This document shows, piece after piece, positions 1 through 64,000 of a stretch of 64,000 bases of DNA. How positions within the stretch are numbered: position 1 is the stretch's first letter; each line of letters starts with the position of its first letter. Both the position numbers and the translations under genes were made by a program. Under the pieces are notes generated by a model. It did not search any database, was not told where the DNA came from, and saw nothing but the letters and a program-made list of their open reading frames with translations. The stretch is from Microbotryomycetes sp. JL201 (Eukaryota; Basidiomycota; Microbotryomycetes), in contig JAQYUZ010000007.1 in NCBI GenBank assembly GCA_033819885.1, positions 310,001 through 374,000 of the forward strand. Reading direction: 5' to 3'.

Positions 1-1243
1 GTTCCAACCGAGCTTGCCATCGACTTGGATCGCTTCCTTGCGATCGGTCGGATTCTTTGACACGAACCTGGCGAAGTTGTTGTTTAGCGCACTGACAATC
101 ACACTCGCAACATGGCCACTCACCTCTTCCTGAGCGCCAACAACATGGCCCTGAACCAGAAAAAGTTCAAGCCGTTCATGAGAATGTTGAGTCCGAGGTA
201 GAGGTACTTGATGTTGCCGATCTTTTGGCCGGCTCGCGTTTGGAGCAACAGTACCCAGACTTGATACGAATTGTACGTTCCCCATATCAGTCGGACGGCA
301 ACGTATGACATGCTAGGCGCACTGCATGAGCTTGATGTTTGAATGCGCCAACCCGAAAACTTACACGAGAAAGGCGCCGTTGACGAGTTGATAGATTGAA
401 CCGGTCAGCTGGAACTTGTCGAGGTACCAATGGGCATTCAGGAAGCTAGAAACACTACGAATGTCAGTATAGACGAATTTCGAATCGAAACAGAACGCTG
501 ACATGGTTGATAGCTCCCACTGCGTGCACCAGGCGAGTCAGCAGCAAATCTCGCCCGAAGCAGTCGACGCCGGCTCACAATCAAAAAGTTGGGTCCGCAG
601 AACATGAGGAAAGGCTTGAGCGTGTACAGGAATGCGAGCATGCAGCCCGCGCCGTGCAAAAAGAATCCCAATCCCTGGGTGTTGATGTGGCGTGCCGAGA
701 CGATGGCGTCCTGAGCGTTGTAAAGGACCGCCCGGGTCAGTTCAATTTGCCGTGATGCGAAGCTACAAGCGCAAACGGCGACTCGCCCACAAGAAATAGC
801 CTGTAGCGAACGCGCTCATTCGTCCTTCAGCCTGCCCGTAGCCGTAAATCAAGTCGCTCGTGATTTCAAGGGACGGCTTGCGTATCATTGCGATTGCGAG
901 AGGGGTTGCGACGAGAGCATAAGCCCAGCCGACCTGGTTGAGGGTGCGTATGGGTCAGTGTTTGGATGCAAAGCGGGCGACAAAAGCTGTGCTTGGTTTG
1001 GCGTACGACGTGCAAGTCCCAATCATCCTGCTTTGCCTTGACTTTCGGATAGTAGTTAGGGAACAGCTTCGGGCACACGACTGACGACAGTCTTTGGAGT
1101 GTGAAGGACGCGGCGCATGCGGCGATCGTGATGTGCACAACACCGGCGAGCTTGGGCAGTCCGAGCTGCGTGCACCATGGCAAGACGAGCTGTTGGAGCC
1201 AGACCGGCCCTTCGAGCGCCGGCGAGTTGAGCAGCGTCGACAT
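1..1243 (-). CDS. TLC-domain multi-pass membrane protein (TMEM56/TLCD4-like), 3' end outside window
   Basis: Exons that keep one frame are 1243-1007, 933-787, 710-579, 519-503, 445-365, 312-124 and 91-1, giving 298 codons before the window edge. The product has several hydrophobic segments and the TLC hallmarks: GYFLWD at the exon 2/3 join, then HGAGC, CGPNFLI, WELSTIFLNAHWYLDK and a late W-F-R segment. TLC proteins (TRAM, LAG1, CLN8 family) act in ER or Golgi membranes, often in lipid handling; the TMEM56-like branch has no firm biochemical role. The ceramide-synthase motif with paired histidines is not obvious, so it is probably not Lag1. The start at 1243 is the first ATG in frame. Oddities: the 786-711 intron has a GC donor (GCGAGT), and exon 519-503 is only 17 nt. 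The gene is divergent from the next one, with about 257 bp between the starts. Confidence 0.8.
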
Positions 1244-1500
1244 GGCCGAGGCCGCAAGTGTCGGGCGCGAGGGCGTGTGCCTGTAAGCTGGCCAGGGCGT
1301 GGTCGCCGAGGCGCCGAGTTGGCTCTACCGCAGCACAAAGCGGGTTGCACTTTGATCATACTATTTAGGAAACCTGTGAAGAGGCTATTGGTTCTTGCTG
1401 GAAGGACGGAGGACCCCCTATTTGACCTACGTCACGCGCTTTTGGCGCGGCCCTTTGAGCTCGTCGCCCCGACAAGTACCTACAGCCGCTGCACCGAGCC

Positions 1501-3025
1501 ATGTGAGTTGTCAAGCAGCAGGTTGAGACCGCACAGGAGCCGCCGAGGCTGACGACTGGGCGTTGCAGGTCCGGTGACAAGGCGCAAGCGTCGTCGCTGC
1601 CTGTGCTGGCGTGCCACCCCGGCTCATTGAACGCCTTTGCACTCAAACTAAAGCGTCAGTCGGCTCTGTTCAGCCGCAAGGCCGGCTCAGCCTAGTATTT
1701 GATGCTCACAACAGCTCTCGCGTGCCAGCATCCGACAATGTGCGGTCGTTGCAGGCAAGGGCGGCGCGCAAGCTGGCGATCCCTGGCGATGGATCAGACA
1801 TCAGCGTTCAGTACCTGTGGTGCGACGTCTACTACTCACTCGAAGACGGTCAGTCACCTCGCGCGCTCGCCTCGCCGAGCCACTTGGCCTGCAGCTTCGA
1901 CCTGCCATAAGCTCAGTTCGGCAGTCTCGCGCACTACCATTCTCTTTCGAGCGCACGTGAGCACACGCTGACTTTCAAATTGGCTTCAGATGAAGACTGG
2001 GAAGTCTTTCTGGACCGGCACGCGTCTTCGGCCGAGGTGCCATTGCTCTTGAGCTCGCCCCACATCCCGACAAGCAACCCGTCCATCGCGAGCGTTTCGT
2101 CCCTGCCCTCGTCAGGCGGCGGACGCTCACAACAAGCACAACACGACACGGCATCAGTCTACTCGTCGCAATCGTATGGCAGAGGCAGAGATCATGACAT
2201 CCGCCAAGGCACGAGCATGCACCTGCTCAGCTCGTCTACGAGCTCGCGACAGAATGGCGCGCCCAGCATCAGCTCTGCCAGGTCCCAAGACACGCAAGAC
2301 ACACTCGGAGCAAAGAGCAAACGCACAAAGAGCCTGGCGCCCTCCGTGCCAGACTACAAGATCAAGTTTGAAGAGTTTCACAACCAGGTAATCGCCTCGT
2401 TGAGCCGAGTTTGACAGTCGCTGACACTTGGAATGCTCAGCTCGGTGTGCGCACGTTCATCGGCTCAATCGGTCCAGTAGAAAACGTTCGCATGATGGCA
2501 AGTTGGCTCGGCCCATCCTGCCCGACGTCGCTGTCCTGACGCACAAGCATTATCGCAGATGAAGGCCGGCCACAGAGCGTGCTACATGTCTCGAGCGTTC
2601 GCTCAGCAGCACAACTTTATCCCAAAGGATGCCGCGCCTGGATTCTATGGCTTCTCGGGTATCACGAACTTGGGAACGTGGCCAATCAAGGTGCGCTGGT
2701 GAACGAAGGCGTCAAATTCTGATTGCTGATACGACTCTTATCTGCAGGTCGGAAAAAAGACCGTCGAACAGCAGGTGATGCTTGTCGAAAATTCGTACTT
2801 TCCCATCGTGCTGGGCCGGTAAGATTTCCGAGAAACGAAGCAGAGACGTCGAAACTGACAAATGAATCTGCGCGCGTGCTTTGTAGCTCTTTCATGGAAC
2901 GGCGAGGCGTGCGCACCGACCCGCTGGACCCGACGTCGGTCGTCTTCATGGACACAGGCGAAGTCGTGCCGACGGATCTTGTCATTGTCAAGGACGCTAA
3001 CGGCGAAGTCGTTCCCATCTCCTGA
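1501..3025 (+). CDS. Conserved protein with PB1/ubiquitin-like N-terminus and possible retropepsin-like C-terminus
   Basis: Eight exons fit one frame of 346 codons: 1501-1502, 1569-1654, 1696-1848, 1990-2387, 2441-2497, 2559-2690, 2748-2818 and 2887-3025. The ATG is split by the first intron (AT before GTGAGT, G after CAG). The N-terminal ~90 residues look like a small beta-grasp domain ending YLWCDVYYSLEDDEDW, as in PB1 or ubiquitin folds. A Ser-rich linker follows. The last ~150 residues contain GHRACYMSRAFAQQHNFIP, GFYGFSGITNLG and FPIVLGRSFM. Their order recalls a retropepsin fold (serine after the active loop, flap, then I-LG-F), but the expected Asp-Thr-Gly is replaced by Lys-Ala-Gly. 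I infer an enzymatically dead, host-gene version; the fold assignment is a guess. Intron 2498-2558 has a GC donor. Function unknown. Confidence 0.65.
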
Positions 3026-3510
3026 TGACTCGACAACCGCGTCTGTCTTGATATCGATATCCCCCGAAATTTGTAGCTCGTTTCTTTCGTAATTTTCGCT
3101 CGTACTGCTTTACAATCGCGTCTTCATAACCTGGAACGCTTGCACAATGTCAGTTTACGCCTTTATGCTGGACAGTCGCGCCTTTAACAAGTGACAGTGA
3201 CAATAGACCTGGTCACGTGACTTGCGCCACGTCGCGACGCGCGAACGCGTCATACCCTGCCAGCCGAGAATCAAACGTGAACACGTGCGACAGCTCGTGT
3301 TTCGTTAGGCATACACAAATCAATATTGGGAATAGAATGTATTCGATGCGACCACCTTTTTAAAGAATACACGATTTTAACGGTGCCCGAAAACTGTCTC
3401 AGGCGCGCCCGAAGCCGCGTTGAAGCTCTCGACGGCATCAACATCTGCAGAAACGGCCATCTCCATCGACTGTACATATTTGAGTTTCAAGTGGTGGACC
3501 AAACGAACGC
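3026..3510. other. Intergenic stretch of 485 bp
   Basis: No coding signal is convincing on either strand. It holds the 3' flank of the upstream gene, an AT-rich patch near 3320-3375 and the perfect palindrome GTCACGTGAC at 3212-3221, which may act as a promoter element for the ORF starting at 3511. Confidence 0.5.
3212..3221. promoter_or_regulatory. CACGTG palindrome (GTCACGTGAC)
   Basis: A perfect 10-bp palindrome with an E-box core. bHLH factors of the Cbf1/Pho4/USF type bind TCACGTGA. It lies about 300 bp upstream of the start at 3511. The same 9-mer TCACGTGAC recurs at three other intergenic places in this window. Confidence 0.5.
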
Positions 3511-5097
3511 ATGGCCGCGTGTCCGCCTCCACCGCCGCCGCCCGACCCACCTCACGCGCTCTTTACGCGCTCAGGCAGGTGCTCGACGCGGCCGATGACG
3601 ACGCGCAGGTCACTCAGTCCACTCGGAACCGACATGAAGCTGCCGAGCAGGCCTAACCTGCCGAGTCTGAGGCGCAGCAAGACAGTTGGCGCAGAGTGCT
3701 TGGCGTCAGACGACCCTAGCACGTCGACGAGACATGTATTGACAGATATCACAAACGTGTTCGTCGATCGGAGAACGGGCAGAGCTCTCGTTAGGGTAAG
3801 TCTCGCTATCTTTGGCCATGCAGGAAACACACAGCCGCGTGGTCGCTCAGGTCTCTCGGACGGTCACGGGCTGCGATCGGGCTACTGGGCACCGATAATC
3901 GGGCGCAGTCATCCAATCGCTTTTGAGCCGGGCGCCGCTGATATTCTTGCATTGCTCGCGCTTTGTATCGCGCAGGCCAACACTCTCGCCACAGTGCCGA
4001 CCGCATCACTGCCATCCTCGGACGCGCTGCCGTCGTCCGTCAACAGCCAGAACGAGAGTTCTCAGGCTAATCTTGGCACTGTGGTAATCTCGGCCAGCCC
4101 AGCGGGCCGGACGCGTCGAAGAACGCGGTCCTCCCTCAACTCCCCAGTATCGGCCGCCTTGCCAGAATTACGCACCACGGCTTCGGGCGAAACGGATACA
4201 GGCAGCTCGACGGGTGATGTGATACCAGAATTACGTCAACCTCTCCAGATGGTGTCGCGCTCGCATCGCGCGACTCGACCAGTTCATTCGTGGACGACAA
4301 CAACGACGACAACGCCAATTCGTCGCGCAGACAATGTCGTCAGCTCTCGCACGCGTCGTCAAACGCATGCTGATGGACCGCATACGGTCGAACGACTTCA
4401 ACGCTCTCCTAGTGCGCAATGGCTGTCAGCTGATCTGACGACTTCCGAGTCTCAATTGGAGGCTGGACCGTCCGAACCTCGAACTGTTCAATCGACCAAT
4501 TCAAGAGATCTTTCGCGAGAACCGTTCACATCCTCTTCGAGTTCTAGGTCTCGAAGACGCCATCGGGTTGATCTAGCGTCAACGTCATCCGACTTTGGCG
4601 TTCTCGATCAAGAAGCAGACGAACCGTCTACTGCACCCACGACTCCATCAAGCTCTTCACCTTCTTCTCTATCATTTATTGGGGCAGGAATGACGACGAC
4701 GACGACATTGACGACAACGACGAGATCGAGGACGAGAACGAGATCAACTCGAGCTTCTTACCCTCTTCCCGAAACGACTTCACAGCATTTACCTATCACT
4801 AGATCTAGAGAAAGGCTGTCAAATGCTCACGAAGCCTCGATTCGAAGGATTGGACAAGGCTTTCGATCAAGAAGTCTGACAAGTTTGTTTGGAAATCAAA
4901 CGAACGACTTGGTTGATCGTTCGTCAGGGGAGCAGTCGATAGAAGGACAAAGGACGAATGTCGCGGTGACGAGATCGAGATCAGATCCGTCGAGTCGTGA
5001 TGCGACAGAAGCACAAAACGAAAGCGTTTCAAAACGACTGAGGACGAGGCGCAGGACGAGCTTGAACGGACCGACGGGCTCTGGTGGACTCAGATGA
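3511..5097 (+). CDS. Low-complexity Ser/Thr/Arg-rich protein, unrecognised
   Basis: An uninterrupted ATG-to-TGA frame of 528 codons. I do not recognise a domain. The start has a seven-proline run. Residues ~75-95 read VLTDITNVFVDRRTG; the L-T-D-I-T-N part resembles the region after the destruction box in cyclins, which may be coincidence. The rest is Ser-, Thr- and Arg-rich with short Thr runs from ACG/ACN repeats (4690-4730) and an Arg-rich basic tail, as expected of a disordered nuclear protein. A consensus GTAAGT at 3796 and a CAG at 3975 would remove 180 nt in frame, taking out the only non-repetitive, partly hydrophobic patch, so a spliced form of 468 aa is plausible. Nothing on the opposite strand competes. 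Confidence 0.55.
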   Translation: MAACPPPPPPPDPPHALFTRSGRCSTRPMTTRRSLSPLGTDMKLPSRPNLPSLRRSKTVGAECLASDDPSTSTRHVLTDITNVFVDRRTGRALVRVSLAIFGHAGNTQPRGRSGLSDGHGLRSGYWAPIIGRSHPIAFEPGAADILALLALCIAQANTLATVPTASLPSSDALPSSVNSQNESSQANLGTVVISASPAGRTRRRTRSSLNSPVSAALPELRTTASGETDTGSSTGDVIPELRQPLQMVSRSHRATRPVHSWTTTTTTTPIRRADNVVSSRTRRQTHADGPHTVERLQRSPSAQWLSADLTTSESQLEAGPSEPRTVQSTNSRDLSREPFTSSSSSRSRRRHRVDLASTSSDFGVLDQEADEPSTAPTTPSSSSPSSLSFIGAGMTTTTTLTTTTRSRTRTRSTRASYPLPETTSQHLPITRSRERLSNAHEASIRRIGQGFRSRSLTSLFGNQTNDLVDRSSGEQSIEGQRTNVAVTRSRSDPSSRDATEAQNESVSKRLRTRRRTSLNGPTGSGGLR

Positions 5098-5374
5098 AAG
5101 CATCTAGCACGCTGTTTTATTGTGTACATAGGTCTCAATCAGGCGGTAGAACACTCGGTATTCAAAGGGTGAAGCGACGATTTGCAACGAGAAAAGCAGT
5201 TATTGTGCACAACATAAACACCAAGCGACCAAACGAAAGCCAAAGAAGCCCGCACGAGACAGAGAGAGAGAGAATGTCTAAAATGATGAGATAGAGAAAG
5301 AGACTGACCGTTGGACACCAGTCCGCTTTTCAGAGCCCGTATTAAACTTTTGAAGCAGACCATGGACCAGCCGT

Positions 5375-8273
5375 TCAGTCTTCACGGTGTTGCACAGAAT
5401 CCCAAACTTCGTCTTGACGGTATTTGGGCAATTCGCCTCCATGACGAGCTCGCTCGGCTTCCAGTTCGTCCTCTCTTGCTTGGCGCATCAACATGGCTTG
5501 TTCGCTGGGGCGCAGTGTAGGTTCGGGCGCCGAGCGATCAACTTTGAACGAATCCCATTCGCGCCCTGACGCGTGCTTGCGTTTGGCCTCGGCCGCCTTG
5601 GCACGTTCGGCGTCCAAAGCAGCTTGCAACTGCGAGATCGAGGCCAGGTCAGCATGATAGCAAGAACGCGTAAAAGAGCAGACTGACTCGTGCACTGCGT
5701 TCCTTCTTTTCATTCTCGGCAGCGAGCCTAGCAGCTTTCGCAGCGCGCTCCTTTTCTGCAAATAAACGCCGCTGTTCATTCTCTTGACGAACTTGGTTCT
5801 CGTACTCTTTCTTTTCGCGGTCAATGTCCTGCGCATCATCGAAAACGCATTCAGAACAACTTTGTACGAATCGACCAGTGACAAACAAACTCGCCGCCTG
5901 GCGCTGCAACTCAATCTCGTTCTTGAGTTTCATGCGGGCCATGAGCTCGTCAAGCTGAGCTTCCTTCACAGCATCGCGCTTCTTCTCGACAATCTGGCAA
6001 GAGAAGCTCATCAACAATTGGCACTTGAATAGCAATCTCATAGGGCCTACTGGTCCATTGACCTCAGCCAAATTCTTGGCGAGATGCTGAGCTGGACGAG
6101 AACCAGCACGAGGCGGACGAACTCGTTCTTGAGGTCGACCACCGGCAGGAACATAAGTTGAAGCCGAGGCTTGCAGTTGCGTTGATGCGATTGCAGGTGG
6201 CGCTAATGCTGGATCATCCAGGGCAGAGCCAGTCTGGCTCTCGGGCGTCAATGTCGAGGCAGTGTCGCCCCAACCAGAGACGGAAGATGCAGCTGACGGC
6301 ACTTGCGAGTGATCTCCTGATGCCCATCTTGAAGCGTCCGTGTCATTGACAGTCGAAACCTTTCGAGAAGCGCGCGGCGCCGCGGTTGCCGCCGATGACG
6401 CATCCCAGTTCGAGACTTCGGCAGCGGTAAGTCCAGAACTTTGGACCGATTCACCCCAACCGGAAGCAGATTCTGACGAAGGAGCAGCCGTTGGCGCTGT
6501 TGGCGTGTTCGGCTGGGCCCACTCTGAAGCTTCCGTGCCGTTGGTAGTGACGGCTTTCTTCGGAGTGGCGGCGCGGGGAGGACTCGTCGAAGAAACCTTC
6601 GTCACGGGCGTCGCCTGCCACGAGCCGTTCGTAGCAGACTCTGGCACTGGTGTAGAAGCCCATTCGTCGGCAGAAGTCGATTGCGCTGGATCCAATGACA
6701 GGGGCGAAGACTTGTTCCAAGCCGATCTTTGCGCCGCCCAGTCGGCCTTTTTGGTCTGCCTTTTTGAAGGCTCTGCAGGCTTGATACCCCAACCTCCGAT
6801 GACTTTTTGTGCAGGCTCAGGTTCGCCAGAGCCGTCCAGCTTGAAGGACGTTGCTTCGGCAGTTGGTGTCTTGACCACTGGAGTCGGCGCCTTGTCTGAG
6901 GGCGCATTTGTCGGAGATGCGCTCGCTGCTGACGTTCCCCACCCAGAAACCGTTTCGACATGAATTTGCTCGCGTGAGCGGGCAGCCGGGCCAGGCGCTA
7001 CTTGATCGCTGGCAGTCGCCCACTTTGACGATGCAGTCGAGCGATCTCCAGGCGTGGTAGCTCCTGAGCGGGTCTTGGTAGAATCTCTGGCCATGTTTGA
7101 AGCCGAGTCCGAATTCGAAAAGCCGTTGCTGGTCGCAGCGGGCTCGGCGTCTTCGGACGCAGTCCAGCTTGAAAGGCCAGAGACGGCCTCGGTGTCGATG
7201 CTCGAGGCGCGTTCTAATGTGGTGTTGTTATCGAATTGCTGCGCGTTGTTGCCCCAACCGTCGACGCCCGCGGTTGCGGTCACGGGCGAAGGTGGGGCGC
7301 CCCAAGAATCGTTAGACTGAGGTTCGGCGCCCCCGGCCATTGCAGGTTGCTCTCCGCCCCAAGCATCGTCGCTAGCTGGACCTCGCTCAGTTACGTGACC
7401 AAATGACTCGTTTTTACGTCCATAGCTGCTGGAAGTGTCACAGTAGCTCGGACGACGATCTTGAGGTGCTTGCTGATGAGGCGGGAGTGTCGGAAGACCT
7501 CCGAAACCGCCAACGCCATAGCCTCCATTGCTTCCGGTCCCTCCGCCAAAGCTGCCTCGGCTGCTGCTAAAACCTCCGTCGGCGTTGGAACCGCCTCGGG
7601 TACCACCGCCAAAACCTCGGCGCGGCTTGTCTTGCTCAAAGTCGACAGGCCGATTTGTCGTGCTGCGTCCAAACTTGTCCAAAGAGATGCCACGTGCCTC
7701 CAATGCGTCCATGAAGGATGAATACTGCGACGGCAATGGTCTGCGGCGGCCGCGGGCATCTGGCTCTGGCCATTTCGCATTTCCGCGAACATGAGGCGTC
7801 GAAATGGCGCTTGTCGACGTTTGTTGTTGCTCAATGATGCTCGCTTCGACATGGACCCAGTGCTGAGTCGCATCGTGCGTGTGGTGGTCATCGGTCGCGA
7901 CCGCCGCATCGCCCCAGCTTGATACAGAGTGCTCGACCTTGACGTGCGAGTCGTCGATCTGTCCCCACGAGTCTTCCGGAGACGAAGCCGAGACAACTTC
8001 TGTCAGAGTCGCAGTGGAAGTCGTCGATTCTGTCGTGTAGCTCGAGTCGCCCCAACTATTGTCGCCCGCATTGTCCCACGAGGACGCCACAGCCGGCGGT
8101 GACTGCGAAGGCGTACCCCAGTCGTCTGCGCTACTCGAATATGTGGTCATGGCGGGTCTCACCGGCGCAGGTTGACCTTGTCGATGAATGAGTTGGCGCT
8201 GCTGCTGACGCTCTTGCCGTTGGCGTTGCAGTTCCTGAGTGATGGCAAGGTGCGGCGGCGGCGGAAGGCTCAT
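5375..8273 (-). CDS. WG/GW-repeat protein, candidate Argonaute-hook (Gwo1/GW182-like) protein
   Basis: Exons 8273-6051, 5993-5895, 5828-5688 and 5629-5375 give about 905 aa. More than twenty tryptophans are spread over residues ~50-650, and about eleven are WG dipeptides in short repeats such as SGWG, DSWG, SSWG and DGWG, separated by Ser/Thr/Ala/Pro-rich disorder. Around residues 210-260 is an RGG/FGGG-rich patch, typical of RNA-granule proteins. The N-terminus is Gln/Arg-rich, and the C-terminal ~200 residues form a charged Lys/Glu/Arg coiled coil. Tryptophans spaced in disordered Gly/Ser context are how GW182, Tas3 and Cryptococcus Gwo1 bind Argonaute; that role here is inference. Introns 6050-5994 and 5894-5829 are both in frame, so they might be retained; the second would have a GCGAGT donor. 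The intron 5687-5630 is required to reach the last exon. Confidence 0.7.
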
Positions 8274-9020
8274 GCGATGCCAATCTCGCTTAGTCTAATT
8301 TATGCGTCGGCGTTCCACTTTTACCGACCGTGGACTAGTGATATGGACGATCGAATCAGAGTCAGCATCCAGGAGTCACGTCGCTCGGTGCTGCGCATGC
8401 TCGCGGAAAACTTCTTGCGGCGGCGTTTGCATGCACTAGACGCGTCAAGTAGCTCACCAGTCTAGGGACACAGCACACACGCGTTCTTTTCCGATGTGCT
8501 GGAGTGGATAAAGGCGGTGCGGAGATGTAGCAAGAGGGCGGAAGCGACGAGGGCAGAGTTTGTGCGACCGTTCGTTGGGCGACGAGGATCGTGCACTCTC
8601 CTTTGTACCTTCTATATCTGGAATCAGTTGGTAGCCCTCGAGTGCTGCTGCCACTTGATGTGTGACCTGCAATATTACGCATCATGACCTCTGAATTTGC
8701 GGGATAATCAGAAACAGGGGGATCGAACGAAATGCAACGTCTCTCACAGTTCAATGAAGGACAGGGTAAATTATGTTGATGAAGCGTGCTGCATCAGGCT
8801 GTGAAAGCCCAGGTGGAGCTCCAGTGCTTTTGTGGACGACGAGGCCCGCGCTCGGCGGCGTTGCTGGCGGCTTTGACTCTCTGAGGGATTCAGTCACGTA
8901 AGTCGCCCTCGGCATAACCGCGCATAGACTGCGACTGACTTCAAGAGCTGTCTGTGCCTTGATGCTGGTCCCACCGCGCCGTATCGGTCTCGCCATCGTT
9001 GACGCACGCACAGGCCCACA
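8274..9020. other. Intergenic region of 747 bp between divergent genes
   Basis: It separates the divergent starts of the WG-repeat gene and SKP1 and should hold both promoters. Open frames here are short, overlap on both strands and show no recognisable motif. I see no RNA gene or repeat. Confidence 0.4.
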
Positions 9021-10030
9021 ATGTCCAAAGTCATCCTCACAACGTAAGCATTCGGCTTCGGCCGCGCTGCGGGATTGCAAAGCTGACTCGTCTATTCCCC
9101 GCTGCTCTGCTCCAAACGCATGCTCGTTTCGCTTTGTCACGATGCGCCGCTGCCGCCCCGCCCGCGCGTTCTGCGCTTGTCTCCGCCATCTACTTCTCAA
9201 TACAGCTCAGACAATGAGCAATTCAAGGTTGAGCCCGAGGTGGCCACCCGCTCAGTCTTGATCAAGAACATGATCGAGGGTACGGCTCCGCCCTCGTCGA
9301 ACTCGCGCTGTTCTGTCTGGCGCTGTGCAGCACACTTTCCACTGGACAAGCGCTAATTTGCACTTATCTGCAGATGTCGGAGAGAGCGATCAACCCATCC
9401 CGCTGCCGAACGTGTCGTCGAATGTGCTCAAGAAGGTGTGGCCCATGAAGCGGTGTAATCACACGTTCTGCCAGGCTGACGACGATTCTGCGCAGGTGCT
9501 CGAGTGGTGCGAACACCACAAGAATGACCCCGAGCCGATCGCCGAGGATTTGGACGACACTCGACGGAAGACGACCGAGATCAGCGACTGGGATTCCAAG
9601 TGTCAGACTTCCATGAAGGCACTCGTTGTGCAGTCAACAACTGGCTGACCCTGCTGCTCTTCGGCGCTTCCTTACAGTCATTCAAGTCGACCAGGAAATG
9701 CTTTTCGAGATCATTCTGGCCGCCAACTATCTCGACATCAAACCTTTGCTGTACGCAGCTTGCAATCGACAGATCAGAGATTGATGTTCTGACGCTTTGA
9801 TTTTTTTTTTTTCTTTTTTCTTGCAGTGACGTGGGCTGCAAGACAGTTGCCAACATGATTAAGGGCAAGCAGCCCGAAGAAATTCGCAAATTGTCAGTCT
9901 CCCGTGTCCGCGTCGTCTCGCCGTTCGCGCACTGACCGCTTTGGTAAACAGGTTTAACATTGTCAACGACTTTACTCCTGAAGAGGAGGCACAAATCAAG
10001 AAGGAGAATGAGTGGGCCGAGGACCGTTAG
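9021..10030 (+). CDS. SKP1: Skp1, SCF ubiquitin-ligase adaptor
   Basis: Seven exons (9021-9043, 9206-9279, 9374-9435, 9496-9601, 9678-9750, 9827-9892, 9952-10030) make a 160-aa protein, normal for Skp1. It begins [17 protein letters not shown] and carries the BTB/POZ-like fold ([27 protein letters not shown]). It ends with the dimer/F-box-binding helices: [38 protein letters not shown] and final WAEDR. Skp1 links cullin-1 to F-box proteins in SCF ligases and is also a subunit of the kinetochore CBF3 complex in yeast. The intron before exon 6 has a long T-rich tract (9800-9830) that serves as polypyrimidine tract. All six introns are GT-AG. Confidence 0.97.
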
Positions 10031-10292
10031 ACAGCGTGTGTGTGGCATTTAAGCCGTTTGGCCTTTTTCGTTCTTGACGAGCTCACTCATCTTGATGATT
10101 CGTGAGCCTCGCAAGCCCCACCTTTGACTTCGTTTCTAAATTTGCAGTACAACTCTGTTTCGCTCCTCTTTTGCAAAGAAACCATTGCTTTTGTAAACCG
10201 CAGGAATGCGTATGAGCGGACTCGTAGGTTTTGTTTTAACAACACTTGAAGATCTAAAACAACCATGCACGACGGAAACCCCGAACGTATCC

Positions 10293-12079
10293 TTATCGCT
10301 TCAAGCTACTGACGACGCTTGGCCTTGAAGGAGGAGGAGCTTGAGCAGTAGTTCTCGAAGCCTGAGCAGACGGTGCTGACTGTGTCTGTCGACGAGCTTG
10401 TCTCTCTTTCCAAGCCTTCTTGATCTCTGGCGCCACGGCAATCAGCTGCGATGCAAAACCGCGCGCCACCACTAAGCACTCGATTCGGCGATTTGGGCAA
10501 GTCGTAAGACGGCTCACCTCTTCGCTCTCAACTCCGTGCTGTATACTTCTGATGATGTTTTGAACGGTCGTCTTGTAGTTGCCTTCAGGCTTGTCGTCCC
10601 TGAATCTCAACATTTTCCAAGTTTGCCTCTGTGCGTCCCAAACGACTTCAACTATCCTATCGTCGTATTGTTCTCTCGAATCTTTCCATCTGCATCAGCG
10701 AAACGCGATCAGCAGAAAGTCCCGTAAGAGGCGGTCGGACTGACTTTTCCCAAGTCTCATCGTCAACCTCCATCGTGTCAAAATATTGATGACCATTGTG
10801 ACCGTGGTTCATCATCAGCATAAAGACTGGTTTTTCTGTGTAGTCGGGCGCATCAGGGTTGTCCTTTTTCGCCGGAAACTTGAGCTGAAGCAAAAAGTCG
10901 ATAGAGTTCTCGGATGGAGGTTTCCACTTGAGACTGCGCAAATTCACAAGAGTCAGGTCAGTGAATGAGAGCAGGACATGACCGGGATGTAACGGACATT
11001 TTTCGATCTGTGCCTGGCGTATAGGGAGCTTCGGCACTGGTAAAGATCAAGCCATCATTGCCGTGTCGTAGTTTCGGCAAGTGCACGCGGAATATTGCCT
11101 CGATGCCGTAAGACAGCTCTTGAGGTTTCAGTAGGACTCTGTCGAGCGGACGTCAGATCCAATTAACCAGGAGTTTGGTCGTCCCCACCTGAAAGGCGCC
11201 CGCTCAAGAAAATGTGGATGGTTCTGCAGCAGCTTTTCGTACGGCTTGATGATCCATTCTCTGAGCCGCTGATCAACAGAAATGTTAAGCTTAGACCACA
11301 CTCGCTCTACTGCGTAAGAATATGCAACTCACGCCATATCGACTTTGCAATGACTTGCGCATCAAGTTATCAGAGTCGCACACGAGCAAATCGAAAGCTA
11401 GTAGCCGCCATTGATGCTATAGGCCCACCATAGGATAAGTCCTCCGTCTCGTCACGATCGTGGGTCACACACCTTGCCAGAGGTGGGGTCGACATCGATG
11501 ACGAGCTCGCCGTCTAGCACCGTGTTCGAGTGGGTATACTCTGGCCCGTCTTGGTGCGGAAATACAACGTTGAAAATCTCATAAAAGTCGTTAAAGCGAT
11601 CGACCTGCAGCGGCTCGCGTCAGCATGCTCAAAGATCAGTGGCGTGTGTAGGGGACCGGCAGCAGCTGACGAGGTACACTTGCTGGCCTTGTTCATTTGC
11701 TACGATCAGAACCAGAACCCGCACGCCGTCGGACTTTTCGCAGACCCAAAAGCTGTCCAACATTTCGCGAGTTCAGCCTGAGCTCGGGAGTTGTGAAAGA
11801 CTCGGAACGTACTCTTCCTTTTTGAGCAGCTCAATGCTGTCTTTATCAAAGCTGACAGGTTGACTTCCAGGGAACCTGCGTGCGCCCGTTGTTGTTAGTG
11901 ACCTGCATTCAAGCCTCAATGTGCGGACGACCTGCTGACCTCTGCGACTGCAGTCCACACAGCTCTGCCAAGTGGCTTCGCAGCATATAGAGCATGTCCT
12001 GGTCCTCCACCCGGTCGCCTATGCAGCCTTGCGGCACTGGGAACCGGCCATGTGAGCTCTCGGCAGCGGACGAGGCCAT
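10293..12079 (-). CDS. CEG1: mRNA guanylyltransferase (capping enzyme)
   Basis: Nine exons trace a continuous protein beginning MASSAAESSHGRFPVPQG (12079). Motif I of nucleotidyltransferases is CEKSDGVRVLV (near 11740; Lys is the GMP-linked residue), motif III is TVLDGELVIDV (near 11510), and LLAFDLLVCDSDN follows. Then come REWIIKPYEKL, DGLIFTSAEAPYTPGTD (motif V area), KWKPPSENSIDFLL and the OB-fold. The C-terminus is a Pro/Ser/Gln-rich tail ending SSLKR. The enzyme transfers GMP to the 5' diphosphate end of nascent mRNA in the nucleus, working with a separate RNA triphosphatase. The intron after the first KKED block uses GTACGT, needed to get KKEDFWVCEKSDG in frame. Length and motif order are those of fungal capping enzymes. 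All eight introns appear GT-AG. Confidence 0.93.
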
Positions 12080-12387
12080 ACAAGCGATGGTCACGCCACG
12101 GAGGCGACCCTCAGACCTCCACTACGTGTACTTGAGATTGTTTGAAGAGACTGTATGCGGAAACACGGATTTGGAACAGAGTAGTGGACGGTATCAAAGG
12201 TCAAAGCTTTGGACGCGAGCCGGTGGTCCGCAATGCGAATGCAATCAAGAACATTGCAAAAGTCTTCAATTAGAGCAAGAACAAAATTAAGAACAAGAAC
12301 AACAAAGCGAGCCAGTATCCAAATTCGCCGCGGAAAGAACGGGACTCGTTCCAGGCGGAGGCACCCGTGCGAAGCACTCTGAGGGTC
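12080..12387. other. Intergenic stretch of 308 bp
   Basis: This lies between the capping-enzyme start and the UBC9 stop, so it must contain the capping-enzyme promoter and the UBC9 3' end. A purine/A-rich stretch (12260-12310, repeated AAGAACAA units) is the only visible structure; it could be a nucleosome-poor promoter tract or 3' processing signal. Confidence 0.4.
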
Positions 12388-13327
12388 TCATCGGGGCATA
12401 CATTCGCGTGCTTGCTGCTTGACACGTTTTCTGCGATCACAAATGGTCAACCACGAGCAATTGACGGTGTCTCGTAAAACGCACTCGTAGGCCTTGATGT
12501 CTTTCCTGCTCGAGCACAAACGCCAAAATCAGCACCGCTGTTTTGAGAAGGTTCGACGACTCACTTGTAGAGCTGGTACGCATCCAATTGTGCTGGGTCG
12601 TTGGCGTTGGGGCTTGTGAGCTGCGAGTTGCGTTTGTATTAGCTCGCGTGGTCGCAACCGCAATACTCAGCCAGACGCACGAGATCTTGGATGCTCAAAA
12701 CGATCTGTTTGACCGTGATGGAAGGCTTCCATGACTTTTCTTCGTTCAGGATCGAGACTGTCGAGGCCTGTGAGCGCCACCGTGAATGTAGCTGGACAGA
12801 TAACTCACGGCAGACAGTCCCCGAAGGATAGACGTTGGGATGAAAAAGCGGTGGGGTGAATTTGCCTGTTCGGGTTCTGTTTCAGCAAGCATGCTCGCGA
12901 GCAAAGGAGAATACCTAGGACAGACACTTGGGTGGTTTCGAGGGGTAGTCTAGAATCGGTAGTGCTTTAGCGCCAATTGCTCGAGTACCGCTACATGAGC
13001 CGAAACTCACCTTCGGGAAAAATCATTTGCAACTTGTACAAGCCGTCCGCCCAGATCGTCTGTTGAGGTCCAAGTCAGTGGCGAGAGAGGAATCGCAGTC
13101 TGGTCAAGACGCACGCCTTCTTTGCCCGGTATGCCAACGTCCCAGAGCATGAGATTCAACGATCCATCACTTGTCTTTTGAGGCCTTGCCCAGAAACCCT
13201 GCACCGAGACACGCAGGTGAGCGCCGAGTTCTGGTTGCGAGAGCGAAGCATGAAGACGCACGTAAGGGTGATCCTTGCGCCATTGTTTGCGCTCTTCTTG
13301 TAACCTGACTTGGGCGATTCCGGACAT
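12388..13327 (-). CDS. UBC9: Ubc9, SUMO-conjugating E2 enzyme
   Basis: Nine short exons assemble into a complete Ubc9. The start is [20 protein letters not shown] (13327), then [80 protein letters not shown] with the catalytic cysteine in [21 protein letters not shown], and a C-terminal helix ending [13 protein letters not shown]. Ubc9 is the single E2 that passes SUMO from the E1 (Aos1-Uba2) to lysines in psi-K-x-E motifs, mostly in the nucleus. The final intron is set by the family: skipping from KAYE to KRVKQQ restores the usual C-terminus. Eight introns in about 940 bp make it the most intron-dense gene here; all look GT-AG. Confidence 0.96.
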
Positions 13328-13902
13328 GCCTGAGTATGCGTAGTGCCTCTTGTGGAGCTTGGCGAGGACCGCCCAGAGCTGATGACGAGACCACGACAGT
13401 CAGCTGATGAAGTCCATTTGTACGAAATGCATCTATGTAGCCGTTTTGTGGTGTTTTACGAGGTGCAAAGGCCTTTGACGAGGCGCGCAGGCAAGCACTC
13501 CTGTCGCGTGCAGTCCGTCGCCTTCAGACACGTTATGAGCGGAGTCGGAAAACGATATACGTATGAAGGGATTTGAGCAAGGCAAATGGGCCTCTTGATG
13601 AGCCGGCGCAATCCTGCGCAAGACGTGCGATGACTTGAACGCTAGCGCCGATATCGCACCAGCAGTGCAGTCGTTGCGAGCGATCACCGCAGATACTTCT
13701 AGATATCAGAATCAGGTGGGGTACCAATAGCACTCACCGGGGATGGCAGGTGCGGATGAGGACGGAGCAGAGCAGTCAGTGGCGAGCAATCATTCGTCAT
13801 GATGTATCTCAAATCAAGTTCGACATCCTCCTTTCAATTTGCAGTGTACCAAGACAATGTTGTTCACAATCACAAAATACGCTATCAGCAGATTGCGAGT
13901 GC
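13328..13902. other. Intergenic stretch of 575 bp
   Basis: It lies between the UBC9 start and the stop of the Sam37-like gene on the same strand. Short ORFs on both strands lack any family motif. A GGTGAGT near 13738 (minus strand) might start a 5'-UTR intron of UBC9, but I cannot support it. Confidence 0.35.
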
Positions 13903-14940
13903 TCACGGCCGCTTGTCTTGGACCCAGGCCAGCAGGGAGGGACACCGGTCAAGCTTCTCCTTGAGTGCAGCCGCATTCGACCTCGGCAGCTCGTCAATAA
14001 TTGATAACACAGAGTAGAGCCACGCGTCGAGCTGATCCGGTGACCTGGAATGCCTCCAGAATTAAGCGCGCGCGTTTTCCACCTATCAAACCCGAAACTC
14101 ACCCGCGTCCGCCAAAGTACGGTCCGTCAGCCTCAGTAGACCTCATTTTTGCCTCAAACGCTCCCAAACCTTCTACTGCTTCCCTCTCGACCGCCTCCAG
14201 GTCGAGGACAACTCTCGGCCCTTCTTTGCCACCTCGAAGTTTCTTGATCTCTGCGATGCGAGCGCTCCTCTCTTGTCTCGAATTGAGGGACATAAAGATG
14301 CTTGTTACGAAGGGCAACTGTCGCTGCGGAAGGACGCTGACGCGCTGTGTTGAGCTCGGCGATAGGTAGATCGCAGCCAAGACGGCAGGCAAAAGGGCTG
14401 TCTGCAACAAGGCAGTGAAAGCTTGTCGCGTTGGATCCGCGGAAGGATCCGGCGACCCAGGCTGTGGCGGAGCGGTGTGAGACCCTTTATCTGACGTTGA
14501 TGTCGAAGTTGGGCCGAGCAAGTGTTTCGAGATCTCGTCCGTCGACAACAACTGGCCATCCGATAAATGCAGAGCAGGCAGAGTCTGCCCAGGCGCACCT
14601 GCTGCTGTGTCCAGCCATTTTACGGTGCAATCGTCTAGCCCTGTAAACCTTGCGAGTGCCTGCGCCTGTCGACAACTGGGGTCTAAGCTCTCGCTCGCCG
14701 CCGCCTTGGCCGCGGCCTGCGCAGGCAGATGTGGTGGACCGTACACCCATAAAGTGGCCTTTGGGGGTTGCCCAGACAGCGGCGGCTCGTCTGGTTGCCA
14801 TGTGACGAGCGGAAAGGTCGCGAACAGCGACGAGACGAAGCCTGGCATAGCCAGAGTCGGCCTGCGGCGGTCTGCAGCATATCACAAAGTCAATGGAAGG
14901 CCTGAGGCGCAACAGAGTGCCGCGAAGACGGACCTGACAT
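13903..14940 (-). CDS. Sam37/metaxin-like mitochondrial outer-membrane protein
   Basis: The main exon (14861-14103) carries TLWVYGPPHLP, SLDPSCRQAQALARFTG, VKWLDTAAGAPG, LPALHLSDGQLLSTDEI and, at the end, DGPYFGGRG. After an intron (14102-14045) the last exon reads SPDQLDAWLYSVLSIID and ends LLAWVQDKRP. This is the thioredoxin-like plus GST-C-like arrangement of metaxins and Sam37/Tom37, which sit on the cytosolic face of the SAM complex and help insert beta-barrel proteins. About 300 aa fits. Two starts are possible: an ATG at 14848, or an ATG split by an intron (AT at 14940-14939, intron 14938-14862, then G), which adds four residues. I favour the split start because AT-GTCAGG and the CAG match the pattern seen at 1501, but this needs transcript data. 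A hydrophobic tail anchor is not evident. Confidence 0.65.
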
Positions 14941-15159
14941 AGCTTGGACGATGACGCAGGAAGCCAAGCGAGGGCTACTCGTTTAAACACGTGTGTATGA
15001 GAGACTTGACGACTGATTGGACAACGGATGATAGATGCTTGTCCACAAACCTCAGTGCCAGATACGGTGTGCATTGCGCCTTATTATAATAGAAACCAGT
15101 CGCGCTCGGGCCACGCGCGGCTTCACGTCCGGCAGCGTTCAGAGCCACCGCGTGCAATC

Positions 15160-18100
15160 ATGGCGGTCGTGAGTTACGCGTTTGGCAGGCTACAATTCTG
15201 AAGGCTCACAAGTCCGTGTCCAGTCTGCCAAGTCTGCGGCCGTGTTCGTTATCGACTGCGCGTACACGATGAGTCTCGCCCGGCCATTCACTCAAGGCCA
15301 CGGCAGCGACAGGCGCGAGACATCAACGACACCAATAGATGTTGCCAAGCGATACGTCAAGGCCAAGATTGTCCAACGTGTCAGTTAGCGAAACAGCCGC
15401 TTATGACTTTGACCGCATCGGGTCATGGAGGCTACACATGTTTGGACTCGACTCATTCCCTGTATGGCTGCAGATGATCCGAGAGCTCAAGACGACACCC
15501 ATCATCGTCCTCTTGTACGGCGTCCCCAAGACGAAGAACATCCTGACCGCCAGGAGCAAGGAATCGGGCAAGTATGACAAGCACGATGACCTCTACAGGT
15601 ACATGTATGAGCTCGTGGGAGCAGAGTTTGCACCTGGAATGCATACGCTCGCCCAAATCGACGGCATCATCGCTGGAGAAGGACCAGACGCCGAAGAGGG
15701 TTCGGACTGGTCAGCTGACGGTCTGTGGCAGTCCAGTCCAGAGCAGCGGTCTAAGCTCGGTGCTGAAACCTGTCCGCAGCTCACTCGGCCATCATCCTTG
15801 CCATGGAAACGATCGAATCCATTCCGAAAACGGCAAAGTTCTCGCGCGACATTTATCTGTTGACGGATGGAGAGTCGGCGTCAGACTGGGATAGGTGGCA
15901 AGACACCGTCGAACGTATGAATGGTCGGAATATGGCTCTGACTGTCGTGTAAGTACACGCAAAGCGAGCGATCGCTATGCTCGCTTACGCTTCAGTCTAT
16001 TCAGCGGCTTCAATTTTGACGATGAAGACTATGATTTTGTCGAGCAAGACAAATCGACGATCAAGGTGATCTTGGACCTCAAAATTGCCCTTGTTGGCAC
16101 TGACGCGTTTGTTTGACCTAGCGTACGAATGAAGAGCATTTTCGAAAGATGGTCGAGGGCTTGGACGAGCCATCGATCTGCGCCACCATGGCTCGCGCGC
16201 TCGACTCGATCGCGTCGCCCGTTATTAAAGAAGTGAAATCGCAAAAAGCTGGCATGCTTCTCACCCTCGGAGACAACGAAAGATTCCCTGATCGCAGCCT
16301 ATCGATTCATATCGAAGTGTCAAAAGCGGTCAGCGCCGCCCCGCTGAAATCAATGGCCAAAATGTCGTTGCAATCGTTTCCTTCTATTTCATCAGGGTAC
16401 AACAAGCGTCCACGCGACGTTGATCAGATGGACGAGGACGCTGAAGCCGGACCGAGTACTTCGACGAGCAAACGAATAGAAACCGACGCGCAGAATCAAA
16501 GCAAGAGTGGCCGAGACGCCAAAGCTCCAAACGTCAAGTACACAATGGGCCATCTCGGACGAACCCTTGACAAACTGCTCGAGATGGAGAATCTTGCTAC
16601 AGACGGGTACGAAAACTCGCACACGGTCACAATCGAGAGGCGATATCATTACAAAGCAATGAATGACCCCGCAGAAGCTAAGCGTGAGAAAGAGACCGAA
16701 GCAAAAGGCAAAGGAAAGGATGGAGAAAGACAAGACGAGCGCGAACGGATTAAAGAATTGCCCTTAGCTCCGGAAGACCATCTCGCCCTGGGTTATTATT
16801 ACGGCGGTGACATCGTGCCTGCCGAGGATTTGTCGGACGGTGCTGGAACGCTGAGTGGGCTCGTCCAGGGCATGATGATCACCGGGTTTATGAAGCAAAG
16901 CGAGGCGCGGCTCGATTGGCGAATCGGTGACGCATTGTTCGTCACGGCGGCTGTAGGCCAAATTGGGTCAGAGCATTTGTTTTCGGCTCTGATCAATGCG
17001 ATGACGGAGCGCAAAGCCTGTGCGATCGCGCGGTATGTGGGCAAACCTTGGACGGAGTCAAAGACTGGCACTTTGAAGTTTCCAGAGCCAAGGTTGGGCT
17101 TGTTGTGGCCGTCAATCGAGGAGACGGACGATGGGGTTATCGAGCTGTGCTATTGGATCAGGGTAGGATGGATATCGTACAGTCTCACTTGAAGCTGACC
17201 TCCCGCGTGCCAGATGCCCTTCGCCGAAGACATGAGGCAGATTGTGTTCCCTTCGCTCGACATCATCTACGGCTTGTCTGGAGTGGTGCTCAAGGAACAT
17301 TCCAATTTGCCAACGACTGCTCAACAAGATGCGATGGACGATTTTGTGGATGCGATGGACATTAGCAAGGCCGGACCGGAAGACGGAGAGGGGTGAGCTA
17401 CAGGGAGACAGGTTCAGTGTTGTCCGGCAACTGATTGTTCTTGTTCTTTTCCAGTCGCCCGACGCACTGGTTCTCGATCAAAGAGTCTTACTCCCCGGCG
17501 ATTCACAATGTCAACAATGCGCTCGTGTTCCGATTGTCGAACCCGGAAGGCGAGCTTCCTCCAGTATGCTCTCATCTGACCAAATACCTCGATCCTCCCG
17601 AACATGTCGTGCAACAAGCTCGTGAAGCTATTGAACATGCCATCAAAACTCTTGACGTGCATGCCGCACCTCCTAAGCCAACAAAGATTCACAGAGGCGC
17701 GAAAGGTCAGTCGAACGAGACTGCCGATGTAGATTACGACCCTTCTGCCGAACTGCTTGGAGGCAAACGGTCCGCCTCTCAGAAACCCAGCGGACAGCTG
17801 CGCGTCCATGAGAATGAGCGCGAGATGCTGCCCGGCGCGCCTGGTCCTCTCAAACGTGTCGTGACACAGGTCAAGTCGCAGTCGCAGTCGCAAACGAAAG
17901 ATGCTATTGACGAGGACGCAAGCATGAATTCTGGAGAAGTACATGGGATAAAAATGGAGCCGTCATCAAACAAAGCACGAAGTGCGCTGGAGGACGTTGA
18001 AATGGTCGGCTCTGAGGCGGAACCCGACACCGAGGACGAGGACGCGGACAACGAACCGACAACCGCGAGTAGACTAGCAATCGCGCCCGCGACCCTGTCG

Positions 18101-18451
18101 ACGGCCAATCTAGAATTTGACTTTGATTCTGTTGCCGACGTGAGTGGCATGAGGCGGGCACTCGACTTGTTGCGGGACAAAGTCGAAGGATTGGTCCGGT
18201 CGTCGTTCTCAACACAGCACTACAACAAGTGCATCCGTGCGCTGAAGCGGGCACAAATCCGAGCTCGAGAGGTGCGCATGCGTGATGAAGAGGAGCGATG
18301 GCGCGTTGCTTATTTCGCCTTGTCCTCGTTCTCATCACAGCAAGGCGACGCGGATGCGTACGACGACATGGTCCGCCAGCTCGTGTCAAAGTTCCGAGCC
18401 GATCCTGACAAGCTCGACTTTGTGGAATGGGTTAAAAAGCACGAGCTCTGA
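15160..18451 (+). CDS. KU80: Ku80 subunit of the Ku DNA-end-binding complex
   Basis: Eight exons (15160-15168, 15224-15379, 15474-15720, 15780-15948, 15996-16065, 16122-17162, 17214-17392, 17455-18451) give 955 aa. The N-terminal von Willebrand A-like domain shows SAAVFVIDCAYTMS and DIYLLTDGE. The Ku beta-barrel core contains GYYYGGDIVPAEDLS (the conserved Y-G-D/G-I-V-P motif), RKACAIARYVGKP, LGLLWPSIEE and MPFAEDMRQIVFPSLD. The C-terminal arm follows FSIKESYSPAIHNVNNAL. Ku70-Ku80 encircles broken DNA ends and starts non-homologous end joining; it also protects telomeres. The C-terminus has a long acidic, low-complexity linker (17880-18070) and a final helical segment instead of an obvious DNA-PKcs-binding tail, as expected in fungi. 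A Lys/Glu-rich insert (16670-16770) sits inside the core. The first exon holds only three codons. Confidence 0.93.
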
Positions 18452-18746
18452 GCACAAGGTGTGAACATGTGGAACGATTTTCTGATTTGTGAGATTGGAC
18501 GTATGTTGTTGTGTAAGGGCTCGCTCGATCGGTGGCGGCTGCTTGTTTCTCTGGTCGGATTTGAAACCACGATGATCACACTGGGTCGTCGCGAGGTTTT
18601 GGAAGAAGATTGACACATGTGACCAAAATTCATGCAATACCACAATCGATGGTCATTCATCTTGATTGCGCCCACATTTCGGCTTCTTGGCTCTGACCAT
18701 CCACGGTCGACTTGCGCGCGCCTTCTCTTCATCCGCGACGGTCGGA

Positions 18747-20453
18747 ATGAGTGCGACAAAGTTGAACGCGAATGATGTGCTGCTGCTCGACAGCGCCCTG
18801 CTCAAGGTGAGTCATCGAATGTTTCCCCCCACATTCGGGTGACGAACGGTTGACACGACGACTCGCAGGCGCCGATAGAACAGATGCGCAAGGTACAAAA
18901 GGCCACTCTCAAGACGTTCGAGTACAACCTTGGCGCGCAAAGCTCGTTCCAGCGCGAGTTGGATGACTTGTTGCGCAAGACGGCGACGGCGTCATCAGCA
19001 GCAACGACAGCGTCGTCTGCGGGTCCAGCAACACGTGCGAGCGTTGATCCAGATTCGCTCAAAAAAGTTGACGCGCTCCTGTCCAAGATGCGCGGCTTGA
19101 AGCGCAAGCTGTCAGAACTTGGCGCGCAATCGACCGAAGCGACAAACCAAGCTCGGGCCAGGACAGAGTACCTCGCACGCGTTCCACACGCAACGGATGA
19201 CCCAAGTTACTCTAAATGGAGCCGCACGAGGCTCAGCTACCACCTGACCGACTACATGCTCAGGTCATCGCCACCGTTGACGACCACGGCCAAAGTACTC
19301 GCACGCGAGCAGCACATTGACAAGCTCGTCGACTTTGGCCTGTGGCAAGAACTGCACAAGGCTCAAGACGGCCTCAGTCAGCACAAGCTCGACCAGGTGC
19401 TCAGCTGGGTCAATGACAACAAGGTCGCTCTTCGAAAATCCAAGGTCAGTTCCAGGCTGCAGGCTCGCCACGCCACTGCTGCCTTTTGACACTGAGCGCG
19501 ATGCAGTCATCACTTGAATTCACGATCCACCTTCAAGCCTACATTGAACTATGTCGAGAACGTAACCTCGTCGAAGCGATCGCCTATGTCAAGAAGAACT
19601 TGTCGGCGTCAGCAGTGGCCGAAATGAACAGTGACAGCGGATCACCCTCAACATCGACGTATCTTACCGAGCTCAGTCATGCCATGGCACTGCTAGCATA
19701 CGCTCCTGATACGGCCTGCCAGCCATACCAGGTGAGTTTGCTGGCACGTACGAGCTTTTGAATTTTCGCCGACCTCGCTCTTTCAGGAACTGTATTCAGA
19801 CAGTCGATGGTCATCACTTCTCAATCTATTCCGTACTACTTTTCTTGAGCTGCATTCCCTGCCTGCGATCCCTATCTTGCACATGTCACTGCAAGCAGGC
19901 ATTGCTTCGCTCAAAACACCGATCTGCTGTCCATTGCCGAGCGCGCCACCAGCGAATGGCGACCCTGGCAGTAGCGCGTCTTCAGCAGCCAGTTCGACTA
20001 CAACGGCGACAAGTATAGAGTCTGGATCAAATGAAGCGAGCAATGGCATCGCAGACAGTGAGGGTCCGCAACCGCCAGTGCATTCGCTCGAAGGGCGACC
20101 TTCGGCCGAATGTCCGATCTGTTCATCACCTTTGCATGACTTGGCGCCAGAAGTACCGTATTCTCATCATGTCAACTCTACGATTGTGTGTGGAATCACG
20201 GGCAAGGTCGTGCAGGGTGACGCTGGCGAAGGAGGTCAACTGGTGGCCCTTGTAAGCAGAGTGACTGGCGAAGGCCGGGTCTACTCGAAAGAGGTGAGGG
20301 AAGATTGTTGATGACGGATCTATGGCAACTGACTTTTTTCTTTGTCAGGGCCTCGTCATGTTGGCGTCGCAGCATGCACAAGGCAAGATTGTCGAGCCCG
20401 TCTCGGGTGAAGTATTTGAATGGGACGATTTGAAAAAGGTCTTCATCTCTTGA
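18747..20453 (+). CDS. FYV10: Fyv10/Gid9 (MAEA) subunit of the GID/CTLH E3 ubiquitin ligase
   Basis: Exons 18747-18806, 18869-19444, 19507-19731, 19787-20293 and 20349-20453 give 490 aa. A helical N-terminus (residues ~20-130) precedes a LisH motif (SYHLTDYMLRSS) and CTLH (WQELHKAQDGL and on into IHLQAYIELCRERN). A CRA region follows (AMALLAYAPDTACQPYQELY, RWSSLLNLFR). The C-terminal RING-like zinc finger is ECPICSSPLHDLAPEVPYSHH with the late block VEPVSGEVFEWDDLKKVF, the degenerate RING of Gid2/Gid9 proteins. In yeast the complex degrades gluconeogenic enzymes such as Fbp1 when glucose returns. A Ser/Thr/Ala-rich linker of about 45 residues sits before the RING. The stop lies only 84 bp upstream of the AFG2 start on the same strand. 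Confidence 0.93.
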
Positions 20454-20537
20454 CTCCTCCAATTTGAGTTTTTTCATCACACTGTCCCGTGTTGTTGCAT
20501 TATCGCGAGTTTCTGTTCCTACTCTGCCTGAGTGGGC

Positions 20538-23655
<3,118 letters not shown>

Positions 23656-23732
23656 AGAATCGAGAGCAAGAACCATAGACAGTGCATACTTGATATTCTG
23701 CCATATTTTACAGTATATCACAACAATTGCAT

Positions 23733-25432
23733 CTAGAATTCCTCCCTCGAAACGACTTGCTCACCGTCCGAAGCCATTTCTTCGTCCGTCAGCTCGTCTT
23801 CCAGACGCATAGCGTACTTTTCCCAATCTGGTATCTTGCGCCAAGTCCATCCATCGCTCACCGCCGGAACTGAAATTGGCAAAAAGATGGTTGACCAGTG
23901 ACTGCGTCAGGTGCTCAGTCAGCTTACACGCACGATCAGACCGCTATCACAGATGCGAGGCGACTTGCAAAGATCCCGTCGGTCGCACGTTGAAAAAGTA
24001 CTGCAAGTTGACACGTTTGCCCAGGTCGTAAGGATTGCGAAACTCTGTTCTTCGCATTTCTGCCGTTTTGCGATACCATTCTGTTTTGTCCGCATGTCAG
24101 AGTTCTCATTCGCGCAAGCATAACCGAGATCTGTGCGCTTGCCATTGTCGTGAGCTTCTACCGTTGTCTCGCCGCCCGCGATTAGCCAAATCTGGCTGTA
24201 GTGAGCAGCCTGTGAGTTATCGTACTGAGCATGCATTCGACCTTTCTGCTCACTAGATTGCCATGATAGCGACGGCCAACCCGAGAATCAAAGCCAGGAT
24301 GAACGTGAGCGGTACAAACATGCGTGGCGTCCGATGCGGCCACTGCGAGCCGAGTTCAGGCTGTGCACGACAAGTATGCGACCTGTCAAGACTTACTTGG
24401 CCAAAGTCGAGGGCCAGCCACAGTGGTTTCCAGCCCCAATATGCCGCGAACCCGCAAGATATGGAAAAATAGCACAAGAACAAGACAAAGTATCGCTCGT
24501 TGTGCAATCCGACACACTGCTTGATCCAAGGACAGCTAGAATCAGAGCCTGTTCAGTCACCTTTTCGGTCGCGATGGCGATGGTGACGATTTACTGGTGA
24601 TCAAACTTGAGGATGCAGGTTTTGCAGACTTTACAATGATGTGCGCGCTCTGCATCAATCTGGCGTGAGAGAGACTTGTAGGACTGAGCACGTTGAGCGC
24701 AAGGTGACTGACCAGGTTTCGGTGGTCGAACGCCGTCGACGCGATCGCACTTTTTGCAAGTTCTGCCCTTTTTCTCGCGCCGCATGCTGGATGCTGGCTG
24801 TCCTGCCGAAGCGAGATCATGTCGATTCTGCTTGTTGGCATGCTGATCCGCCTGAATCTGCTTGATCATCCTCTCTCGCTTGGGATCGGGCTTGACGCGG
24901 GCAGGTGCAGCAAAGCGTCCGAGCGCACCGACGCACAAGCTAGCTGGCACGAACCTTGCCCAATCGCGCGAGGGTGGAGCAGGCGGGTCCAGTGGTGAGC
25001 CAGGCTTGACGGTGATCGACTTGTAATCTGTGCAAAGGCGCCACGAGTCCCGAGCTCAGTCCAGATCGCTCAATGCGCGCGGGTGTGGCGAAGAACTAAC
25101 AATGAAAGACCATCATGGTTACGAGATAGGCTGTCCAAGCCAAAGCTGCCGCGAACGTTATCCATGACGTGTCTTGCTTCCTAAAGTGGTACGGAAACAC
25201 TACATCGTAAAACGATGCGATGCAGCACGACAAGAGCACGACAGCGAGCGCGACAAACAAGGGTCCGACGTGGTCTGGGGTTGAGGGATTGCATGATCAG
25301 TTTTGGATTGCACACGGTTGGACTCGTTCTGCAGCACTTGCGAGTGATTTTGTCCATGCTGCGCTCGACGCGACGAAACGCGCCAAACACGCACGCCGAG
25401 CATTGCGACAGCAACGCTATCCGACGAGGCAT
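23733..25432 (-). CDS. DHHC-type protein S-palmitoyltransferase
   Basis: Nine exons (25432-25342, 25274-25101, 25027-24713, 24649-24595, 24535-24397, 24360-24254, 24195-24143, 24080-23969, 23901-23733) give 404 aa. The order is that of Pfa enzymes: a Cys-rich N-terminus with RRVERSMDK, membrane spans (GPLFVALAVVLLSCC; TFAAALAWTAYLV), then the zinc-binding domain CKKCDRVDGVRPPKPERAHH, CKVCKTCILKFDHHCPW with the acylated DHHC cysteine, and KQCVGLHNERYF. Two more spans follow, then WLIAGGETTVEAHDNEWYRK (a T-T-x-E motif) and NPYDLGKRVNLQYFFN. The enzyme attaches palmitate to cysteines at ER, Golgi or vacuole membranes. Three of eight introns use GC donors: 25341-25275, 24142-24081 and 23968-23902. 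Each is needed to join conserved blocks. The stop is 77 bp from the AFG2 stop (convergent). The start ATG at 25432 could be preceded by more coding DNA. Confidence 0.88.
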
Positions 25433-26188
25433 TGTTTGTATGTAGCAGATGTTGGGCCCTCGCGACGGGCCGCAAGCGCACGGGCGGCGTCGAAACGGAC
25501 CGGACGAGCACCACAGCCGCAGTCGAATCCTCATGTCTCGTACAGACAGTTGGCCTGATTGCTGCCATGAGTACAATGTGCTCAATGTTGTGAGAAGCCA
25601 GCCTGCAAGTCCATCATTTCATCAACTTGGAATTTATCAAGAAAGATAGAGGCCCGAGCGTTCATCGGTCGCTACCTGCAAGCAATGCAGCGGGTCACTA
25701 CCTCGGACAAGACAAGACGCAGGTCTGGAATGTTCAACACACTGCTGCTGAAAATCAATGTTGTCGCGGTTGCGCCACGTGCGCGCCCTATGTCGATCCC
25801 GCCCGAAGCGCCAGCCTTCTTTCCCCCGCCGGCCTCACGTGACCCCCGCCATCGCCCTCGTCGCGCACCGACGGCTGAACTTGGAGGGCAGAGGGCTGGA
25901 GCAAATTAGTATCAGCAGAGAATGTTAGCTAGCTCTCTCAGTCTCACATCTGATAATTGCTGGGCCGCGACCTGTACATCCGAGCTTCTTCACTCCCGCT
26001 CGCCCGCCCTCGAGAAACGCCACCGAACAGTCTTCTTTCCTCCTCCCATCTGACTGCGACAAGAGACAGCACTCCCACAAAGAGGACGTACCTAACAGGC
26101 ACACTCGCGACAATCCGAGTCTATTCGTTCTTCCGATCGCTTGCGCCCTGATCTAGAACACTGCCTCGTCCGCAAAAGTTTGCTTGGA
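25433..26188. other. Intergenic region of 756 bp between divergent genes
   Basis: It separates the DHHC gene and the mucin-like gene. It contains TCACGTGAC at 25835-25843 followed by a C-rich run, and pyrimidine-rich stretches near 26020-26050, as often seen around fungal transcription starts. No convincing exon was found, although a missing signal-peptide exon of the mucin-like gene could hide here. Confidence 0.4.
25835..25843. promoter_or_regulatory. TCACGTGAC palindromic element
   Basis: Same 9-mer as at 3213-3221, 37332-37340 and 57710-57718. It lies between the divergent DHHC and mucin-like genes, about 350-400 bp from each start. Confidence 0.45.
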
Positions 26189-29100
26189 ATGTCGCTCGAG
26201 GCGGCTCACAGGCGGCTGACTGCACGTCAAGCCAGTGGCGCAAGTAAGTTCTGTCAACACATATTCGCTCGAGATGATGCTGATGCGCAATTTGAAACAG
26301 AGCCAGAAGACCCCCGTGTTGTCGTTAACCCAAAGTTTGACGATGACGGTGCGAGTACGACGACCAAGGTTCAAGAACCGAGTGAGACTACTATCATCAT
26401 TACCGAACCAACGACGCTCGTCATCACCCCGTCAATCGTCACGCAAACTGTCACTTCAACTGCTGACTTGCCTGAACCGACGAGCACGACTTCGAGCTAT
26501 CTGCTGTCAAGTAGTGCAAACCTACCGACCAGCTCAGAAGACACAAATACATCCTCAACCACGATGAGCCAGTCTACCACACCCGGTCCGTCGTCGTCAG
26601 CCCAGAGCTCTTCGACTTTGACCAGCGACGAGCCATCTGCCTCGGCAAGTCACTCCGCGAACTCGACAGCGTCCATCACTTCAAGTTCCAGCGAAGCTAG
26701 CTCAGCGCCTTCGGCATCGGATTTCTCATCCCAAACATCAAATGTCGAGTCGAGCACGGCCACTTCGACGGCAGACTCGACAACGAACACCGCAACCGAA
26801 CCCGCCACTTCGTCGATGGCCGTTGAAACAAGCAGTCTGACCACGGCATCAACCGCATTGGCCACCTCGACACCAACTCACACGGATATGGGCTCGACCA
26901 CTTCAATTTCGGTCCTGCCCTCGACGGCGTCCACCGATCAGCTGAGCTCGACCTCTGCTTCGAGTACCGGACTTATCAGCGAGAGTTCATCACCGACTCT
27001 GGCGCCCGCGAGCACGTCGGAGAGCTCAACAGAGATCTCAACGTCCAACACGCAGGTTTCTACACCCATCTCGACCCTTCTCAGCACTCAGACTGCCATG
27101 GCGAGCTCGTCCGCCGTGTCGATCGCCCCAGTGACCAGCGCCATCGTCACGACAGAATCGGCCAGCAGACCTTCCGCAGTGTCAAGGTGAGGATGATCGC
27201 AATCTAAACCGTGGGAAACAGCTGACTCTGCTTTTCAGCGCATCCGCTCAAGTCGCCTCTTCCCAAATTGAGAATTCATCACGCTCAACTATCACGTTCA
27301 ATCCCCCTCCTCCCACAACAACGTACATGTCGTGAGCCGCCTCCCCCCTTTTTTTTCTTCAATTATCCAGTATCTGACTCACCTAGATGCTTAACAGAAT
27401 CTCGACGACATTGTCAGTGTTCTCGTCGCCTTCGACACAGGTCAAGCCTGTTACAACCACACTAGATCCGATTGAATCGTCATCGCTCGCAATCATTTCT
27501 TCAATCTTATCGAGCGTCTCGCGCCAATCAGTGTTGTCTGTCTCGTCAGTGAGGTCGGCTTCAGAAGCATCAATCAGGTCATCATTGGCCGCGGCAAGCT
27601 CGCATTTTGACGATGCACCGACACTGCCACCAACCACGGTCGAGGCACTTCCAAGCGCTTCAATCACTGCAACTATCACCAAGTCTCGTGGCAGCACAGC
27701 AGATATTGGCGACGGTAAGGCCGGTGGCGGCACAGGTTCTGGCACCTCAGCCGGCGAGTCATCCGCCGAACACTTCTTCAGTACGATCGGCAAATCGCCA
27801 GGCTCGATCGTGCTTGTCGTACTTGTCTGCGTTGGATTCGCTGCCCTTGCGGTCCTCATTGGCTGGCTTTTAATTCGATGTCGTCGCCGCCGTCGTGATG
27901 CTCGAGGAGTTCGAATCGGATCCGATCACGGCTCGCCATTCTGGGGTCATGAAGGCAAGGATCCTGAGAAGGGCCAAGCGTTCGGCGCTCCCCATTATGG
28001 AGCTACAAAAAGCTTGCTTGATGACGACGACGAGGACGATAGAGTCGAGCCGGAAGACGTTTGGCGGCGACGAGTCGGCAGAATCGCCTCTGCCAGTGAA
28101 CAGGGCACCGATGCCAGCAGCTGGACGTCCATGATTGGAGACCACGAGTTTCCGACATCCGAATCGGGCGCAGGTGCTGCCAACAACCGCGTTAGCGACA
28201 TGACGCTCTCGTCGACCGGAACAAGTGCGCAAACGTTTGGCTATGGCACGCTCGGCCTCGCCCCTCCTCCAGCGCTGCGCCCACACCCACTACGAAACTC
28301 GTTCGTGCCCACATTCTCGCCTTCGTTGTACTCGCGCGACGGCGACTCGCATCTCACAGGAGAGGGCTCGTCACCAACAAGTCCGCCGGCGCCCTTACTC
28401 TCCTACACGCTTCCTTCGCCACCTCGTACTCCAACTGCAGGAGCTTTTAAAGAGCCGCCCATGACCCCTCAGACAACCGTCAGCTCTCCTCGCTCTCCGT
28501 TGTCGTCAGGCTCGCCTCGAACGCCACTGCTGCAGAGATCGCCCGACTCTTCCAAAAGCCTGCGCGAATCACTCAGTCAGGTCATGGGAGCCGCTGCAGA
28601 ATACATCGGGAACATGCTGCACGCCGATAACCAAACCGAGGCAGATCGCTACACATATTTTTCGTCACCTCGCAAAGCTCCGCCAACTCCAGTGATCATC
28701 CCGCCCTCGCCAAGCCGCGATGACAGAGACGACATTGAGTGGCAGGGAGCTCGTACAGCACTCATGCAGGCGGAAGCCTCGGACGATCTGGATGAAAACC
28801 CGGCGTCGCCGTCTTTCCTCGATTTTGTCGAAGCCCAACGTGCCCGAGGCGCTGTCGGCACTGTCCAAACGGTTCCTTTGTCGCAATTGCTCAGCGTGCC
28901 ACCATCGCAAGACACCGCACGTGATCGAGCAGTTGTGGCCGCGCATACAGGCGGCACCGACTTGCTCCAGCTCAATGAACAAGCTCTCGATCCATTCTCG
29001 GATGCAGCGGCAGAGTCTCTGGCGGCCCTTCAAAACCCCTTCTCCGACGCTGCACGAGTTGAAGAGCCTCAAATAAGGAGAAGAGAAACACCGCCACCGG

Positions 29101-30146
29101 TCTACCGACAGCCGTTGCTGTCATTCTTGTCACCTTTCAACCAGAAAGTAGGCTCAAGTGGGGAAGAAACCCTGTCCGATTCGTCGTCGTCGACTGCGAA
29201 ACCATTGGGATCCGACATGACACGACACGATTCGCTGAAAATTGAAGGGGCACTTCGAAGGGGCTCATCTGGCTCGCTCAAGAGCAGCCTTTTCTCGGCT
29301 GCAGGCGCTCTCCTCGGTCGTCGTGGTTCAGCTTCTACCATTCTGGGGTCCGACAGGAGAGGATCAGGAGCGACGATCACTCCCAGTCGTTTGCGTTACG
29401 GTTCAAATGCCACCGTGACCGCAGCCAGTTCAGCGGCGGCTTTGATGAGGCGAGCCTCTCTGCCGGCCTCGAACTCATCTTCTTCAGGTTCTTCCGAGAA
29501 CGTTCCTGCACCCGTACGTCGACCAACCTTTGTCAGCCAAGCGTCGTGGTCATCATCTAGCGGCGACCATGCCGATCTCGACTTGTCTCCGACTCAACAA
29601 CCTCGAGCTCGAATGCCTGCTGGTGCCTCGCCAAGTTTGTACCCTTCTACAATCGACGTAGACAACATTCTTACAACCTCGCCAGCGTTGTCTGACGCGC
29701 CAACCATTGATTCGATCCAATTTGCCTTGCCCAAACATGGTCAACTCCGTCCTGTTCCTCCTGCACGCAGACGAACAACGTCAAACTCGACATTTGGTAC
29801 GACTCAGACATCCGGAGAAAGCCCTATTATGGCTCAGCGATTAGCTTCGGAATTGGTCACGACGATGGGAGTAGAGAGACCCAGTGGGGTTTTGACTTTA
29901 CCCACACCTTTGTTGTTTGGCTCGCCTTCACCGTCGTACATTTCAACTTCGAGCAACGCGACAAGCGGTAGTGATTCATCAAGAGCTCGAGTCGAGCAGG
30001 GTCGGAAAATGTCATTAAAAGTCGAAACGACGAAAGCGAGTGAGCTCTTGTTGGAGAGGAGGCGTAAGAGTGAGGGCGCATTACCGTTTGCAACCTCGAA
30101 CGAAGGGGTCAAGGGCTTGTTTGGTGTCGGTTCTCACATACAGTAG
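26189..30146 (+). CDS. Mucin-like single-pass membrane protein with long cytoplasmic tail
   Basis: Exons 26189-26243, 26301-27186, 27239-27331 and 27398-30146 keep one frame of 1260 aa. Residues ~50-470 are almost pure Ser/Thr with Pro/Ala, an extracellular O-glycosylated rod in fungal surface proteins. A Gly-rich patch precedes one membrane segment (IVLVVLVCVGFAALAVLIGW, around 27800-27865), then the stop-transfer RCRRRRRDARG. The ~760-residue cytoplasmic part is disordered, with many Ser-Pro sites (for example TPQTTVSSPRSPLSSGSPRT), repeated DPFSDAA / NPFSDAA motifs (NPF-type endocytic signals) and acidic patches. The plan resembles signalling mucins (Msb2, Hkr1) or Axl2-like polarity landmarks, but I see no homologous domain. 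No signal peptide follows the first ATG, so an upstream exon may be missing. Function not assigned. The stop is 134 bp from the convergent transcription-factor gene. Confidence 0.72.
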
Positions 30147-30280
30147 AAGACTGGATCTGGGGTGTACTTTGTTGGTCCATTGGTGCCATTGTTGTGTTGC
30201 GATATCAATGATGAGCTTTGCAACGAGAACTTTACGTCATACACAACAAGCAATTCGCGAGAGTACAGCACAGAAAAAGG

Positions 30281-33200
30281 TCATGTCGACGCGGCGCTCG
30301 CGTTTGAAGGTTGGACAGGTGACGAGCCAGCAGCAGGGGGCGAAGCGCTCGAGTGGTTCATTGCCGCATTCTGATCGGTGCCGGGCGAGAAGAAGGCTTG
30401 CGGAAGGTACGCGGCCCTGGAATAGCAGAGGACGTAAGACCGAGATTGCATGCACCTAGCGATCGAACAGACTGACCATTCATCGGTGAGATTGGCGCTC
30501 AAAGGCATGCCAAAAAAGGCAGAAGTGTCGAATCCGCTCATGTCAGGTGCAGCCGTGCCGCTTTGCGTCGCAGCAGTCACCATCTGGTTCAAGTTGGCGG
30601 CGCTCGCCGCCTCAGTCGGGGTCAAGAAAGAGTTGAGCCTGGCAAGGTTGCAGTCAGCCAGAGCATGGCAGGCTGGTGGCACAAATGACTCACAGATCGG
30701 TGAAATTGACGCCGCCGCTGCTGCCCGGTGGCGACCGGAACTGCGAAAGGTCAAAAGCTGGACCCGACGCTGACAAAATATCGTACGTCTGGTGCGGCAA
30801 ACCCCCGGGGCCGAGAGGGACACCGCCAGCCGTGTGCGATCCGTGAGCGAAAGGCGTCGTTTGTTGCTCCTGCTGTGATTGTTGCTGTGATTGCTGAGCG
30901 CGCTGCTGCGCCATTGCCTGCAACTGCTGAGGTGGCATCGCGACCAGATTCAGGTTCAAATTCTGTGCCGAAGCAGCGGACGGCATGCCAAACGAGTCGG
31001 AAGAGATTGGCCGCTGCTCGAACATGGTGGAGTTTGGCAGGTTTGCCATGCCCGATACCGGCTGCTGCTGGTGGGAGCCCGAGACCGTACCCAGAGTTGA
31101 AGAGATTGATGGAAGAGTGGCGTCTTCTGGAATTGTGGGGGAACTCTGAGTTTGTGCCAGGTTGTGCTTGGCATGATCGCCTTTGGATCTCGCTCCGGAA
31201 GAGCTTCTTCGGCGCGGCTTGTTATGAGCCGGCGTTCCAAATCGGCCCATTGGCTTTGAGTGAAAGTTTGTTGGCATCAGATTCGAAAAATTTGTCGACT
31301 CCGTGTCCGCCGGTCGCTTCGTGCCGCGCAAGTTGTCTTCGGTGTGTAAACCGCGCTCAAGCTCGGCATTCAGCTCAGCATCCTTCAAATCAACTAATCC
31401 GTGCAAGAGTTCCCATTGACGAATTGCAGAGCCCCAAATGAGCTGCAGCTTTCGTTGTCAATACACCGTGTCCGGTAGGGGAAGCTAGACAGCTCACCTC
31501 CATCTCCTTGAGGGCTGTCATGCATTGCGCGAGATGGACTTTTGCCGGCCTTGCCAATGCGTCATCGAAGGAAGCATTGTAAACCTGTGATGACCCGATT
31601 CAGTCTGAGAGTAGAGTACCGCACCATGCCACGTACGCAGATAACCGCAGCCGAGAAGATCGGATAAGTCAAGAATGGCGGACACTGGCGAAGCGTGTAC
31701 GTCTTGCGAAAGATTGTGACAATGCTGTAGAGCCCTTCAGTCAAAGGACTGCATCGGTACGTCGCATATGACACTCACTTTGCGATCGCGGTCGCAGAGG
31801 TTGTACAGATGGAGTGCGAGGGAAAGCTGCGTCCAGGCGCTGCCCTGCTGTTTTGCCCCGGGATACTGCAAGGAGGGCGCGGTGAGATCGAGTCATGAGA
31901 CCCGATTGAGCTCACTCACAATGGTCTGTGCAACAAGATTAAAGCCGAGTAGAACTTGAGATGTAGCGCGAGCACGTGTGGCGGCGGCACCTTTTTCGAG
32001 GCAGGATTATACGCCAAATGGGGCGGCAAAGCGAGATACCAGCTTGCCAAGCTTTGGTCGAGCAAGCTCAACAATGTTTCCGAGCTCTGGCCTAGAACAC
32101 GAATTCTGATGGCGTAGATATTGGAGATGATGCGATTGATCACGACAGCCAGTGCACCTGACGCGTTGAAGCAGGAAAGCGTGTGCGCTTTCGTTGGCGG
32201 ATATCGTTGGACTGTCGATGGCTCAGAGTCTGGATGTCGCGGCGGAACGCTCCAATCTGTACCGTCAGGTCGGATAGGTCGCCACTGCTCATGCTCGTCA
32301 GGCTCGTCCTCTGATGGGAAAGATGTGTCATAGTCCCGTTCGTGAATCGTGCCAGGGCGTCCGATGTACGACGCTGTGTATCTGTCGAGAATGATGCAGC
32401 CCCACCACACTCGCTTGCGTGTCTGCTTTTCTTCGTGCGAGAATTTGGAAACGGGAAGGAACCATTTCTCGACATCGCGGAAGAGACCCAAATCCTGAGC
32501 CATACGAATGGCTGGTAGGGCGTTATCAGCATTGGTCGCGGAATGTTCAAGTGGACTTGCGCACCCATTCCAGTAAAGAGCCAACTGGCGGACATTGCAC
32601 CAGTGCCAATCTCCCGGTAAGCGAGCAGTAAAAGCGCCTGGACGCTGACAAGCTTGCTTGAGCCGTAGTCGTAATTCAAAACACGCTTCGCCTTCTCGAA
32701 ATAGTCCTGACCTGCTGTCCAGTATTTGCCGTCTGACCGGACCGGGTCGAGGTCCGAGTAACGCGCTGCCAAAGCGAACATGGACAGCAGAAGCACCATT
32801 GGCACCTTTCCTCCGCCTGCAGGAGTAGAAGGCTCGATGGAGTCCGGATTCGATACCGTATGCCGGTATTGCCGCATGAATGAGACCTTATACAGCTGGT
32901 ATCACAAGGCTTAGTTCAAAGGTCTAGCATCTTCAGTAATTCTTGCTCACTATAGGGAAATGTGGATGCACATATGTCCAGTACAAGTCGAGCAGATGCT
33001 GCTGAGTTGCTCGATCGGGCAGTGGATCTTCGGCATCAGCGAGTGCCAGAATCTCGCGTTCTGACTTATGCTGTAAGCGCATTGTCAGCATGATTCCAGC
33101 CACACCGAAAGAGAACCGACCTTTTGACCATCAAGGGCCGGCCAAACGCCTGCAGAAGGAAATTGCCAGAAGAAGTCCTTGTACCGAGCGCTCTTGGAAA

Positions 33201-34973
33201 TCAAGTATAGTCCACTCGATCTGTATCGAGCCATCAGCTCCAGTTCTGGGCCGGGATTTGAGCCGAAATCAACACTCACCTGCCATGGTATCGGACTTCG
33301 GCGTTCTCATTCAGACTCAATTGCCCAACAACGTCGGCAAGCTCCGACATGCTGCCTCCTGCAGCATTCTCTTCCGTCATTTCCTCTTGTTGAACAAGCT
33401 CGGCGTCAGCGCTTAAGTGGTAGGACGCAGTGCCAGTGTGATTGATCGCTGTCGGCGGAATGTTTTGTTGCGTTTGCTGTCCAAAGCCAAACGCCATAGT
33501 CTTGAGCTCGGAGACATCTGTTCCAACAAGCTGTGAGGTGCCGGAGAGAGACGGCGGCTCGTTCAATCTACGGCGCTGCCGCGGCGACACCGAAGTCGAA
33601 GTCTCAGGACGTCCGATACCGGGCAATGACAGCGAGGTGGTGCCTATAGCGATGGGAGGCGAGCGAGGGTTCGAGGCGGGAGGCAACGTGCCTGACGGTC
33701 CTCCAGCCGATTGTTCAGCTGCAGTCGACTCCATACCACCGTACATTGTTGGCGATTGACCTTGGCCCATCGCGATCGGGGAACCGCCAGTCTGCGTTGG
33801 ACCGAATCCCAACGCATTAAAGCCGCTGGTACTTGTTGAAGAGCCACCTCCCATATTGATACCAGCAGAAGATCCTATACCAAGGTCTTCCTCTGTAAGC
33901 CAGGTGTGTGGCTGCGGCGGAAGCGAGAGGTCGGCCACTGTCGCAGCAGTCGAAAATCCTCGCGAAGCGATCGGGGACTGCTGATTGGCCGCAATCGATG
34001 CCGATGCCGCTGCCGGCGTTTCTTCGTGCTTCTTCCACGATTTGCGAGGCTTGCTGCCAGGCTCCGAGTTTGCAGCCGCGCGCAGATCTCGAGTCAGGAC
34101 ATCTCGAGCTTCTTCGTTGCCTGTACTTGCGAATGTGAGTAAAGTTGGGAGGGACGCTGTACGGTGAAGTGATGAACCAACCAATGAGCTCTCCAAGCAG
34201 ATGTGCTGCTCTCGGATCATCATTCTGTAAAAGCCCCCCTAGAAGAGCCTCCATACGATGCAGTCTAGATTCGATCGCTTCAATGTACCTATGACCCTTT
34301 GTCAGCGTAGATGACTCGCGAAATTCAGCTACAGACTCACCCTTTTGGAGGCCCGCGTTTCCTGCTCGCGCCCAAGGAGGTACATTCTGTTCCCGCTTGA
34401 ATGCAATTTGTGCAAGGTCCAGCAGGCTGGTTCGTACCTGGATCGATCACGCGTGTGCATTTCGTCTTGGACTTGCGGCAGCTGCGAGCGGAGGCGGCGC
34501 CTGCTTGTCAGCACTGGTTTGGCACAGGCATCCAGACAAGGCGTGGCTTACGTATCGCCTGATAAAGCAATCGCGGTGGGCCATTAACGCGTCAGCTAAT
34601 CACATGGCCTTGTGCCACCGATCGCCCCCACACCAGCCGCCAAAAGCATCCAGGAGCGAGCGGGCGCGGCGGATCCTCATGGCAGGGTCGAGGTTACGCA
34701 ACACTCACAAGCTTTGCTGCTCCTGCGCTTCTTGTCTTCCTTGTCCTTGTCCTTTTTGCACTTTGAGCGCCCTCCAGCTTGCGCGTTTGAGCCGCCTACA
34801 TTGGGCTTCTGCTCATCCTCACTGTCGCTGATGTCACTGTAGTCTACAGTTGTTTCTATCGCCCCAGGAGCGGCCTGCATCTCCGTGGCAGTGAGTTCAG
34901 TCGCGGTCGAAGATTTGGCCGAGCCAGCCAAAGCCGGTCGGCTTCTCACTGGTATTGTTTTTCTCTTACTCAT
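30281..34973 (-). CDS. Zn2Cys6 fungal-specific transcription factor with a 7-nt micro-exon
   Basis: Fifteen exons sum to 1270 aa in one frame. Near residue 85 the zinc cluster reads KACDTCRKSKTKC and then GPCTNCIQAGTEC, followed by RKRGPPKGYIEAIESRLHRM, the linker and dimerisation helix. The middle-homology (fungal_trans) domain starts at YHGRSSGLYLI and includes LLDLYWTYVHPHFPI, ALAARYSDLD, SASWLFTGMAIRMAQDLGL and KRVWWGCIILDRYTASYIGR. The C-terminus is Gln-, Ser- and Pro-rich, a likely activation domain. The KRGPPKGYIEAIE family in basidiomycetes includes XlnR-like carbon regulators, but the target here is unknown. The 7-nt exon 34558-34552 (GCGATAC) supplies Cys-Asp-Thr of the first zinc ligand group; without it the cluster lacks CxxC spacing. 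Start ATG at 34973. Confidence 0.88.
34552..34558 (-). other. 7-nt micro-exon completing the Zn2Cys6 cluster
   Basis: On the minus strand, TTTATCAG precedes and GTAAGC follows the bases GCGATAC. The first exon ends ...AAA GCT T, and the third starts C TGC CGC AAG. Joined through the micro-exon they read Lys-Ala-Cys-Asp-Thr-Cys-Arg-Lys, giving the invariant C-x2-C-x6-C. Direct joining of the two flanking exons does not give this spacing. Confidence 0.75.
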
Positions 34974-35139
34974 AGTCACATAAAATTATGTTACACTCGT
35001 CGAACTGAAGCTCGTACCGAATTAAGCATGTAATGCTGACGAGCATCGCGATGATTGGGGCCCCTTTGGTGGCTCGGCCCGACAGCCGCGGCTCAGTATT
35101 TTCCGGGCGACCTCGATGCAACATTACTCAAAGACTGCC

Positions 35140-37131
35140 TCACGCAACCTCATCCTTCGCTTCAACGAACCTGAGCCAGAGTCCACCCTTGAATAACAAA
35201 GTTATCTGTGACTGGAGCAGCACTTCGCCTTCAAAGACAGATTCTTTCGGCTGCACGTCCCATGCCACCTGGAATTTCTCGTAGGCGCCAAGCAGCTTGA
35301 TCAAAGCAAAGCTTGCCTCATTGAGAGCAAACGCCTGGCCAAGGCAGATACGAGGACCGGCGGAGAATGGTGTGTAAGCAAGCGGATTCGATTTGTAAAA
35401 TCGGAGTCGGTCGTCACTCCATCGGTCTGGATCAAACACGTTTGCGTCTTCGCCCCACAAGTCGGTACGCCGATGCGTGCTGTAGATGGCGTAGCTCATC
35501 CTCATTCCCTTTGGAACGAACAAGGCTCGTCCTTCCGTTTGAATCACATCGTCCTCGGCTGCTGAGCGCACATTGAATGGCACGGGAGGGTACATGCGCA
35601 AGACTTCGTTGAGGAACAAGCGCAGGTACCTGACGTCTTTGACGTCTTCGTATGTCGGGGTCGCTCCTTTGGGCACGACCGCCAAGATTTCGGACCGCAA
35701 CCTCTTGCAAATTTCCGGATTCTGAGCGAGGACGTACAGCGACGAAGTGAGCGTTGCCTGGGTGGTATCCCGCGCAGCTAATAGTATCTGCACGGTTATG
35801 ACGAGGCAGGTTGAGCACCTCGCTCATGAATTGCGCTCATTCCGGCTTACGTTGAGCACCTCGTCTCGCAGCATCTTTGGGTCACGAGTCTCGCTGATCA
35901 AGTGATCTAGCAAAGTCTCCACCTCCTCATTGCCCTTGGTCGATCGCTGCTTGTTCAGTCCGTTGAGGACTAGATTGTCGACGAACGAGTTGATGACTCG
36001 GAGATGCGGTTCGTTGACATTGTGAAACATTTCCTGAACAGCCCACAAGTCTCCCAGTCGTGAGCGGATGTGAATGTTGTGTTGAGACTCGTTGAAGGCG
36101 TCTAAAACGACATTCGTCAGTGACCTTCTATCATTGTTTTCGCCACTCTGCTCACGCAAGAAAAGACTTGATTGTGGCAAGTCTCGTGGATCGGCAGAGA
36201 CTTGTGGCAGATCACCGAGCGAATCCTAGTGCGGAACATGTCAAGAGTGTTCAGATGTAGCCATACTTGTATCAGCTCACCAAACCGCCTGCCAGCAAAA
36301 AGTCGATTCCGGTGTCCATTGTGAACCTGCCGAGCAGGTCTTGAACTTCGATCGCTCCATTGTTGTGAGACAAGGATGAGCCAGGCAATGCCGCGAGCTT
36401 GTGAATGGTCGTGAGCATCCTGTCGGAATGCTTCACAAACTTGTCGAAGTCTGTGATGCGCTCTTTGGCAAAGTACGGTCGCGTCATCGCACGATGAATT
36501 TTCCAGCGTGCCCCATCGCTGTTGAAAATGCCGGTACCGAGCAGATCGCCAAGCACACCGTCAAGCCAAGGCCCTTTGATGTACCTAAGAAGATGAAAGC
36601 AGTCAGAACCCGGCTGAGCGTAAGATCCGAAGCCTAGAAGTGCAGGGTCGGCACGATTCTGCTGGTCACATACTTTGGAAATGAAGGCTCCGTCAGAATG
36701 GCCTTGATGACTTGAGGATCCTGCGTGAACAGGGCGTCTCCTCCCAGAACGTTAATATTGAACGTGTTTCCGTACGTCTGAGCCAATTCCTCCCAATATC
36801 GCCCAAGTGGTTCATTCGGGAATCTCTTCATCATTGTCGTTAGGATATCGATGTTGCCAGGCCATCTCCCTTTGATTTTGGGAATCGTTTGAGCTCCTGC
36901 CTTGGCAGCCCTCCTTTCAATGCTCGCTTGTTTCAGACCCGCCACGGTCTTGATTTTGACAATCACAAGGACGACGTAGAGTAAAATGGTCTCGATCCAG
37001 CCTGCATTGAAATTCGTAAGAGCCGTGACGACGCGCAGAACGAGTGCGGGGGCGACGAGAGTCGTCGCAACAAGCTTCAGCAGCCGGCGACTTGAATGCG
37101 TGTCTGAGGAGCTTCTAGCATCAGATCTCAT
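35140..37131 (-). CDS. Cytochrome P450 monooxygenase (CYP52/CYP63-like)
   Basis: Exons 37131-36674, 36584-36281, 36225-35851 and 35787-35140 give 594 aa. An N-terminal membrane anchor (TILLYVVLVIVKIKTVAG) is present. The I-helix motif is AARDTTQAT; ExxR is FLNEVLRMYPPVP; the PERF-like region is NVFDPDRW; and the heme loop is FSAGPRICLGQAFAL with the cysteine thiolate. WLDGVLGDLLGTGIFNSDG and WKIHRAMTRPYF are typical of the CYP52/63 alkane and fatty-acid omega-hydroxylases. It would be an ER enzyme needing NADPH-P450 reductase. The I-helix has Ala-Ala where Ala-Gly is commonest, a known variant. Intron 1 uses a GTATGT donor. The start at 37131 gives a proper anchor. No neighbouring genes suggest a secondary-metabolite cluster. 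Confidence 0.93.
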
Positions 37132-37331
37132 ACTTGTTCTCTCTGCTGTGTGTCTCACTTCTCATCGTGGCGCGTAGAAGCGAGAAAGAGATGCTCGCCG
37201 ACGCGCTTGCCAAAAAGACGATGTGGGGCACAACTCTTGCAAGCCAACTGGCCGACGAAAGGGGCCAGCTGTGTGCTATTCCTGCGTTGGCCAAATATAA
37301 AGTCGGCAAGAAAGCATGTCGGTCATGACAA

Positions 37332-37340
37332 TCACGTGAC
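37332..37340. promoter_or_regulatory. TCACGTGAC palindromic element upstream of the P450
   Basis: It lies about 200 bp upstream of the P450 ATG (37131) and 60 bp from the stop of the T5orf172 gene, so it is best placed to act on the P450. Same 9-mer as three other intergenic sites. Confidence 0.5.
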
Positions 37341-37399
37341 TTGGCACGTCCGATCCGCTGGATAGCAGACCGAATGACAACAACCGAGAAATGAACAGC

Positions 37400-39387
37400 C
37401 TAGTTTAGCTCGACACACCACCTTCCCCACCTCTCGACCATATCTTTGACCCAATCATCGTACGCGCCTCGGCCAAGCTCAAACAGTTCAACGTGCGCCT
37501 TTCCACAATCGGTACATTTTGCCGACTTTGCGTTTCCTGCTGGTGACTTCTTCGTCTGCAAATACTGGTGCGACCTTCCGGCAAGCTCAATCAAGCAAAG
37601 TCGCTCCCACTTGTGGTGATTTGGTAGACCTTGTTCCGCCATGGTCATGGTTGTCGACAAGCCACATTGTGCTCTATGTTGATGTCGAGGAAATGTCCCT
37701 CTTACGACCGGATCCCTTGAGGGGCACTGAGATCGCCATTGAGCAAGCCGAATAACAGGCTGCGTTGACCTACCTAGTTTCAAAAGGCAGGAGTCTGCTA
37801 GTGGCAAGAATTTGAGCCCTAAGGTCAGTGTAAAAAGGCGCAATTGAGACTGACCTGTATAGCTATTATCTCTGTCGACCATCTCGTGAACGTAGAGGTA
37901 ACCTCGTTCCGAGTTGACCACCGGCTGCGCCATCTCGTGCCTCAGCGCAGCTCGAGTAGCCATTGGCAAGTCTGAAAGTATCCAGTCTGTCGATGAAGAT
38001 TAGCTCAGGCTTTTCGATTCCAATCTCTGTCCGTGTACTTGCCATCAAATTCGATCCATTTTGCTTGCTGTCCCTGGATCTCCACGAAACATCCCCTCTC
38101 GCTCAAAGCCTGCTTGACATGCTGAAAGCAAAATCTAGTTATCGGCGCTTGATCCTCTTGCGCCAATGCAGCGTCGACAAGATCCATTGCGCTGACAGTC
38201 GCGTCTTTTCGTGGCGAATGAGACGGCGTATTAGTGACGGTTCGAGAACAACGTCTGCCGGCTCCAGTTGTGCCACAGCATTGATTCTTCTCAAATAGGC
38301 TCTGACAGGAAGATTCGAAAGTCGCTTGTGGAGATTTGGTTGGCGTTTGCAGGTAGGGCAGATTCGACGGTCCAGGAGAGGCATCTGGAGATTGGCAAGG
38401 ACTGCATTGAGGCGAATTTCTGGTCCGTCGAGCAATCACTTGCGGCGCGGACTGTGCTTGTCGTACGAGAGGGCGGTTTGCGAACACTTGCCTGGTCGGT
38501 GTACTTGGCAATGGAGGTCGAGTCTGCCGTCGAGGATGAGATTGGCAATTGAGGAGCCGAATGTCTTCTTGAATCGATATCGGCCCAGTGTAGATATACT
38601 CTTTATAGGGCGGCGGTGGCAAGGAAGGGTTGCTTCGCGGTGGGCTATCGCGAGGAAACGCTCCAGGCAGGACCGGCGATGCCACACTGACAGGTGATCC
38701 TGGTTCATTCACTGCGGTCTGCTCCGCTATCTGAGATCTCGTAGTCCAGAGAACGGACTGCCTGACCGGGTCCGGACCACGTGGTCTCGGCGGCAGCGGC
38801 GGTCTTGGGGGAGAAGGAAACGCTTGAGGATATAGACTGGTGCGACATTGCAACTTTGGATCTGGTGGGCGGGGCGGCAGCGGCGGCGAAGGCCTCTGCA
38901 ACCTGTTAGGAAGTTGACCCGAGCCGGGGCTTTGATTCGAGTGTGCCAAGTGCGAATGTAATTCTGTACGAGGTCGAGGAGGCGAATGTGACGAGATGGG
39001 ATGCACCAACGGCTCTGACCGTGTTCTGGCATGTGATCCTGGTCTGCAACTTTGAGGCCTGAGCGCCACTGTCGTCATGGCTGCGGCCAGCCTGTCCAAC
39101 GATCCCGAGCTTTGCCGTCTCTGATGCTTATGCAGCAGCTTTGTCTTTCTGTGGTCCATGTCGAATGTGACGAGCTGAGTTGCAGGGTGTGCTATGCCGA
39201 GTCCGGCTACCGACTGAGGCGCATGGACCGTTCTGGCATCACGCGGTCCACCCGCACAGTTCCTCCGCTGATTAATGAGCCTGTGGTCGTCGAAATCGTC
39301 GGCTGGCGGCGACAAATGAGCAGACTTGCGCTTGGACGCTGGGTTGTCCGAGTCTGCACGTCTAAACAGCTTGGTGAACGAGCCCAT
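37400..39387 (-). CDS. T5orf172/Mug113-domain (GIY-YIG-like, DUF1766) protein
   Basis: Exons 39387-38043, 37986-37855 and 37794-37400 give 623 aa. The first ~350 residues are Pro/Ser/Arg-rich disorder with many PPRP-like stretches. Then a small Cys/His-bearing module (QCCGTTGAGRRCSRTV ... RFCFQH) is followed by EFDDWILSDLPMATRAALRH and ERGYLYVHEM, LLKLGRSTQPVIRLAQWRSQ, HHKWERLCLIEL and CTDCGKAHVELFEL. GYLY-x(n)-KLGRS and the late H-x-W-E-R block are the signature of the DUF1766/T5orf172 family, related to GIY-YIG nucleases, common in basidiomycetes and linked to meiosis in S. pombe (mug113). Biochemical role unknown. Intron 38042-37987 has a GCAAGT donor and is required: only then does EFDDWILSDLP join. 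Confidence 0.85.
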
Positions 39388-39628
39388 GATGTGTTGTGTT
39401 TCTCAGAAACGAGTGATACACAACAAAGCTGGCACAGATGGTCAACGACGAGCAGAGAGGTCGCGCACCAGACCAAAGTTGAACGATCGGAATGGGATGG
39501 CTGCAGCAGTCTACATGCCCCGTTCAGGGCAGTGCTGCTTGTTTGAACAGACCGAAGAGCTACGGTCGTCGCCAATAGTCGAGGAGATGCACGGAGTGGC
39601 AGGAACGAGCAATCGCGCGTGCCCGCCC

Positions 39629-39640
39629 GGTCACATGACC
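39629..39640. promoter_or_regulatory. GGTCACATGACC inverted repeat
   Basis: A 12-bp near-perfect palindrome with the E-box core CACATG, about 240 bp upstream of the T5orf172 gene start and just past the TOPORS-like stop. It resembles the CACGTG elements elsewhere in the window with one core change. Confidence 0.4.
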
Positions 39641-39679
39641 TGCATCATTTCCGAGACCGAATGTAGGACGGACGGGCAT

Positions 39680-42093
39680 TCATTGCATAACTTGACGCCT
39701 AGCTTTGACCAGCTTTGCCTTCATCAATTTCTCTTTGAGCTCGCCCGTTTGCTTTTCCAACGTCTTGAGTCTCAGTCGGGCTCGAAGTCGCTCTTCTGCC
39801 TTCTGACCGTCCGCCGCGTTTTCTAGCTTGGCTCCGTCATGCTGATCAGCTTCGACGGAATCATCACTGGGACCAGTTACAATGCCAAGTAAAGCCTTTT
39901 CTTCCTCGAGGCGCGCCAACAACATTCTCCTCGTTTCGTCCGAAAACTTCGTATCAAGTTTAACGAAATTGTTGTCTCCGTCTTGAGCTTGCGTTAGCTG
40001 CTTTTCTCTCCGCAGCCGCTCTTGCAAATGGGCTCGCAGATCTTGTTGGGTCGTGTGCTCTAGAGCCTCCGGCAGCGCGGGAGCCTGAGCTTGAGCTCTG
40101 GTGACTAGAGCAGCCCGATACTCTGCTGTTAAACGCGCCTGCAACTTGGCTCTGAGGTCGGTGGCAGGTCCCGCTGTCGTGGCGCGCACAACACTCGCTT
40201 CGTCACCTTTGTCGACGCGAGAGACTGAATTTGACGGCTTTGGCGTAGGTCCTTTGTCAACGATCCGCGCCATCCGCCTCGAATTGGGTCCTTCTTTAAT
40301 GGTCGGTGCTATTTGGGGTTCACCAGAACCGACTTCCTCTGTGGGGCCATCCTTGCGACTAGCAGCTCCGAATATGGCTAGTTGCATGACTTCGGTTTTG
40401 TCCTTCAGCGGCTCGCTCGTCATTCCGACCTCCCACCGACCATCATCGTCATACTCCGACCTTGGCGACTCGTTCCCAAAAGAAATAGCATCACTCTCGC
40501 TTGGGGTTGGATTTCTTCCAGCTCTTTCGCGTTCCTGGTCGATCTCAGGCGTCTGCGGATATTTCGCGGAAGAGGATGCAATAATCGTTGCCGGATTTTT
40601 GACAGCGATGTAATCGTTTGCCGCGTAGAGTTTCGCTTCGGCCAACCTTTCCTCATGGCAACCAGATTCTCTGGACCTGGATCGCTTTCTGTCGCTCGTG
40701 TCTGCAGTCTTGCGAGAGCGATCATGTCTACTGTAGCTGTGATCGTCGTATACTGAACGTGAGTACCGCTGAGTACGCTCGTCATGCCTCGCAGCTTGCC
40801 CTGGAGTAACCCTCCGCAGCTCGAATTCGGTCAATCGTTCTCCAGCTGGCCGGTAGGCAATCTGGTTTGATGCCTTTCCAGACGACGGTCTCTGCTCAGA
40901 CACGTCTAATTTGGGTACTGCCGATACCGGTCTGCCATATTGGATCATCCTGTCAAATCCCTCAAGCGTCTGGAACGGCGACCTTGCAAACATGACAATC
41001 TCATGCGCGAGATGTTCGGCATCGTCCGGAGGAATAAAGTCTGACAAGAGTCGCACAGCAGCTGAGGAGCGCAAGTCGAGTTGAGAGCAGATCGAGCCGA
41101 AGTACGTGGTTAGGAATGTGACATCGACGTTTGGAAAGACTTGAAGCTGCGGTGACAATTATGAGCAAATCGGCTGTCGGAGCACCGTCACGTCGGTCGT
41201 TCACTCACCTCTCGGCGAACAAACTTGATGACACGCGCCTTGAGGTCCGGATTGTTGGCAAACTGTTGCGGTGTGAAGGGTTTGAAACCCGTGAAGCGAT
41301 TTGAAGCAACGTGCTTGGCATATAGTCCTTCCCTGTATATGTACCTTCTTCTCTCAAGGGCGCGCTCCTCTTTGCGCTCACGCCAAGTTGCATCGTCTTC
41401 CTGTCGCTTCAGCTGTCGTCGGCCATACAAGGCGTGGCGAGGCAAACTCAATGGAACTTGCCCTCTTGCGCGGTTTGACGAAGAAGCAAATGCATGCGCA
41501 TAATCGTCGCTCGCAGAAGATGACGCAGTCGTAAGCGTGTGCAAGTAGTGAATGGCATAGTCTGTTGGTGACCGAATCGTATGAAACAAGAGTTTGATCG
41601 GCCCCAGACAGAGAGGGCACTTGCGGCTCTGGTCGGACCATGCTTTCATGCAACCCCAACAGAACTGTCCGTGCATGCACGGCGATACAACCGTCTGTTT
41701 GAGTGTGGCGCCCCATGAGTCAGCAACGCGGCCCGAGCGAGACTGCAACTGCGCCTGGCGACTCACCTTATTGGCGATTGGGCTTAGGCAGATCGCACAA
41801 TGTTCCTCTTCGTCATCGTCGTCGTCCTCCTGGACACGATGCTCGTTATCGTACTGCTGTCGTTCATGGTCACGTGAGTGGTCGCGGCTACCACGCGCCA
41901 CGTTAAGCTCGCTGTCGCTGCCCGAGTCTGCCAAAGGGTTCCTTCTGGAACCAGAAGCGGAAGTGCTCAGTCCGCTCGTGGCATGACTGTTCCTGTCGTG
42001 CTCGATACGCGACTGCGGCGGCGAACGCGCACTCTCACCCAACCCGATTGTCGACGACGATGCAGACAGTCTTCTTCGCTTCAATGAGCTCAT
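39680..42093 (-). CDS. TOPORS-like RING-finger E3 ubiquitin ligase
   Basis: Exons 42093-41767, 41694-41209 and 41146-39680 give 759 aa. After an acidic stretch (EDDDDDEEE), a C3HC4 RING reads HCAICLSPIANK, CMHGQFCWGCMKAWSDQ and CPLCLGPI. C-terminal to it is the TOPORS-type helical region: RRRYIYREGLYAKHVASNRF, PQQFANNPDLKARVIKFVRRE, then IPPDDAEHLAHEIVMFARSP and GFDRMIQYG. Animal TOPORS has both ubiquitin and SUMO ligase activity on nuclear proteins; fungal members are nuclear E3s of poorly known target. The C-terminal third is a long charged coiled coil rich in Arg/Glu/Lys, with SR dipeptides near KRSRSRES. Start taken at the first ATG in frame (42093). Both introns are GT-AG. Confidence 0.88.
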
Positions 42094-42331
42094 CCTAGCA
42101 TGTCCGGTAAGCAACTCGGCGCAGAGGCGAGCCGTATTTCATAGATCAAGAGCTCAACGTCCGTCGTTTCGGCTTGCGCTTGTACCACACCGTCCAACAC
42201 AGCTCGCACCCAACCCGCGAGCTTTTGTGAATCGTCAAGGAGGCACTCGGCTATTACTGTGACTGCGATTCATTCTGGATACAGCGCCAGCCTTGCCCCT
42301 GATCAGCGAGACTTTAACCGACGTTTGTGCC

Positions 42332-43060
42332 ATGGACGCAGAACTGGAAGCTATCCGCCAAGCAAGTTCTTTCCACTCTCATTTACTAGCGTTTCAGGCG
42401 GCTCGCTAACGGTGTCCCGAAATCCTGCGTACACAGCGTCGCATGGCCGAGATGCAGGCCTCTCAAGGAGGTCAGGTCAACTTGCCAGGCGTCGGGCAGT
42501 CCAGTGGCGGACCTGCAGGAGGAGCACCGGACGCAGAAGAAGCAGCACAAAGGCAGCAGGCAGCAGAAGAGCAGAGGCGGGCCGTCATAAGTCAGATTCT
42601 CGACCCAGAGGCGAGGGAGCGACGTGAGTCTTGTACCTGTGTCCGCAAAGCCACCCGCACGAGCAATCCCAGATTTAAAGCCTGCTTGTCATGGCGCAGT
42701 CTCGAGGATAGCTCTGGTCCGGCCTGAGCGTGCAAGAGGTATCGAAGATTTGCTCGTACGGATGGCTCAGTCTGGGCAACTGCGAGGGCGAGTGAGCGAG
42801 GAGCAATTGATCGGAGTGCTTGACCAAGTCAGTTGCTAGCGGCGACTCCTCGTCACGGCTCTCGAACCTGGTTCGCTAATCTCGTGCACGACAGATCGAG
42901 GCGGGCGAGAAGAAGCAACGAGGTGGCGCAGACTCGGGGGCAGGCAAAATCATCGTGAGTCGGAGCGTCTCACGCTAGGTTATTTTGTGGTGATTTGGGA
43001 TCGGTCTGTCTTCAGTTCAACCGAAGGAAAGGCTTGGACGATAGCGATGATGACTTTTAG
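42332..43060 (+). CDS. PDCD5-family DNA-binding protein (TFAR19)
   Basis: Five exons (42332-42361, 42437-42623, 42700-42827, 42895-42954, 43016-43060) give 149 aa. The start MDAELEAIRQRRMAEMQASQ and the core ARERLSRIALVRPERARGIE, LLVRMAQSGQLRGRVSEEQL match PDCD5 almost without gaps. The tail RRKGLDDSDDDF carries the conserved acidic phosphorylation site. PDCD5 binds prefoldin/TRiC and Tip60 in animals; the yeast homologue (Ymr074c) is a small three-helix protein of uncertain role. An Ala/Gln/Gly-rich insert of about 35 residues follows the first helix. The first intron (42362-42436) begins GCAAGT; using it gives the invariant IRQRRMAEMQ, so the GC donor is well supported. Confidence 0.94.
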
Positions 43061-43231
43061 CGCAACGGGGTGTAATTATCGCAGACGACAGTGATTTTGA
43101 TGTATCGCTTGCCTGCAAACATGCTATACGTGGGAATGATGGCGGGAAATCACAAAGTTTCGCCGGCCCGACGCCTTGCCGGGGCACCACATTCTCGTTT
43201 GGCTCAGTTCGCGTCTTGCGAGTCGACCATC

Positions 43232-44320
43232 ATGTCGTCAAAACCGCTGTCTGGAGTCAAGGCTTTGCTGTACGACGTCTTTGGAACTGTGGTTGACTGG
43301 CAAGGCTCTGTTCACCGTCAACTCGAACAAAAGTGCGAGCGCAACGGCGTCGCAAGTGGTACGTCAGCGCGGCGTGGAGTTCAGTATGGGCCATCGACCA
43401 AGGACTCACTGCAATAGGATCTCTCGACCTGCTCGACTTTACGAGACAATGGCGACGCGGCTATCTGAGGAGAACGTCAGCCTGAGCGAGGACTGAGCAC
43501 ACACGTAGGAGTGAATTGACCAGCTGACACTTCTTCGAATTATAGACGAGAAATCTCTCAAGGTGCACCCGGACCGACCAACGTAGACGAGCTCCACCGA
43601 GAGGCAAGTTGTTGTCCAAAGTCGTGCCGTTTTGTGGCGAAAACCGACCATGCCCCTCCTTGCAGCTACTCGACGACCTTCTGGGACAAGAAGCATGGAG
43701 AGCATTGTCGTCGTGGTCTGACGCAGACAGAAGTGAAGCAGTCTTGTTTTGGCACAAACTCGACGGTCAGTCGCCGCTTGATCGCAATACGAAGTTCAGA
43801 GATACACAGTCTGACGAATCCTGCCTATGCAACAGGATGGCCAAATTCATCTAAAGGAATGCATTGTATCAAAGCTCTGGAGCCCATCGTCCTCCAAGCC
43901 ACGCTGAGCAACGGGAGCGCCAGACTGCTCATCGACCTGGCCCGTCACGCCGATCTGCCTTATGACGCCATCTTCTCGGCAGACTTGCTCAAGACGTACA
44001 AGCCGAACGCCGAGATGTACCAGGGTGGTTGCAAATTGTTGCAGCTCAGGCCGGAAGAGTGTGCCATGGTGGCGGCTCACATTTACGATCTGCAAGCTGC
44101 CAGTCTATATGGGGTGCGTGTAGTATATTGGGGCGCTGATCCTAGAAATGACATTGGTATCTGCCCACTGCCTGTTCTCTGGCAGCTCAAAACGATTTAC
44201 GTCAGGCGCGAGACCGAAGACGTCGACGAGGACAAGAGTGCGATCAAGTCCAAGACACAAGGTGGCCATGTTGATGTTGTGGTAGATAGTCTGGATGAGA
44301 TTGCCGCGTATTTGCAATGA
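43232..44320 (+). CDS. HAD-superfamily hydrolase, haloacid dehalogenase type II-like
   Basis: Six exons (43232-43358, 43418-43475, 43546-43603, 43666-43765, 43836-44113, 44186-44320) give 251 aa. The nucleophile motif is LLYDVFGTVVDW (motif I Asp). Motif II Ser/Thr lies in LQATLSNGSARLL. Motif III Lys is in LKTYKPNAEMYQ, and the acidic motif IV lies in CAMVAAHIYDLQAA. The GLKTIYVRRETED block is typical of fungal L-2-haloacid dehalogenase-like enzymes. Physiological substrate is unknown; many such fungal enzymes are annotated from sequence only. The motif IV histidine-tyrosine pair (HIYDLQ) replaces the commoner H-x-x-D-L. Intron 43604-43665 has a GCAAGT donor; intron 44114-44185 is 72 nt and in frame. 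The stop is only 66 bp upstream of the MAD2 ATG. Confidence 0.88.
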
Positions 44321-44386
44321 AATGGGGCGCGTTGCCCGGCTCGCCCCATTGTCATTCAACACTTGCACGGAAACGTGCGCCCGGCC

Positions 44387-45468
44387 ATGGCAACGGCTCA
44401 GCGGCGAAAGCAGGCGCAAGGCCAGAGTCTGTCACTCAAAGGCAGCGTCAAGATGGTCGCAGAGTTCTTTGACTATAGCGTAAACTCGTGAGCCGCAAAG
44501 ACAGCAACGCCGACGCGCGTCCGTCTGTCGTCAACGTCTCTTTCAGCTGGCGTCGGCGGGTCGCTGACAACAGTGATACCTGGTCTGATGTTGCGCACCG
44601 TTCCAGCATCTTGTACCAGCGCGGCGTGTACCCACCAGAGGATTTCAAGATGGTCAAAAAGTACGGATTGACGCTGTTTACGAGCGCCGACGAGAGCCTC
44701 GAACGGTACATTCACACCGTCATGAAGCAAGTGCAGGGTCAGTCAACGGCACCCGTTCGCGCTCTGTCTCTCTCGAGCGCAAGATTGCTGATCGAGTTGC
44801 TCGTCCAGCTTGGCTGCTCGCTGGCAAGCTCGACTCGCTCGCACTCATCATCATGAACAGGGACACGCGCGAAGTCGTCGAGCGGTGGCAATTTGACATC
44901 CAAGTTGAGGGCGATCAGGCTGAACCGAGCGATCAACAAGGCAAAGAGAACTCTGCGTGAGTCCTTTGAAGCCAACAGTGGCGTTCGAGACGCTCGACTG
45001 TAATCGTTGATGGCTTGCAATGCAGACCGGAAAAGCAGCAACACGCCACGGCATCGTCAAAGCCCGAAAAGACGCCGGAACAGATCCAACAAGATATTCA
45101 GGACATCATGCGGCAGATCACTTCAAGCGTCACGTTCTTGCCGTCACTTCAGGACAAATGCACGTCCGGTAGTCAGAGAAAGCCTACTTTGAGTATCATT
45201 GTTGGCTAACTATTTGATTTGGCGAAGCAGACGTTTTCACAATTCTGACATATGCCAAAAAAGATACGGAAGTGCCGAAAGAATGGATCGACAGCGATCC
45301 GCATATGATCATTGGTAACGCCGAGCAGGTTAGCTGGTACTCGCGCTGGTCATCGAGGTGTTCTCTTGACGCACCTTTTTATTCAAGGTCAAACTGCGGT
45401 CCTTCAGCACAAATAGACACAAAGTCAACGGTCTCGTGGCTTATCGCCTGGGCAGCGACATTCTCTGA
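44387..45468 (+). CDS. MAD2: Mad2, spindle-assembly-checkpoint HORMA protein
   Basis: Six exons (44387-44487, 44607-44737, 44809-44956, 45026-45168, 45231-45328, 45388-45468) give 233 aa, slightly longer than yeast Mad2. Signature blocks: LKGSVKMVAEFFDYSVNSIL, YQRGVYPPEDFKMVKKYGL, DESLERYIHTVMKQVQAWLL, LALIIMNRDTREVVERWQFD, QDIMRQITSSVTFLPSLQDK, FTILTYAKKDTEVPKEWIDS and, in the safety belt, VKLRSFSTNRHKVNGLVAYR. Mad2 binds Cdc20 at unattached kinetochores and blocks the APC/C, whose subunit CDC16 is encoded later in this window. The extra length is a Gln/Glu/Ser linker (QVEGDQAEPSDQQGKENS) after strand beta-5. The last intron uses an AAG acceptor. Confidence 0.97.
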
Positions 45469-45651
45469 TGATCTCAATGACTCAGACATTCAACGGCCGG
45501 GCAGGAGCTGCTCGTCAAGTGCTGCTCTCGCGTGCCTTTCGATTTTTCAATGAGGGTAGTTACTTTGCTTGTATTTCTATTGATTTTGGGTGAACACTTC
45601 ATTTCTATACAACATCGAGCACAAGATATGCTACAACTAGTCCATCGAACC

Positions 45652-48364
45652 TCATTTATCCCTGCTGCTGTTTGATGTGGCGCCGCCTTTGCGTTTGCCT
45701 TCAACTCCTCCCAGAACAGCGAAGAATGACTTGACTGGCAAGGTCACGTTGCCGATTGATCTCTCTCTCAGTTTCTTTTTACCTTCCTTTTGCTTGGCAA
45801 GTAGTTTCAGCTGAGCAGGAAAGTTGATCGAGAGTGCGTCAGCAAAGTGACCCTAAACTCCAAAGAAATCGAACTCTTACTTTTCTGGAAATGTCACCTC
45901 CACCGTGAATTCTAGCCGTCACGTCCTTTTTCATAGGTGCGACTCTTTCCCTCGCCAGAATCGTATTTCCAACGGCTGCTTGAATGACCACTTCGTATTG
46001 TTGCCTTGGCACCACGTCCCTTAACCTTTTCGCCCAATCCCTGCCTTCTTTTTCGGCTTGACTCTTGTGCAAAACGGTGCACAAAGCGTCAACTTTTGAA
46101 CCGTTCACTAGAATATTCATTCGGCAGAGATCGCTAGGCTCATAGGGCCCTTCCTCGTAATCAAACGAGGCAAAGCCAGACGAAATGCTTTTGAGCGTGC
46201 TATGAAAATTGGTGATGATGGAAGAGAGAGGGAGGTTGTAGACAAGGTTGATTCGACCACGAGACGATCCGGCCCCGGGTGTAGTAAGGTACGTGTGAGA
46301 TACTGGGACACCACGGTGCGACTGTCGGATTCGCTGCGGCTCAGCAAAGATTGTAGCACAGTGAATTAGATTATCCTCGCTTACTGTGCATAGGCTGATG
46401 ATTGGACCAGTGTACCTGGTGAAGAAATACGGCCGTCAGCGTCTTTCACAAAACTTTGGTCAGACGACCACTCACTCGTCTGGAGCGACAATCGTCGCCC
46501 GAATCATTGGCTCCATTATGGCCGACACCTTGCGCAATTCATCGGGATCAGGGAAATCTGCAGGGTTATCTATCGTTTTTTGTCTTCCGTCCTTGTACTT
46601 GATCATTACGGGCACGAGCGGTCTGGTCACGATAACCTCCTCGCCAAATTCGTCTTCGAGCCTCTGTCGAAACACGTCCATGTGAAGACTGCCATTGAAA
46701 CCCAACCTGAAACCTTGTCCGAGAAAAGTTGACGACTCTCGGCTCATCGTTACCGATCGATCTGTCAACGTCAATTTTTTCAGAGCGTCTTCAAGTTTTG
46801 GGAATCCTCCTGGTTCCATTGGATACACGCCGGCAAAGACCATCGATTTGAGCGGTTTGTAGCCGAGGTCCAGTGGTGCTACAGGAGCGTGAGTATGATG
46901 AAATGTGTCACCAAGGTGAGCGTCGCGCGAATCCTTCATGGCGCAAACGATCCAGCCGACCATGCCTTTGCGCAAAACACGATCTTGCGGGTCTGCCGAA
47001 TCGGCAATGCCGACTTCTCTCGGTGTGAGAATGCCCAAGTCGAGCACCGGGTAAGCCTTCTTCGTTGTTGTGGACGTGATCGTGTCGCCTTTGCGCAGTT
47101 CGCCTTCAAAAACGGCGACTAGACTGACGACACCTCGATATGGGTCATAGTAACTGTCGAACGCGAGAGCTTGGAGTGAAGCCGCCGAGTCTGTGATCGG
47201 TGGCGGAGGTGGAAACCGGTCAACGATAGCGTCGAGCACGCTCTCGACGCCAAAGCCCGTCTTGGCGCTGATCTTGAGTATCTCGTGCTCCTCGCAATCA
47301 AGCAGAGCCGATAATTCCTGAATGGCCGCCGGCCCTCGCGTGTCGTCCTGCACCAGGTCCCATTTGTTCACTGCGATAGGACTACTGAGTTGGATCACAC
47401 GCACAAAGGTCAGCTGTGGTTGGCTCACCGGCGCCTATCACTTTGACGTTGCGCTTTCTGGCTTCGTCAAGCACACTCAACGTCTGCGCTTGAATGCCCT
47501 GTTCAAGACGTGGTCAGGTGTGCAAAATGGTGGATCTATGCGGCACGAACCTGTGAAGCATCAACAAGCAACAGTGCGCCTTGGGATGGGAGCAGAGAGC
47601 GCGAGACTTCCGACGCAAAGTCGACGTGTCCAGGCGTGTCGAGCAGATTGAGCATGAATTGTCTTCCGTCTGGAGCAACGTAAAACATGCTGCGCGATGA
47701 GAAGGAATCAAATTTGCCCGGTATTCACACGACAATCATAGCCCTACGTTGCCGATTGCGCCCTGACCGTGATGCCACGCTCGCGCTCGACTTTTAGGGT
47801 GTCGAGCACTTGCTCGTTTTTTTGCTCTTCGTTGGCGGATTCTAGACTTCTCTGCTTCAATGGAATCGCACCCGTCTTTTCCAACATCCTGTCGGCCAAA
47901 GTGCTCTTGCCATGGTCAATGTGAGCTAGTCGCGGAATTCCGTCAGCGGAATGCAATACTCAGTTTGCCAGCAAGCGGTCGACTTGCCGATGATGGCGAA
48001 ATTACGTATGAATTCAGGTGGATATTGTGACAGCCTTGTCGATTCCTGCTTGGCACCGCGTTGGCCTTCAGTAGTCGAACGGAGAGGCCCGAGCTCTCTT
48101 AAGCACGTTTCTTACCGTCTTGGTCGACTTGGCCTCGGCAACACGTGATGTAGAGCTGAACGGCCGCGCGTGACATGGCCTACTTGGGCACAGGGCTGGT
48201 CTGTGTGCCTTTGTGCTACCGATCGAGCTTGAAGAAAGCTCGAAAGCCGCCGGACGAGCACGCCATGCTGCAATCGTCGACACTCGTCGTGGTCTCGGGC
48301 AGTGTAAGGTCCTCGACGAGCGTACAAAGTCGGCCAGGGCCCCGCTGGCGCGCGCGTTAGCCAT
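45652..48364 (-). CDS. GUF1: Guf1, mitochondrial elongation factor 4 (LepA) GTPase
   Basis: Nine exons (48364-48116, 48045-47988, 47925-47748, 47689-47551, 47498-47429, 47370-46476, 46415-46385, 46333-45881, 45810-45652) give 743 aa. The first ~85 residues are Arg/Ser/Ala-rich, a mitochondrial presequence. G1 is [20 protein letters not shown]2 lies in [15 protein letters not shown]3 is [16 protein letters not shown], and G4 is AVNKWDL. LepA-specific domains follow: [70 protein letters not shown] and the C-terminal GGGDISRK. Guf1 back-translocates or helps assemble mitochondrial ribosomes at the inner membrane. Intron 47987-47926 begins GCAAGT; using it joins IRNFAII to AHIDHGKST exactly. One exon is only 31 nt. 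Confidence 0.96.
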
Positions 48365-48578
48365 TCAGGTGCCGTCACGAGATAGAAAGCTCGCAGCACG
48401 ACAATGCAATAATCGAGCTCAATTTCCAGTGCAAGTGTCTCGCTTTAACGAAGTCGTGTAGCAGGGCAGCTCGTGCTTTAGTCAAGCCCGGTCAGGTGCA
48501 GTTTGAGCAAATTTAACTGGCAAGGGGCCTCGTGAAATGATGACAACAGTGCTTGACGTGGATCGAACCGGTTACAAA

Positions 48579-51257
48579 TCATTCTCGCTCCTCCTCTTCG
48601 CCAACATCACCGCTTATGCCCCAGCCTTCGTCGACTTCCTCCTCGTCCGCTGCAGGCTCGACCTCGACCTCGACCGCTGGAGCCGGCTCATGCACCGTTT
48701 GTCGCACCTCTGGCATGAGCTCAGCAGGAGGATCCACCAATGGCATGTCGTCAACGGGCAAGTCTTCAATCGGCGCGTCAACATCAACCGATGGAGCCTC
48801 AGTCGACGCGATGTTGCCTGCCGCTTCACCTCCTTGGACCATTCGCCCGTCTGATCCATCCGCTCGTTCCCCTGGTCCTCTTTCCTGGGTTTCCGCTCCC
48901 CCATTTATCGTCGGCTCCTCCGCGCGTGTCTCTGGATGCACCTCTTCGACTTCGTTCCTGCCTTCGATTCTCGCAACGAGCATCTCGACCCTTCTCAAGG
49001 CCTTGACGAGACCATGTTCTCGATCGGTCCGCAGGCCAAGCAGCCTGACACTTGTCTCGTCCGAGGTGACTTGACCGTACACGCCTACTTTCAAAGCTCC
49101 CTCACACCATGGGACGACCCAACGTCCGAAGGCCATGATTGCAAACGTGATCAACTGTCGCTCGTCATCTCGGATTTGTTGCAGCATGCGTTCTTCTTGA
49201 GACAAATCACCGTCCGGATGAGGCGAGACGGGATGAGCAGCGGAAGAAGACAGCCAAGCGTCGGCGAATGCGGCCAAGACTTGAGTGGCGCGGTCAAGTT
49301 CGCGAGCTTGAGAGACTAGAAGTTGGGGATAGACGGAGATAGGTGGCAAAAGGCGCAGTGAGTTGAGAGCTGTCGCGTGCGCATTCAGAAATCGTGCGAG
49401 CGGAGGCAGTAGTGCGAGAGTCGGAGGCGGCTGGTGGTGCCACTTGGCCGAATACTGTTCCGATGGGTCTGCACGCTCGGGCAATGGAGTTGACGCCACC
49501 TGTGACAGACCTTCCGGCACGACGAGCCAGTCTGAGATAGGCGCTCTGCCTCCCAAAAGCTGGATTCTCCGTGCAGCCGCCGCTGTCGTGCCTTTCGCCC
49601 CACCCTCCCAGCCGTCACGCCACTCCTTTTCCCACTTTCGACCAGCTTGCTCCCATTCCGTGACAACGATACGGCCGACGCGCACCTCGACACGTTCTCG
49701 GAGCTGTTGAATTTCACGAAAGTCGAGGCCGAACCGTGCAAACGATTGCGAGCAGTACGACAGCTGAGTCAGGAGAGACGACAGAGACGCGGTCGACGCG
49801 AGAGAAGGAACGACGACGGCGAAGATGTCTGCCAATTTTGTCAGGGCGGTCGTCAGGAACAAGGCCAATGGCGCCGTCGGCGGAAGCGTCTGTCTGTCGT
49901 TGGGTTTAGCTGCTGCATCAAACAGCGTTGTCGAGGACAGGAATAGCTCCGTGTACATGCCGACTGTCTCGCCAATGATCTCTCGCCAGACTTCAATCCA
50001 CCGTTTCGTCCATCGCGTACGCTCTTCGTTTTCCTCGACAATAGAACTCTCGTCAGGCTGATTGTAGCGTGCAGATGAGCCTTCAGCCAATTTGATCCCA
50101 CTGGCCGTCATCTGAGCTTCAACAGTCGCAAGCTCCCCTTTGAGGCAATTCCATCGTGCCGCCAAGAACACAATCCTCAAACCGTCTTCGTCAAGCTCGC
50201 GCGTTGGAATTGATGCGGCTCCAGCGCCGTCAACCAAAGCGCCGAGCAATCTCCTCTCGCCGATCCTCCTGAGTATAGCAACGCCGCGAACCGCGCCAGG
50301 CAGTTTGAGACCCCGCTGCGCCAGGCTCTCCAAGACTCGCGCTCGCAAAGACAACAGCGCGACCCCAATCTGGTCTTTGACCCGCTCCAACAAGAGCAAG
50401 GCGCCTTTGCCGTGCTCGTTCGCTGCTCCAGCAGCGCCTTTCGACATTCGACGGTGCAAGTCGGACAATCTCAGTGCCACGTCTATAGCTTCAGACCAAT
50501 AACCAGCTCTGACGCAGGCGTCGACGACCGACGGTGCCTCGAGAAGCTCTTCGACTTCTTCCATTCGTTCGCGCACGAGTGACATGCGTTCGCGTTTTCG
50601 CCTCGGTTCGGAGACTGTCTGTTCAAACGAGCTGACGACGGATTTGAGTGCGTCGGTTGATTCTATAAAGCCTTCGAGAGAATTAGACAAGGTCGTGAAC
50701 GATGTCGACATGGCTTGCGAGGCCGAGTGAGCGAGCAGGAACGAAGAGTAGCGCGTGAAGGCGAGAGAGGATAGGTCATTGTCGAGCGTTCTGGACAAGG
50801 TCGCCAGCGAGTTTGGCAATTGCTGCAGCGTCGGCAAAGGCATACACAGCAGTGAAGCGAGGTACTCTTGCGACTTTGGATTCGAGAGCAGCGCTCGAGG
50901 ATTCCCGATCAGGGCTGGCGACAGTATTGTGGTTGCGGTAGACTGCTTCGTTGGTGTCGGGGCAGAAGATGCTTTTGCACTGACGTTGACAAGCTGCCGC
51001 GGTTGCGGTGGTTGCTTCTTGAGTGAGTCTGCGAGGGCCGAGGCCGTGTCAAGTAGCAGCGACTGTAAGGAAGGGAGTTGCTCGTCCGCATCTGCAAATC
51101 CGGGTCTGATGGTAGGTGTCAGGCCCGTGGGCGCGATTTCTTGGCCTGGTACGGCCATGAACCCGTCGACTGGCGCGTTCTGCTGCCTCGCCGCGGCCAT
51201 GGTGCGCCCGGCTGATTCACCCCTGATGTGCCTGTCAGTCGTATGCGTAGCGGGCAT
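48579..51257 (-). CDS. COG8: Cog8, conserved oligomeric Golgi complex subunit 8
   Basis: A single long exon. The first ATG in frame is at 51257, giving 892 aa; the frame stays open 31 codons further without an ATG. The Dor1/Cog8 core starts at KSQEYLASLLCMPLPTLQQL, continues ALTRTLDN-like helices and FTRYSSFLLAHSASQAMSTS, and then a long helical-rod region (RMEEVEELLEAPSVVDACVR, GYWSEAIDVALRLSDLHRR). Cog8 belongs to lobe B of the COG tether that captures retrograde vesicles at the Golgi. The C-terminal ~120 residues are an acidic Glu/Val/Pro-rich tail ending EEEVDEGWGISGDVG, an addition seen in some fungi. It is one of the few intron-less genes here. It is divergent from the next gene with about 230 bp between starts. 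Confidence 0.88.
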   Translation of the reverse strand: MPATHTTDRHIRGESAGRTMAAARQQNAPVDGFMAVPGQEIAPTGLTPTIRPGFADADEQLPSLQSLLLDTASALADSLKKQPPQPRQLVNVSAKASSAPTPTKQSTATTILSPALIGNPRALLSNPKSQEYLASLLCMPLPTLQQLPNSLATLSRTLDNDLSSLAFTRYSSFLLAHSASQAMSTSFTTLSNSLEGFIESTDALKSVVSSFEQTVSEPRRKRERMSLVRERMEEVEELLEAPSVVDACVRAGYWSEAIDVALRLSDLHRRMSKGAAGAANEHGKGALLLLERVKDQIGVALLSLRARVLESLAQRGLKLPGAVRGVAILRRIGERRLLGALVDGAGAASIPTRELDEDGLRIVFLAARWNCLKGELATVEAQMTASGIKLAEGSSARYNQPDESSIVEENEERTRWTKRWIEVWREIIGETVGMYTELFLSSTTLFDAAAKPNDRQTLPPTAPLALFLTTALTKLADIFAVVVPSLASTASLSSLLTQLSYCSQSFARFGLDFREIQQLRERVEVRVGRIVVTEWEQAGRKWEKEWRDGWEGGAKGTTAAAARRIQLLGGRAPISDWLVVPEGLSQVASTPLPERADPSEQYSAKWHHQPPPTLALLPPLARFLNAHATALNSLRLLPPISVYPQLLVSQARELDRATQVLAAFADAWLSSSAAHPVSPHPDGDLSQEERMLQQIRDDERQLITFAIMAFGRWVVPWCEGALKVGVYGQVTSDETSVRLLGLRTDREHGLVKALRRVEMLVARIEGRNEVEEVHPETRAEEPTINGGAETQERGPGERADGSDGRMVQGGEAAGNIASTEAPSVDVDAPIEDLPVDDMPLVDPPAELMPEVRQTVHEPAPAVEVEVEPAADEEEVDEGWGISGDVGEEEERE

Positions 51258-51490
51258 GGTGTCAAAGGTCACTGACGGATGGGACGAGGCTCCAGTAGGC
51301 GGTGAGGTCCGCGTCGACGCTCGTTGGAGCCACGCTGGTCGACTGGACACACCAGACGACTGTCTGTTGCCCCAGCAGAATCGTATATAGCTGCAAGGGT
51401 CGCGAGAAGGCCGTCAAATTGTCGAATATGCGCTTGTAGACGAGGGCGAGAGCCGAAAGTTGATCGAACGAGGGTTCGACCCGTTGCAGC

Positions 51491-53274
51491 ATGAGCTACG
51501 TCGACTCAGGGCAGCCGCACGCGTCGCCAACAGGGACGAACACGGCTTCAAAAACACTGCAAGCCTCCAAGGCTCTCCCGTATGGCGATGTGGGCGCGTC
51601 AGGGACCGCCCAAGCCGCGCACTTTGGCCTCGCCGGTCCGCAATCGGCTGCAGCAGCCACAAGCGTGCAGAAACGGGTCACTCGTAGCTCAATGGGAGGG
51701 CCAGGGTCCACGAGTAGGGAAGGTAGCATCGCAAGCACAGAGAGCGAGTACTTGCCGGTCACGTGGTCACTTCCGCTGTTGCTGACAGGACTTTTGTTGT
51801 CTGGGCAATAGACTTTCAACCAAAGCCATACTTGCCGCCGGGCACACCCGTCTTGATCACCGTGTCGTTGCCGAGCGATGCGAGGCAGTTCCCGATCAAA
51901 TTGTTGCCGGCAGACGAAGCAATGCTCAGCGCGGACGCCATCGCACAGGCCTCAACAGAAGGTTCCTCAGAGTGCAGGCTTTTGAGGTCGGATGACGACT
52001 TTTTGACGACCTCGCTGCTTGGTCGCTCAAATGTCGTGAGTGGCAAAGTGACTCGGCGCTCGGGCCTTGGAGAGAGCCGCTCGACTGACTACTCTACGAC
52101 TTGCAAGCCGGTCGATACCTCTGACGCATTCTATCAGCGCCTTCACCGCTACCCCGAGGTGCTCGAAAAGCGCTCTGCCAGACTCGAAAAGGAACGGCTC
52201 ATTCACGAACGCAACAAACTTGTTATGGAACTCGAGGAGCTAAGGGGAAGGAGTTGGGTCTACACAGGTGCACAAGGTGGCAAAAGTGAGGAAGATCGTA
52301 GAAGGCGGATCCGGGAGATGGAAGACAGGCTCGCACGGTGAGGACAGTTTGAGGAAACCGTTGACGAAACAGCTGAGGGCGCTGGTCCTTTCAGATACGA
52401 CATCCTGCTTCCGAACCAGCCGCGCAAATCCAATGCTCTCAACAGTGTTACCCACGTGACTGCGGGCGAGGCCAAACGGCGGTCAGAGTCGCCGGCCGTG
52501 TCCGCAAAGAGCCGGCCGGGATCCCGAGATGGCTCGACCAAAATCAAGCTTTCGTTCGGAGGGTCTAGCTACGGTGCACGCGGAGCGCCATATAGAGGAG
52601 GCGGCAAAACGAAATTACCTCCACGTAGGCGACCATCCCACCTGGCAGATGACGACAGCAGCGACGGCTCGGGCGTCAACGCAGTGCGACAGTCGAAAGG
52701 GAAAAGCAAAGCGAGGTCCATCAAACCTGCACGGCCGTCAGATGCGAAACGGCCACGGACGTCTCTCAATCACTGGCAGCTTATTTCTGAAGATGAGCTC
52801 GACGATTCAGACGACGGTGAACACTACCACAATCCAAATGCAAAGCGAATCAGACTACCCGACTCGTTCTTTTCGAATCCATCGTTGCGAGACCAATACC
52901 TCGCATCCTTCAAATCACGTCGCCAGTCGTCGCGACTGTTGTACGCTTTTGGGCAGCGGCTGCCGGACGAAGTCGAGCATCAGGAAGAATTTGTGCCCCA
53001 TGGAGGCACGTCTGGTATATTGTCCGAAGACACGGCACCCGGCTTCTCTCAAAAAACGCTTGAAGAAATGATCGCAGAGCGAGGCGGCGAAAAGTTCGCC
53101 GTTGTCAATGGCATAGTAGTCCCAAAATCAGCCGTGGATGCTTACGGAACCGGACCAGTCATTTCAGTGACAAACAGCATGTCAAAGTCGGCAGCGCTCG
53201 AGCGAGCCGCCGCCATGGCAGCTCAGGCTCAGACTCCGATCTCATCATCAACCGCACTCAGTCCGCAGATGTAA
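51491..53274 (+). CDS. Conserved-looking nuclear protein with coiled coil, unrecognised
   Basis: At least three exons: from ATG 51491 to about 51720-51760, from about 51812 to 52337, and 52395-53274. I do not recognise the family. An N-terminal Ser/Ala/Gly-rich part is followed by YLPPGTPVLITVSLPS. Then comes a strongly conserved-looking helix block, DAFYQRLHRYPEVLEKRSAR, LEKERLIHERNKLVMELEEL and RGRSWVY. The last exon has basic, Gly-rich and acidic patches, then RTSLNHWQLISEDELDD, RRQSSRLLYAFGQRLPDE and AERGGEKFAVVNGIVVPKS. The mixture of basic clusters and a Leu/Glu helix suggests a subunit of a chromatin complex; that is inference. The first intron is ambiguous: GTAGCA near 51721 to TAG at 51811 keeps the frame (TSRED-FQPK), while other donors do not. 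Confidence 0.6.
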
Positions 53275-53350
53275 CTCCCGCACGTGTCTCTAGACTCATC
53301 GCTTGTTGTTTGTGCAATGCATCATGTTCTCATCGACCTGATGACGAAAA

Positions 53351-56300
53351 CTAAGCTGATCGAAGAATGACGGCCAGCGTGTCCTTTTCTTGCTGGTTCA
53401 GATACGAATCTGCGTAATGCCTAAACGAATTGATGTCCGACTCAAATGTCCGTTTGAAGAAATCGAAAAGGTATTGTTTCATATCGAGGCTGTAGACTGG
53501 ATCATCTTGCAAGTCTCGGGCTTCAAACGCATCTTGACCGTCCCCTCCATCGTCTTCGTCATCTTGGAGGTATTTTGATAGTGCACCGCCCGAACCGAGC
53601 ATGTCTTGCAGTGCATGAAAGGATCAGCTGAAAGAAAAAAAGAGACGAGAAGGACAGAGCGAGAAATCATCGCAAGCAACTCACCCGACAAGAAGGCCAG
53701 ATCGTTATTCAAACCGCCGGAGGCGAATTCGTCTCCTTCGTCGGCCCAGTCGTCATCCTGCGGGATGTTTGACGTGTGAATCAGCTCCAAACATGGCGGA
53801 AGAAGTTTACTTACGCCATCGTCAGAAGTTGCATCACCAGCTGCGTCCTTTGCCGCGTTACTCTCTGCCGCTGCATTCTGTGCTTCTTGAACGAGCAGTT
53901 TTAAAGCTTTCGCTGGGAAAGGAATTTTCTGAAACTGGTCTGGATCTGAATCAAATCATGCTCAGCTTGACTTCAGACGGATCCCGCCAGAGTCAAACTA
54001 ACTCAGACGCGCTTTCGACCTCGTCATGATCGTATTCGAGTTTTTTGCCGTCAATAGTAAATCTCCTTTGACGCTGATTTCAGCTAGACTCGGTCTTGCT
54101 GATTCAAACATTCTTGACAGAGCCACAGTGCTGAAAAGTCAGAGACCGAGCTCAGTCGAGCTCACATGCATGTCGAGTTTTCCTCACTTACGAGACTTTG
54201 ATGTTCCAAAAGCCTTGAAGTACGGGAGCAGTTTCGCACCATGACGTTAACAAAATGTCAAGTGCAGCTCGTCCTTGAACTTCGATCGATTCCAGCAGCG
54301 ACAGGACCGTATCGAGTTGCTCTCTCGCGAGGTAAGCGAACGGCAGAATCAAGCTCTGTAGTAGGGCATGAGTACGTACTCTGCTTTCGGCTACAAAGAA
54401 GCAAGCTGACCTGAGAGAAACTCGATGTCGTTGACGATGCGAGCCTTGTGACGAAGGCTTTGAGCAGTTCGGGCAAAACTGGGCTAAGGGACGAGCCCGC
54501 TTTTCGGATGAGGTGAACGACAAGGTCGCCAACAAACAAGCCGCCGCCCTCCCCTTGTGACGGGTCGAGTTGCTTCGCGACAACAGCCAGGACCAAGTCG
54601 AGTCCTGAGCGGCCTGAAGGATCCCGCCTGCATCGAATTTAAGTAGCGATAGCCTGAGGGTGTCGCAGATTGGCTCACCAATCCAATAGTTGTTGAGTGT
54701 CCTTGCGGACTACGTTTGTCACGACGTTGAGACCAAGTTGAATCACCTGTCGGTCGTCTGTCACTGTCAAAACACGGAACAAGTGTCCTGCCACCACTTC
54801 GAAGAGCCCTTGACCCATTGGAGATTGTACACCTGAAAAGATGGCATCGACAAACTCCACTGCCGAAGAAACGGCCGTGCCGTAAGGATCGATCTCGACT
54901 TTGGCCAAGGCGAGGTTGAGTTCTGGAAGCACGGTCGACAGGAGTGCAGAATGGATGGCTGGAGTTGACAGGCTTGCCATCGTCGACAGGACTTGGTCAA
55001 TCGTCGCAGCCAGCATCGGATCTGCCGGAACATCGTGAGCCACCTTCGAAAGTCGATCTGAGTCGTGCACTTGCCTTCTGGTTTGGTGAACCAAATCTCC
55101 AGAAGTTTTGACGCGAGTGAAGCGGATGTACGCTCGTCTAATGCAGGCCCTGCAGCCTTGATGCCCGACTCGATCGTTTCGACAACGAGCACCAAGGTGT
55201 TGTCCGTCGCCTGTGGCAAGAGCGGAAAGAGTCGTGACAGTGCCTGGCCGGATCGCGATGCATCAATTCCCGTCTTGATGTGACGGAAAAAGCTGCGCAG
55301 AAAATGGTTAGACAAATTTCATAGGCGAGAAAAGTTCAGGGCAGCTTGCTTGTTGAGGGCTCGTACTGCCGAGACTTTGACGGGGATCCCTGCCTCTGTC
55401 AGGCCAAGAACATTGACAGCCGCGTCAATGTACCGATTTGCCAGGTCCGCTGGAAGAGCGGACGAAAATTGACTAGCAAAGACAAAGCTCCTGCCTTGCA
55501 GGAACGGCAGACCTGCACGTGCGCCCAGGTCAATTGCAGCCCTCTTTCTGTCGGGAATTGCCGCACCAGTGTCACTCAAATGATTCGGAACGATCGAGGA
55601 GAAAACGGTGCCAAGGTCAAACACAGGAGAAAGGCCTTGATCCGATGAAGTCTGAACGTGCTCGAGCAAATCGGACGACACTGCGCCGGTGACTGCAAGC
55701 GCGCTTTCATACGATTTCCACCAGTCGATGTCTCCCTCGACTCTGAGGTTGTCGCCCTCTGTCGCACGCTTCTGGAACGCAGACCACAAGCTGCCGAGAG
55801 CGGCAGTCCCGTAGGTCTCGACCAGAGCCTGCACTCGAGTGGTCGTCAGCAATAGCAGACGAATCTGTTTGCGTGACTGACATTGGCTATTTCGAAGGAT
55901 GCAGACCGAGGCGAGAATGAGATCATCTCGTCATCCTCATCTGCGATGAAAGCATTTGGGTCCGACGCCCAACTATCCTCCTGAAGCAGCGGAGTCAGCC
56001 AATCCAGCGTTGACCTGCAAAGCCAGACTCACATCATCTGTCGTCATTTGTGCATACACAAGTGCCATATCGCAGGCTGCAACAAGGTTTGGCGTCGCTG
56101 CATCATTCTGCACGAACGTGGCCCGGACCCCTTTCCGCCTCGAACTCTGGGACAAGAAATCGAGCGCGCTTGCGACTAACGTTGGCAGGTCTGTAGCCAC
56201 CTGCGAGTCTTCCTCGGCCGGCGTCGGAATGTCAAATTCGGAAGAGTTTGACAGGTAGGCGGCCGAATAGATTGCGGCAACTTCGTGCAAGTGCTTGAGT

Positions 56301-57543
56301 GCCAAGGCAATGAAATAGGCGAGCGACGGCTTGAGCACGCTCGGAAAGCTGTGCAAGACAACTTCAAGGGACTGCAAGCCGGTCAGGTCTTTGACGGAAA
56401 AGTGGCCTTGAGGTGTCTAGCTTACGTCAAATATAGCCTTCCTGACAGACAGAGCCTCCCATGTCGAGCTTTGGAGCTCTGGCTGAATGTCCAGTTCGAG
56501 CAATTGTCGGAATGCGTCCAGCCACTGCGGCAAAATATCTTGCACGGCCGCTTTGACTGCCGCCGGGTACTCTTCCTTGACCGTATATAGCGTCATGACG
56601 CATTGCTTGAATATATGAATTGCTCGAGCGCGTATGCTCGGAGAATGCCTCTGTTTGAGCCGCGTCAGTACCGGGACGGCCTCGCCCGAAGTCGCCACTC
56701 ACCTCGGGCGAGCCCAGAATCCCGAGGAGTTGCGGAAGCATGTCTTTGGCGATTGGCAATAGCTGATCTTCCGTGAGATCGATACCGACAAAGTCGAGCA
56801 GCACTCTCATTCCGCCATCGACAGCTTCCGCCGAGCTGGAGCTAATCAGTTGAAGCAGCTCGGACATCAGAGTCGGCCACTCGTCTGGCCAATCGGGGTG
56901 GGCGATTTCCGACGTGATAGCAGCCTGCAGCGCATCCGATGTGAGGTCTTCGGTTGCATATCACGCGCAGGAGAAGCTCACGCATGCGAGGCGCATTTTC
57001 CGGACTGGATCGGATAAGCCTTCAAACACGAGGCGCCGAACTTGTTGCTTGACCTGTTCTCTATACGTCAGTGTTTGGCTTTACGATGGCATTGCGTGCC
57101 GACGCACTTCGGTGCTTGTGGCCTGCGGACCCTTGAATGACGGAAAGAATGGAGACCATTGCTCTTTTATGTACTTCTTCAGGGCGAAACCTGCCGAGTA
57201 AGAACCATCGGAGCGAATGAACATAGCGACGTGTCAATACATTTATGCGAAAGCGTGAACAACCGAGCGACGTCGATCTGCTCTGATCAGAGCCGGACGA
57301 GACTTATCTGGCGAATATGCACGTCAATGGAGGCTTGTCTTGCTATTTGAGCGAGTGCAAGGGCCGTTTCTACGTCGTGCGTGGCTTGTGTTGTCAGCAA
57401 TCACGCGTCGAAATTGTCGCTGCTGGCGTTTCAAACGGCTCACCAGACTGAGACGCAAGCCGTGTGAGCGTAAGCTCAGACTGAAGTCGTGTATTTGGAT
57501 CAGAACTGAGCGTTCCCTGCAGCACGATCAACAGCTCGTCCAT
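53351..57543 (-). CDS. KAP114: Kap114 / importin-9 type karyopherin beta
   Basis: About seventeen exons trace a HEAT-repeat karyopherin from MDELLIVLQGTLSSDPNTRL (57543) to the end at 53351. The importin-beta N-terminal block is QSELTLTRLASQSE then FALKKYIKEQW. Next are KQQVRRLVFEGLSDPVRKMR, DEWPTLMSELLQLISS, SIRARAIHIFKQCVMTLY, an acidic loop (FIADEDDEMISFSPRSASFE), and the importin-9-type C-terminus IMTRSKAR-HPDQFQKIPFPA, DDDWADEGDEFASGG and DPVYSLDMKQYLFDFFKRTF. Kap114 imports histones H2A/H2B, Nap1 and TBP. CHZ1, a histone chaperone, is the next gene upstream. Introns 55349-55293 (GCAAGC) and 55074-55022 (GCAAGT) have GC donors. Stop is 76 bp from the convergent neighbour. Confidence 0.9.
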
Positions 57544-57865
57544 CGCGGAGAGCTGAAGCAGAAGTAGAAGAGGCCCGAGCGCGATTCCATCGTCACTTCG
57601 TGGCGCAGCGCGCTTGCAGTCGATGTCAACAGACACCGTTCATTGATTCATGCACTTGATCGGATCGTTTTCCTCAGAGGTTTCTCTTGCTTGGCCCCGG
57701 ATTACTGCCTCACGTGACTTGGGCACCGTGACTGCTTGTAGCACTGTCAAATATAGCAGAATGATCTTTTCATTTTATTTGTAGCCAGTACAACAAGGTT
57801 CGACCAGCTACAGGGATTTTGTTGCGATTCGAGCGGCATTTTTGCCTGCACGGCGCGACAGGCTT
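57544..57865. other. Intergenic stretch of 322 bp with CACGTG element
   Basis: It contains the KAP114 promoter and the CHZ1 3' end. TCACGTGAC sits at 57710-57718, about 170 bp upstream of the KAP114 start. No ORF of interest. Confidence 0.45.
57710..57718. promoter_or_regulatory. TCACGTGAC palindromic element upstream of KAP114
   Basis: Same 9-mer as three other intergenic copies. Its distance to the KAP114 ATG (about 170 bp) fits a proximal promoter site for a bHLH factor. Confidence 0.5.
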
Positions 57866-58745
57866 TTATGCTGTTCGGCAGCACTAGTCAGTTAAAGACG
57901 ACAGTCAACAAGAAGGTCAAATTTACCCTCGTCCTCCTCTTCTTCCTCCTCGTCTTCGCCGTCGCCCTCGTCATCCTCGGGCGCGGCAGCAGGGTTGGCA
58001 TCTTCATCCTCTTCATCGTCCTCGAGGTCGTCGTTTGCGCCCTCGATCTTGGCTATAAAGATACACCAAGGTCAGAGATTTGCCGTCACGGGCGGCCGGC
58101 CAATGACGCACAGTAGTCGATTTTTTTGCCGCCTGTGAATCGAATAGGGTCAGCATAAGCAGTCGTGAGCGTCGTGAAGGGTACACGTACGCGTTCGGCG
58201 GCCTTCGATAATGTTGCTCGTGTCGAGGTAGTTCATGTCGGCTGTGCGAGTTTGGAGCGTCCGTAAGTTGAGTCGGCTTCTTCTAGGGCGCGTCACGAGC
58301 AATTACCTTTGACGTCGGCATCGCCGTCGTCACCACTCTTGCGGCCTTTTGACGAGCTCGCCTTTGGTGCAGCTTCTTGCTGCTCCTCGGCCGGCTCATC
58401 TGCTGCCTTTTCGGTCGACTCTGATTCTTCGGCATTCTCCTGTGCCGCTGTCGACTCTGCTTGAGGCTCGTCTGCCTTGGCTCTGGCGGACGCGTGAGCG
58501 AAGCAAGGCGGGAAAGCCCAACGTGTCAGCCCCACATCTCCCCGTTCCGGACGAGTGCGCGCGCGAGTGAGAGCATCATGCACGGCGCACAGCCTGAGTA
58601 AGAACGGCGTCGATAGATCCAGGAATGACACCTACTTCTTGGCGTCAGTCAATTCGGCGGCCTCGGTTTCTGCCGGGCGCTTGTTGTTGTCGTTGGTGGC
58701 CTCGTCGGCGACGGCGGGTTGCTGGACAGACTCTTCGGCAGACAT
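57866..58745 (-). CDS. CHZ1: Chz1-like histone H2A.Z-H2B chaperone
   Basis: Exons 58745-58636, 58482-58307, 58241-58191, 58132-58112, 58052-57927 and 57870-57866 give 162 aa. The protein is almost all Glu/Asp/Ala/Lys with one conserved island, DTSNIIEGRRTRGKKIDY, which is the CHZ motif that contacts H2A.Z-H2B. Chz1 delivers H2A.Z-H2B dimers to the SWR1 remodeller in the nucleus. Splitting of the motif over two introns, each of which restores RRTRGKKIDY, is strong support. The last acidic exon (EDDEEDEDANPA and a run of Glu) is followed by GTAAAT; either a 5-nt final exon ends the protein (DEA) or read-through adds about 11 residues. It lies next to KAP114, an importer of H2A-H2B, and divergent from SDS22. 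Confidence 0.86.
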
Positions 58746-59024
58746 GGCTGCACACCACAATGTCAAGCGACAATCAGGACGCGAGCGCGTTCGGCAAAGC
58801 CTCACCTTTGTGCGTGTGGGAAGGCGAAACGCGGATGGGTGATCCGGCGCCGTCGATCAGTTAGGAGGTGGCCCGGCTCGGGCTCATCAGGTATAAACAC
58901 TAGCGGTCGAACATCGATTACTTTGCAGCTCTCCTGGTGCTCCTCAACCCATTTCTCGCGCAATATCATCGAACGGGCACCAACGCGACCGAGTGCCACC
59001 GTTGCCCGTCGTCCCACTCGCGCC

Positions 59025-60730
59025 ATGTCCTTGCCACTCGAGCCAAAAGGTCAAGTTGACATGCCATCCGGCTTGGACGACCGTCCGACTGCACGAGACT
59101 TGGCCGACGTCATCTCGTCGAGCGGCGCTGCAGGCGACTCGATATCGCGATCACCTACTCCGTCACCGCCACTGTCACCTGGCCAGTCCAATGAGCCTTT
59201 CAGCAACTTGAAACTAGATGAGCGACATTTCGAAGACTCGAAGAAGAGGGATGAGCGCAAGGCGCAGCTTGTCATGGGACAACCACTCGGTGCAGACGAG
59301 ACCCAAACGGCAGACACGGTTACAGATAATACAGAAATCCTGGCCGAGCTGCCAGACGACGCGTTGGACCTCGAGTTGACCCACATGCGGCTGAGGACGC
59401 TCAAAGGTCTTGGGCTCGAGCGCTTTACAAAAGTGCAGGTGCGCGGCAATCGCTAAATGCTGGTGCGAAGCATGCAGGGAGCTGAAACGTACACTGCAGA
59501 GGATCTCCCTCCGTCAGAATCTGCTGTCGTCATTGTCGTACGTCGACGCGCCACCGCAGCAAAACGCAGCTGCAGGTGTGACATCGGACCCGCCGGATGA
59601 AGACGAACTCGACGATATCGACGCCAAGAAGAAGGAGAGCGATTTTCCATACCATGAGAGGGAAGAGAACGAAGGCGCAACTGCGCGATGGCCGCTCAGC
59701 GGGCTGCAAGACCTGGAAGAACTGGACCTGTACGACAACAGCCTGAAAAGCGTGCGAGGGTTGGAGAATCTGCCTTCCTTGACGTGAGTTGGCCGGGCTG
59801 TCACGTATGCTGGATTGCTGACAAGATTCGCTAGTTCGTTGGATCTGTCCTTCAACCTACTACGTTCGATCTTACCGTTCGACGATGATTCGCCAGAATC
59901 TGCGCATGCGTATCCCAAGCTGGATCACCTGTACCTCATACAGAACAAGCTTACCCGAATAGAAGGTGTGCGCCACCGAACGAGCCTGACATATCTCGAG
60001 TTCGGCGGCAACCGCATCAGAGTAAGTCGGAAGCAAATGCATCGCTCAAGTCGCTGATCTCGTTGCTGCAGGCGATTGAGAACTTGCCGATCAGCGCAAA
60101 CTTGCAATCACTGTTCCTCGGAAAGAACAAAATCACAAAGCTCGAAGGTTTGGACGGATTGACCGGCTTGCGGACGTTGAGCGTGCAAAGTGAGCCATCG
60201 TCAATCGGCAAGGGCGAGTCTCCGGTTGACAGGTTGTCTGCAGGTAATCGGTTGACCAAGATCGAAGGCCTCGACACTCTAGCAAACCTTGAAGAGCTTT
60301 ACCTTTCGCACAACGGTCTCACCAGAATAGAGGGTCTTCGCAACAATGTGCGTTGGTGCCATGAAACAAAACACGCCTCAACTGACGCATTTCTGAGTAC
60401 AGACCAAGCTTACAACACTCGATGTCGGCAACAATAAGATTGAGCAAGTCGACGTTGAAGAGCTGAGTGCTTTGACCGAACTCGAGGAATTTTGGGTGAG
60501 CCCTGAGGCCTGCAGCGTAGACAATCCGAGCTCAACGTTCGCTGCAATAGGCAAACGACAATAAGATTGCGGTGCTACCAGTGTTATCAGAGACAGCACA
60601 CCCCGAGCTCTCGACGGTTTATCTCGAAGGCAACCCTGTGCAGAAAGAGCTTGCAGGCGCATATCACCGCAAAATTATGCTCGAGATGCCACAAGTCAAG
60701 CAGATTGACGCTGTGTATGTCAGAAGGTAG
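59025..60730 (+). CDS. SDS22: Sds22, leucine-rich-repeat regulator of protein phosphatase 1
   Basis: Seven exons (59025-59438, 59500-59783, 59835-60021, 60072-60189, 60244-60347, 60403-60495, 60551-60730) give 459 aa. After a disordered N-terminus with SPTPSPPLSPGQ, about eleven SDS22-type leucine-rich repeats of ~22 residues follow: LEELDLYDNSLKSVRGLENL, SLDLSFNLLRSI, HLYLIQNKLTRIEGV, LQSLFLGKNKITKLEGLDGL, LEELYLSHNGLTRIEGL and TTLDVGNNKIEQV. The LRR cap is VYLEGNPVQKELAGAYHRKI then MLEMPQVKQIDAVYVRR. Sds22 binds Glc7/PP1 in the nucleus and helps its maturation with inhibitor-3; it is needed for mitotic exit. An unusual insert (DEDELDDIDAKKKESDFPYH, about 40 residues) splits the first two repeats. 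All introns are GT-AG. Confidence 0.95.
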
Positions 60731-60994
60731 TGCAGAGTCTTCTCGTGTTGTAGAACGCTCCCTGTCTCCCGAGAGGCCTGAGCGTCGGTCCGGCTGCGAA
60801 CGACTACGACCTGTGAGCGATCGACTGCCCGAGCACAAGACGTTGCATGTAGACCTTGTGAGGCAGGCATGACAGTGACTGGCCCGAGACGGTCGTTGAT
60901 ACAGTCGTTCAACTTCTGCGTCAAACCGACGGCTCCCATCGTTACTTGCCGTCACAAAGGACCGGGCCCTAGTAAATCAGCAATTCATCTGACC

Positions 60995-63467
60995 ATGTCG
61001 CGGTCTTATGATGGGGCTGGAAGCAGTGTGTCGCCCCCGCCTGGTGCGCGCGCCGACGCGTCATTTTCGTTCAGCACCGACCCCTTCAGGCCGCACAACA
61101 GGCCCGCTGACGCGTCATTCAACGTCAGATCGAGTGAATTGAGCAAGCAGGCCGACCTGAGTACGTTGTCGCTCTCGCCGCGTCGACCAAAGTCGTCTGC
61201 GACATCTGGCGCATCGACAACGCGGCCGAGCAAGCGCACGTCCAAGCAGCAGCGTAGCAGACTGAATCAAGACAGCTTTGACGCCGATGCGGACGCGGCT
61301 ACCGACGAGCAAGCGGCCGTCAATGGCGATGGCGCTCCGTTCACACTGATTGACCGCATGCGCAATTGGAGAAACGACGCCATGACGCAGCACTTGTACA
61401 GCACTGCTCAGTTCTGGGGTAGCAAGGTGTTCCACTTGACGGGTGGGCCCAGACGCGCGCACCGATTGACCTTGTGGGCTGATGGGTGGCGCAACTGTAG
61501 CCAATCCAGACGATGCGTTTTGGCTCGCGCAGACACACTTTTTGACGCATCAATATGCTCAAGCCGAACGGATACTGACGGCGACGAGGCCGTCGACTTC
61601 GGCGAGCACGATGGCCGGCAGGCTCACCGACACGAGTTTGGCTTGTCGCTACTTGGCAGCCCAATGTCAAGTGCGGCTCGGCAAGTGGGACGAAGCGCTC
61701 GAGATGGTTGGAAGGCAAAGTTACCTAGGCGTGGAAGCTTTCAGTCACGGAACAGGCGACGGAGGCATTCGTGTGAGCAAGCGCCCTATTCTGGATCTGG
61801 GAACGAGCGCTGACCTGCTTCTCACAGCTCACGGCGTCGATAGCCCATCTCCGAGGCCTTATTCATCTTCATCTCGGCTCAGCAGACCTTGCGAAAGAAG
61901 CATTCATTGAAGCGCTGTCGCGAGACGTCAAATGCTTCGAAGCCTTCCAGATGCTCGTCGGCGGGGAGATGATGTCGCAGACGGAAGGTACGTCTGTCTG
62001 ATCGCTCGGCTGGTCAGAGCTAACACTCTTCGACAGAATGGGAGTTCATTCACAGCCTACCATATTTTGCGCAGACGCCAGAAGACTACGAATTTGTTCA
62101 ATGCCTGTACACCGTCCGGCTCAAAAAAGTTAGTTCGAAAATTTTGTTCAATGACTGTGCTTACGGCTGCTCCTCCCAGATGTCGCACCGCGCCGAAATG
62201 GACCTTGCACGGAGAAAGCTCGCCGACGAGTTTGGTTTGCTAGACGACGCCGACGTCTTGTTCAGTCGAGCAGAGGAGCTGTACACTAGTCTCCAATATG
62301 AAGAGGCCTACAAGATCACATCAGTGTACGTAGCTTCGGACGCGAGGTAAGGCTGTCGCTGACGATCCTGCAGCATCATGGACAAGCATCCCTCGCACAA
62401 GTCGACGTTGCCTGTCCATCTCGCGTGCATGCAGAGTTTGCCTCACCTGCGGTCAAAACTGTTTTTGCTCGCGCACGAGCTTGTCGACAACGACCCGGAC
62501 GACGCCATTGCTTGGTACGCCGTTGGCTTGTGGTACTATTCCGGGCACCGGTGGGAAGAATCGCGGCGGTTCTTTGGGTTCGTTACCCGTGAGGCTTGAG
62601 TCTGAGGGCCTGAGCTGACGATGGCTCCGCAGCAAATCTGTGCTCATCGACTCGCGGTTCGGTCCGGCATGGCTCGCATTCGCTCACTCTTATGCGTTTG
62701 AAGGGGAACATGACCAGGCCATTACAGCGTATTCGACAGCGTTGAGGCACCTGCAGGGGTCGTATCTACCCCTCCTTTTTATCGGCATGCAACACCTCAG
62801 CCTGATGAATCTGACGCTCGCGGACGAGTACTTGACGACTGCCAACAAGTCGAGTCCAGACGACCCGCTTGTCGTCAATGAGCTCGGGGTCGTTTCGTTC
62901 CAGAATGGCAAGTATAAAGATGCGCTTGCCTTATTCAAAAGAGGTCTCGCCCTGTCACGCAAAATTAAGGCGGTTTCGACGCAAGACGTAACGACCTATA
63001 TCAACCTTGGTCACACGTACCGCAAACTCGAGTGAGTTCAGTCATTCCCAGCGTGACGTGGCTGACGTTATGACCGCAGCCAACTCAAGGACGCCGCATG
63101 GTGTTTCCGGCACGCCATCTCAATTTCTCCCCGTTGTGCCCCTGCGTACAGTGCGCTCGGCTTGGTTGAGCATCGCCTCGGCAACTTCCAGGACTCTATC
63201 AAGCGCTATCATGAGGCGCTCGGCATTGCACCTCATGATCCTGTCGCTTGTGACTTGCTCAAACTCGTACTAGACGACGTCGCGTCTGCCATCTCGACGC
63301 AGTCGCTGCCGTTCCCTGGCTTGCCCGCTCAAACACTCAAGAGTATCGACGAGCGCGTGAACGAACTCGATAGAGATATTTTAGATGGCGTGGAGCCGGA
63401 ATTGAGCGATGACGAGGGAGACAGACCCAGCATGGATGTCAGCGCGTCAATGGATGTTTCCATGTGA
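60995..63467 (+). CDS. CDC16: Cdc16/Apc6 (Cut9), TPR subunit of the anaphase-promoting complex
   Basis: The gene starts at ATG 60995; exon 1 runs to 61442, exon 2 starts at 61510, and further exons reach 63467. A Ser/Arg-rich N-terminus leads to TLIDRMRNWRNDAMTQHLYS and WLAQTHFLTHQYAQAERIL. TPR helices follow: EWEFIHSLPYFAQ, FVQCLYTVRLKKMSHRAEMD, MDKHPSHKSTLPVHLACMQS, AWYAVGLWYYSGHRWEESRR, GPAWLAFAHSYAFEGEHDQA, LLFIGMQHLSLMNLTLADEY, ELGVVSFQNGKYKDALALF and HRLGNFQDSIKRYHEALG. These are diagnostic of Apc6/Cut9. The protein scaffolds the APC/C and helps recruit coactivators. I could not resolve the intron between about 61767 and 61850: ATTC-GTGAGC joined to the obvious acceptor breaks the frame, though LTASIAHLRGLIHLHLG clearly continues the protein. 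Confidence 0.92.
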
Positions 63468-64000
63468 AGCGCAGAGAGATGCTTATAGTAAGCGGCGACG
63501 ACACCAGCAACAATTACAGATCACAGTTTGCAGCTGCTACATGAATCGGCGCGGATTTCCTGTCATTAGATCAAGTTGTGAATTGTGATCGCTGTTGTAT
63601 TGCCATTCAAGGAGTCGAAAAGGTGTCACTTAGGCCCACGGGTCGCATTCCAATTCAAGTACATCTGAAGTGTCGCTCTGTTTGTCGGATTTGTGATGTC
63701 ACGATTTCAGGCTCGAGGCCCTAGTCACATGCGCTGATTCTGCGCCATTCGCCGTGCTCTTCACGTCAGCGAATGCCAAGTGGAAGGAGTGAGCTCGAGG
63801 TTGATGTGATCAGGTTCTCGCGCGCCCAGGTCCGACTCTCCATGTTCTGCCCATTGCTGCACTTTCTCCTCCTTGATTCTTAACGCTCGGCTCAATTATC
63901 AGCACAAAATTCTTTTCTTCTTCTAAACAAACTATGCATTGAAATTGATCACTTGGTCGTCTACAGGATAGAACGGGGGAAGAACAAAAATCTATCACGG
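63468..64000. other. Terminal 533 bp without a supported gene
   Basis: This holds the CDC16 3' flank. A 62-codon minus-strand frame near 63810-63998 has no recognisable motif and no splice context I trust. Nothing else is visible. Confidence 0.4.

Follow-up and report, generated by a model that had tools for sequence, protein, structure and literature searches.

An excess of GC-AG introns in a 64-kb window of a fungal genome and its dependence on donor context

Introduction

Why should so many introns in one stretch of fungal DNA begin with GC instead of GT? GC-AG introns as such are already known; it is their frequency here that is unusual. A first-pass annotation of the 64-kb stretch analysed (the window) listed twelve of them, put their rate at about 8% and offered as causes, acting across the genome, either a relaxed donor recognition by U1 or U1-C or a mutation pressure from T to C at donor position +2.

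Results

The twelve listed introns all have GC and AG ends on the stated strand, measure 53-76 nt and carry only the three donors that had been described (GCAAGT in nine, GCAAGC in two and GCGAGT in one). Two further candidates with GC...AG ends lie at 45160-45230 (MAD2) and 51744-51811, and GC donors thereby amount to 14 of the 141 catalogued introns in the window (9.9%, 95% CI 5.5-16.1), distributed over eleven genes. Predicted genes of less than 150 coding bases and the gene model's own versions of six regions replaced by hand were left out before counting. Where homology brackets the junction the share is 9/77 (11.7%), and removal of the three least supported introns leaves 11/137, a count that precedes the placing of two GT introns, in UBC9 (12758-12808, donor GTGAGT) and SKP1 (9436-9495, 60 nt, stop-free). 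UBC9 gave two weak matches of 23 residues against viral contigs, which were not used. The catalogued 3' end of the last MAD2 intron is one base off, which leaves its donor, a GT, unaffected. Further overlooked GT introns are possible and would reduce the GC rate slightly. If introns are taken as independent, although two genes hold two or three GC introns each, at least 9 GC donors in 77 would arise by chance with a probability of 9e-8 at a rate of 1% and of 0.0014 at 3.46%. Catalogued introns with a model posterior of at least 0.9, the most restricted subset, include 5 GC donors in 100 (P 0.003 at 1%, 0.04 at 1.85%).

The posteriors (p) come from a blind gene model that was fitted to the window itself, GC, GA and GG donors being given the same prior, and that was run plain or, in four penalised runs, with an intergenic penalty (for example 0.05). 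It expected 8.5 GC, 0.02 GA and 0 GG donors among 128 introns, that is 6.6% GC. The excess claimed earlier is upheld for this window, and the estimate of about 8% lies among our own. Twelve simulations with GT donors only yielded a mean of 1.4 and a maximum of 4.35 false GC calls (of about 125 introns). In a likelihood comparison, for which the model had been trained beforehand with GC permitted, allowing GC gained 30.8 nats, as against 3.5 for GA, -0.3 for GG, -2.6 for AT, 0.4 for CT and -1.0 for TT. That gene finders restricted to GT would mis-call these genes is plausible, the demonstration being confined to our own model and its loss of 30.8 nats. Under penalty, decoy donors rose too (GA 5.1 and GG 2.4 versus GC 14.5 in one run), and non-GC decoys above 0.5 in some run include GA donors at 45178, 39501-39681 and 52072-52137 and GG donors at 15727-15779 and 52757-52810. 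GC introns at 36585-36643, 51391-51433, 25603-25786, 26054-26108 and 48268-48521 and, from penalised runs, at 13379-13628 and 48345-48588 were not catalogued, as they lay outside the best path or in forced 5' ends.

Are the GC donors needed to keep family motifs in frame, as had been argued? For eight of the twelve listed introns (TLC, AFG2, DHHC 24142-24081, PDCD5, HAD, GUF1 and both of KAP114) Pfam or PDB alignments do cross the junction; three others have frame and splice signals in their favour and one is weak. Over all 14 GC introns the junction is crossed in nine, the remaining five not being bracketed. When Pfam scores of GC and GT paths were set against each other in five genes, the GC path was higher in TLC, AFG2, PDCD5 and MAD2, and HAD was neutral. 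The intron of the TLC-domain gene (711-786, minus strand, GCGAGT, 76 nt, frameshift if retained) lies within Pfam TLC, which scores 91.2 bits when spliced at GC and 73.9 with the sole GT path found; its p is 0.998, and the protein had no match in PDB up to E 1. The intron of the AFG2-type AAA ATPase (23299-23367, plus strand, GCAAGT, 69 nt) is stop-free and could therefore be retained in frame; its junction falls without a gap in the alignment with a VCP-like PDB entry, AAA_lid_3 scores 52.8 bits spliced, 43.6 with the GT path and 43.1 retained, and p is 0.898. Both GC introns of the KAP114/importin-9 gene, at 55293-55349 (minus strand, GCAAGC, in-frame stop if retained, p 1.0) and 55022-55074 (minus strand, GCAAGT, p 0.98), have gap-free junctions against importin-9, and for the latter a frame-consistent GT path was looked for and none found. 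The first 609 residues of KAP114 had no relatives in the genome contigs searched, nor had MAD2 in the genome and viral contigs searched.

In four aligned introns p was low in the plain run and higher under penalty. In the DHHC palmitoyltransferase gene (24081-24142, minus strand, GCAAGC, 62 nt, frameshift if retained) the junction lies within the alignment to PDB 6bms, with a gap 8 residues further on, and p is 0.006 in the plain run and 0.94 with a penalty of 0.05. The corresponding values are 0.008 and 1.0 for PDCD5 (42362-42436, plus strand, GCAAGT, in-frame stop if retained; 112.7 bits versus 102.4 for the best GT path), and 0.01 and 0.75 for the GUF1/LepA-type GTPase (47926-47987, minus strand, GCAAGT, 62 nt, frameshift if retained), whose junction is gap-free against LepA. 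They are 0 and 0.99 for the haloacid dehalogenase-like gene (HAD; 43604-43665, plus strand, GCAAGT, frameshift if retained), where PDB 3umc separates the GC path from the best GT path (144.7 versus 134.6 bits) and Pfam Hydrolase does not (35.8 versus 36.3). The MAD2 candidate in the HORMA domain (45160-45230, plus strand, GCACGT) has a gap-free junction against PDB 4aez, the best PDB match of this protein and the MAD2 of S. pombe. HORMA scores 106.8 bits, while a GT path with 3 extra residues scores 103.7, the comparison being limited to this path although another GT path, with 4 extra residues, had a higher rank; p is 0.66, and the GA donor at 45178 is preferred under equal GC and GA priors.

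For three introns the support comes from frame and splice signals, with partial homology at best. One is in a gene named retropepsin-like in the first-pass annotation (2498-2558, plus strand, GCAAGT, 61 nt, frameshift if retained, p 0.952), which had no family match below E 0.1 except one at 0.084, apparently due to chance. Another, in the C-terminal part of the DHHC gene and past its aligned part (23902-23968, minus strand, GCAAGT, 67 nt, frameshift if retained), has a p of 0.004 in the plain run and 0.54 with a penalty of 0.05. The third, in the T5orf172 gene (37987-38042, minus strand, GCAAGT), has an uncertain acceptor, 37987 as claimed (p 0.126) or 37972 (p 0.64). With acceptor 37987 the downstream exons match Pfam T5orf172 (3.2e-7), the match starting 3' of the intron; a search for a frame-consistent GT path found none. 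Doubtful is the intron at the DHHC N-terminus (25275-25341, minus strand, GCAAGT), which links the start MDKITH to a hydrophobic stretch without homology; its p is 0.024, it was left unchosen in a sub-region run and it never exceeded 0.5 in the four penalised runs. The candidate at 51744-51811 in an unnamed gene (plus strand, GCGAGT, p 0.974) has a junction without homology, and an alternative GT path that changes no residue scores 2.3 versus 9.8 for GC.

The branch motif CTRAY is present in 12/14 GC and 67/126 GT introns (7/9 and 38/67 in the aligned set), compared with 8/98 antisense and 2/69 coding decoys; it is absent from the HAD intron and from KAP114 55074-55022. Frame and homology call for the GC introns, which carry the branch motif and acceptor usual in the window. 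Their GC and AG ends, donors close to the U1 complement, ordinary branch motif and, in 9/14, in-frame homology are those of U2-type GC-AG introns. Minor, U12-type introns have a long donor, RTATCCTT, and are ruled out, since the 14 donors begin GCAAGT, GCAAGC, GCGAGT or GCACGT.

C occupies +2 in 11 of the 25 donors that continue with AAGY but in only 3 of the 116 others (Fisher 1.6e-7), which is not the pattern expected if recognition by U1 or U1-C were relaxed in every context. The same holds in the aligned set (7/14 versus 2/63, 4e-5) and among introns with a posterior above 0.5 (4/17 versus 3/105, 0.007). Since the list and the model both prefer good donors, this effect may in part be one of ascertainment, to which the aligned set is less exposed, small as it is. 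All 14 GC introns have G at +5, 13 have A at +4 and 12 have A at +3 (35/126 GT introns), while exonic AG at -2,-1 is found in only two. Within AAGY donors, G at -1 accompanies 7/11 GC and 2/14 GT (p 0.017), so that donors of the form G|GNAAGY are GC in 7/9 cases overall and in 5/5 of the aligned set.

Discussion

We consider it probable that GC-AG introns make up some 6-12% of the introns within this 64-kb window and that they are genuine introns of an ordinary U2-type spliceosome, in which GC became common through near-neutral exchange of T and C at +2; the evidence base is this one window, with its GC introns grouped by gene. Donors with AAGY at +3 to +6, and often G at -1, would pair fully with U1 and with the ACAGA box of U6. 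Given so complete a remainder, a single mismatch at +2 should cost little, and because it is cheap the exchange may be nearly neutral. It would take place in introns where C slightly outnumbers T, whereas in weaker donors C at +2 would be selected against. For mammals, the report PMC2490688 has proposed that GC becomes fixed neutrally when its context is strong. The mutation pressure suggested earlier should, on its own, strike every context equally; combined with context-dependent tolerance it fits, because the C share within AAGY donors (44%) is no different from the value of 0.52 that C/(C+T) takes over whole introns. Donor context by itself leaves the surplus of the window over other fungi without a cause. 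The idea that C at +2 relieves an over-stable pairing with U1 was rejected, as 30/126 GT donors already reach a predicted duplex energy of -8.0 kcal/mol or lower.

Could the surplus instead reflect an altered splicing component, such as the U1 snRNA base opposite +2, U1-C, Prp8 or U6, through which C at +2 is accepted or even preferred in this lineage? A rate that greatly exceeds the 1.009% averaged over fungi (PMC7072748) and the high share of GC in G|GNAAGY donors would suit such a change. But a change in U1 opposite +2 should remove the need for a full context, and T is kept in 113 of the 116 other donors, and we regard this explanation as improbable. Within the window, no snRNA family was matched in an Rfam search and nothing in a tRNA search at the respective thresholds, and spliceosome protein families were absent from the scanned proteins, which are part of those predicted. 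A Fungal_trans domain among the window's proteins and the best match of MAD2 to PDB 4aez speak for a fungus, and the density of introns suggests a basidiomycete. The same G|GNAAGY counts are the basis for a further reading to which we give somewhat more credit while still thinking it unlikely: C, not T, could be the default at +2 in this lineage when the donor is otherwise complete, with GT and GC in different corners of donor space and a spliceosome that reads total strength and for which GT is not obligatory.

Two alternatives remain. That the window is a chance-rich patch in a genome with an ordinary rate of 1-3% agrees with the clustering of two GC introns in KAP114 and two or three in DHHC, but eleven genes are involved, and 9/77 is improbable at either rate considered above; we think this very unlikely. 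Hardly more credible, and if anything slightly less so, is an annotation artefact in which GC donors were picked to rescue reading frames. There is a precedent in the first gene set of Heterorhabditis, reported to have dropped from 8.87% to 0.79% GC-AG after re-annotation (PMC5906903), and false GC calls in the simulations as well as GA and GG calls under penalties also count in its favour. Against it stand the nine introns within aligned proteins, the near-zero GA and GG counts in the trained model, and a branch motif far more frequent than in decoys.

Should the rate hold genome-wide, this would be a fungus with about ten times the usual GC-AG share, and one where the tolerance of +2 could be compared with the state of the remaining donor positions. 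Nature would thereby supply a test of the way in which U1 and U6 pairing makes +2 free to vary. It would also be a caution that conserved genes, among them GUF1, PDCD5 and AFG2, would be broken here by gene finders that accept only GT.

In their GC donor, strong donor remainder, AG acceptor and ordinary branch site these introns resemble the GC-AG introns described for the major spliceosome of humans, with a reported GC consensus of G at -1 and +5 (PMC11732430), and of fungi. They differ in frequency, about 10% in this window as against 0.87% of donors reported for humans, the fungal mean given above and 1.85% in curated Ganoderma lingzhi (PMC11590231); in Ganoderma lucidum, 41.7% of MYB genes are reported to contain a GC-AG intron (PMC7407476). 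Many unusual splice sites are also described for Eurytemora affinis, with GA and GG donors, and for Amoebophrya, with many non-canonical introns (PMC7789003), but those involve other dinucleotides or no fixed motif. The share in Heterorhabditis bacteriophora was similarly high at 8.87% but artefactual, 34-49% of the genes of that first set reportedly lying in species-unique proteins (PMC5906903), whereas 9/14 introns here are in aligned stretches. There is a likeness, too, to Globodera rostochiensis, whose GC-AG share is likewise raised, to an RNA-supported 3.46% with donors that fit CAGG[T/C]AAGT (PMC4901422), ours being predicted from DNA. There, GT and GC donors reportedly share one consensus; here, GC is concentrated in AAGY donors and GT is not.

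Results

The first-pass annotation had assigned GC donors to twelve introns, and when the sequence of each interval was extracted in its own orientation, all 12 indeed began with GC and ended with AG: TLC 786-711, retropepsin-like 2498-2558, AFG2 23299-23367, DHHC 25341-25275, 24142-24081 and 23968-23902, T5orf172 38042-37987, PDCD5 42362-42436, HAD 43604-43665, GUF1 47987-47926, and KAP114 55349-55293 and 55074-55022. The predicted introns are 53-76 nt long, with the donors GCAAGT (nine), GCAAGC (two) and GCGAGT (one). Retention would shift the frame in nine of them and run into a stop in PDCD5 and KAP114 55349-55293; the AFG2 intron, if retained, is open and in frame. The gene labelled retropepsin-like in the first-pass annotation (1789-3025, +) gave no Pfam match to E 0.1 except to an unrelated family (0.084). 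Elsewhere, the protein predicted at 26189-30146 (+) is long and rich in Ser and Thr, has a single hydrophobic segment and resembles, by eye, a mucin or a sensor.

We add two GC candidates, in MAD2 (45160-45230, +) and in an unnamed gene (51744-51811, +). PDB alignments cross the junction free of gaps in AFG2, GUF1, PDCD5, HAD, both KAP114 introns and MAD2; that of DHHC 24142-24081 is also aligned to a PDB structure, with a gap eight residues further on. The TLC domain is covered by Pfam end to end, and a comparison of the TLC protein with PDB gave no match. Among GT-AG alternatives listed per site, keeping both frames and lying within about 36 bases, none was found for T5orf172 and KAP114 55074-55022; the GT paths of DHHC 24142-24081, DHHC 23968-23902 and GUF1 were listed without scores, and those of the other sites, where scored, fall below the GC path once its dinucleotide is set aside. 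Bit scores, compared for TLC, AFG2, PDCD5, MAD2 and HAD, were 91.2 for the GC path versus 73.9 for a GT path in TLC, 52.8 versus 43.6 in the AFG2 lid (retained, 43.1), 112.7 versus 102.4 in PDCD5 and 106.8 versus 103.7 in MAD2. HAD was neutral by Pfam (35.8 versus 36.3), but its GC path scored 144.7 and a GT path 134.6 against PDB 3umc.

A gene-structure model of our own, scoring coding sequence, introns, branch sites, donors and acceptors, was trained on the window alone; GC, GA and GG donors all started from the same low prior probability. It expected 128 introns, 119.8 with GT, 8.5 with GC, 0.02 with GA and 0 with GG donors. Four of the 12 listed introns (TLC, retropepsin-like, both KAP114) reached posteriors of at least 0.9, AFG2 reached 0.898 and the T5orf172 donor 0.77, summed over two acceptors; the other six stayed at or below 0.024 because their genes or first exons were unpredicted. 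When each intergenic base was penalised by 0.05, with equal priors of 3.3% for GC, GA and GG, the model recovered unprompted DHHC 24142-24081 (0.94), DHHC 23968-23902 (0.54), PDCD5 (1.0), HAD (0.99) and GUF1 (0.75). Decoy donors rose in this run as well (GA 5.1 and GG 2.4, beside GC 14.5), and the GC introns it called at 13379-13628 (0.87) and 48345-48588 (0.74) were rejected. With all four donors set equally likely the values were GC 12.0, GA 3.5 and GG 4.1. Adding GC to GT raised the log-likelihood by 30.8 nats, a comparison tilted towards GC because the other parameters came from training that permitted GC donors; GA added 3.5 nats, and GG, AT, CT and TT at most 0.4. Twelve simulated GT-only windows, in which only donor shares were re-estimated, yielded on average 1.4 false GC calls (maximum 4.35). 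The GC excess in this blind test is therefore real, but single calls resting on the model only can be wrong.

The intron catalogue consists of the model's genes, with six regions corrected by hand and UBC9 and SKP1 amended, and contains 14 GC introns among 141, or 9.9% (5.5-16.1%). This count may be biased upwards, as DHHC, PDCD5 and HAD were entered because the first-pass annotation had named them; they occupy the largest gaps between predicted genes, the remaining gaps being at most about 830 bases. Where a Pfam or PDB alignment brackets the junction (hereafter the aligned set) the share is 9/77, or 11.7% (5.5-21.0%), and 8/76 without the MAD2 GC intron. Dropping the three least supported GC introns leaves 11/137 in the catalogue, and introns at posteriors of at least 0.9, a subset without the hand-added genes, give 5/100. 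As to the amended genes, the SKP1 intron 9436-9495 (+; 60 nt, GTGTGG donor), stop-free and a multiple of three, was overlooked by the trained model and sited via the SKP1 reading frame; in UBC9, which has nine predicted introns, the model misplaced one intron, and the conserved reading puts it at 12758-12808 (-) with a GTGAGT donor.

A C at +2 is tied to the remainder of the donor. Donors with AAGY at +3 to +6 number 11 GC and 14 GT in the catalogue, as against 3 GC and 113 GT for all others (Fisher 1.6e-7); the corresponding counts are 7 and 7 against 2 and 61 in the aligned set (4e-5), and 4 and 13 against 3 and 102 among introns with posteriors above 0.5 (0.007). G at -1 accompanies AAGY in 7/11 GC versus 2/14 GT donors (p 0.017), and in the aligned set this combination occurs in 5 GC and 0 GT donors. 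Among AAGY donors 44% carry C at +2, against an intron-wide C/(C+T) of 0.52; the two values do not differ (binomial 0.27), and the +2 base therefore looks almost free in AAGY donors. The branch motif CTRAY is found in 12/14 GC and 67/126 GT introns, versus 8/98 and 2/69 decoys. The usual base at +3 is a purine, but 15/68 GT introns of aligned stretches have C there, mostly as GTCAGT or GTCAGC; among GC introns it occurs in 0/14.

Discussion

A high GC-AG share can be an artefact, and Heterorhabditis offers a precedent for such a share turning out to be one (PMC5906903), but the location of the introns in conserved genes and the decoy controls speak against this in the window. The simplest account is that these are ordinary GC-AG introns: where the donor is otherwise complete, exchange at +2 would be nearly neutral and such introns would become more frequent, as proposed earlier for mammals (PMC2490688). 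Of 30 T-to-C changes at +2 examined in human breast-cancer genes, 5 gave a functional GC donor, and the authors remark on how close these donors are to the consensus (PMC12805630). The consensus of human GC donors likewise has G at -1 and +5, which the authors interpret as U5 and U6 pairing jointly assisting (PMC11732430).

Donor context by itself does not explain why the window exceeds other fungi, and a more permissive splicing component may possibly lie behind that excess. Reported GC-AG shares are 1.009% for fungi (PMC7072748), 1.85% for Ganoderma lingzhi (PMC11590231) and 3.46% for Globodera (PMC4901422). A fungal share of about 10% was not found in the literature searched, which comprised open-licence papers only. 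As a kind, GC-AG introns are already known, and GC donors are numerous in some algae and dinoflagellates.
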